Assembly: GCA_938003685.1 (NCBI GenBank)
Contig: CALKXT010000093.1
Location: 1 to 35,645 of the forward strand
Origin: an uncultured Sulfitobacter sp.
GTDB lineage: Bacteria; Pseudomonadota; Alphaproteobacteria; Rhodobacterales; Rhodobacteraceae
DNA length: 35,645 nt
Direction: 5' to 3'
The notes under the pieces were generated by a model. That model was not told where the DNA came from and ran no database searches. It saw nothing but the letters and a program-made list of their open reading frames with translations. The position numbers and the translations under genes are program-made. This document shows, piece by piece, positions 1 to 35,645 of this stretch. Every line of letters begins with the position of its first letter. The first letter of the stretch is position 1.

Positions 1-3
1 CCC

Positions 4-966
4 ATGACCTTCACCGCTCAATTCCAAGATCGCATGTTGTCACTGGGTCTTGCCCGTGTCTCTGAGGCGGCGGCACTTGCCTCAGCCAAGCTGATTGGCA
101 TGGGCGACGAAAAAGCCGCAGATCAGGCGGCGGTGAATGCGATGCGCGAGCAGTTGAACTTGCTGGATATTGCGGGTGTCGTGGTGATTGGTGAGGGCGA
201 ACGTGACGAAGCACCGATGCTGTTCATTGGCGAAGAAGTCGGCACAGGCAATGGCCCCGGTGTGGACATCGCCCTCGATCCTTTGGAGGGCACCACACTG
301 ACGGCAAAGGACATGCCGAACGCGTTGACGGTGATTGCGATGGGACCGCGTGGATCAATGCTGCATGCGCCGGATGTGTATATGGACAAGCTGGCGATTG
401 GGCCGGGTTTTAAGACGGATGTTGTCACGCTAGACATGTCCCCCGGCGAACGGGTCACAGCACTTGCCAAGGCCAAGAAATGCAAGGTCGCGGACATCAC
501 AGTCTGTATTCTGGAACGCCCCCGCCACGAGGCGATGATTGGCGAAGTGCGCGCGACGGGTGCGGCGATCCGGCTGATCACGGACGGCGATGTGGCGGGT
601 GTGATGCATTGTGCAGACCCATCGACGGGCATCGACATGTACATGGGGTTGGGTGGCGCGCCTGAGGGGGTACTGGCTGCTGCGGCGCTAAAATGTATGG
701 GCGGACAGATGTATGGCCGCCTGACGTTCCGCAATGAAGATGAACGCGGCCGCGCTCGCAAAGCAGGCATCACCGATTTTGACCGCATCTATACCCGTGA
801 TGAAATGGTGACCCAAGACGTGATCTTTGCCGCGACAGGCGTGACGGATGGCAACCTTGTGCCCGGTGTAAAACGTGAACCCGGTTGGATGACCACCGAG
901 ACCATCATCATGCGGTCCAAAACGGGGTCTGTGCGGCGTATCAATTATCAAACGCCCGTAGAATAG
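4..966 (+). CDS. glpX: Fructose-1,6-bisphosphatase class II (GlpX)
   Basis: This cytosolic enzyme hydrolyses fructose-1,6-bisphosphate to fructose-6-phosphate in gluconeogenesis. The 320-residue protein is full length for the GlpX family. It carries the GEGERDEAP stretch near residues 63-71 and the lithium-sensitive-phosphatase metal site D88-x3-DPLEGT (residues 88-97), followed by the conserved TAKDMPNALTVIAMG region. The ATG at position 4 is the first possible start and lies almost at the window edge, so its ribosome-binding site is only partly visible. The N-terminus matches the normal start of alphaproteobacterial GlpX. recJ follows 66 bp downstream on the same strand, a common pairing in Rhodobacteraceae where a homoserine dehydrogenase gene often precedes both. 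Identification is secure. Nothing odd was seen. Confidence 0.96.
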   Translation: MTFTAQFQDRMLSLGLARVSEAAALASAKLIGMGDEKAADQAAVNAMREQLNLLDIAGVVVIGEGERDEAPMLFIGEEVGTGNGPGVDIALDPLEGTTLTAKDMPNALTVIAMGPRGSMLHAPDVYMDKLAIGPGFKTDVVTLDMSPGERVTALAKAKKCKVADITVCILERPRHEAMIGEVRATGAAIRLITDGDVAGVMHCADPSTGIDMYMGLGGAPEGVLAAAALKCMGGQMYGRLTFRNEDERGRARKAGITDFDRIYTRDEMVTQDVIFAATGVTDGNLVPGVKREPGWMTTETIIMRSKTGSVRRINYQTPVE

Positions 967-1032
967 ACATAGGTTGGTATCCAGTCGCGTGTTCAGATGT
1001 GTGTATTTATGGAACAATGAAACGGGGTTTGG

Positions 1033-2772
1033 ATGAATTTTCTCGGTGTTGAGACATCCTTGACGGGGCGACGCTGGGTTGGTCCCGGCGTAGACGTTGA
1101 ACGCGCGGCTGAGGTATTGACCCAGCAGACCGATTTGCCAGATCCTGTGTGCCGTATATTGGGACGGCGCGGTGTTGCGCCTGCTGAGGCGGCCGCGTTT
1201 CTGGCACCATCTTTGCGTGATTTACTGCCGGACCCCCGATCGTTAAAAGATATGGAAAAGGCCGCAGAGCGGTTCTTGGCCGCTTGTCAGAGAAAACAGC
1301 GGATTGCCATTTTTGCGGATTACGATGTGGATGGTGGCAGTTCGGCGGCGTTGTTGCTGATCTGGCTACGCGACATGGGGCATCATGCGACCCTGTATGT
1401 GCCGGACCGGATTGACGAAGGTTATGGCCCCAATGATGAGGCGATGGCAGCCCTTGCAAAAGATCACGATCTGATAGTCTGCGTGGATTGTGGCACGTTA
1501 TCCCATGGTCCGATTGCGGCGGCCAAGGGCGCGGATGTGGTTGTGCTTGATCACCATTTGGGTGGCGAAGTGCTGCCCGATGCATTGGCCGTCGTGAATC
1601 CCAACCGCCAAGACGAAGACGGTGCCTGTGCGCATCTCTGTGCTGCGGGCGTGGTGTTTTTGATGTTGGTCGAGGTCGGCCGCCAAATACGTGAGGCTGG
1701 GCACAAAGGCCCTGACCTCATGGGCCTGCTTGATCTGGTCGCTCTTGCCACCGTTGCGGATGTGGCACCCTTGATTGGTGTGAACCGCGCCTTTGTGCGC
1801 CAAGGCTTGCGCGTGATGGCGCGGCGCGAACGTGTGGGGCTGGCGGCATTGGCTGATGTGGCGCGCATGGATACAGCCCCAACCGCCTACCATCTGGGGT
1901 TCCTGTTGGGGCCGCGTATCAATGCAGGCGGACGCATTGGGCAGGCTGATCTGGGTGCGCGCCTTCTTGCAACCAATAACCCCCATGAGGCGGCTGCATT
2001 GGCAGAGCGTTTGGATACCCTAAACACCGATCGGCGTGACGTTGAAGCATCGGTGCGCGCCGCGGCCCTTGCCCAAGCGGAAGAGCGTGGATTTGATGCA
2101 CCTTTGGTCTGGGCCGCTGGCCCCGGCTGGCACCCCGGCGTGGTTGGCATTGTTGCATCACGTCTAAAAGAGGCATCAAACCGCCCTTCTGTGGTGATTG
2201 GCGTTGAAGATGGCATTGGCAAGGGGTCAGGGCGCTCTGTCTCTGGGATCGACCTAGGCGCGCCTATTCAGCGCCTCGCCGCCGAAGGGTTACTGATCAA
2301 AGGCGGCGGTCACAAGATGGCTGCGGGTCTGAGTGTTGAGGAAGGTAAGCTTGACGCGGCGATGGCGCGCTTGGGTGAGCTTTTGGCCAAACAAGGGGCA
2401 CACCTTGCTGGACCATCTGATCTGAGCGTAACCGGCATGCTGATGCCCGGTGCCGCCACCGTGGAACTTACCGAAACAATAGAAGAGGCTGGTCCCTTTG
2501 GGGCGGCCGCCCCTGCCCCACGCTTTGTCTTTGCGGACATGCAAATAAAATTCGCCAAGCGAGTCGGTGAAACACATCTCAAAATCACGTTTGGCGATGG
2601 CATAGGTGCCACAATGGACGCCATCGCCTTTGGGGCGTTTGATGGGCCGATGGGCCCGGCACTAGAGAACCATGGCGGTGCGCGATTCCATTTAGCAGGC
2701 CGATTAGACATCAACACATGGCGCGGCAAACGGTCCGTACAACTGCGTCTAGAGGATGCCAGCGCGGCCTAA
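1033..2772 (+). CDS. recJ: Single-stranded-DNA-specific exonuclease RecJ
   Basis: RecJ is a 5'-3' single-strand DNA exonuclease acting in RecF-pathway recombination, mismatch repair and base-excision repair. The 579-residue product has the DHH phosphoesterase motifs in order: DYDVDG (96-101), VDCG (151-154), DHH (173-175) and the GPRINAGGRIG block (293-303). The DHHA1 region follows with GWHPGVVGIVASRL (365-378) and GGGHKMAAG (424-432), then a C-terminal OB-fold-like part. These are the metal-binding and nucleic-acid-binding elements of the family, and length is normal. The ATG start sits just after a weak G-rich Shine-Dalgarno (ACGGGG). It is probably co-transcribed with glpX. No hairpin-plus-T-run terminator is obvious after the stop, only a short T-run. 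Confidence 0.95.
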   Translation: MNFLGVETSLTGRRWVGPGVDVERAAEVLTQQTDLPDPVCRILGRRGVAPAEAAAFLAPSLRDLLPDPRSLKDMEKAAERFLAACQRKQRIAIFADYDVDGGSSAALLLIWLRDMGHHATLYVPDRIDEGYGPNDEAMAALAKDHDLIVCVDCGTLSHGPIAAAKGADVVVLDHHLGGEVLPDALAVVNPNRQDEDGACAHLCAAGVVFLMLVEVGRQIREAGHKGPDLMGLLDLVALATVADVAPLIGVNRAFVRQGLRVMARRERVGLAALADVARMDTAPTAYHLGFLLGPRINAGGRIGQADLGARLLATNNPHEAAALAERLDTLNTDRRDVEASVRAAALAQAEERGFDAPLVWAAGPGWHPGVVGIVASRLKEASNRPSVVIGVEDGIGKGSGRSVSGIDLGAPIQRLAAEGLLIKGGGHKMAAGLSVEEGKLDAAMARLGELLAKQGAHLAGPSDLSVTGMLMPGAATVELTETIEEAGPFGAAAPAPRFVFADMQIKFAKRVGETHLKITFGDGIGATMDAIAFGAFDGPMGPALENHGGARFHLAGRLDINTWRGKRSVQLRLEDASAA

Positions 2773-2805
2773 TTACTTTTTTCGTCATTTCTAGGAAATT
2801 TCTAC

Positions 2806-2834
2806 TTGCGCCCATCCCGCGATTTACCTAAAGA
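2806..2834 (+). promoter_or_regulatory. Possible promoter of tRNA-Glu
   Basis: TTGCGC (2806-2811) is followed after 17 bp by TAAAGA (2829-2834), which would place a transcription start about 10 nt before the mature tRNA. The -35 resembles alphaproteobacterial housekeeping promoters, but the -10 is poor (3 of 6 matches to TATAAT). The tRNA could also be read from recJ. Confidence 0.3.
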
Positions 2835-2850
2835 ACCGCTCACGACTAGT

Positions 2851-2925
2851 GGCCCGTTCGTCTATCGGTTAGGACGCCAGGTTTTCAACCTGGAAAGAGG
2901 GGTTCAATTCCCCTACGGGCTGCCA
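2851..2925 (+). tRNA. tRNA-Glu (anticodon TTC)
   Basis: A complete cloverleaf folds by eye. The acceptor stem pairs GGCCCGT (2851-2857) with ACGGGCT (2915-2921), with a G1-U72 wobble. The anticodon stem CCAGG/CCTGG (2877-2881 and 2889-2893) encloses the loop TTTTCAA, giving anticodon TTC at 2884-2886. The T stem is AGGGG/CCCCT around TTCAATT. The discriminator base is G2922 and the CCA end (2923-2925) is encoded. It reads GAA/GAG codons. It separates the housekeeping genes on the left from the polysaccharide locus on the right. Confidence 0.97.
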
Positions 2926-3265
2926 CTTCCCCTACTACACATCCAAAAAACACGCACAGGTAGTGACGGCTTTTGTGCGTACTCAGAAACAGTTTGTTTC
3001 GTAGAAAATCCTCAAATATGGCTAAAATCTGTTATGAATGAGGCATGAGAACTGGGACCGTCCGAATGTTGCTTATTTTGCATCACGAAATCGGGACGTC
3101 CATATGACGTAAGGTTACTTGCTGGAATGTAAAATCATTCTGTATATAGCGCGTGATGTAAGCTGCCGCTTGGCTCACGTGTGTTACACAGCTAACCAGT
3201 TTGATCGTGATGGGGATGCCCCCCACCATGAGAATATGAGTACCGATAAGCCCTGGGGGGTTATC
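2926..3265 (+). other. 340-bp gene-free leader region before the polysaccharide locus
   Basis: I see no credible gene between the tRNA and the sugar-transferase start. Several symmetric elements are visible: ACGCACA (2952-2958) with TGTGCGT (2974-2980); GAAACA-GTT-TGTTTC (2986-3000); and TGTGT-T-ACACA (3180-3190), which overlaps the palindrome CACGTG (3176-3181). The first repeat read on the minus strand is followed by a run of six T, so it could act as a terminator in that orientation, but no minus-strand gene feeds into it. The length and the repeats suggest a regulated promoter/leader. No convincing -35/-10 pair was found. Confidence 0.45.
3212..3260 (+). promoter_or_regulatory. Possible ribosome-binding-site-masking RNA switch upstream of the sugar transferase
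   Basis: The Shine-Dalgarno of the downstream gene is G6 at 3255-3260. A C6 run at 3219-3224, extended by A3225 with T3254, can pair with it to give a 7-bp, almost all G-C stem with a 28-nt loop. The same C run can instead pair with GGGG at 3212-3215 across the loop ATG, forming a small hairpin that frees the Shine-Dalgarno. The two structures exclude each other. The pairing is seen in the sequence; any regulatory use is inference. Confidence 0.35.
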
Positions 3266-4039
3266 ATGAAGAAATTTACCACGGATAGACCGGGTTACGG
3301 TCTGTTCGACCTTGCTGCGGCTTCTGCCGATTTAAAACCAGCGATGGCGTATTCAGATCGCTATCCGTCATTACCTGTTGCACCCAGTTATGTCTGGGAA
3401 AGTGCGCTTGCGCGCAAAGAATCACATGGCGGCCTGTATCGCAGTTTTGGCAAACGGGTGATGGACACCCTTTTTGTTTTGATGACGTTGCCATTTTCAG
3501 TCCCGATCATTGCGCTTTGTGCGATTGCATTGTGGGTTGAAGGCGGGTCACCGTTTTACACGCAGGATCGGTTGGGCAAAGACGGTAAACGCTTTTCCAT
3601 TCTCAAGCTGCGCACCATGGTACGTAATGCCGATGCAGCACTGGAAACATATCTCGCTGCTGACCCGGTACGACGACGCGAGTGGGATGAGTTGCAAAAA
3701 CTAAAGAATGATCCGCGCATCACGCCAATCGGTCACTTTCTACGTGCCACATCACTAGATGAATTGCCGCAGCTGTTTAACGTCCTCAAGGGCGAGATGA
3801 GCCTTGTTGGCCCGCGCCCCATGATGCCCGAGCAATTAAGCATGTATGGCGATCCGACGGCCTATGTCACTGTCAAACCCGGTATCACGGGGTTGTGGCA
3901 AGTGTCAGCGCGCAATGAGACCAAGTTTAGCTATCGCAACGAGGTAGACGCGGCCTATGAACGGGCGCTGACCCTCAAATTGGACATCACTGTACTGTTC
4001 AAAACCATCGGCGTGGTTTTGCGCCGAACTGGGTATTGA
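3266..4039 (+). CDS. Undecaprenyl-phosphate sugar-1-phosphate transferase (ExoY/WcaJ family)
   Basis: This inner-membrane enzyme starts polysaccharide synthesis by moving a sugar-1-phosphate from a nucleotide sugar to undecaprenyl phosphate. The 257-residue form is ExoY-like: a short N-terminal part, one membrane segment at about 66-90, then the bacterial sugar transferase domain. Visible motifs are FYTQDRLG (97-104), KLRTM (114-118), the catalytic Asp-Glu pair in SLDELPQL (D165, E166), VGPRP (181-185) and [10 protein letters not shown] (204-213). I chose the ATG at 3266 because a GGGGGG Shine-Dalgarno lies 5 nt upstream. Earlier in-frame starts at 3119 and 3236 would add residues unlike the family and lack a ribosome-binding site. 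The donor sugar cannot be told from sequence. It heads a plus-strand run with the kinase-like and Wzz genes. Confidence 0.9.
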
Positions 4040-4113
4040 GGGGACATGCGTTGTGAGCCAACCAAGATCAGGTGTATTGTTGTCCCATGTCAAAAAAGCC
4101 AAAGGGGGAAACA

Positions 4114-5058
4114 ATGAAAGATAGTTATCTTTCAGATGATGCCCCAGACATTTTAGGCCGCAGTGCGTCTTCTGACGCAGGGATTGTGATGCCGTCAACA
4201 GGGATGGGTCATAGTATCCGGCCTCGACGCATTGTTCTTGAACAGGCGCAAAAGCGACTGCTTAAACAAATCTCTGCACCTGAAGTCTTCACACCAAAAT
4301 ATGAGACGCCCGCAATTGTGGAAGATGCAATTGTGGAAAAGCGCGTCTTTGACTGGCATGATTTGCCGATCGAAGATGTTGGCCCTGATGCAGGGTTGGG
4401 TAAATCGCTTTCTCTACCCGTTGCAGATGCGGACAGAGACAACGCAACAGTGCGTGCCTTTGATCTTTTGCGCACCCGTTTACGCCAAACCATCCAAGAT
4501 CACGGCTGGACCAATATTGCTGTGACCGCGCCCACCTCTGACTGCGGCAACACCTTCACGGCCGTTAATCTTGCGCTTAGCCTGTCGCGTATTACCGGGT
4601 CACGCACTGTGTTGATGGATTTGAACATGCGCAAGCCGGGGATTGCAGCGGCCTTTGACATGGATGGGCGTGGCGCAATCAGTGACTATCTTGAAGGCAA
4701 CGTGTCCCTGACCAACCACATGATCCGCGTCAGCGATACTTTGGCTTTGGGCCTGAACCGCGAGGTCAATCCAAACCCAGCAGAGACATTGCAAGACCCG
4801 GCAACGGCAGTAACATTACAGCACATGCGTGATGCACTGCGCCCAGAAATCGTGATCTATGATATGCCTCCAATGCTAAGCCATGACGATGTGTCAGGGT
4901 TCTTGCCCCAGCTTGATGGCGTGCTGATCGTGTCTGATGGCACGCAAACAACCGCGCGCCAGCTTAGCGAATGTGAACGTATGTTGGATGGTCAGGTGCC
5001 ATTATTGGGCGTTGTGTTGAACCGCGTACGGCGTTCCAGCATTGCGCGCTATAGCTGA
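4114..5058 (+). CDS. CpsD/CapB-family tyrosine-kinase-like protein with altered Walker A
   Basis: This is a cytoplasmic homologue of bacterial tyrosine kinases (BY-kinases), which with a Wzz-type partner control polysaccharide chain length and export. The 314-residue protein has an unconserved N-terminal 130 residues, then the P-loop domain: the Walker A region APTSDCGNTF (139-148), Walker A' VLMDLNMRKP (166-175), Walker B IVIYDMPP (246-253) and the terminal VVLNRVRR. The P-loop lysine is replaced by Asn146 (codon AAC, 4549-4551), which should weaken or abolish ATP hydrolysis. The C-terminal tyrosine cluster is missing; only Tyr313 is near the end. The start at 4114 has AAAGGGGG (4101-4108) upstream; earlier GTG/ATG codons at 4072 and 4087 do not. 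It may be a non-catalytic regulatory partner of the neighbouring Wzz protein. Confidence 0.82.
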   Translation: MKDSYLSDDAPDILGRSASSDAGIVMPSTGMGHSIRPRRIVLEQAQKRLLKQISAPEVFTPKYETPAIVEDAIVEKRVFDWHDLPIEDVGPDAGLGKSLSLPVADADRDNATVRAFDLLRTRLRQTIQDHGWTNIAVTAPTSDCGNTFTAVNLALSLSRITGSRTVLMDLNMRKPGIAAAFDMDGRGAISDYLEGNVSLTNHMIRVSDTLALGLNREVNPNPAETLQDPATAVTLQHMRDALRPEIVIYDMPPMLSHDDVSGFLPQLDGVLIVSDGTQTTARQLSECERMLDGQVPLLGVVLNRVRRSSIARYS

Positions 5059-5180
5059 TCAGACTCTGTCGAAACTATAATAAATGCCCTATAATCGCCA
5101 AATTGTTCTGATTTGAACGACATATCTCAGGGCCTGCACCACAGACCCTTTGGAAATTTGAGAACGGGAATTGCAGGCGA
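5059..5180 (+). promoter_or_regulatory. 122-bp gap with two TATAAT boxes before wzz
   Basis: Two exact TATAAT hexamers occur at 5076-5081 and 5090-5095, 14 bp apart. No good -35 lies at 16-18 bp upstream of either, so an internal promoter for the chain-length gene is possible but weakly supported. Confidence 0.25.
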
Positions 5181-6473
5181 ATGGGTCCAATTTATTCATT
5201 GGGTGACTTTCTGGACATGGTGCGCCGCCGCGCGGTCCTGATCCTATGTGTGATCCTACTGGGTTGCATTGCTTCTGTGTTCTTCGCGCTGATGCAAAAG
5301 CACATGTATGCCTCATCCGAGGTCATTCAGATTGAGCAGCCAAAAATTGCAAACGATTTGGCACCTTCCACTGTCGATGGATCATCTGCACGACGCTTGC
5401 AGCTGATCGAACAACAATTGATGGCGCGCAACAACCTTTTGAAAGTTATCGATAAATTTGACCTCTATGCAAACCTCCCTGCCCTGCGCGACTCTGAAAA
5501 GGTCGACATGCTGCGCTTTGCGGTTTCGATCACGGGGGTTGCCGCCGCACGCGAGGGGTTTTCCGACGACGGTACAATCTCTGTTCTGACCATCACGGCA
5601 GAAATGGAGACTGCGGAATTGGCGCAAGCTGTCGCAAAAGAGTTTGCAAACCTGACCCGCAATATGACAGCTGCCCAACGCCAAGAGCAAACCCGCGAGA
5701 CTTTGGAGTTCTTTGAAAAGCAGGAAGAAAACCTGACCCAAGACATCGCAGCACTAGAGGAAGAACAGGCTCGTTTCCGCAGCGAAAATGATCTGTCCAT
5801 CGAAGGCAGCCTTGAATTCCGCCGCGCTGAAATCACCAGCCTGAATGAAGCGATCCTTGAGTTAGACCGGGACATCATCGCCGCACAATTGGCCCGCACG
5901 CGGATCGACCCATCTGCGCGCGCCGCGACCGTCCAACGTCTAGAAGAAGAATTAGATGCGCAATTAAACAGTCTCACCGCCCAACGCAGCCAGTTAGACG
6001 CGCGGCGCAATTCCTTGTCCGCCAGCCTCCAATCCACGCCAGAAATTGACAGGGCACTGGCAAGCTTTGAACGGCGGATGACGCAATTGCAGGGGCAGCT
6101 GGATGTTATTGCAACCCGACGCAATGAGGCCGAAGTTGGGTTTTCCCTCGAAAGCGCATCGCGCGGTGAACGCTTGATCACGCTAGAAGAGGCTCAATTG
6201 CCAGATTACCCCTTCACCGCCAGCCGTAAAAAGCGGGCCTTGATGGGGGGCGTCGCATCCGTGTTTGTCGCCCTTGGCATCGCGTTTTTGATGGAGCTGC
6301 GCCATCCTGTCTTGCGCACCGCACGCCAAATGGAGCGTGAAACGGGCCTTATGCCGGTTGTCGCAATCCCCCAAGCACCAAAGAAAAAGGCGCGCAAAGG
6401 GATATGGCAGAACCGACGTGAAGCAGGGCAAAAGGGGCGCGCCGCGCGTATTGCCCGCAGTTCCCAAACCTAA
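5181..6473 (+). CDS. Wzz/GNVR-type polysaccharide chain-length/co-polymerase protein
   Basis: This inner-membrane protein with a large periplasmic coiled coil sets chain length in Wzy-dependent polysaccharide synthesis. In its 430 residues I see a membrane segment at 17-38, a Wzz-like periplasmic start (SSEVIQIEQPKI), a long charged helical coiled coil at about 165-315, the P-rich stretch LPDYPFTASRKK (340-351) and a second membrane segment at 353-371. A basic cytoplasmic tail of about 60 residues follows. There is no fused kinase domain; the kinase-like protein is the separate upstream gene, as in split Wzz/BY-kinase systems. The ATG has a weak AGGCGA ribosome-binding site. Stop codon TAA. 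It is probably co-transcribed with the GT4 gene 50 bp downstream. Confidence 0.88.
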   Translation: MGPIYSLGDFLDMVRRRAVLILCVILLGCIASVFFALMQKHMYASSEVIQIEQPKIANDLAPSTVDGSSARRLQLIEQQLMARNNLLKVIDKFDLYANLPALRDSEKVDMLRFAVSITGVAAAREGFSDDGTISVLTITAEMETAELAQAVAKEFANLTRNMTAAQRQEQTRETLEFFEKQEENLTQDIAALEEEQARFRSENDLSIEGSLEFRRAEITSLNEAILELDRDIIAAQLARTRIDPSARAATVQRLEEELDAQLNSLTAQRSQLDARRNSLSASLQSTPEIDRALASFERRMTQLQGQLDVIATRRNEAEVGFSLESASRGERLITLEEAQLPDYPFTASRKKRALMGGVASVFVALGIAFLMELRHPVLRTARQMERETGLMPVVAIPQAPKKKARKGIWQNRREAGQKGRAARIARSSQT

Positions 6474-6523
6474 ATCATCCCATTGGCCAAGGGTCAGGCG
6501 AAACATACCTAAAGGATCACACT

Positions 6524-7714
6524 TTGAAGATCGCCTATATCCTCAACACCTACCCCCAACCCTCGCACAGCTTTATCCGTCGCGAGATCCGCGCGCTTGA
6601 GTCCGCTGGGCATGACGTGTTTCGTATTGCCATGCGCCCGGCCTCGCAAACCTTGGTTGATGCGCAAGACAAGGCCGAAGCCGCAAAAACCGAATATGTT
6701 TTGCCGGATGGGTTTGGCCCCCTTGCCAAAAGTACCTTTGCCCTTCTGCGCAAAGACGCCGCGCAGTTCTGGCAAGCCTTGCGCGCTGCTTGGAAAATGG
6801 GTGGCGCATCTGAGGTGGGCCGCCTGCGGCACCTGATCTATCTGGCCGAAGCCTGCGATGTCGCCCAGCGCTGTGCGGCCAGTAATGTCGACCATGCTCA
6901 TGCGCATTTTGGCACAAATCCAGCCGTCGTTGCCATGCTTTCAAACATTTTGGGCGGCCCAAAATATTCCTTTACCGTGCATGGCCCCGAAGAATTCGAC
7001 AGCCCCAAAGCCCTGTCTTTGGGCACCAAAATGCACCATGCAGATTTTACTGTCGCCATCAGCCAATTTGGCCGCAGTCAATTGTGCCGCTGGGCGAATC
7101 ACGGTGATTGGGATCGCATCGCGGTGGTGCATTGCGGTATTGAACCTGACCGATTTCCAGCCCCCAGCCCCCTACCCAAAGGCCCAAAACGGCTGGTGGC
7201 GATTGGACGTCTGGTCGAACAAAAAGGCCAATTGGCGTTGGTTGAAGCCATGGCCAAACTTACAAACCCCGATGTGCATGTGACTTTGATCGGAGATGGC
7301 GAAATGCGCGCCCAAATTGAAGCACTGATTGCCCAACACAAGTTACACGCCCGCATCACCTTGATCGGTTGGGTGGATGAGGCGCGCATAAAATCCGAAC
7401 TCGATGCCGCACATGGGCTGGTGATGCCCAGTTTTGCCGAAGGTCTGCCCATGGTGGTGATGGAGGCCATGGCCGCCGCCCGCCCTGTGATTGCGACCTA
7501 TATCGCAGGTACGCCGGAACTGGTGCAGGATGGCAAGACCGGATGGTTGGTGCCCGCAGGTGACGTGCCCGCGCTGGCGAATGCCATTGATCATCTGGCA
7601 AAGGTGCCGCTGGCGACACTCACCAAAATGGGTCTGGCTGGCCGCGCCCGCGTGTTTGAACGTCACGACGTCACCACCGAAACTGGCAAACTCGCTGATT
7701 TAATCCGTGGCTAA
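6524..7714 (+). CDS. GT4-family glycosyltransferase (GT-B fold)
   Basis: This is a retaining glycosyltransferase that would add a sugar from a nucleotide donor to the growing lipid-linked repeat unit on the cytoplasmic face. The 396 residues show the N-terminal acceptor half (ILNTYPQPSHSFIRREI), the inter-domain region with VHCGIEPDRF and VAIGRLVEQKG, and the nucleotide-sugar site AEGLPMVVMEA containing the E-x7-E motif of GT4 enzymes. I use the TTG start at 6524, with AAAGGA at 6511-6516 seven nt upstream. The MKIAYILNTYP start fits the family, whose first beta strand begins this way. Sugar and acceptor are unknown. Its stop lies 6 bp from the stop of the convergent minus-strand gene, leaving no room for a separate terminator. 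Confidence 0.9.
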   Translation: MKIAYILNTYPQPSHSFIRREIRALESAGHDVFRIAMRPASQTLVDAQDKAEAAKTEYVLPDGFGPLAKSTFALLRKDAAQFWQALRAAWKMGGASEVGRLRHLIYLAEACDVAQRCAASNVDHAHAHFGTNPAVVAMLSNILGGPKYSFTVHGPEEFDSPKALSLGTKMHHADFTVAISQFGRSQLCRWANHGDWDRIAVVHCGIEPDRFPAPSPLPKGPKRLVAIGRLVEQKGQLALVEAMAKLTNPDVHVTLIGDGEMRAQIEALIAQHKLHARITLIGWVDEARIKSELDAAHGLVMPSFAEGLPMVVMEAMAAARPVIATYIAGTPELVQDGKTGWLVPAGDVPALANAIDHLAKVPLATLTKMGLAGRARVFERHDVTTETGKLADLIRG

Positions 7715-7720
7715 CCGGAT

Positions 7721-8554
7721 TTATCGTCCACGCGCCCAAGTGCTGTTATTGTGCAGAATTGGCAATTTCACCGCCAATCGCACCGCTGCGAATACCGCAA
7801 ACCCCATTGGATCACGCAAGACGCGGTGCCAAAGCGGTGATGCCTGCCTTGGTGGATCGGCATTGATCAACAGCTTTGGGTAAAGCGCCTCTATCTCGGT
7901 CACACCCACGTTTTGACGGCGGCGCACCCGTACAAGGGCTGCAAAGCCCTCAATCATCGGCCAATCATACGTCGCGGGTACAGAAATCCGTTCATCAGGG
8001 CGAAAGTTCAACCGCGCAAAGGTATCGTCCGAAATGATGTCAGGCCAGTTCCCCCACCGTGCGCGCCCTGCCCGGTTCATTGCAAACACACCAAAACCCG
8101 GCACGCCATCTTTGATGAAGGGGATTGTCTGCCAAAAGCGCGTGTAATGGCGTGTGACAGCACTGTCTTTTACCGTCACGTTCGGGCGGCCGCTGGCATA
8201 GCGTGGGCCTTTGACATCCAAAACCTCAACCAATTGCGCAATCAGGGGCTGGGACACGTCAACATCCGCATCCACATAGATCAAGACATCCCCCAACGCC
8301 GCCGCTTCGGCCTCATTAAGCGCGTTTAACTTGCCACCCTTGGCGATGTTTAGCACCTTCAGCGACCAGCCCTTGAGCAATACCTGCTCTGCGTATCGTT
8401 CAGCAATTTGGACCGTATCATCGCTACATCCATTCGCCGCCACAACAATTTGAACGGGCGCATCAACCGGGTCAGAGGCCAACAGAGCGTCTAAACAGGT
8501 GGGCAAATACGCCGCCTCATTGTGGGCGGGGATCAGAATACTGACAGAAGACAT
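7721..8554 (-). CDS. GT2-family glycosyltransferase
   Basis: This GT-A-fold, probably inverting glycosyltransferase is the last gene of the minus-strand NRPS/PKS-polysaccharide run. The 277 residues begin with SVSILIPAHNEAAYLPTCL, followed by VVAANGCSDDT and the metal/donor site VDADVDV, as in GT2 enzymes. No membrane segment is evident. The ATG at 8554 overlaps the stop of the upstream gene by one base (TGATG), implying translational coupling; a GTG one codon earlier is the alternative. The acceptor is unknown. Its position behind two SGNH-type genes suggests work on the same glycan. Confidence 0.88.
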   Translation of the reverse strand: MSSVSILIPAHNEAAYLPTCLDALLASDPVDAPVQIVVAANGCSDDTVQIAERYAEQVLLKGWSLKVLNIAKGGKLNALNEAEAAALGDVLIYVDADVDVSQPLIAQLVEVLDVKGPRYASGRPNVTVKDSAVTRHYTRFWQTIPFIKDGVPGFGVFAMNRAGRARWGNWPDIISDDTFARLNFRPDERISVPATYDWPMIEGFAALVRVRRRQNVGVTEIEALYPKLLINADPPRQASPLWHRVLRDPMGFAVFAAVRLAVKLPILHNNSTWARGR

Positions 8555-11082
8555 CACTGAAACGCCACCAAAGCATCCCAGCGCGGATTTTCATCATCCA
8601 GATGACGTAGCGCGCCCCATGATCCCCATTTGGTGGGGGCATAGACATCAGAATAGGCATTGAACAATTGACCGCCCACAGCAACCCAACCGTCCAGCAA
8701 GGTCGCATAAAGCGCACCCATCTCAGGTGAATAGTTAAATTGAAGCATAAATGCGGTGAGTTCGGTGTTATCTACCTGCGCGCCCAACCCAACCACATGA
8801 CTACCACCCTCATACATGATCAAGTCCAACCCTTTGGAGCGCGCCACAGCCGCGTGATAGGGCCACACCCGCCCCAGCAGATCAGCAAGCGTATCAGTTG
8901 CATCACCGCTCACGCCGCCATCATGCAATTCTCGGCCCGCCAGCATCACCGCATGATCAAAACGATGTTCAGCAATATAGGCATTCGCCGCCTCGCCGCT
9001 TAATCCTTCCTTTTCAGCGGCCGCTTTGGCCATGGTCAGGCTTTCAGCCAGCCACGCTTTCATCATCTCTTGGCGGTTATCGGCCCCCAGAATTCCACCA
9101 AAATACCCCGAAATCGCATAGGCATCAAAGGCTGTGGCAGGTGCTGATGCGCCCTCTGCTTGGGCAAGGGGTGCGTCCAACACCTCAGCCTCTAACCCCA
9201 ACCATCCGGTTTGCGACGAAATGACATTGATAAGACGCGCATCCGACTGATCGGCGTAAACCTCGGACCATATCCGCGCCACTTCCGCCGCGCGCAGCCC
9301 GTAATATTGCATCCATTTGTCTTTTTGCCCCCAACGCGCAAGCGATTGCACGTCCGCCCAAACCGCCTGTTCAAACTGCCAATTCCAAACCTCGTTTGAA
9401 AACTCAACATAGGCGACCAATTTTGGATCCAGATTGTCGCGTACATAGGTCGCAAATTGGCGCACAAATTCATCATCCGCCAAATGTGGAACATTGAACC
9501 ACGCATCGGTTTCCAACTCGTTTGCCAAATCCACCATCACCTCAATCGGGACACCTTCAGCAAAGCTTACATCATTCGGTTTTGGGCGGGCATCCCAGCT
9601 AGATAGCGCAGAGTTATTGATTTCCATCCAGTCCATAAACCGCAGCGCCCGGAACTGGCCAATACGGCTGGTCCACATCGGGTTGAATATCGCGCCCTGA
9701 TCAAAACGTGCCGCATTTTCTTGTTTCACCACAGAAATATTGCGCGGTGGATTGGTGGTGTTGATCCTTTGCACACGAATGTCGACACTACCAGGACCGG
9801 GGCTGTAATCGAATGTCACCTCGCCCTTACCGTAGCGTACATTCTGCGCGCGCCCAGCGACCTCAATGACCCCCGCCCCATCAAAGGCCACGCGGTAGCG
9901 CCCTTTTAAAGACACTGCCGCTTCGGGCATGTCGGTGAGGACCAATGTGCCAATGCTGCTCAAGGCGCGGGGCATTTTTAGCGGCCATCCATCACCGTCC
10001 AAATAGCCCCCAGCAACCAATTCATCATATTCCATACCGCCCCAAGCACCGGGTTTGTGACCCAGCCAAGGACGCGCTGTTTTCATCACGTCAAGAAACG
10101 GTTGTTGTGTGCTCCAATCTACGACCGACGCCAAACCAATGGCAGTGGCATTTGAGCCTGGCACAGCGCCCTCTGGTGTTTGAATGACTTGCGTTCTTTC
10201 TGTGGTCGGCGGGCCGGTTGGTGCAGCGGGTGCTGTCACGGCGCGCGCAGCCGTTGTAGCGGGCGGCACCTTGGCGACGGATGCGCCTTGATACTCTAGC
10301 ACTGCCTCCCAAGCGACGCGTTGCAATACGCGTGCTAAATCGGGCGTTGGCGCATCAAATGCCTTGCCCCAACGGTCATTGAACGTATTGGGCAACCCCA
10401 AGGGGTCTTGCCCGGTCAGGGTCGCGTATTGCACCATCGCCACAAAGTAATGGCCCAAATCGTTCAAGTGAATATCATCTGAGAACAGGGCGTTAATACG
10501 ACTCACCCCCGGCACACGTTCAGCCGCGATTTCATCATAAAGCCGCGCCATGGCTTGGCCCGCTGGGATTAGTGAAATGCTGGCAGTTTCTGAGCGATTG
10601 CCCGCTGCAACCGATGCCACAATACCTTCCCAGACTGGCAAATCCTGATCCAGTCGGGTGCGCCATGGGATGTTCGCGTTTTCATCATTCTCAATCGCGA
10701 CACCGGTACCGCTGTTCAGGCTGTGCCAGGTTTCTTGAATGTAGGCCTGCGTATTCGCGTTGGCTGCGACACCTAGGCCAAAGAAAGCTTGGGCATAAAC
10801 CTCAGTGTCTGACCAGGTGGTATGGTTTGCGAGGGGAATTGCCTCGGTCAGGATTAAGTGACTGGTGCCGCCTTCTGGTAACACTGAACGCGCATCAACG
10901 CCCTCTGCCTTGTCAGAGGCTTCCCAATTATAGCGCAACGGTGCGCCGTTGATGATTTGCGAACGGACCGTGCCCTCGCCCTGCCCGGCGCGCAATGCCT
11001 CTTGCAACATGTCAGGACCATCGGTGCCAAACAGGCTGTGCCCGACCATCAAGATTGACAGAACAGTGCCCAGACCACTCAT
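8554..11082 (-). CDS. Fusion of SGNH-like hydrolase and clan GH-A-like glycosidase domain
   Basis: The 842-residue protein has two parts. Residues 1-265 are SGNH/GDSL-like: a nucleophile Ser16 in VGHSL, the shared blocks ETWH (117-120) and IPAG (172-175), and the dyad D202-x-x-H205 in DDIHLND. A Pro/Ala/Thr-rich linker covers about 271-310. Residues 315-842 look like a (beta/alpha)8 glycosidase preceded by a beta-rich part: FSNEVWN places N563-E564 as an acid/base pair and IMYEGG (E758) as a nucleophile, as in cellulase-like clan GH-A enzymes. Roseobacter relatives are often labelled cellulose-binding protein. No signal peptide is visible, which is odd for a polysaccharide-cleaving enzyme. 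The gene overlaps its upstream neighbour by ATGA. Likely roles are removing or adding O-acyl groups and trimming the glycan; substrates are unknown. Confidence 0.75.
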   Translation of the reverse strand: MSGLGTVLSILMVGHSLFGTDGPDMLQEALRAGQGEGTVRSQIINGAPLRYNWEASDKAEGVDARSVLPEGGTSHLILTEAIPLANHTTWSDTEVYAQAFFGLGVAANANTQAYIQETWHSLNSGTGVAIENDENANIPWRTRLDQDLPVWEGIVASVAAGNRSETASISLIPAGQAMARLYDEIAAERVPGVSRINALFSDDIHLNDLGHYFVAMVQYATLTGQDPLGLPNTFNDRWGKAFDAPTPDLARVLQRVAWEAVLEYQGASVAKVPPATTAARAVTAPAAPTGPPTTERTQVIQTPEGAVPGSNATAIGLASVVDWSTQQPFLDVMKTARPWLGHKPGAWGGMEYDELVAGGYLDGDGWPLKMPRALSSIGTLVLTDMPEAAVSLKGRYRVAFDGAGVIEVAGRAQNVRYGKGEVTFDYSPGPGSVDIRVQRINTTNPPRNISVVKQENAARFDQGAIFNPMWTSRIGQFRALRFMDWMEINNSALSSWDARPKPNDVSFAEGVPIEVMVDLANELETDAWFNVPHLADDEFVRQFATYVRDNLDPKLVAYVEFSNEVWNWQFEQAVWADVQSLARWGQKDKWMQYYGLRAAEVARIWSEVYADQSDARLINVISSQTGWLGLEAEVLDAPLAQAEGASAPATAFDAYAISGYFGGILGADNRQEMMKAWLAESLTMAKAAAEKEGLSGEAANAYIAEHRFDHAVMLAGRELHDGGVSGDATDTLADLLGRVWPYHAAVARSKGLDLIMYEGGSHVVGLGAQVDNTELTAFMLQFNYSPEMGALYATLLDGWVAVGGQLFNAYSDVYAPTKWGSWGALRHLDDENPRWDALVAFQ

Positions 11083-12032
11083 GTCGCAACCCCAGTTTCG
11101 CGGTGGCGCCGCACCACGTCCCAGACAACACGCTGCATCAATTCTGCTGCGTGGGCACTCGGCGCATTGGCCGCCGAACCATCCGCGCGCAATAATTCAT
11201 ACGCTAGCCCCAAGGGCGGACGGTGATAAAGCACCGCATAATGCGTCAAAGCCACAAGGTAGGCTCCCAAATCGTTAAAATGTATCGTGTCTGGTGTGCC
11301 GTCATCGCGCTTGGCAAACAGATCGGCCTGCGTGGCAATCCCGTCCACCCCCCCTGCGGCTTGCACTGCACGCACAAAGGTGGCCATGACCTGACCTGCA
11401 GGGATCAGATGAATCGGAGCCTTTGATGCGGCCAACGCCGGGTATGTCACCCGACCCTGCCAATATCTGCGCAAGTCCTCATCAATGCGGGTCAACCAAC
11501 CCGCATCATCATCCGTGTGGTGCCACGTTTCATAGAGGTAAATGCGCGTATTTGAATTTGCATCCCATGCCAACTTGGCCCACCGTGAGAGGTAATCAGC
11601 CGAACCGTGATACCGGACAGCATCCGCAATTTCGACCATCTCGGTCAGTACAACTGCATCATAGCGACCTGACGCGATGGCCTGTTTCGCGTCGCGATAT
11701 TTGTCGTGGTCATTTTCCTGTACAAACCCATTGATTGGCACATCAGGTTCCCAATGATCACGCAGTGACGTACCCCAGCCCAATTGACTGTGATACCCAT
11801 GGCCGTCACCTGCCAATTGCGCGAGCATCGCAGGCATGTCACGCCCAACCAGAGAATGACCCAAATGAAACACATTCAATGACTTAACCGGCGCGGTAAG
11901 GGGCTGTGCGTATAGCGCCTCAGCGTCCTTTTCACCCCGTTTGCGCCGCATGCGCCACACCACGGCACCTGCCCCGCCAAGGGTAAGGGCAAGAAGTCCG
12001 GCCACAGCGGAACGACGCGTAAACACTGGCAT
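11079..12032 (-). CDS. Membrane-anchored SGNH-type hydrolase/acyltransferase-like protein
   Basis: The 317-residue protein is a paralogue of the N-terminal half of the next gene. It shares FHLGHSL (nucleophile Ser60), YETWH, IPAGQ and the D248-x-x-H251 dyad in DTIHFNDLG. Its N-terminus reads TRRSAVAGLLALTLGGAGA, a Tat-like twin arginine and hydrophobic stretch (about 9-26), followed by the basic sequence RMRRKRGEK. This suggests an anchor in the inner membrane rather than cleavage. I chose the ATG at 12032 because AAAGGAG sits about 6 nt upstream; a start at 12110 would add 26 residues that look untranslated. SGNH enzymes cut or transfer acyl esters, so acetylation or deacetylation of the exported polysaccharide is a reasonable guess. 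Confidence 0.75.
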   Translation of the reverse strand: MPVFTRRSAVAGLLALTLGGAGAVVWRMRRKRGEKDAEALYAQPLTAPVKSLNVFHLGHSLVGRDMPAMLAQLAGDGHGYHSQLGWGTSLRDHWEPDVPINGFVQENDHDKYRDAKQAIASGRYDAVVLTEMVEIADAVRYHGSADYLSRWAKLAWDANSNTRIYLYETWHHTDDDAGWLTRIDEDLRRYWQGRVTYPALAASKAPIHLIPAGQVMATFVRAVQAAGGVDGIATQADLFAKRDDGTPDTIHFNDLGAYLVALTHYAVLYHRPPLGLAYELLRADGSAANAPSAHAAELMQRVVWDVVRRHRETGVAT

Positions 12033-12109
12033 GTCAGGCTCCTTTAGGGGCAATTTGCCCAATCGGCGCTTCCAGCACAAGGAGGTGTGGGCACGATAGC
12101 GCCGACACA

Positions 12110-12124
12110 CCGCCTGAGAGGCGG
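12110..12124 (-). other. GC-rich hairpin directly after the NRPS stop codon
   Basis: CCGCCT (12110-12115) and AGGCGG (12119-12124) form a perfect 6-bp stem with a 3-nt loop, one base past the TAA of the NRPS. No T-run follows on the minus strand, so it is not a textbook intrinsic terminator. It could slow polymerase, protect the mRNA 3' end or reduce expression of the SGNH genes relative to the NRPS. Confidence 0.4.
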
Positions 12125-12125
12125 A

Positions 12126-15100
12126 TTATGCCCCTGCTTTGTTACGACCCGCCCGCATCATACGGCGTTTCGACATGGTTTCGGTTTTGGCGGTTTCTGG
12201 ATTTTGATCACCGGGCGCAGTGTCTGTGTCTCTACCCTTATCCAGATGCGCCACGAGGGTTTCCAACTTAGGAAAGCGGAAGATGTCTGTGATTGACAGA
12301 TGATCAACGCCTAAGGCCGCTTTGATATCGCGGTGCGCCTGAACTGCCAGCAGCGAATGTCCCCCTAGGTCAAAGAAATTATCTTCGCCTCGAATATCCG
12401 TAACGCCAAGGATGCTTGACCAAACCAGTGCAATTGCTGCCTGTGTTTGGCTAACAGGTGTTATCGGTGCTGCTGCACGGGGTGCGGTGCGCGTGCCCGG
12501 TGCAGGCAGCGCTGTACGGTCGATCTTTTTGTTTGGCGTCAGAGGCAGTGTATCGAGCTTTACAATGGCACTGGGCACCATGATGTCGGGCAAGACCCGC
12601 GATAGGTTTTGACGCACGGCATCTAAATCAATGACTGTATTGGTCGTGACATACCCCACCAATTGCGCACCACCAGGTGCATCGCGCAAAATGACAACTG
12701 CTTGGGTCACGCCCGCGATTTCAGTCATGCGTGCTTCGATTTCACCTAGTTCGATGCGGTGACCGCGCAGCTTAACTTGGGCATCAACGCGCCCTTTGAA
12801 ATGCAGGACGCCACTGGCGTCCCACCCCGCCACATCACCTGTCCGATACAGCTTTCCGGTGCCAAAGGGGTTATCGACAAATCGTTCTGCGGTCATTGCG
12901 TTTCGCTGCCAGTACCCTTGCGTAACCCCATCACCACCAATCCACAATTCACCAATAGTACCAATTGGTTGCGATACCATCTTATCATCTAAGATGAAGA
13001 TAGATGTATTCGCTATTGGCGTCCCAATCTGGGCAGTATCATATCCCTTTTTAGCCAGTACATGCGTGGTGGACCAAATTGTTGTTTCCGTTGGGCCATA
13101 CATATTTTGGATCTGTGCGGACGTGCAAGTGTGCAGCGCCGTCACCAATGATCCGGGCAAAGCTTCACCGCCCACCATGAGATGTTTGATACGTGTTAAC
13201 ACGCCACTGGCATCTTCATTAGTCACCAACATCTGTGCCATGGATGGGGTGCATTGCAGGTGGCTGACATCATGGCGCACGATCTGCGCGGCCAGTGAAA
13301 AGTCATCCTCAGCCAACACAGCACCCTGATTGGCCTGTTCAAGAACACGCGCCAGCGGCTTTAACCCCGCCATCACCTTGTCCGTTGAGATACCGTAATC
13401 AATCAGGCAGGCGACCTCGTCCACGCCAATACGTTTGAGTTGCTCTGTGCGTGCCAGCCCATCGGCCACGGTGCCAAACATCCCACTGTCATTAAAATAG
13501 CGTTGAAAGGCGAACTCAAGGATCGCATCCATCTCTTCGTCCGACAGCCCGTCCAAATTAACCTCAAACGGGTTTGTCACCCCGGCTGGCTTTTTGAATG
13601 CCGGGAACGCCCAAGCATATTGTTTGATTAACCCTGCGGCAGAGCGCAGATAATCTTTCATCGGTTCGCGCGCAATTTCTTCGGACAGTTCGCGCGTTTC
13701 GGCCAGATAAGTGTGCAGCATCACGGTGACTTTGTGGTCTGCCGGGTCATGGCCCGCACTGGACAACGCATCGTGATAAATCTTGATCTTATCCGCGACC
13801 TCATCCACCGATTGGCCCAAAAGGTGCGTCAACACGTTTGCCCCGATTTCACCCGCTTCTTTCCAGGTTTGGGGATTGCCTGCGGTGGTCACCCAAATCG
13901 GCAGAACCTTGGATACCGGACGCGGCTGCGTCACAACTGCGAACGGTGTGCCATCCTTGGTCGGGAACTCAACCGCATCGCCACGCCAAAGCGCGCGCAA
14001 TTGCTCAATCGCGGCATACATAGCGGGCTTATTTTCAGGTGGCGTATTTTCGGGGCGCAGCACGAAATCATCAGGCTGCCACCCACTTGCAATCGCCAGA
14101 CCCACCCGGCCATTGGTCAGATTATCGATGACCGCCCATTCCTCAGCAATCCGCGCTGGATGATGAAGCGGTGCCACACACGACCCCGCGCGCACGTCTA
14201 GGTTCTGTGTGACTGCCGCGACTGCGGCCCCTGTCACAGACGGGTTCGGATACGGCCCGCCAAAGGCATGGAAATGCCTTTCTGGTGTCCAGACCGCATT
14301 GAACCCATGCACATCGGCAAATTTTGCCCCTTCAAGCAGCAATTCGTATTTCTTGGGACCAACACCATCATCATTGCCCCAATAGAACAGGTTGAAATCA
14401 ATGGTGCGGGTCGAAGTTGCGATAGGACCATTCGATATTGCCGTACGCGCAGCGTCCCCTGCAAGCACCACTTTAAAGCCACGCCCAAGCGTCCAAAAAA
14501 GTTCCAATACTGAAATATCAAAGGACAGGCTTGTGACGGCCAACCACACCGCACCTACCTTATGGTCAATGCGGTCATCCATCCCGGCAAAGAAATTCGC
14601 AACATTGCTATGGCGGACCATCACACCCTTTGGCGTTCCAGTGGATCCAGAGGTATAGATAAGATACGCCAGATCATCGGCGGTGGCCGCAGCAGGCGGA
14701 TTGTCAGTCTGCGCCGTTGTGATGCGTGGATCAGTGTCCAGAACCAACACCTGCGCGCCGTGGTTTGGCAGTGCATCCACCAACGCACTTTGCGTCACAA
14801 TGATCGGCGCGGCGCTGTCGCTAATATAATGTGCAATCCGATCTGCTGGATAGGCCGGGTCTAGCGGCACATAGGCCCCCCCGGCCTTTAAGATGCCCAG
14901 CGCCCCGATCATTAAATCAACGCCGCGTGCGGTGTTCAGCGCGATCGGCATACCCGGGGTCGCACCCATATCACACAGCACATGCGCCAACTGGTTGGCG
15001 CGTGCGTTTAAGGTCACATAGCTAAGTGTCTCATCTTCAAAAACCAGTGCATCTGCGTCCGGCGTCAGGGCAACCTGTGCCTCGAATGCGGCATGGATCG

Positions 15101-16676
15101 TGGTGCGCGCATACTCTTTCTGGGTGGCGTTCCAGTCTTGCAGAACTTGTTTTTGCTCACTGTCTGGCAAGGCCCAAACGGCACCACACTCTTGTGCCGA
15201 TGTAATCTCGGCCAGCGCGTTTTCCAACCGCGCTGCGATCAATGCCGCTGCATCCTTACTAATCCGGGCCTCATCATATGTCAGCGTCGTACCCGTTTGT
15301 GTCAGCACAACAGTAACACTCGCCCGAGTGGGGATATCATCGTCAAACGAAAGAGCAAAATCAGGATAAGCCGCCGCATCAATGCCTGGATCACGCAATG
15401 CCAGATCATCAGCAAATCCAGCGTTTTCTTGCGCGCGTTTAAGCTGTGGGACCAGAGTAGCATTTAAGTCACCCACAGGCGTATTCGCACTGGCCATCAC
15501 CCGCAACGGCACCCAATGCGCCATGTTACGTTCTGGGCGTGTCAAAATCAGTGCCAAATCACCCGACTGCTGCCCTGCACTACGCAACGCGACCAATCCA
15601 ACTGCGGCGACACGTTGTGTCATACTCTGATTGTTGGGTCCGTTGATCACCCACTTTTGCAGACTGGTTTCACCGTCCCGAGCATGGGCCAGCGGAACCG
15701 ACAAACTATCCATTTGGTGAAGGGCTTGGCGCCAATGGCCCTCATGCTTGCTGACAACCGGGCTTGGGACTTGCGCCTCAACAGCATCGCCAATCTGTAC
15801 CAAAGTGGTCAAATTGACGGAACCGCCATTCAGATCAGTCAGGTCCTGTAAGACAATTTCTGTCGTCCCAGTGCCAATCGTGATTTGATTTGGCGTCACG
15901 TCAATGACTTTGCCAGCCGTTGACATGTCGCTCTCTAAGACCACAAGCGCACCAACACACAAAGTATGCCCACCAAGCACCACCTTGGCCTTGGTCAAGG
16001 GGTTCCAATAGCTGCCAAAATTCAACCCACGCACCAGCGCAGAGATGTCCGCCGCAGCCCCGGCAAAATCCAACATTGTCTCTGGGCGTTGGTCACGGGC
16101 AAAATAACTGCGTTGGCTTAAGTCCTGAGGCTTACGTTCCAGCGCGTTCCCTTCAAGTTGCGCCAACACGCGGCTGAAACTTTCCATCCCGGCGGCATAA
16201 CATTTGGAATTCAGGCTGAACGCTGTTTCATCCGGCGCAATGTCGATCATGCTTTGCGCCAGCAGATCACCCTCGTCCACGCCGCCTTCGATCATGTGCC
16301 AGCTGACACCATGCGTTGTTTCGCCATTGATGAGTGCCCAAGCAGGCGTGTTCAGGCCCGCATAGCGTGGCAATGGCCCATCGTGAAAGTTAATCGCGCC
16401 TTTGCTGGGCAACGCCAGCACGGCATCCGGGATTAGCCGTAGGTTCGCGATGCTCAATAACCAATCGGCTTTTATATCCGCGCTCAACACATCTTCGGCG
16501 CGGGTAAATGTGCGCAACTCCAAACCTTCGGCCCAAATCCGAACGGCATCATCACGTGTCACCACCGCAACCAATGTATGCCCACCTGCCAACACCATGT
16601 CACCGCAGGCAATTGTCAGGGATTCATCGCCCATTAAAATGGCGGAAAATCCAGCAGGATTGAATGTTGCGGCCAT
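12126..16676 (-). CDS. NRPS: formyltransferase / truncated C / A with embedded luciferase-like monooxygenase / PCP
   Basis: This 1516-residue cytosolic assembly-line protein has, in order: a formyltransferase domain (about 10-305) with the N96-x-H98 and D134 catalytic residues in INFHDGPLPRY and GGVDEGD; a condensation-like remnant (about 310-495) without HHxxxDG; the first half of an adenylation domain (505-740: LKAGGAYVPLDP, YTSGSTGTPKGV, FDISVLELF); an inserted FMN-dependent luciferase-like monooxygenase of the MupA/Atu3671 type (about 755-1115); the rest of the A domain (NMYGPTETT, YRTGD, NKKIDR); and a PCP (about 1405-1480) with Ser1441 in DLGGHSLLAV. Specificity positions read DILQMGMIWK, close to the glycine code as I remember it. 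GGAGGA upstream is well spaced for the ATG at 16676, while the ATG at 16682 touches it. It probably loads and formylates a glycine-like starter for the neighbouring PKS. Confidence 0.9.
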   Translation of the reverse strand: MAATFNPAGFSAILMGDESLTIACGDMVLAGGHTLVAVVTRDDAVRIWAEGLELRTFTRAEDVLSADIKADWLLSIANLRLIPDAVLALPSKGAINFHDGPLPRYAGLNTPAWALINGETTHGVSWHMIEGGVDEGDLLAQSMIDIAPDETAFSLNSKCYAAGMESFSRVLAQLEGNALERKPQDLSQRSYFARDQRPETMLDFAGAAADISALVRGLNFGSYWNPLTKAKVVLGGHTLCVGALVVLESDMSTAGKVIDVTPNQITIGTGTTEIVLQDLTDLNGGSVNLTTLVQIGDAVEAQVPSPVVSKHEGHWRQALHQMDSLSVPLAHARDGETSLQKWVINGPNNQSMTQRVAAVGLVALRSAGQQSGDLALILTRPERNMAHWVPLRVMASANTPVGDLNATLVPQLKRAQENAGFADDLALRDPGIDAAAYPDFALSFDDDIPTRASVTVVLTQTGTTLTYDEARISKDAAALIAARLENALAEITSAQECGAVWALPDSEQKQVLQDWNATQKEYARTTIHAAFEAQVALTPDADALVFEDETLSYVTLNARANQLAHVLCDMGATPGMPIALNTARGVDLMIGALGILKAGGAYVPLDPAYPADRIAHYISDSAAPIIVTQSALVDALPNHGAQVLVLDTDPRITTAQTDNPPAAATADDLAYLIYTSGSTGTPKGVMVRHSNVANFFAGMDDRIDHKVGAVWLAVTSLSFDISVLELFWTLGRGFKVVLAGDAARTAISNGPIATSTRTIDFNLFYWGNDDGVGPKKYELLLEGAKFADVHGFNAVWTPERHFHAFGGPYPNPSVTGAAVAAVTQNLDVRAGSCVAPLHHPARIAEEWAVIDNLTNGRVGLAIASGWQPDDFVLRPENTPPENKPAMYAAIEQLRALWRGDAVEFPTKDGTPFAVVTQPRPVSKVLPIWVTTAGNPQTWKEAGEIGANVLTHLLGQSVDEVADKIKIYHDALSSAGHDPADHKVTVMLHTYLAETRELSEEIAREPMKDYLRSAAGLIKQYAWAFPAFKKPAGVTNPFEVNLDGLSDEEMDAILEFAFQRYFNDSGMFGTVADGLARTEQLKRIGVDEVACLIDYGISTDKVMAGLKPLARVLEQANQGAVLAEDDFSLAAQIVRHDVSHLQCTPSMAQMLVTNEDASGVLTRIKHLMVGGEALPGSLVTALHTCTSAQIQNMYGPTETTIWSTTHVLAKKGYDTAQIGTPIANTSIFILDDKMVSQPIGTIGELWIGGDGVTQGYWQRNAMTAERFVDNPFGTGKLYRTGDVAGWDASGVLHFKGRVDAQVKLRGHRIELGEIEARMTEIAGVTQAVVILRDAPGGAQLVGYVTTNTVIDLDAVRQNLSRVLPDIMVPSAIVKLDTLPLTPNKKIDRTALPAPGTRTAPRAAAPITPVSQTQAAIALVWSSILGVTDIRGEDNFFDLGGHSLLAVQAHRDIKAALGVDHLSITDIFRFPKLETLVAHLDKGRDTDTAPGDQNPETAKTETMSKRRMMRAGRNKAGA

Positions 16677-16678
16677 GG

Positions 16679-17683
16679 TCATTCCTCCGTTACGGGGCGC
16701 TCTGTCATTGGTTTTACATTGGCACGGCCAAGGCCCAACCCATGTCGCAAAAGATCACGTTGAAAATATGGCGCTTCTTGGGGTTTTCGGCCTGAAATTA
16801 CGCACCGCAATTGGTGGATGACGCCCCCTGAAAGCCGCGCTACCCATGCAAGTACTGCATAAACTCGACCATGGTTTTTCAAAAAATACCGCTGGCGTGA
16901 CGCAAACCAATAGGACGGCATACGCTGCCATTCCTTCATGCCAGTCGAAACAGACCCAATGTGTACAACCCGGCTTTCTGGCACATACCAACACTGCCAG
17001 CCTGAACGCGCGGCACGTTTGCACAGATCAGTTTCCTCAAAATACAAAAAGAACTCTTCGTCAAACAGGCCGATCTCATCCAACATTTGCGCGCGCATCA
17101 ATACGGACGCTCCTGCGACCCAATCAACTTGGGTGGTTTGCGTTGGCAGTGGTGGTGCAACGATAGCCTTGCGAAATATCTTGGAGAACACACCAGTGCG
17201 CGCCGCCCCTTCGAATTCACCCGCGATAGAGGGGAACCGAAATGCAGTGCAATGGGGTGCATCATCATCACCGCGTACATGACTGCCCGCGATCCCAGCC
17301 TTTGGGTGGTCTTGCAAAAAAGCAGTCAATGTCGCGATGCAGCCCGGATCGACAAAAGCATCCGAATTCACGATGTAATAGAAGTCGGGCTTTGACCCAT
17401 CCGACATGCCCGCGCACAGAGCCAAATTATTCCCCGCTCCAAAACCGCCATTAACCTCAGACAGAATCAAGCGCACGTGATTGCCCTTGCCCCAACCCCG
17501 GTCCGCCACGGCCTGTTGCAAGATCACCGCTGATCCATCACCCGATGCGTTATCCACGATGATCAGCTCAGCCCCGACCTTTGGCATATCCGCCAATGCG
17601 GCTGCCGCCGCCTTTAACGTCATTTCTGCGGTTCGGTAATTGAGGACAATCACCAACAGTTTTGGCGTGCCGATCCTGCTCAT
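16679..17683 (-). CDS. GT2 glycosyltransferase, rhamnosyltransferase-like (WbbL type)
   Basis: The 334-residue GT-A-fold enzyme shows VIVLNYRTAEMTL, IIVDNASGDGS, the loop NGGFGAGNN, the donor/metal region VNSDAFVDPG and the acceptor-side block FDEEFFLYFEETDLCKRA typical of rhamnosyltransferase-like GT2 proteins. No membrane segment is evident. The start ATG overlaps the PKS stop (ATGA), and its stop lies 2 bp before the preferred NRPS start, so it is locked between the two assembly-line genes. That position suggests it glycosylates the NRPS/PKS product or builds the sugar that receives it. The alternative is a routine polysaccharide glycosyltransferase that happens to sit there. Confidence 0.9.
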   Translation of the reverse strand: MSRIGTPKLLVIVLNYRTAEMTLKAAAAALADMPKVGAELIIVDNASGDGSAVILQQAVADRGWGKGNHVRLILSEVNGGFGAGNNLALCAGMSDGSKPDFYYIVNSDAFVDPGCIATLTAFLQDHPKAGIAGSHVRGDDDAPHCTAFRFPSIAGEFEGAARTGVFSKIFRKAIVAPPLPTQTTQVDWVAGASVLMRAQMLDEIGLFDEEFFLYFEETDLCKRAARSGWQCWYVPESRVVHIGSVSTGMKEWQRMPSYWFASRQRYFLKNHGRVYAVLAWVARLSGGVIHQLRCVISGRKPQEAPYFQRDLLRHGLGLGRANVKPMTERPVTEE

Positions 17684-20600
17684 TCGGCAGCCGTAGCTTG
17701 ACGGTCGTCGTCCTCGTCTTGATCCAGTGCCGCCGCAATCACCTCGCGCAATTCCTGCGCCAATACGGTGACATTGGGCGTCAATACCATGCTGTCATGA
17801 TCACCCGGCACCTCAATCACCTCAAGGTGTGGTGCATAACGACGCCAATCATTGTCTTCAAACACGTATTCACGCGCGGCACTGACCCAATTGTCCTGCG
17901 ACACCTGCCAATGCTGATCTAACGGTGGCCGGAACAGAGTGATCGCACCATACCAATCAGGTGTTTCATAAGAGCCAACGGCGGTCAGGAATGCCTGTTC
18001 GATCTTGTGATTATTAAACTCGCTGGTCCCAGCATTACCCTGCCCGGCCTGACGATCCCGAGTTTCCCATGCCCAACGGCTTTTTGCCCAATCAACCAAA
18101 TACCTCGGCCCTTTGGCACGCACCTCTTGCAGCTTAATCAGTGCTTTGTCTTTGCGGTTCAATGAAGGGCGCACAGGCAATGGCGTGTCAAGCAACGCCA
18201 ACACCGCGACTTCTTGACCGGCTGTGCGCAACTGTTGCGCCATTTCGTAGGCCGTGACACCGCCACCGGAATAGCCACCCAGCAAATAAGGCCCCTGCGG
18301 TTGCAACGACCTGATTTCGGCCAGATAGTCCTGTGCTGCCTCATGTACCGTCACATGCGGCGCGCTATCCCCAATCAAGCCACGCGCCTGCACGCCGTAA
18401 ACCGGTCGCTCTGCACTTAGCCCCATTCCCAGATGTCGCAGGTTCAGCACATTGCCAAACATCCCCGCGATGACAAACATCGGCGTGGCTTGCTTTTGCT
18501 CTGACTGGTTCAGCGGCACCAAATAGTCGAATTTACGTAATGGTACTGCCTCAACCGCATCATCCGCAAGCGCGCCAAGCGCACCTGTTTCTGCCGCGAT
18601 CAAGGACGCACATTTGGCAATTGTTGGTGCTTCAAACAGCACCGAAATCGGGAACTCGACCTTGAATTCACGTTTCACATTGGCAAACAGCCGTACTGCG
18701 ATCAGCGAATGGCCGCCAAGGTCAAAGAAACTATCCTCGACCCCAACCGGGCTAACACCCAGCAGGTTTTGCCACATCTCAGCAAGGCGTTCTTCGATAC
18801 CATTACGCGGCGCGACAAAACTACCATCCAGGTCAGGACGATCAAAACTTTGCCCCGGCGTGGACGCTTCGACTGCAGGCTGATCGGCCTGCGCGATCAA
18901 CTGATCCAGTGGAATGGAAGACACGATCACCTGAGAGCGGCCCAAAACCAAAGCACGGCGAAATGCCTCTGGCCCCTCTGATGCACGAATACCAAGACTG
19001 ACTTGATAGGCCAGACGTTCTTCTGCCGGGGTCAGCGTTTTCTGATCTGTTTCATCCGTATCAAAACGAACCTCGCGCGCATCTAGTGGCGCAGTCGTAG
19101 CAAAGCCACCTTCAAGCCGTTTCATAGCAAAGTCACTGACCTCGACTAACACAGCGCCAGCGGTGTCACAGATCGTCACATCAAACCGCGCAAACCCGTC
19201 AGTTGTTTGCCCATCCGACATGCGCACCCAAGAGATGATTTGTGCGGGCAAAGCCCCATAGATCCGCAGGCTACCATAAGATACCGGCACCCACAGGTTC
19301 TGCGCACCATATCCCGGCACCAGTTCAATTGCCCAGCCTGTTGCCAAATCCATCAGACCCGCGTGCAGCAGGTGCCCCGCGTCCAAATCGCCCTGCACAT
19401 CATGTGGTAAGGCCAATGTCGCCAGCCCTTCGGTTGCTGCCATTCTGGTCTCGCGCAGCACATGCCAGCGCGGTCCAAAGTTCAGATGCGCCTCTTGAGG
19501 GGACTGTAGGCGGTTCGCATCGCTGGCGCATTTCACCGCTGTGCAACGCGCTGAAATATCTTTCAAATCAAGCGCCTCTGGCGTCTTTCCGGTTCGTTTG
19601 GCCAATGTCGCTTGAGCATGTAGTTGCCATCCAGCTTTTCCATTCACCACACAATCGCTACGCAATTCAGCAGTAAATCCATCCCCATCAGATCGCAGAT
19701 TAATTTGCATCTGGCGCTGCGTTTCATTGGCGACAGGCATCGCGCGCAAGAAATACAGATCGCGAATTTCAAAACCATCCGACATGCCTTGGGCTTGCGC
19801 AGCTTCGGCAAGTAATTCGATGTAGCCAGTTCCCGGCATCACCGCTTGGCCGTCTTTTGTGCGATGCTGATCCAAAAGCCAATCAGCGCTGGACAAGCGC
19901 GCGCTCAAAACCGGATCGCCCGCAGCATCCGCGCCAACGCTATCCAGCAAAACCGCATCAAGGGCGCGCGCAGGCAAGGTATGGCTGGCCACACCGCCTG
20001 TGGCCTCAGCGGCCATCCCAACATCCGCCCACACACCCCAATTAACAGCAATCACACGCGTAGACCCGCCCCTACGTGACAGAGCAACCGCATTCAGCCA
20101 CGCGTTAGCGGCGACATAATCCACCTGCCCAGCAGATCGCGTCGCCGTACTTGTAGAGGAAAACAGAACCAACAATTCAAGCGCCCCGTCAGGCAACACT
20201 TGATCCAACACCCGCAAGCCCTGAACCTTGGGCGATAACACACTGTCAATCTGCGCATCGGTCTTGGCCAACAGCGGGCCATCATCCAATTTGCCTGCAG
20301 CATGGATTACCCCGGTCATCGCACCGTGACGTGTTTGTAAATCATCCACAACTCGGCGCATTTGGGCTAGGTTCGCCACATCGCCTGTCGCAATCTCAAC
20401 CTGCCCCCCCTTGGCCTGTGCAAGCATTTGCAAACGCTTTAGCGCGCCAATGCGCCGGGCCGTCCTATCGGAGGTTACGTTTCGGGACAGGTAATTTTCC
20501 CAAGTTGCTTGCGCAGGTAGACCGTCACGCACCAGCAAAACCACAGTGGCCTTATGGCGCGACAAGATATCCGCAGCCAGGGTCAGACCAATACCGCCAA

Positions 20601-23600
20601 ATCCACCCGTTATCAGATAAGTCCCGCCCTCGCGGAAAGTATCCTCGTCAGATTGCGGCAATAGCGCGGGCTTATACCCCATCTCAAACCGTTTCGGACC
20701 GCGATAGGCCGCAATGGTATTTGCGGGGCTGGCCATCAAATCTTCGATCAAGCGATCGGTCAGATCTTCGCTGGGCGTTTCCTGTGGGGCTGCCCCAAAC
20801 CAACTGCGTTTGGCGGTTGCCGGTTTAGCGCCCACATCGAGATCGATCTGCGCACAGGTTACACCGGGTAGTTCGCGGGCGAAAACACCCACAGGGCCGC
20901 TAACCATCGCTTTTTCTGGATGGCTTAGCGCTTCATCACGCACCTGCGCAGCCCCGGCGGTGAACACGCTGAGGTGCAAAGGCTTGTCCACCCCCGCCTC
21001 GGTCAAGGATTGCGACAACCATGTCAGGCTCCAAAAACCCTGTTCGATATTACGGTCAAAGCTGCTGCTGCCCGGGCGGGGTGATTGGGCGTCGTCAGTC
21101 AGCCAAAAATGGCCAACACGCTCAGGCATCTGCCCGTTGCCATTCAACACCCCAATAAGTTGATCATATCCCGCACGCCCCTGTTCAGCGGCTATCGTGA
21201 ATTCCTGCTCGGAGGTCTGCGCAAAGGTATCCCCAGCGCGCACCGACACAACGCGATGGCCGGCATCGCTTAGGCGCGCGATCACCGGATCAGCGACACC
21301 GTTGTCATCCGCAAAAATTAACCATGTGAGCGGCGTTGCAGCCAGATCGTTGATGACATCAGCATCCGCTGACGCAAATTGTGGTCGCCACGCAGGCACA
21401 GCCCCCCAGTCCGCGATGTCATCTTGGCGTACCAATGACGGCAAGGCCGAAGCAACAGAGGCCTTGCCCGGCTCAATGAAATAACGGCTGCGCTGGAAAG
21501 CATAGGTTGGCAGGACCACACGATTACGTTTTGTCTCACCCCAGATTTGGGTCCAATCGGCCTCGTATCCACAGGCCCAAAGCCGACCAATGACGCCGAT
21601 GAAATAAGCATCATCTGCAATATCTTGATCAGGATGGCGCAAGGTAGACATGACTTGACCTGCTGCCACGCCGTCACTCATTTGCGCCAAGGCGGACAGA
21701 GCTTTGCCCGGACCAACCTCAAGGTATACACGTTTGCGCGCTGCGCTGAGGGTCGTCATACAATCGGCAAAGTTCACCGTATTGCGCAATTGGCCAACCC
21801 AATAATCAGGGTCTGTCGCTTGTTCAGCAGTGATCAGATCACCTGTACGATTCGACATGAACGGCATTTGCGGTGATTGCAGATCGAGCTTTTGCAGGAA
21901 GGCACGATAACGGCCGAGGATCGGTTCCAACATCCGCGAATGTGCGGCAATGTCGATGGCGATGCGTTGATATTCGATATCTTGTGCAGACAGTTGTTCC
22001 TGCATCGCGTCAAGTTCGGCTTGTGGACCGGACACTGCAATCAATTCAGGTGCGTTTACGGATGCGATGTCTAACCCATCACCCAAGAGCGATGTAATTG
22101 TTTCTAACCTGGCAGAAATGCTCAGCATTCCGCCCGCCGGAACTTCATCGAACAATTGACCCCGCAGCAGCACCAAATCAATGAGCCCTTCAAAGCTCAT
22201 CACCCCCGCCAGACAGGCAGCGACGTTTTCACCCATCGAATGGCCAACCATGGCTGAGGGTTTAACCCCCCAAGACAGCCAAAGCTGGGCAAGCGCATAT
22301 TCGACAATGGCGATCAGCGGCAGCTGTACAGAGGGTTTTTTGAGCCGCTCTGTTGCGTTGGCCATCTGATCGACTTCGGGCAACCACAGCGCGCGAATGT
22401 CGTAATCCAACTGCGGTGCGAGGTGATCCAGACCCCGGTCCATCCATTCCGCAAAGACAGGTTCTGTCTCATACAAATCGCGCGCCATGCCAGCGTATTG
22501 CGCGCCGCCACCGGGAAACATGAACACCACTTCGGGGTTCTCACTTAGCAAATCATGCGTAAACACGCGGCGGGTGTCAGAGGCTTCCAAAAGGTCTGCG
22601 GCCTCTACATGGGTTTCGGCCACAACAACGCGACGCTTTTCAAATCCGCGGCGCCCGCTTTTCAGGGTGAAGGCGATGTCCGCCAAGGGCTGTTCAGGGT
22701 GCGTGCGCAGATGCGCGACCAGCGCGGCGGTGTTCGCCTCTAAAGCAGCCTTGCTGCGCCCAGAAACACAAATCGTGTGGAACGGCCAATCACTTTCCTC
22801 TGATGCGGCACGTTTGGGTGCTTCTTCCAATACGGTATGTGCGTTTGTACCACCAACACCCAGCGCGTTCACACCTGCACGGCGTGGCGTCGCCCCCGCT
22901 GGCCAGTCACGCAACTGGTCATTTACGGCAAAGGGCGACCCCTCAAAACCAATTGCCGGGTTTGGGGCCTCGTATCCCAATGACGGCGGCATTTGTTTGT
23001 GATGCAAGGCAAGCGTGGTTTTCACCAGCCCAGCGACACCCGCCGCCGTGTCCAAATGGCCGATATTGGTTTTGACCGATCCAATGCGGCAGAAATCCTT
23101 GGCATCTGTGGTTTGGCGATAGGCTTCGGTTAGAGCGGCAACTTCGATCGGATCACCCAGATAGGTGCCCGTTCCATGGCATTCGACATAGCCAATGCTT
23201 TGCGCAGCAACCCCTGCCGCATCCAAAGCGCTGGCAATAGCTGCGGTTTGACCATCAACCGAAGGCGCAAGATAACCCGCCTTGGCCGCACCATCATTAT
23301 TGATCGCAGAGCCCTTAATCACCGCCCAAATGTGATCGCCATCCGCAATTGCATCCGACAGGCGGCGCAACGCAACAGCCCCTGCCCCTGATCCAAACAC
23401 CGTGCCTTGGGCCCGGTGATCAAAGGCGTGACAATGGCCATCAGGCGACAGGATTTCATTTTCCTTGAACTGATAGCCGCGCCCGTGCGGCAGTTCGATG
23501 GTGACACCACCCGCCAAGGCCATATCAACCTCACCTGCGCGCAGCGCCTGACAGGCATAGTGGATCGCAACCAGCGACGTAGAGCAAGCCGTTTGCAGGT

Positions 23601-24168
23601 TAATTGACGGACCTTTGAGATCAAACACATGACTGACACGGGTCGACAGGAAATCTTTGTCGTTACCTGTGTGGCGCAACAGGAACATACCCACATCATC
23701 GACCAGATCGGGGTTCGAGCAGATGTTGAAATAGAAATAGCTGCCCATCCCGCAACCAGCATAAACACCAATTGCGCCGGGAATGGTTTCGGGCGGATGG
23801 CCCGCTTGCTCCATCGCGCCCCAAGCGACCTCAAGGAACTTGCGATGCTGAGGGTCTAGGATCGCAGCATCTTTTGGGGAAAAGCCAAAAAATTCGGCAT
23901 CAAACGTATCAAACCCGTCCATCACCGCAGCGGCGGCCACATAATTCTTGGCCGCAATGTTTTCCGGCGTTTCACCCGCCGCAAGTAATTCAGTTTCGCT
24001 TAACCGGCGGATAGATTCCACGCCGTCACGCAGGTTTGCCCAATAGGCATCTGTCCCTTGCGCGCCCGGCACGTCAACTGACATGCCAACAATAGCAATG
24101 TCTTCGCCAGAAAAAGAGCGGCTCTTTGCGGTAATCATCTTAACAAATTTATCCCATTGCCCGTCCAA
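17680..24168 (-). CDS. Type I polyketide synthase, KS-AT-KR-DH-ACP-TE
   Basis: This single-module PKS of 2162 residues carries its own release domain. KS: Cys195 in TACSTS, His331 in ECHGTGT and His371 in NIGH. AT: Ser644 in GHSMGE, with AAHS (His743) at the usual YASH/HAFH specificity site, so the extender is probably malonyl but not certain. KR (about 920-1390): TGGFGGIG, the LDD triplet (1294-1296) of B-type reductases, and Tyr1351/Asn1355. DH (about 1420-1690): His1435 with Pro1445, and Asp1607. ACP: Ser1821 in DLGGHSL. TE (about 1895-2145): Ser1967 in GYSGGG, Asp1994 and His2124. There is no enoylreductase, so the product should be alpha,beta-unsaturated. KR before DH is not the usual order. 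The start is uncertain: TTG at 24168 lacks a good ribosome-binding site; ATG at 24138 and CTG at 24174 are alternatives. Confidence 0.93.
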   Translation of the reverse strand: MDGQWDKFVKMITAKSRSFSGEDIAIVGMSVDVPGAQGTDAYWANLRDGVESIRRLSETELLAAGETPENIAAKNYVAAAAVMDGFDTFDAEFFGFSPKDAAILDPQHRKFLEVAWGAMEQAGHPPETIPGAIGVYAGCGMGSYFYFNICSNPDLVDDVGMFLLRHTGNDKDFLSTRVSHVFDLKGPSINLQTACSTSLVAIHYACQALRAGEVDMALAGGVTIELPHGRGYQFKENEILSPDGHCHAFDHRAQGTVFGSGAGAVALRRLSDAIADGDHIWAVIKGSAINNDGAAKAGYLAPSVDGQTAAIASALDAAGVAAQSIGYVECHGTGTYLGDPIEVAALTEAYRQTTDAKDFCRIGSVKTNIGHLDTAAGVAGLVKTTLALHHKQMPPSLGYEAPNPAIGFEGSPFAVNDQLRDWPAGATPRRAGVNALGVGGTNAHTVLEEAPKRAASEESDWPFHTICVSGRSKAALEANTAALVAHLRTHPEQPLADIAFTLKSGRRGFEKRRVVVAETHVEAADLLEASDTRRVFTHDLLSENPEVVFMFPGGGAQYAGMARDLYETEPVFAEWMDRGLDHLAPQLDYDIRALWLPEVDQMANATERLKKPSVQLPLIAIVEYALAQLWLSWGVKPSAMVGHSMGENVAACLAGVMSFEGLIDLVLLRGQLFDEVPAGGMLSISARLETITSLLGDGLDIASVNAPELIAVSGPQAELDAMQEQLSAQDIEYQRIAIDIAAHSRMLEPILGRYRAFLQKLDLQSPQMPFMSNRTGDLITAEQATDPDYWVGQLRNTVNFADCMTTLSAARKRVYLEVGPGKALSALAQMSDGVAAGQVMSTLRHPDQDIADDAYFIGVIGRLWACGYEADWTQIWGETKRNRVVLPTYAFQRSRYFIEPGKASVASALPSLVRQDDIADWGAVPAWRPQFASADADVINDLAATPLTWLIFADDNGVADPVIARLSDAGHRVVSVRAGDTFAQTSEQEFTIAAEQGRAGYDQLIGVLNGNGQMPERVGHFWLTDDAQSPRPGSSSFDRNIEQGFWSLTWLSQSLTEAGVDKPLHLSVFTAGAAQVRDEALSHPEKAMVSGPVGVFARELPGVTCAQIDLDVGAKPATAKRSWFGAAPQETPSEDLTDRLIEDLMASPANTIAAYRGPKRFEMGYKPALLPQSDEDTFREGGTYLITGGFGGIGLTLAADILSRHKATVVLLVRDGLPAQATWENYLSRNVTSDRTARRIGALKRLQMLAQAKGGQVEIATGDVANLAQMRRVVDDLQTRHGAMTGVIHAAGKLDDGPLLAKTDAQIDSVLSPKVQGLRVLDQVLPDGALELLVLFSSTSTATRSAGQVDYVAANAWLNAVALSRRGGSTRVIAVNWGVWADVGMAAEATGGVASHTLPARALDAVLLDSVGADAAGDPVLSARLSSADWLLDQHRTKDGQAVMPGTGYIELLAEAAQAQGMSDGFEIRDLYFLRAMPVANETQRQMQINLRSDGDGFTAELRSDCVVNGKAGWQLHAQATLAKRTGKTPEALDLKDISARCTAVKCASDANRLQSPQEAHLNFGPRWHVLRETRMAATEGLATLALPHDVQGDLDAGHLLHAGLMDLATGWAIELVPGYGAQNLWVPVSYGSLRIYGALPAQIISWVRMSDGQTTDGFARFDVTICDTAGAVLVEVSDFAMKRLEGGFATTAPLDAREVRFDTDETDQKTLTPAEERLAYQVSLGIRASEGPEAFRRALVLGRSQVIVSSIPLDQLIAQADQPAVEASTPGQSFDRPDLDGSFVAPRNGIEERLAEMWQNLLGVSPVGVEDSFFDLGGHSLIAVRLFANVKREFKVEFPISVLFEAPTIAKCASLIAAETGALGALADDAVEAVPLRKFDYLVPLNQSEQKQATPMFVIAGMFGNVLNLRHLGMGLSAERPVYGVQARGLIGDSAPHVTVHEAAQDYLAEIRSLQPQGPYLLGGYSGGGVTAYEMAQQLRTAGQEVAVLALLDTPLPVRPSLNRKDKALIKLQEVRAKGPRYLVDWAKSRWAWETRDRQAGQGNAGTSEFNNHKIEQAFLTAVGSYETPDWYGAITLFRPPLDQHWQVSQDNWVSAAREYVFEDNDWRRYAPHLEVIEVPGDHDSMVLTPNVTVLAQELREVIAAALDQDEDDDRQATAAE

Positions 24169-24215
24169 AGACAGGTATGAGCCCCCATGGTCAACATAAC
24201 CCTTTAGCAGTATTT

Positions 24216-24245
24216 TTTATAGGAAAAACTGGTAAAAACACCCAA
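24216..24245 (-). promoter_or_regulatory. Possible promoter for the PKS-NRPS run
   Basis: On the minus strand TTGGGT (24245-24240) and TATAAA (24221-24216) are separated by 18 bp, and the start would lie about 40 bp before the PKS coding region. It sits in the 239-bp AT-rich gap (24169-24407) between the polymerase gene and the PKS. The -10 is good and the -35 moderate; read-through from the polymerase gene is the alternative. Confidence 0.3.
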
Positions 24246-24328
24246 TTCCCTCACCACTTTCATCATTTTTCAACAGGTTTTCATAAAATTCCCCGTATCC
24301 GTGTGGGCCGAGTTGCCACAACAAACAC

Positions 24329-24344
24329 ATAGCCTTACGGCCAT
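24329..24344. terminator. Weak hairpin in the gap between polymerase gene and PKS
   Basis: ATAGCC (24329-24334) and GGCCAT (24339-24344) form a 6-bp stem with one wobble around TTAC; on the minus strand the loop is the stable tetraloop GTAA. On the plus strand it runs into five T (24344-24348). On the minus strand, where transcription is expected, the following bases are only moderately T-rich. It could partly separate the polymerase gene from the PKS operon. The evidence is thin. Confidence 0.22.
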
Positions 24345-24407
24345 TTTTGCCCCTAGCGAAACAATCCTGCCATATTCGCCGGGATTCGATACTATGTTAG
24401 TGGTGGG

Positions 24408-25868
24408 TTATAGAACCGTGCGTTTGCCCGGCCTCACCACTGCTTTGCCCAAAACAGCGCCGTTTCTAAACGGATGGCGCGGCACCCCATAGACATTCGG
24501 CAACAGCTTTTCTGCATGGCCCAGAATCGCACCCGCTGTCAGCCATGTGAACGGAGTCAGCGTGGCGTTTAGCAACATATCCATCATGGTCACACCCAGC
24601 ATCAGTGTAAGGGGCGCCACAAACGGTGAAAGCGCGGCGTCCCCCATCCGGCGAATATAAAGCCCCATCAGCAAAAGCGGCCACGCCAACAGACCAAATT
24701 CACAGATATACCCTAGCCAGCCAAAGGTACCAAAAACAATGATCCAGCGTCCATCCGGGATGGATAGGATCGCCCCGGTTTCGGCGTCACGCACCAGATT
24801 TCGACCCCATCCGCCCCAACCAAACAACGGCTTTTCAGCGGCACGCGCCAGCAATTGCTCTTCGTTGAAAAATCGGAAACCAAGAGATTGCGCTCTATCT
24901 GGGCTGATCGCCTCAGCTTGGGCCAAAATTGCATCAAGCGGGATCAAACCAAAGTTACGCAGCATCGGATAGACAATCGCCACGACAGCAAAGATCACCG
25001 CCAACCTGATCTGCCAGCGCGGGGGCGAAAATATCACCAAGGGTAGCAAAACAATCCCGTAGGCCAGCGAAGCAAAGCTTTTGCATAGGACCAACATCAC
25101 ACCTAGGTACGCAACAGACATCATCATTTTAACGCGCTCTGCATGGGCTACTTGTCGGGTCAAGGCAGCGGCGGACAGCAATGCAGTGCACATAAACAAC
25201 GCCAGCCACAAACCGTGAGGCAAGAACACAATCGGGCGATAGCCCCCTGCTCGTACGGTTTGTTCGAATGAATGTTGGAAAAATCCATAGACCCAGACAT
25301 TTATCTGCGGACTGAGGCGAATTTCGATGAGTGACGGGATCGAATAGATCAGCCCCCCAATCATCAGCGCCAACAAGATTTCGCGCAGACCGTCCTCGGA
25401 TGACAAAAACTGTCGCGCCAATAAGAAAGGCACCAACGTCAGCATCTGCGCAATCAGCACCGAGCCGATGTCACGAATGGACTGGCCCGGCAATTGATCA
25501 ACAAAAAACACAATCGGATCGGTATTGCCCAAAACCCTGAAAATAATCGGCTCACTATTGGTTAAGACCGACGGGATGGCTGACAAGACAAGCCCGACGA
25601 CCAACAATTGTGCAATGCGTGACTCAGGCCATAGCTGCACTTTTTGCTTCATCGCAAAGGCCAGAATGACCAACACGCTCAAGTTTGGGATAGACACTTT
25701 GTCCATGCCGGGCACCAGCGGCAGGTTAAACTCTGCGAGCGGAGGTAAAAACAGATAACCACCCAAGATTGACCAGATCAGCGCACGCTCCAATTTGAGC
25801 GTGCGAAACATCACCAAAGAGGCCACAGGCCAGATCACCAGCATCAAATATGCGATACCGTTTGGCAT
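24408..25868 (-). CDS. Wzy-like polysaccharide polymerase / O-antigen ligase family protein
   Basis: This 486-residue, strongly hydrophobic inner-membrane protein has about ten or more predicted membrane segments across its length. The region after residue 310 contains the block GFRFFNEEQLLARAAEKPLFGWGGWGRN; I note the arginine and the FGWG stretch, which resemble the periplasmic loop of O-antigen ligase/polymerase (Wzy_C-type) proteins. It would polymerise lipid-linked repeat units in the periplasm, consistent with the Wzz protein at 5181. The ATG at 25868 has AAGGA about 6 nt upstream. The gene diverges from the WecG-like gene. Polymerase and ligase cannot be separated by sequence alone, but no lipid A ligation genes are nearby, so polymerase is more likely. 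Confidence 0.82.
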   Translation of the reverse strand: MPNGIAYLMLVIWPVASLVMFRTLKLERALIWSILGGYLFLPPLAEFNLPLVPGMDKVSIPNLSVLVILAFAMKQKVQLWPESRIAQLLVVGLVLSAIPSVLTNSEPIIFRVLGNTDPIVFFVDQLPGQSIRDIGSVLIAQMLTLVPFLLARQFLSSEDGLREILLALMIGGLIYSIPSLIEIRLSPQINVWVYGFFQHSFEQTVRAGGYRPIVFLPHGLWLALFMCTALLSAAALTRQVAHAERVKMMMSVAYLGVMLVLCKSFASLAYGIVLLPLVIFSPPRWQIRLAVIFAVVAIVYPMLRNFGLIPLDAILAQAEAISPDRAQSLGFRFFNEEQLLARAAEKPLFGWGGWGRNLVRDAETGAILSIPDGRWIIVFGTFGWLGYICEFGLLAWPLLLMGLYIRRMGDAALSPFVAPLTLMLGVTMMDMLLNATLTPFTWLTAGAILGHAEKLLPNVYGVPRHPFRNGAVLGKAVVRPGKRTVL

Positions 25869-26073
25869 AGAGGTCCTTGGCTTAGGTTTCGGATGTCTTT
25901 AACGCGTGATCGAATTTACCATCTGGTGTGCAGACTGTCATCCCGATAGATTTAACTCAATGCTCATGCAGCAAGTGAAGAAAACCATGTATCCATTTGT
26001 TATTTATGTATAATATTAAAACTACATCAAATCAACAATGCCCCTTAGTCATGCAGGCTTACGGCGGTGACGT
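25869..26073. promoter_or_regulatory. 205-bp divergent promoter region, polymerase (-) and WecG-like gene (+)
   Basis: The region must drive two divergent genes. A perfect TATAAT lies at 26009-26014 on the plus strand, overlapping the palindrome TAATATTA (26011-26018), 60 bp before the WecG-like start. No good -35 is found 15-18 bp upstream, so an activator may be needed. The centre is markedly AT-rich compared with the neighbouring genes. Nothing protein-coding was seen. Confidence 0.4.
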
Positions 26074-26820
26074 GTGAAATTTGGCACGGGCACTTCGAAA
26101 ATCGAGGTCAATATTGCCACACGCACGGCATTGTTTCGCACCCTGCGTGAGCGATTGCAAAAACGTGTTGGATTCGCTTTAGCCACCTTGAACCTTGATC
26201 ATCTAACAAAATTGCCACGCGATGCGGGTTTTGCGGCGGCTTACAGCGCGCATGATTTAGTGGTCGCGGATGGCCGTCCTGTGGTGTGGTTGTCACATCT
26301 TGCGCGCAAGCCGCTGGAATTGATGCCCGGCTCTGATTTGATCCTGCCGGTCTGCGTTTTGGCTGCCGAAATGGATGCGCCCATTGCTTTGGTCGGCAGC
26401 AGTGACGAGGCGTTGCAAGGCGCGACGAACGCCTTAATAGAGCGTGTCCCGGGATTACGCGTCGTCTATGTACACGCGCCAGCCTATGGATTTGATCCCA
26501 TCGGTCCCGCCGCAGATGTAATACTTGAAAGCCTCTCAGCAAGTGATGCTGCGATCTGCTTCATCGCCCTTGGGGCACCCAAGCAAGAAGTTTTTGCCGC
26601 CCATGGACGTAGCCAAGCCCCACATGTTGGGTTTGTTTCAATCGGTGCGGGATTGGATTTTTTGTCTGGTCATCAGGTACGCGCCCCCAAGATCATGCGC
26701 AAATTTGCACTGGAATGGCTGTGGCGTGCCTTGCAAAGCCCCGTCAGGATGGTCCCACGCTATGCCAAGTGTTTTGCAATATTGCCGGGGTTGGTGAAGG
26801 AGGCGCTGCGCCAACGCTAA
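26074..26820 (+). CDS. WecG/TagA/CpsF-family glycosyltransferase (GT26)
   Basis: This membrane-associated inverting glycosyltransferase family adds a sugar such as N-acetylmannosamine, its acid or glucose to an undecaprenyl-diphosphate-linked acceptor early in glycan assembly. The 248 residues contain TLNLDHL (38-44), ADGRPVVW (65-72) with the Asp expected at the active site, PGSDLI, LGAPKQE (166-172), GAGLDF (191-196) and RAP (203-205), all family hallmarks. The GTG at 26074 is the only sensible start, with a GGCGGTG stretch just before it. It is the only plus-strand gene between 7721 and the right edge, and it probably acts on the lipid-linked sugar made by the ExoY-like enzyme at 3266. Confidence 0.92.
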   Translation: MKFGTGTSKIEVNIATRTALFRTLRERLQKRVGFALATLNLDHLTKLPRDAGFAAAYSAHDLVVADGRPVVWLSHLARKPLELMPGSDLILPVCVLAAEMDAPIALVGSSDEALQGATNALIERVPGLRVVYVHAPAYGFDPIGPAADVILESLSASDAAICFIALGAPKQEVFAAHGRSQAPHVGFVSIGAGLDFLSGHQVRAPKIMRKFALEWLWRALQSPVRMVPRYAKCFAILPGLVKEALRQR

Positions 26821-26882
26821 GACCTGCGATTTAAACGCACAGCTGGCTTGAGCTTAGTTGGGTTAGAGGAATGTGGAGGAGG

Positions 26883-27827
26883 TTATTTGTATTCGATGAT
26901 TTTACTTTTTCCGCCACGGATATGGTGCCAGTAAAATTGTACTGCGCCTATGGCTTCAGGAATCTTGCCCAGAACGGTGAAACTCGCCCATTTCAAATCA
27001 CGATGCAGCGAAAGGCGTGCGATTTGAAGGGTGTAAAGGGCAAAAAGAAAAAGTGTTGTGGGGCCCGTAAACAAGGTCAGCAGCAAGATTGAGCATGGGA
27101 GAAACGCCCCCCAAAGCAGTGCACGCCGGGTTTCACCAACCCAGTGACGTTCCGGTCGGGCACCATGTAGATACGCCCCTTCAGCAAAGGCATGACCCGC
27201 CCGCTGACTGCGCCGCCACCATTGTGAAAATTGTGTGATCTGCGCGTCATGCCATGTCATTTCAGCATCCAAGCGCCAGATTTTCCAACCCGCATGGCGC
27301 AAACGTACACAGAGTTCGGGTTCTTCGCCAGCGATCAAGGTATCACGGTAACCACCGACATCACGCAAGGACTGCACGCGCATTAGGGCATCACCACCGC
27401 AGGCGCGGGCTTCACCAACTGGCGTATCCCATTCGTCGTCGATCAATGTATTATAAACCGATGCTTCTGGATGACGTTCACGCCTGCGCCCACAAACCAC
27501 TGCGACATGAGGGTGCGCATCCAAAAACCGCTGCGCACTGTCCAGCCAACCGTCCCGCACCACGCAATCCCCATCAAGGAATTGTACCAATTCAATATCG
27601 CTGTTCACAACTGCGAGCCCCGCGTTGCGCGCACGCGCCGCGGTGAAACCTTGGCGCATGTCCAGTGCGATCACTTGCGCGCCCAACCCTTCGGCAGCCA
27701 CGACAGACCCATCAGAGGATCCCGAATCCACATAGATCACTTGTGCCACCTGCCCTTGCAGCCCTGTCAGACAGGCGATCAACCGTGCCCCTTCGTTTCG
27801 CCCAATAACAACTGCTGCGATACTCAT
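26883..27827 (-). CDS. GT2-family glycosyltransferase with C-terminal membrane segments
   Basis: The 314-residue protein starts with SIAAVVIGRNEGARLIACL, then VIYVDSGSSDGS, the donor site FLDGDCVVRDGWL and an acceptor-side GGYRDTLIAGEEPELCVRL block. From about residue 225 a hydrophobic stretch with one or two membrane segments (ALLWGAFLPCSILLLTLF and onward) should hold it on the inner membrane. It overlaps the upstream gene by ATGA. Its stop faces the WecG-like stop across 62 bp with no clear terminator. The sugar is unknown; a role in the same polysaccharide is likely from position. Confidence 0.88.
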   Translation of the reverse strand: MSIAAVVIGRNEGARLIACLTGLQGQVAQVIYVDSGSSDGSVVAAEGLGAQVIALDMRQGFTAARARNAGLAVVNSDIELVQFLDGDCVVRDGWLDSAQRFLDAHPHVAVVCGRRRERHPEASVYNTLIDDEWDTPVGEARACGGDALMRVQSLRDVGGYRDTLIAGEEPELCVRLRHAGWKIWRLDAEMTWHDAQITQFSQWWRRSQRAGHAFAEGAYLHGARPERHWVGETRRALLWGAFLPCSILLLTLFTGPTTLFLFALYTLQIARLSLHRDLKWASFTVLGKIPEAIGAVQFYWHHIRGGKSKIIEYK

Positions 27828-28867
27828 TCCTGATACGCAGCGACATAAGCGGAATAGGCATCCGAGTGCACCAAAAAGCCTGCGCGGTACAACAACTCAA
27901 CCCGGTTCCAGCGCCGTGCATCGAGCGAAAACAGCGATACATCTGGCGTTTGTGCCATAACCTGCGCGCGCGCTGCATCCTCTCCGTGCGCCACATCCCC
28001 CGTCACAAGCGAGGCCGCATCACGGCGGGTGGGATCATTGGTGAACTTATAATGCTTAATCACACCCGTCATATCCGCGCAGTTTACCCCCATCGACAGA
28101 TGCGGATGTGGGGTGGGCGTGACTTCTGGACCATTAAAAATCAGCGGATGTTTGGTGAGGCAACAATTTTCACCAAAGACCTTGCCGCGCACGCCGCCAA
28201 AGCAGAATTTAATGTCCTGCGTCGCCAGCGTATTCTGGGTCAACAGCGCGGCAAAGGGAATGTCGGTGGCGTGATACTCAAATTTTTTGACCGCACTTAG
28301 ATCAAAATATAGGAACTCTTGCAGCGCCTGTTTGAACGGCACGTCAGCGACATTGTTCAGTGAGACCTTTGGGAACATTTCAAGCATTTGTGCGACCATG
28401 GCCGTAAAGCTGTGATCCTCAAGGTACTTAACCAACCCCCGAATACCGATCGCACTGCGGCCTTCAAAATCAAACAGTTCGTCCATATCAACATAAAGGC
28501 ACCAGCGGTTCTGGCCGTAGGTATTGGCAGGATATTGACGGATCAGATCCTCATAGCCCGCCAGCGGTAACTTGCTTTGGTCAATCACCGTGCCTTTTTC
28601 ACGCTTGATGCGGTCTATTGTGTCGTCCGTCGATCCATTGTCGATAAACACAAAATGCCGGACACCCATCGCGCGGTAGTGGCGAAAAAACGCATCCATA
28701 TAATAGCTGCCATTGCGCACCAGTGCGATCAGGACAACATCACTGGGGGCTACATCTAGCACTTTTGGGCCATGCACATGCTGAACAGATGCAGCAAAAC
28801 GCGCGCGACGCCGGGCTTCGCTGGCGCGCAGCCATAGGCGGCGGATGATATGAACGGGTCCCTTCAT
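27824..28867 (-). CDS. Glycosyltransferase-like protein (Glyco_tranf_2_4 type)
   Basis: This 347-residue protein has VVLIALVRNGSYYMDAFFRH, FVFIDNGSTDDT and VDMDELFDF, the pattern of the GT2-related Glyco_tranf_2_4 family, which often modifies capsules or lipopolysaccharide. No membrane segment is evident. I place the start at ATG 28867, 49 bp after the FAD-oxidoreductase stop; an open frame back to 29071 overlaps that gene and does not look coding. The ribosome-binding site (AAGG) is unusually close to the ATG. The next gene overlaps by ATGA. It appears to lie in the same transcript as the catabolic genes upstream, an unexpected pairing. Confidence 0.8.
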   Translation of the reverse strand: MKGPVHIIRRLWLRASEARRRARFAASVQHVHGPKVLDVAPSDVVLIALVRNGSYYMDAFFRHYRAMGVRHFVFIDNGSTDDTIDRIKREKGTVIDQSKLPLAGYEDLIRQYPANTYGQNRWCLYVDMDELFDFEGRSAIGIRGLVKYLEDHSFTAMVAQMLEMFPKVSLNNVADVPFKQALQEFLYFDLSAVKKFEYHATDIPFAALLTQNTLATQDIKFCFGGVRGKVFGENCCLTKHPLIFNGPEVTPTPHPHLSMGVNCADMTGVIKHYKFTNDPTRRDAASLVTGDVAHGEDAARAQVMAQTPDVSLFSLDARRWNRVELLYRAGFLVHSDAYSAYVAAYQE

Positions 28868-28916
28868 ACCTTGGGTGATACGACAGGGCGCTGCAGCGGT
28901 CCACTGCCCCCGTGCG

Positions 28917-30257
28917 CTATTCAGCGCCTGCGCGCCATTCTTTGTAGCGCAGATAGGTATTTGCCCCCCACGTCGCAAACGGCTGCGGTGGTAAGAGTTC
29001 TGGTGCCACTTCAGCTTCGAAATGATCCGCGATCTTTGAAGGTTGCCCCATCGCGATCTCAGCGGCCGCAATACCGGTCAATGTTCCGCGCGCCGTCCCT
29101 AGGCCATTTTGTGCGCAGGCAGAATAGACGCCCTGCTCAACCTGCCCGGTCACCGATACGCCGTTCAAGGTCAAGCACAGGTGTCCTGCCCATTCATATT
29201 GCATCTTCATCCCGGCAAGTTGCGGGAAACGCACATCAAATTTACGTTGCTGCACACGTGCTGCACACGCAACATCTGCCGCACTTGGTCTCATACCGGG
29301 CCGCAAGCTGGCACAGGTGCGGGTGATGATCCGGTTCCCCCCCTGCGCGGTATCAATCCGGCGCATGGTGGTCCCCATTGGATCAGAGGGCGTCACACCC
29401 CAACGCGGCGCTCCACCCAACAGTTTCATCTGATCCGCGTTTAGATCCGGCGTCATAGAAGCGTAGAGAAACAATTGCATCAACCGACCCTTGGCGATGC
29501 CAAAGCTTTCTAGATGCCCGTTGTTGGCAAGGATAATGCGCGGCGTGGTGATATGGCCCTTTGGCGTTGTCACACGCCAATCGTGACCCGTTTTTTCAAA
29601 TCTGGTGACAGGCGAACATTCAAATATCCCCACACCAGCAGCCCGCAACCCCTCGGCCATCCCGCGCACATATCCCGCTGGCTGCAAAATCAACGTCCCA
29701 GGTGTGTAAAGGCCCGAGCGATAGTGACGACTGCCCGTCAATTCAAACATCGCTTGGGCGTCCAGTTCTTCTGACGGTTCTCCCAGACCGTTAAGGTGCT
29801 TTGCATAGCTGCGATTGTGATCATCCCCAGCCTTTGAGGCCGCACCATTCACCTTGCCGACCGGGTCCGCAAAGGCGGAATCAATACCGTATTCCGCAAC
29901 CGCGTTGCGGGCAAAACTGATGGCCTGACGGTTCAGCGTAATCAACGCGCGATCATCACCGCCGCCCGCATAATCGTCTGAGGCCAGATCATGCGGCAAA
30001 TCAATCATGAAACCAGAATTGCGGCCCGCCGATCCTTCCCCGATGTGAAGCGCGTCCAGCACTGCAATGTCTAGCGCCGGATCGATCTGGTGCAAACGCC
30101 GCGCAGCAGACAGACCCGCAAACCCTGCACCGATCACCACGACATCGGCAGTTTTAACGCCTGTTAGGGGTGTTGATGCAGAATAACCGCCAAGTATTTC
30201 GGCCCAAGCAGCGGGGCTGTCAAAACGCGGTGTGCGGATAGCTGAGTAGCGGCTCAA
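28917..30257 (-). CDS. FAD-dependent oxidoreductase (DAO family, amine/amino-acid oxidase-like)
   Basis: The 446-residue flavoprotein has the dinucleotide-binding start DVVVIGAGFAGLSAARRL with Gly43/45/48, then the GSAGRNSGFM motif seen in DAO-family enzymes of the PuuB (gamma-glutamylputrescine oxidase) and D-amino-acid/hydroxyproline dehydrogenase types, and a C-terminal FAD-contact region. It probably oxidises a secondary amine or amino acid. The start is a TTG that overlaps the aldehyde-dehydrogenase stop (TTGA). Together with that dehydrogenase and the DapA-like enzyme it would form a short catabolic route; polyamine-type and hydroxyproline-type pathways both fit, and the sequence alone does not decide. 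No epimerase or ligase that would settle it is in the window. Confidence 0.82.
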   Translation of the reverse strand: MSRYSAIRTPRFDSPAAWAEILGGYSASTPLTGVKTADVVVIGAGFAGLSAARRLHQIDPALDIAVLDALHIGEGSAGRNSGFMIDLPHDLASDDYAGGGDDRALITLNRQAISFARNAVAEYGIDSAFADPVGKVNGAASKAGDDHNRSYAKHLNGLGEPSEELDAQAMFELTGSRHYRSGLYTPGTLILQPAGYVRGMAEGLRAAGVGIFECSPVTRFEKTGHDWRVTTPKGHITTPRIILANNGHLESFGIAKGRLMQLFLYASMTPDLNADQMKLLGGAPRWGVTPSDPMGTTMRRIDTAQGGNRIITRTCASLRPGMRPSAADVACAARVQQRKFDVRFPQLAGMKMQYEWAGHLCLTLNGVSVTGQVEQGVYSACAQNGLGTARGTLTGIAAAEIAMGQPSKIADHFEAEVAPELLPPQPFATWGANTYLRYKEWRAGAE

Positions 30258-31753
30258 TCCACCGCCTCATCTTCATCATCGCTGAGATCGATCCAAATGG
30301 TTTTCAGCTGGGTGTATTGATCATGGGCATGCAAGGAATTGTCTCGCCCCCCAAATCCAGATTGCTTAAACCCACCAAATGGCGTGGCAATATCACCTTC
30401 ACCGTAGGTATTGACCGTTACAGTGCCTGCGCGCAACATTCGCGCACCGCGCAACGCACGCTTTCCGTTTGCGGTAAAGATTGAGGCACATAATCCATAA
30501 TCCGTATCATTGGCGACGCTGATCGCCTCATTAAAGCTGCTGACCTCAATCACGCTTAGGACTGGGCCAAAGATTTCTTCTCGCGCCAAGCGGTGATCAT
30601 TGCTGGGCAGCTCTACAACTGTTGCCTCAACAAAGGCACCATCCTTGGTTCCGCCGCCAACGCGGGGTTTAGGTGCATCGGTTAAATAACTGGAAACCTT
30701 TTCAAAATGCGCTTTGCTAACCATCGCCCCCAAACGTGTTTCTGGGTCGAGCGGATCACCCATCGGCCATTCGCGCATATGCGCCTCGATCTTGTCCAAT
30801 AGTGTGTCTTTGATGGATTTATGAACGATCAAACGGCTGATCGCGCTGCAATTCTCGCCCATGTTCCAGAGCGCACCATTGGCGATATGTGCCGCGACGC
30901 GGTCAAGGTTCTCGGCATCCTCCATCACCACGCAAGGGTTCTTGCCACCCATTTCAAGCACAACCTCTTTGGCGTTACTTTCACCCGCATACCCCAAGAA
31001 CCGTTTGCCCGTCACCGTTGACCCCGTAAAGCTGACCATGTCCACGTCCATGTGACGGCCCAAGGGTTCACCCACCTCAGCACCCCCTCCGGGCAGCACA
31101 TTCAAAACACCGCGCGGAATACCCGCCTCGTGCGCCAGTTCAGCAATACGCAGGGCTGTAAGCGATGTTTCTTGGGCGGGCTTAACGATGACAGAACAGC
31201 CAGCCGCCAGAGCAGGTGCAATTTTCCATGCCATCATCAACAACGGAAAGTTCCATGGCAGAACCAAACCCACGACCCCAATTGGTTCACGCACGACCAT
31301 CGCCATGTGATCGTCAGACGCCGGTGCGACCTGATCATATAGCTTATCAACCGCTTCGGCGTGCCATTTTATGCAGTGAATCGTTTCGGGAATATCCACC
31401 GTTTCGCAATCAAAAATGGTTTTGCCGCTATCGACACTTTCCATCACCGCCAACTCGCGTGCATTGCGCGTCAGCAGCTTGGCAAAGCGGATCAACACAT
31501 CCTTGCGCATCGACGGATGAATACGTGACCATCGGCCATCCTCAAAGCTTTCGCGCGCCTTGGCGACAGTAAAATCCACATCTTCAGCGCCACACGCCGC
31601 AACATCAGCCAGTTTGACACCTGTAGCTGGGTTCACGGTCTCAAAAGTTTTGCCACTGATCGCAGGGCGATATCCGCCATCCACAAAGGCAGCAGTGGGG
31701 AAATCTAGCTCAGCTGCAAGCGAGGTGTATTCTTCTTTTGTCAGCAATTCCAT
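30254..31753 (-). CDS. NAD(P)-dependent aldehyde dehydrogenase, PuuC-like
   Basis: This is a cytosolic aldehyde dehydrogenase of 499 residues. Visible catalytic elements are Asn168 in PWNFP, the FTGSTVTGK cofactor loop (242-250), general-base Glu267 in LEMGGK and nucleophile Cys302 in GENCSA. The C-terminal GGFKQSGFGG and TQLKTIW stretches and the IKWHAEAVDKLY region closely resemble PuuC, the gamma-glutamyl-aminobutyraldehyde dehydrogenase of putrescine breakdown. The acidic tail DLSDDEDEAVD is an extension. It starts 4 bp after the DapA-like stop, with a GAGGG ribosome-binding site. The substrate is not proven; an omega-semialdehyde made by the adjacent FAD enzyme or DapA-like enzyme is likely. 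Confidence 0.88.
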   Translation of the reverse strand: MELLTKEEYTSLAAELDFPTAAFVDGGYRPAISGKTFETVNPATGVKLADVAACGAEDVDFTVAKARESFEDGRWSRIHPSMRKDVLIRFAKLLTRNARELAVMESVDSGKTIFDCETVDIPETIHCIKWHAEAVDKLYDQVAPASDDHMAMVVREPIGVVGLVLPWNFPLLMMAWKIAPALAAGCSVIVKPAQETSLTALRIAELAHEAGIPRGVLNVLPGGGAEVGEPLGRHMDVDMVSFTGSTVTGKRFLGYAGESNAKEVVLEMGGKNPCVVMEDAENLDRVAAHIANGALWNMGENCSAISRLIVHKSIKDTLLDKIEAHMREWPMGDPLDPETRLGAMVSKAHFEKVSSYLTDAPKPRVGGGTKDGAFVEATVVELPSNDHRLAREEIFGPVLSVIEVSSFNEAISVANDTDYGLCASIFTANGKRALRGARMLRAGTVTVNTYGEGDIATPFGGFKQSGFGGRDNSLHAHDQYTQLKTIWIDLSDDEDEAVD

Positions 31754-31757
31754 ATTC

Positions 31758-32675
31758 TTAACCCTCTGCCTGAATGTTTGCGATGGTGGCTTTCAAGACC
31801 CGTACGACCTGTTCAAGGCTGCGTTTGTCATCTTTGTTAAGCGGTTTCAGTGGGGGCATCATGGCACCCGTTTCAATGCCTGCCATGGTGGTACCGTGCT
31901 TGACGCAGGCGACAAATTTGCCTCCCTGCTCTAGCACGCGCATCAGCGGCATCATTGCTGACATGATCCGACGCCCTTTAGCAAAGTCACCCTGCACAGC
32001 ACATGCTTCATAAAGTGCTACATGTTCGCGTGGCAGAAAATTAGACCCCGCACAGACCCATGACCGCGCACCCCATGCAAAGAATTCGAGTGCTTGATCA
32101 TCCATGCCGCATGACATCTGAATGTGTGGATAGTCGCGCGCCAGCAGGTGAACCCGGTTGATATCGCCGCTGCTTTCCTTGATCGCACAGATGTTTCGAC
32201 TGCGCCCTACCCGATCAAGGAACTCTTCGCCCATATTCACGCCCATGCGACCGGGGTAATTGTACAGCATCACAGGTAGGTTCGCCGCGCGGTCAATCGC
32301 CAGTGCGTTCAGGGCATTTTCCTGTTCTGTCGGCACAGCATAGGGCGGCGTACCTAGCAAAATTGCATCTGCCTTCATCTCGCGTGCGCCAGTCGCCAGA
32401 GCAATTGAATCCGGTGTGCGCATCGTTCCGGTGCCAACGATCAGCGGCAAACGCCCCTTAATCCGATCTTTGGTAAAGGTCGCAAGTGCAAGCCGTTGCT
32501 CAACTGTCTGAGCATAGTTTTCGCCCGTTGATCCACCAGAAATGATGCCATGCACACCCGCCTCGATCAGGTGATCCACCTGATCGGCCAAACCATCATA
32601 ATTGAAACTGCCATCAGGGCGCAGCGGAGTAACGATGGGCGTATAAATCCCTTCGAATTTAAAAATCGGTGTCAT
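31758..32675 (-). CDS. DapA/NAL-family lyase or aldolase
   Basis: This 305-residue class I aldolase-fold protein contains GGSTGE (47-52), catalytic Tyr138 in LYNYPGRMG, Arg143 and Schiff-base Lys166 in AIKESSGD. The family includes dihydrodipicolinate synthase, N-acetylneuraminate lyase, several sugar-acid dehydratases and the deaminase of hydroxyproline catabolism. The context (GntR regulator, aldehyde dehydrogenase, FAD oxidoreductase) argues for a catabolic member rather than lysine biosynthesis. The ATG overlaps the gntR stop by four bases, with a GAGGA Shine-Dalgarno inside the end of gntR. Confidence 0.87.
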   Translation of the reverse strand: MTPIFKFEGIYTPIVTPLRPDGSFNYDGLADQVDHLIEAGVHGIISGGSTGENYAQTVEQRLALATFTKDRIKGRLPLIVGTGTMRTPDSIALATGAREMKADAILLGTPPYAVPTEQENALNALAIDRAANLPVMLYNYPGRMGVNMGEEFLDRVGRSRNICAIKESSGDINRVHLLARDYPHIQMSCGMDDQALEFFAWGARSWVCAGSNFLPREHVALYEACAVQGDFAKGRRIMSAMMPLMRVLEQGGKFVACVKHGTTMAGIETGAMMPPLKPLNKDDKRSLEQVVRVLKATIANIQAEG

Positions 32676-33388
32676 AGGTTCCTCACTCGTGGCGCGGTGT
32701 CTGCGCCCAATTGCAGGTCAAGCCCGGCAGGCATGACAAATTGCTCGATCCTGTCGCGCGACAGATTCCAATGCGCGATGGCCAAATCAGCAGCAGCGTT
32801 GTCATCCCCCGCCTCAATCGCGGCGATGATCGCGTCATGTTGTTCACTGGCTTTGGTCAAATTTGCTGCCATATCAGCATCTTTGGGACGAAAGAACGTC
32901 ATTGAGATACGGGCGTGATCAATCAACAGACGTTGAAAGCTGGGCAACAGATAGGTGTTGCCCGCCATCTGACCTGTGACGTCATGAAAGTGATTGTTTG
33001 CCAAAGCGCGTGCGGCAATGTCACCGCCGCACAATGCCGCTTTGAATTGCTGTTGTGCATCTTTGAGGACTGCAATTTGTAATGGGCGCGCGTTTTGGGC
33101 CGCCAATCGCAACACCGCACCATAGATCATCGGTGCGGCCAGAAAGAAATCGCGCAGAGAACGGTGGCTCATCTCAGAAACGCGCGCACCGCGGTTTTCG
33201 CGAATTTCAACAAAGCCTTCGCCTGCAAGTTGGCGCAACACATCCCTTAAGGGCGTGCGCGACAAATGCCATTCTTCCGATAGTTTTGCTTCGTCCAGAT
33301 CAGCACCGGGGGCGAGACCTTGGGTTAATATCGCATGCCGCAAATGCTGCAACACGTCAGATTTAGTGAACTTGGTATCTGTTGCCAT
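32672..33388 (-). CDS. GntR-family transcriptional regulator, FCD type
   Basis: This 238-residue DNA-binding regulator has a winged helix-turn-helix at about residues 10-75, with the recognition region KLSEEWHLSRTPLRDVLRQL and wing GFVEIRENRGARV. An all-helical FCD effector domain follows (about 85-220), with the His-bearing stretches NNHFHDV, SEQHDAII and IAHWNLS that typically hold a metal and a carboxylate ligand. It is the first gene of the catabolic operon, overlaps the DapA-like gene and probably autoregulates. Two operator-like repeats lie about 54-74 bp upstream. The ATG at 33388 has AGGGG nearby. The ligand is probably the substrate or an intermediate of the pathway. Confidence 0.9.
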   Translation of the reverse strand: MATDTKFTKSDVLQHLRHAILTQGLAPGADLDEAKLSEEWHLSRTPLRDVLRQLAGEGFVEIRENRGARVSEMSHRSLRDFFLAAPMIYGAVLRLAAQNARPLQIAVLKDAQQQFKAALCGGDIAARALANNHFHDVTGQMAGNTYLLPSFQRLLIDHARISMTFFRPKDADMAANLTKASEQHDAIIAAIEAGDDNAAADLAIAHWNLSRDRIEQFVMPAGLDLQLGADTAPRVRNL

Positions 33389-33407
33389 GCCCTGCCCCTA
33401 TCAAAGT

Positions 33408-33426
33408 GACTCACTAGAGCTGAGTC
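33408..33426 (-). repeat. Inverted repeat in the gntR 5' leader
   Basis: GACTCA (33408-33413) and TGAGTC (33421-33426) are perfect inverted copies 7 bp apart, 20-38 bp before the gntR ATG. They could be a second protein-binding site or a leader hairpin. They do not cover the ribosome-binding site. Confidence 0.45.
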
Positions 33427-33441
33427 GCAGCAGACATAGCA

Positions 33442-33462
33442 TTGCATACAATTTGTGTACAA
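33442..33462. promoter_or_regulatory. Tandem GntR operator-like sites, overlapping a possible promoter
   Basis: TTGCATACAA (33442-33451) and TTGTGTACAA (33453-33462) start 11 bp apart, one helical turn, and match the TTGT..ACAA style of FadR-subfamily GntR operators. On the minus strand TTGTAC (33462-33457) with TATGTC 18 bp on (33438-33433) is a plausible promoter, so bound regulator would block it. The sites also lie just past the stop of the GGDEF gene. Confidence 0.55.
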
Positions 33463-33476
33463 TTTATATATTCACG

Positions 33477-34511
33477 CTAACCAGATTGATGACCGCGCCC
33501 AACCGGAGGCACACCTGCATTCGCGGCTTGACGTAATTCTGGTGAATAAAACGTCTGCCGGGCGCGACCTGCGTGCTTTGATGCATAAAGCGCGACGTCA
33601 GCATCAGACAGCAACGCTTCCATTGAGGGGCGTTCACCAGATTGTATCCAGACCGTACCAATGCTGGCAGAGATGCGACATTCATGACCATCAAAAATAA
33701 CAGGCACCTCAAGACGATCAATAATACGTCGCCCCACCTTGCGCAAAATATCATCACTGCGCACATCAGGCAGGATCACTGTGAATTCATCCCCACCAAC
33801 CCGCGCGACAACATCGGTTTCGCGGGTTTCTTCGACCATCACACGTGCAACCGACTGTAGCACATGATCCCCTGCCGCATGACCATAGGTGTCATTCACA
33901 GCCTTGAAATAGTCGAGATCAATGTGCATCACCGCAAAAGAGGACTGCCCCGCCACCAATCGCGCCAGCACCGTATCCATCGCGCGGCGGTTTTTCAAAC
34001 CTGTGAGGGTATCCGTAAAAGCCTGTTCTTCTGCTGCAATCTTAGCCCCTTGCAGACGCAGGTTAAGGCGGCGAGACGCTTCCATCGCGGCGGTTTTTGC
34101 CTCAACCAAATAGAGCATTTCAATTGCCAAATCGGTTGCAGCAAAGTCAGCATTCGTAAGCGAGTAATCCCGCACGCCATCTAGAATCGAGATGCCAAAA
34201 GACAGATTAACGATCACGTTACCCTCGTGGCCCGAGGTCGGCACCATAATCCCTTTCAACTCTGTCCGGGGGGGATCGCGCATTTCTAGATGCAGCTTTA
34301 AATTTTCCGCCCTTCGCAAGTCCTCCATACAAGTAATTGACCGAGGACGTTTTACTGCAAACACTTCCAAAAACCGCTGACCAACCATCGGCACATCAAC
34401 ACGTAGCTTTTGAATAGTCGGACCCGCATGGGTGATGTGGCCAGTTTCATTTAACGTCAGATGCATGGGACACAGCACATCCAACACCGGATAACAGAAT
34501 ACATCAGTCAT
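33477..34511 (-). CDS. Diguanylate cyclase: HNOBA sensor domain plus GGDEF
   Basis: The 344-residue protein joins an N-terminal PAS-like HNOBA (H-NOX-associated) domain (about 5-145), a helical linker (about 137-165) and a GGDEF domain (about 166-325). The catalytic motif is RVGGDEF (GGDEF at 239-243), and the inhibitory I-site RETD (230-233) lies five residues before it, so both c-di-GMP synthesis and product inhibition should be possible. IDLDYFKAVND supplies the metal-binding Asp. No membrane segment is seen, so it is probably cytosolic and controlled by the H-NOX-like partner whose stop overlaps its start (ATGA). c-di-GMP commonly raises exopolysaccharide production, which fits the adjacent locus. 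Confidence 0.9.
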   Translation of the reverse strand: MTDVFCYPVLDVLCPMHLTLNETGHITHAGPTIQKLRVDVPMVGQRFLEVFAVKRPRSITCMEDLRRAENLKLHLEMRDPPRTELKGIMVPTSGHEGNVIVNLSFGISILDGVRDYSLTNADFAATDLAIEMLYLVEAKTAAMEASRRLNLRLQGAKIAAEEQAFTDTLTGLKNRRAMDTVLARLVAGQSSFAVMHIDLDYFKAVNDTYGHAAGDHVLQSVARVMVEETRETDVVARVGGDEFTVILPDVRSDDILRKVGRRIIDRLEVPVIFDGHECRISASIGTVWIQSGERPSMEALLSDADVALYASKHAGRARQTFYSPELRQAANAGVPPVGRGHQSG

Positions 34512-35095
34512 CCGACCCGCGCCCCCAAATCAAAGCTACGCCCTTCGGCATATTCTGCCTCAATCAGCGTAATGGAAACAGTTTCCACCCCTTTTCCGCC
34601 GCCTGTCTGTTCTAGCAGTGCTAAGGCACCATAATCGTCAGCCATCACACGCAATATGCCCATCATCACATGGCCATAGCCCGCAACAGGCGCATCACAG
34701 ATCAAACTGAATTGCCCACCAGCGTGTTCGCACAATTCAACCTTTGGCAAATGCAAATCGGAAACTGCCAAACGCGCACGATCCGGCAAGTCATCCAATG
34801 AGTGTAAAAAATCCTCAAAATTAACCCCACCAAAGCGCAGCAATCTGCGCACGGCCTCAAAACTAGGATGCGACACCAGATACGTCCCAATGTCTTCCAT
34901 CAGTTCATCGCGTGGTCGGCCCAACACCTCCGAAACCGCGTTCAAAACCTGCTCAGTTGTTGCGTCATCATAATTCAACATCGCCTCGAACTCTGTAAAG
35001 TCGAGGGCGGCGCGATGTGTCACATCAAGCCAGATATCTATCCCGTAACTGTCGCACACATAACTCTGTATGCTGCGGTTAATAAGCCCGTGCAT
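34508..35095 (-). CDS. H-NOX-like (heme NO-binding family) protein lacking the heme ligand
   Basis: The 195-residue protein aligns along its length with H-NOX domains: MHGLINRSIQSYV at the start, NYDDATTEQVLNAVSEVLG, EDIGTYLVSH and FEDFLHSLDDLPDRARL. In soluble guanylate cyclase the heme-ligating His105 sits in LDALHDHL; here the same position is Pro104 (codon at 34784-34786). The YxSxR heme-propionate motif is also not recognisable in the segment ICDAPVAGYG. Canonical heme binding therefore looks unlikely, although other relatives in this group may share the change. The ATG at 35095 matches the family start, with GAGG 7 nt upstream; a GTG at 35122 is the alternative. It overlaps the GGDEF gene by ATGA and is likely its partner. 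Confidence 0.85.
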   Translation of the reverse strand: MHGLINRSIQSYVCDSYGIDIWLDVTHRAALDFTEFEAMLNYDDATTEQVLNAVSEVLGRPRDELMEDIGTYLVSHPSFEAVRRLLRFGGVNFEDFLHSLDDLPDRARLAVSDLHLPKVELCEHAGGQFSLICDAPVAGYGHVMMGILRVMADDYGALALLEQTGGGKGVETVSITLIEAEYAEGRSFDLGARVG

Positions 35096-35099
35096 GATT

Positions 35100-35136
35100 G
35101 CCTCATTCCCAATAAAACCCACAGGCAGAATGAGGC
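35100..35136 (-). promoter_or_regulatory. 9-bp inverted repeat covering the H-NOX ribosome-binding site
   Basis: GCCTCATTC (35100-35108) and GAATGAGGC (35128-35136) are perfect inverted copies with a 19-nt loop. On the minus-strand mRNA the 3' arm contains the GAGG Shine-Dalgarno of the H-NOX gene, 4 nt before the ATG. A folded leader would hide the ribosome-binding site; alternatively it is an operator for a dimeric regulator. Confidence 0.5.
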
Positions 35137-35368
35137 GGCAGAAGTTAAGATAAGGCTGACAATCGCATTTTTAGGTATTTTGGGTGTTGGGCTATGGATA
35201 CGGTTAGCAGTGCGGCTGCTGCAAACAGGACTTTTCCAGCCTATAAATAAGAGTTTGATAGATGAATTTAAACGCAAGCTTCAATTTTGACGGTTATTCC
35301 ATCGAAATTTGCTGCGTGGTCGCGTTTTCGCTTTTCTGATCTGGCGTGATCATAAACGGCAGCGCAGC
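35137..35368. other. Gene-poor region right of H-NOX
   Basis: No well-supported gene is present. On the plus strand an open frame ending at 35290 encodes a hydrophobic helix (TIAFLGILGVGLWIRL) and a short basic tail, but it has no ATG or GTG with a ribosome-binding site at the right place. The region presumably carries the promoter for the H-NOX/GGDEF pair; no clear -35/-10 pair stood out. Confidence 0.3.
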
Positions 35369-35494
35369 TTACAGCGGTGCGATGATGGTATATGCGTTTG
35401 GACCGAATGGCACGGCGGGGAACACACATCCCTCAAAGTTCCATCCAAACCCGGCGGGGATTGGGACAATGGCCATCCCTCCTGCCGTCACCAT
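35369..35494 (-). CDS. Doubtful 41-codon ORF after the methyltransferase gene
   Basis: An ATG 6 bp after the MttB-family stop, in the same reading frame, opens 41 codons rich in Gly, Pro and aromatic residues (GFGWNFEGCVFPAVPFGP). I do not recognise it and see no Shine-Dalgarno. It could be a small protein, or former C-terminal coding sequence left behind a newer stop codon, or chance. Confidence 0.2.
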   Translation of the reverse strand: MVTAGGMAIVPIPAGFGWNFEGCVFPAVPFGPNAYTIIAPL

Positions 35495-35500
35495 CGCGGC

Positions 35501-35645
35501 TTAAAAATCAGTCGGAGCCCCGCCTTCCGCCTTTCGACGCGCCACAAAATCAGCCAGCTCATCACGGATCGCGATGTCCATCGGCGGCTCTTCAAAACTT
35601 GTCACGATCTCTTTGAACATGTGGTGCGCGCGCTCGGCAGTCCAA
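35501..35645 (-). CDS. C-terminal end of a trimethylamine methyltransferase (MttB) family protein, partial
   Basis: Only the last 47 residues are in the window; the rest lies beyond the right edge. The frame reads WTAERAHHMF, then FEEPPMDIAIRDELADFVAR and ends RRKAEGGAPTDF, which matches the helical C-terminus of the non-pyrrolysine MttB family common in Rhodobacteraceae, where members act in one-carbon and methylamine/betaine metabolism. The catalytic part cannot be seen, so substrate and the pyrrolysine question are open. Confidence 0.7.
   Translation of the reverse strand, partial: WTAERAHHMFKEIVTSFEEPPMDIAIRDELADFVARRKAEGGAPTDF

What the first reader, a model, noticed from the sequence alone, without database searches (positions are those of the whole stretch)
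7721..25868. Minimal hybrid NRPS-PKS built into a Wzy-type exopolysaccharide operon
A complete small assembly line (formyltransferase-A[monooxygenase]-PCP plus KS-AT-KR-DH-ACP-TE) shares one strand and overlapping or touching gene ends with glycosyltransferases and SGNH/glycosidase genes, behind a polymerase gene. The flanking genes (ExoY-like transferase, Wzz, GT4, WecG-like, more GTs) are polysaccharide machinery. The arrangement suggests the acyl unit is attached to the polysaccharide, or is itself glycosylated and exported. I know of no characterised system with this exact layout.
Basis: partly seen in the sequence, partly recalled or inferred. Interest (0 to 1): 0.85.

Follow-up and report, generated by a model that had tools for sequence, protein, structure and literature searches.

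The report
Peptide-polyketide assembly line for exopolysaccharide
Many marine bacteria related to Roseobacter, and some rhizobia, carry a small antibiotic-style assembly line inside the gene cluster for a secreted sugar polymer, which suggests that they decorate the polymer with a custom-built acyl group of unknown structure.

Summary
The window encodes FT-A[monooxygenase]-PCP and KS-AT-KR-DH-ACP-TE around a glycosyltransferase (GT2b), tightly packed with SGNH and SGNH-glycosidase genes, inside ExoY/Wzz/GT4/Wzy/WecG machinery. The layout is widespread. Of 248 genomes of the family (247 genera), 89 have the NRPS; 81 of these 89 have the Wzy homologue and 81 the Wzx homologue. In 18 of the 81 with Wzy the two genes are over 40 kb apart or on different contigs. 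A nearby control gene is only weakly associated. The SGNH search hits 44 genomes, all NRPS-positive. Five of five Hyphomicrobiales loci examined keep the pair among polysaccharide genes in another order. The catalytic residues checked are invariant; the adenylation code reads as glycine. Relatives add a PPTase and Wzx; the window lacks both, and its genome has homologues elsewhere. Best reading: the line makes a short, probably N-formylated, glycine-derived acyl unit put on a Wzy-type polysaccharide. Linkage is shown; attachment, product and SGNH role are inferred. Exceptions exist (G217, G144). The hybrid cluster is in print as an orphan metabolite locus; passages I read do not link it to polysaccharide.

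The parts
3119..4039 (+). ExoY-like polyprenyl-phosphate sugar-phosphate transferase (starts the repeat unit)
   Evidence: PF02397 3.6e-59
4072..5058 (+). BY-kinase-like ATPase
   Evidence: TIGR03018 6.3e-20, TIGR01007 3.7e-17, both below their cut-offs
5181..6473 (+). Wzz-type chain-length protein
   Evidence: PF02706 9e-7
6524..7714 (+). GT4 glycosyltransferase
   Evidence: PF13692 3.5e-36
7721..8557 (-). GT2a, family-2 glycosyltransferase
   Evidence: PF00535 1.3e-20
8554..11082 (-). 842-aa protein: N-terminal SGNH domain plus TIM-barrel (clan GH-A-like) glycosidase
   Evidence: predicted model (mean pLDDT 81.8) matches 4q9a GDSL lipase, GH51/GH53/GH10 enzymes and, at E 1.5e-3, PslG 5bx9; no Pfam family in the window protein; 4 of 21 family members hit Lipase_GDSL_2 weakly
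11079..12110 (-). SGNH protein with a twin-arginine-like, hydrophobic N-terminus (read by eye)
   Evidence: homologous to the N-terminus of the 842-aa protein; S86, D274, H277 invariant in 17 sequences; hits only in NRPS-positive genomes
12126..16682 (-). NRPS: FT - stretch like the end of a C domain (by eye) - A(Gly)[LLM between A4 and A5] - PCP
16679..17683 (-). GT2b, family-2 glycosyltransferase between NRPS and PKS
   Evidence: PF13641 1.5e-12; present in 100 of 101 NRPS loci, between NRPS and PKS on the same strand in 98 of 101
17680..24168 (-). PKS: KS-AT-KR-DH-ACP-TE
   Evidence: catalytic residues checked are invariant in 89 of 89
24408..25868 (-). Wzy-like polymerase of the O-antigen ligase superfamily
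   Evidence: PF04932 below cut-off; model's best match WaaL 7tpg
26074..26820 (+). WecG/TagA/CpsF glycosyltransferase
   Evidence: PF03808 2.2e-42
26883..27827 (-). GT2c, family-2 glycosyltransferase
   Evidence: PF00535 1.8e-16
27824..29071 (-). GT2-like protein (PF13704); true start probably inside this frame, since it overlaps the next gene
   Evidence: found in 14 of 101 NRPS loci

Best explanation
The locus makes a Wzx/Wzy-type secreted polysaccharide that carries an acyl group built by a dedicated two-protein NRPS-PKS. Proposed steps: a PPTase arms both carriers; the A domain loads glycine on the PCP; the FT domain N-formylates it; the monooxygenase inserted between A4 and A5 oxidises the glycine alpha carbon, as reported for myxothiazol and melithiazol, or the carbon next to the thioester after extension; the KS takes the unit, the AT adds malonate (once is the simplest reading), KR and DH process it to a short 2-enoyl (or hydroxyacyl) chain; the TE releases or transfers it to a sugar hydroxyl or amine of the repeat unit, near the sugar added by GT2b. 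ExoY, WecG and the GTs build the lipid-linked repeat, Wzx flips it, Wzy polymerises it under Wzz. The SGNH protein moves or removes the acyl ester, and the SGNH-glycosidase trims or cuts the polymer. Shown by sequence: the genes, domains, intact catalytic residues, glycine-type code and strong conserved linkage. Inferred: all chemistry, the number of PKS rounds, the acceptor, and the role of the SGNH proteins.
For: (1) Co-occurrence in 248 genomes: NRPS 89, Wzy 88, both 81 (phi 0.87); Wzx 85, with NRPS 81 (phi 0.89); control gene at window 34508-35122 phi 0.15, Fisher p 0.02. Of the 81 with NRPS and Wzy, 63 lie within 40 kb, 4 farther on one contig, 14 on different contigs. (2) GT2b between PKS and NRPS on the same strand in 98 of 101 loci, PPTase next to the NRPS on the same strand in 93 of 101 (presence 100 and 94). 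(3) In 5 of 5 Hyphomicrobiales loci examined the pair and a PPTase lie with Wzx and, variously, Wza, WecG, GPT or O-antigen ligase genes; the PKS is on the other strand in all 5 and a GT2b homologue is elsewhere in the locus in 3. (4) SGNH search: 44 genomes, all NRPS-positive; 0 of 159 NRPS-negative genomes, including the 7 that have Wzy without NRPS. (5) Polysaccharide loci of 4 NRPS-less genera opened keep Wzx and Wzy, and 3 of them (G137, G174, G092, not G080) a GT2b-like protein, with no NRPS, PKS, PPTase or SGNH match in the stretches read: the sugar pathway stands alone, while the assembly line rarely occurs without it. (6) Catalytic residues invariant and kept in Hyphomicrobiales. (7) A4-A5 insertion of a flavin monooxygenase in glycine modules: PMC10204066, passages.
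Against: No product, no acceptor and no acyltransferase dedicated to the sugar is known; an acyltransferase that looks OafA-like by eye is in only 9 of 101 loci. Eight NRPS-positive genomes lack the Wzy match and eight the Wzx match; five of the first eight have 250 contigs or more, but G217 is a good assembly with NRPS, PKS and SGNH, no Wzy or Wzx match in the genome and neither GT2b nor another polysaccharide query in about 78 kb, and G144 holds a distant homologue in a large NRPS-PKS cluster without polysaccharide matches in 76 kb. The 842-aa protein shows no signal peptide by eye. The window lacks PPTase and Wzx; its genome's nearest PPTase is only 36% identical. Association statistics are not corrected for phylogeny.
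Confidence: 0.62

Rival explanations
1. The NRPS-PKS makes a separate small molecule that GT2b glycosylates and that is exported; it shares regulation with the polysaccharide (for example a surface-life signal) but is not part of it.
For: The TE triad is intact, as for release of a free acid; GT2b sits between the two synthases in 98 of 101 loci; G217 keeps NRPS, PKS and SGNH without Wzy and Wzx matches; papers treat such hybrids as orphan metabolite clusters (passages); an ABC-transporter-like ORF recurs in 7 loci (by eye, position relative to the locus not examined) and a TolC-family gene adjoins the Aminobacter PKS.
Against: Coincidence with Wzy and Wzx even when not within 40 kb; no exporter other than Wzx recurs in most loci; GT2b-like proteins exist in NRPS-less polysaccharide loci; in Hyphomicrobiales GT2b is not between the synthases.
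Confidence: 0.18
2. The assembly line makes an acyl primer or membrane anchor on which the polysaccharide is built or held, comparable to the role recalled for rhizobial RkpA.
For: A KS-AT-KR-DH-ACP-TE protein without ER could act iteratively (domain set); Hyphomicrobiales carry the pair too.
Against: An ExoY-like polyprenyl-phosphate transferase is present and Wzx/Wzy go with it, so the usual lipid carrier is available; a formyl-glycine start and an A-domain monooxygenase would be odd for an anchor. Lipid-chain enzymes were not searched for.
Confidence: 0.12
3. The two gene sets merely travel together in plastic surface-polysaccharide islands, without a shared product.
For: The locus is on records typed as plasmids in several strains and Hydrogenophaga-labelled genomes carry it too; the window's locus is bordered by a tRNA gene.
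Against: Linkage survives 45-49% identity and reordered genes across orders; co-occurrence persists in 18 genomes where NRPS and Wzy are not within 40 kb on one contig; 0 of 159 NRPS-negative genomes give an SGNH match.
Confidence: 0.08

Closest known systems
MtaG/MelG modules of myxothiazol and melithiazol
   Same: Glycine adenylation domain with a flavin monooxygenase inserted between A4 and A5 (passages of PMC10204066; the gene names are recalled)
   Different: There the upstream chain is released as an amide and the glyoxylyl thioester hydrolysed; here an initiating module with an FT domain, feeding a PKS in a polysaccharide locus
Linear gramicidin LgrA initiation module (FT-A-PCP)
   Same: Best solved relative of the whole NRPS profile (6mfz, 1051.5 bits); formyltransferase before A and PCP (recalled)
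   Different: No inserted monooxygenase, other substrate, peptide antibiotic without polysaccharide genes (recalled)
PuwE monooxygenase domain of puwainaphycin synthesis (6ket)
   Same: Best solved relative of the LLM domain (2.1e-122, profile positions 763-1120)
   Different: There between PKS and NRPS modules, proposed to give a 2-hydroxy acyl chain (passages of PMC4219810); here inside a glycine A domain
Hybrid 'NRPS-like/T1PKS' clusters in print (Roseibaca domitiana PMC10584327; Paracoccus marcusii CP157 PMC8273931; Phaeobacter inhibens PMC4062626)
   Same: Gene sizes and order fit the same locus in R. domitiana; the pCP157_02 record holds it; P. inhibens PKS Inhi_1972 and NRPS Inhi_1974 flank one gene by their numbers (identity not tested)
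   Different: Treated as metabolite clusters of unknown product. 'polysaccharide' and 'exopolysaccharide' count 0 in the first two; the third mentions exopolysaccharide only for other genes, in the passages seen
DltA-DltC D-alanylation of teichoic acids (recalled)
   Same: Adenylation plus carrier protein prepares an acyl group for a cell-surface polymer
   Different: One amino acid, no PKS, membrane O-acyltransferase
Rhizobial RkpA (recalled)
   Same: Fatty-acid-synthase/PKS-like protein within a capsule gene region
   Different: No NRPS, no formyl-glycine start, other architecture

Membership tests
Wzx/Wzy-dependent polysaccharide pathway | Polyprenyl-phosphate sugar transferase, Wzy polymerase and Wzz co-regulator | tested here: met
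   Wzy by predicted fold, best match WaaL, which cannot tell polymerase from ligase
Wzx/Wzy-dependent polysaccharide pathway | Wzx flippase | tested here: inconclusive
   not in the window; in 73 of 101 homologous loci (family PF13440); homologue on contig C1 of the own genome, 45% identity
Wzx/Wzy-dependent polysaccharide pathway | Wza-type outer-membrane exporter | tested here: inconclusive
   no such family among the window proteins scanned; Wza-like in G191 by eye and annotated in Aminobacter and Shinella loci; own genome not searched for it
Functional hybrid NRPS-PKS assembly line | Intact catalytic and carrier residues | tested here: met
   NRPS 99 and PKS 89 sequences, window included; KR lysine and LLM active site not scored
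Functional hybrid NRPS-PKS assembly line | PPTase available | tested here: inconclusive
   in 94 of 101 loci but not in the window; in the window's genome one homologue on contig C19, 36% identity, activity on these carriers untested
MtaG/MelG-type A[MOX] module | Flavin monooxygenase between A4 and A5 of a glycine A domain | tested here: met
   TIGR04020 at residues 763-1113 between the FDxS and NxYGPTE motifs; code D-I-L-Q-x-G-M-I-W-K read by eye, code table recalled
MtaG/MelG-type A[MOX] module | Upstream chain accepted and released as an amide | tested here: not met
   the module starts with FT and no whole condensation domain was found; it is followed by a PKS
Polysaccharide acyl modification system | Acyl group covalently bound to the polymer | not testable with these tools
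   needs chemistry

The most novel reading that the evidence does not exclude
A whole class of bacterial exopolysaccharides is a true hybrid polymer: each repeat carries a unit made by a dedicated, family-wide conserved FT-A[MOX]-PCP/PKS assembly line, with its own PPTase and, in about half of the carriers, its own SGNH enzyme that handles the acyl group outside the cytoplasm. It would be a common surface trait of marine Rhodobacteraceae and some rhizobia that has been filed as orphan secondary metabolism.
Probability: 0.5. Interest if true: 0.9.

Novelty: new variant of a known kind. Interest (0 to 1): 0.78.

Why it matters
If right, a hybrid cluster that genome mining lists as an orphan antibiotic-type pathway is part of a surface polysaccharide in 88 of 247 genera sampled of the family, whose named members include Sulfitobacter, Phaeobacter, Ruegeria and Roseovarius, known colonisers of algae and marine surfaces (recalled). 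It would give one product to look for, explain why screens for free metabolites would miss it, and open the question of which acyl group these bacteria display and what it does in attachment, phage contact or host contact.

Tried and rejected
Reading the locus as a chance neighbourhood: rejected by the co-occurrence and by the reordered Hyphomicrobiales loci. Reading the window as a complete system: rejected, since it lacks the PPTase and Wzx that relatives carry. PDB sequence search gave nothing for the 842-aa family and one non-credible hit (E 0.71) for the SGNH family. Pfam gave no family for the window's 842-aa protein. Promoter and terminator scans of 24100-26200 found no more than shuffles. 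Ten searches of the paper library listed no paper that I recognised as reporting the linkage; I saw listings, and passages of eight papers, of open-licence papers only. I considered a fixed structure for the acyl group and left it open, because the order of formylation, oxidation and extension and the number of PKS rounds are unknown. The GT2 tree holds only three GT2 families plus six rows from NRPS-less loci, has long branches, and does not prove orthology.

Many named loci end at 10 kb of flank, so absence from them is weak. One search used 89 PKS and 99 NRPS rows (window included), after dropping G144 and rows cut short. The handle lists and positions were copied by me from the printed tables; for G132, which has two NRPS copies, the copy on the Wzy contig was used. 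'Different contigs' can mean a broken assembly (for example G245, 1180 contigs). In one search positions were compared for 43 of 44 genomes; G023 was left out because its only match (40% identity, partial) is the SGNH domain of the 842-aa family. The control gene is commoner (172 of 248) than the NRPS, so it is not a matched control. Of 28 plasmid records I opened 12: polysaccharide genes lie near the match in 9 and not in 3 (Aliiroseovarius, with two distant GT2 genes only; Streptomyces; Nostoc), whose matches cover 55-63% of the query. Of the 8 records that cover at least 80%, all Hyphomicrobiales, I opened 5. Of 4 unlinked Wzy regions opened, G072 showed only Wzy and GT4 matches.
Full report
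What is in the window. The window is a whole contig (C93) of a draft genome of 3.4 Mb in 219 contigs, 84.6% complete. On the minus strand, in transcription order, lie Wzy-like (25868-24408), PKS (24168-17680), GT2b (17683-16679), NRPS (16682-12126), SGNH (12110-11079), an 842-aa SGNH-glycosidase (11082-8554) and GT2a (8557-7721). Four of the six junctions overlap by four bases. ExoY-like, BY-kinase-like, Wzz and GT4 genes lie on the plus strand on one side, WecG and two further GT2-type genes on the other.

Domains. The NRPS reads FT, a stretch that looks like the end of a condensation domain by eye, the first part of A, a TIGR04020 luciferase-like monooxygenase (residues 763-1113), the rest of A, and PCP. 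The PKS reads KS-AT-KR-DH-ACP-TE. Across 99 NRPSs and 89 PKSs the FT Asn/His/Asp, the KS Cys/His/His, the AT Ser and His, the KR Ser/Tyr/Asn, the DH His and Asp, both carrier serines and the TE Ser/Asp/His are invariant. The adenylation code positions read D-I-L-Q-x-G-M-I-W-K (the second I in 97 of 99); from recall this is close to the glycine code DILQLGLIWK. The same letters recur in five Hyphomicrobiales homologues and in G528.

Conservation in the family. The NRPS is found in 89 of 248 genomes (88 of 247 genera) at E up to 1e-100. In 20 of these taken out with 40 kb each, 19 hold NRPS and PKS among polysaccharide genes; G144 is a large, different NRPS-PKS cluster. Named loci include Sulfitobacter, Phaeobacter, Leisingera, Tritonibacter, Ruegeria, Roseovarius, Shimia, Paracoccus, Salipiger and Thalassovita. 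Over 101 loci, GT2b and PKS are present in 100 each, PPTase in 94, Wzz in 81, GT4 in 77, Wzx in 73, GT2a in 73, the 842-aa family in 71, BY-kinase and GT2c in 68 each, WecG in 63, Wzy in 61, SGNH in 61 and ExoY in 36, with many loci cut by the flank limit. GT2b lies between NRPS and PKS on one strand in 98 of 101 (not L113, G191, G144), and the PPTase next to the NRPS in 93.

Co-occurrence beyond linkage. In the same 248 genomes the Wzy homologue is in 88 and the Wzx homologue in 85; 81 of each coincide with the NRPS (phi 0.87 and 0.89). The control gene at window 34508-35122, physically near but not expected to be related, gives phi 0.15 (Fisher p 0.02), though its prevalence (172 of 248) is not matched. 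In 63 of 81 genomes NRPS and Wzy are within 40 kb; in 4 they are farther apart on one contig and in 14 on different contigs, some of which are fragmented assemblies. Four unlinked Wzy regions were opened: in G243, G186 and G208 the second locus holds ExoY, Wzy, Wzx, GT2a and a glycosidase of the 842-aa family together; in G072 only Wzy and a GT4 match. The SGNH search hits 44 genomes, all NRPS-positive, one of them (G023) only through the SGNH domain of the 842-aa family; among the 43 others, 30 are within 40 kb of the NRPS, 3 farther and 10 on other contigs. None of the 7 genomes with Wzy but no NRPS gives an SGNH match. So this enzyme tracks the assembly line rather than the polysaccharide. 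The tests ignore phylogeny, so their P values are not probabilities of independent events.

Beyond the family. A class-level search of 337 genomes at E up to 1e-150 found one homologue outside the family (G528, 43%); the pair lies with an epimerase, an aminotransferase, UDP-glucose dehydrogenase, GT4 and an O-antigen ligase gene to one side, and ExoY-, WecG- and Wza-like hits about 20 kb to the other. That sampling is thin: plasmid records add Hyphomicrobiales. Aminobacter, two Shinella, Rhizobium grahamii and Neorhizobium carry full-length NRPS (46-49% identity to the window) and PKS (45-49%) with a PPTase, in loci with Wzx and, depending on the strain, Wza, WecG, GPT or O-antigen ligase, with the PKS on the opposite strand in all five; a GT2b homologue (42% to the window's in Shinella zoogloeoides) is elsewhere in the locus in three of five. 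Three Hydrogenophaga-labelled loci carry PKS-GT2b-NRPS-PPTase with WecG-like and ExoY-like or SGNH neighbours. Other LLM-bearing NRPSs (Aliiroseovarius, Streptomyces, Nostoc) are not in such loci.

Loci without the assembly line. Four genomes with Wzx and Wzy but no NRPS were opened. G137, G174 and G092 have a GT2 that groups with GT2b; G080 does not. None shows NRPS, PKS, PPTase or SGNH matches in the stretches read. This suggests that GT2b is a repeat-unit glycosyltransferase and that the assembly line is an addition to a polysaccharide pathway.

Exceptions. G217 keeps NRPS, PKS and SGNH; its genome gives no Wzy or Wzx match, and neither GT2b nor another polysaccharide query matched in about 78 kb. 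Eight NRPS genomes lack the Wzy match and eight the Wzx match; seven genomes have Wzy without NRPS and four have Wzx without NRPS. The window lacks the PPTase found in the same-genus genome G055; its genome has a PPTase-like gene on C19 (36%) and a Wzx on C1 (45%).

Mechanism. The insertion point of the monooxygenase and the glycine code match modules of myxothiazol and melithiazol, where glycine is oxidised at the alpha carbon; the same passages say that such domains in PKS modules hydroxylate next to the thioester (PMC10204066). For TIGR04020 enzymes such hydroxylations are proposed in passages of PMC8739492, and for PuwE, the nearest solved relative of this domain, in passages of PMC4219810. 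Either site is possible here. With FT before and KR-DH after, one extension would give a four-carbon formamido-enoyl or hydroxy acid; iteration is not excluded. The TE could release it or pass it to a sugar. A twin-arginine-like N-terminal segment on the SGNH protein, read by eye, would place it outside the cytoplasm, where a polymer-bound ester would be its substrate. These steps are inference.

Prior art. PMC10584327 (passages) reports hybrid NRPS-like/T1PKS clusters in 18 of 37 species as unknown; I cannot say that all are this locus, but the coordinates in R. domitiana (NRPS 4,527 nt, a gap of about 1 kb, PKS 6,333 nt) fit it. PMC8273931 (passages) describes the pCP157_02 cluster as a homoserine lactone/NRPS/PKS hybrid; the annotated record shows PKS, GT2, formyltransferase, LLM-NRPS, WecG, flippase, EpsE and a sugar transferase. 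PMC4062626 (passages) lists the PKS and NRPS genes of P. inhibens. None of the passages links them to polysaccharide.

Verdict. The coupling of an NRPS-PKS to a Wzy-type polysaccharide is well supported; the hybrid polymer itself remains a strong hypothesis.

Noticed in passing
window 2851-2922: A tRNA gene lies between RecJ and the ExoY-like gene, at the edge of the polysaccharide locus; a possible integration site.
   Followed up: no
window 33477-35122: A GGDEF protein and a haem-NO-binding (HNOB) protein adjoin, possibly an NO-responsive diguanylate cyclase pair; the HNOB gene served as control.
   Followed up: partly
window 28917-33388: FAD-dependent oxidoreductase, aldehyde dehydrogenase, DHDPS-family protein and GntR regulator genes look like a catabolic operon beside the locus.
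   Followed up: no
L168 8027-13368 (own genome contig C1): The own genome's Wzx homologue lies convergent with a second, different NRPS-like gene of 1313 aa.
   Followed up: partly
L103 4630-11110: In Hydrogenophaga pseudoflava the PKS is read in two frames, so the gene is split or the sequence has an error.
   Followed up: no
L194 18439-23030: In Paracoccus marcusii CP157 the formyltransferase and the LLM-bearing NRPS part are annotated as two overlapping genes.
   Followed up: no
L177-L178, genome G217: NRPS, PKS and SGNH genes persist without GT2b nearby and without Wzy or Wzx matches; a test case for another acceptor.
   Followed up: partly
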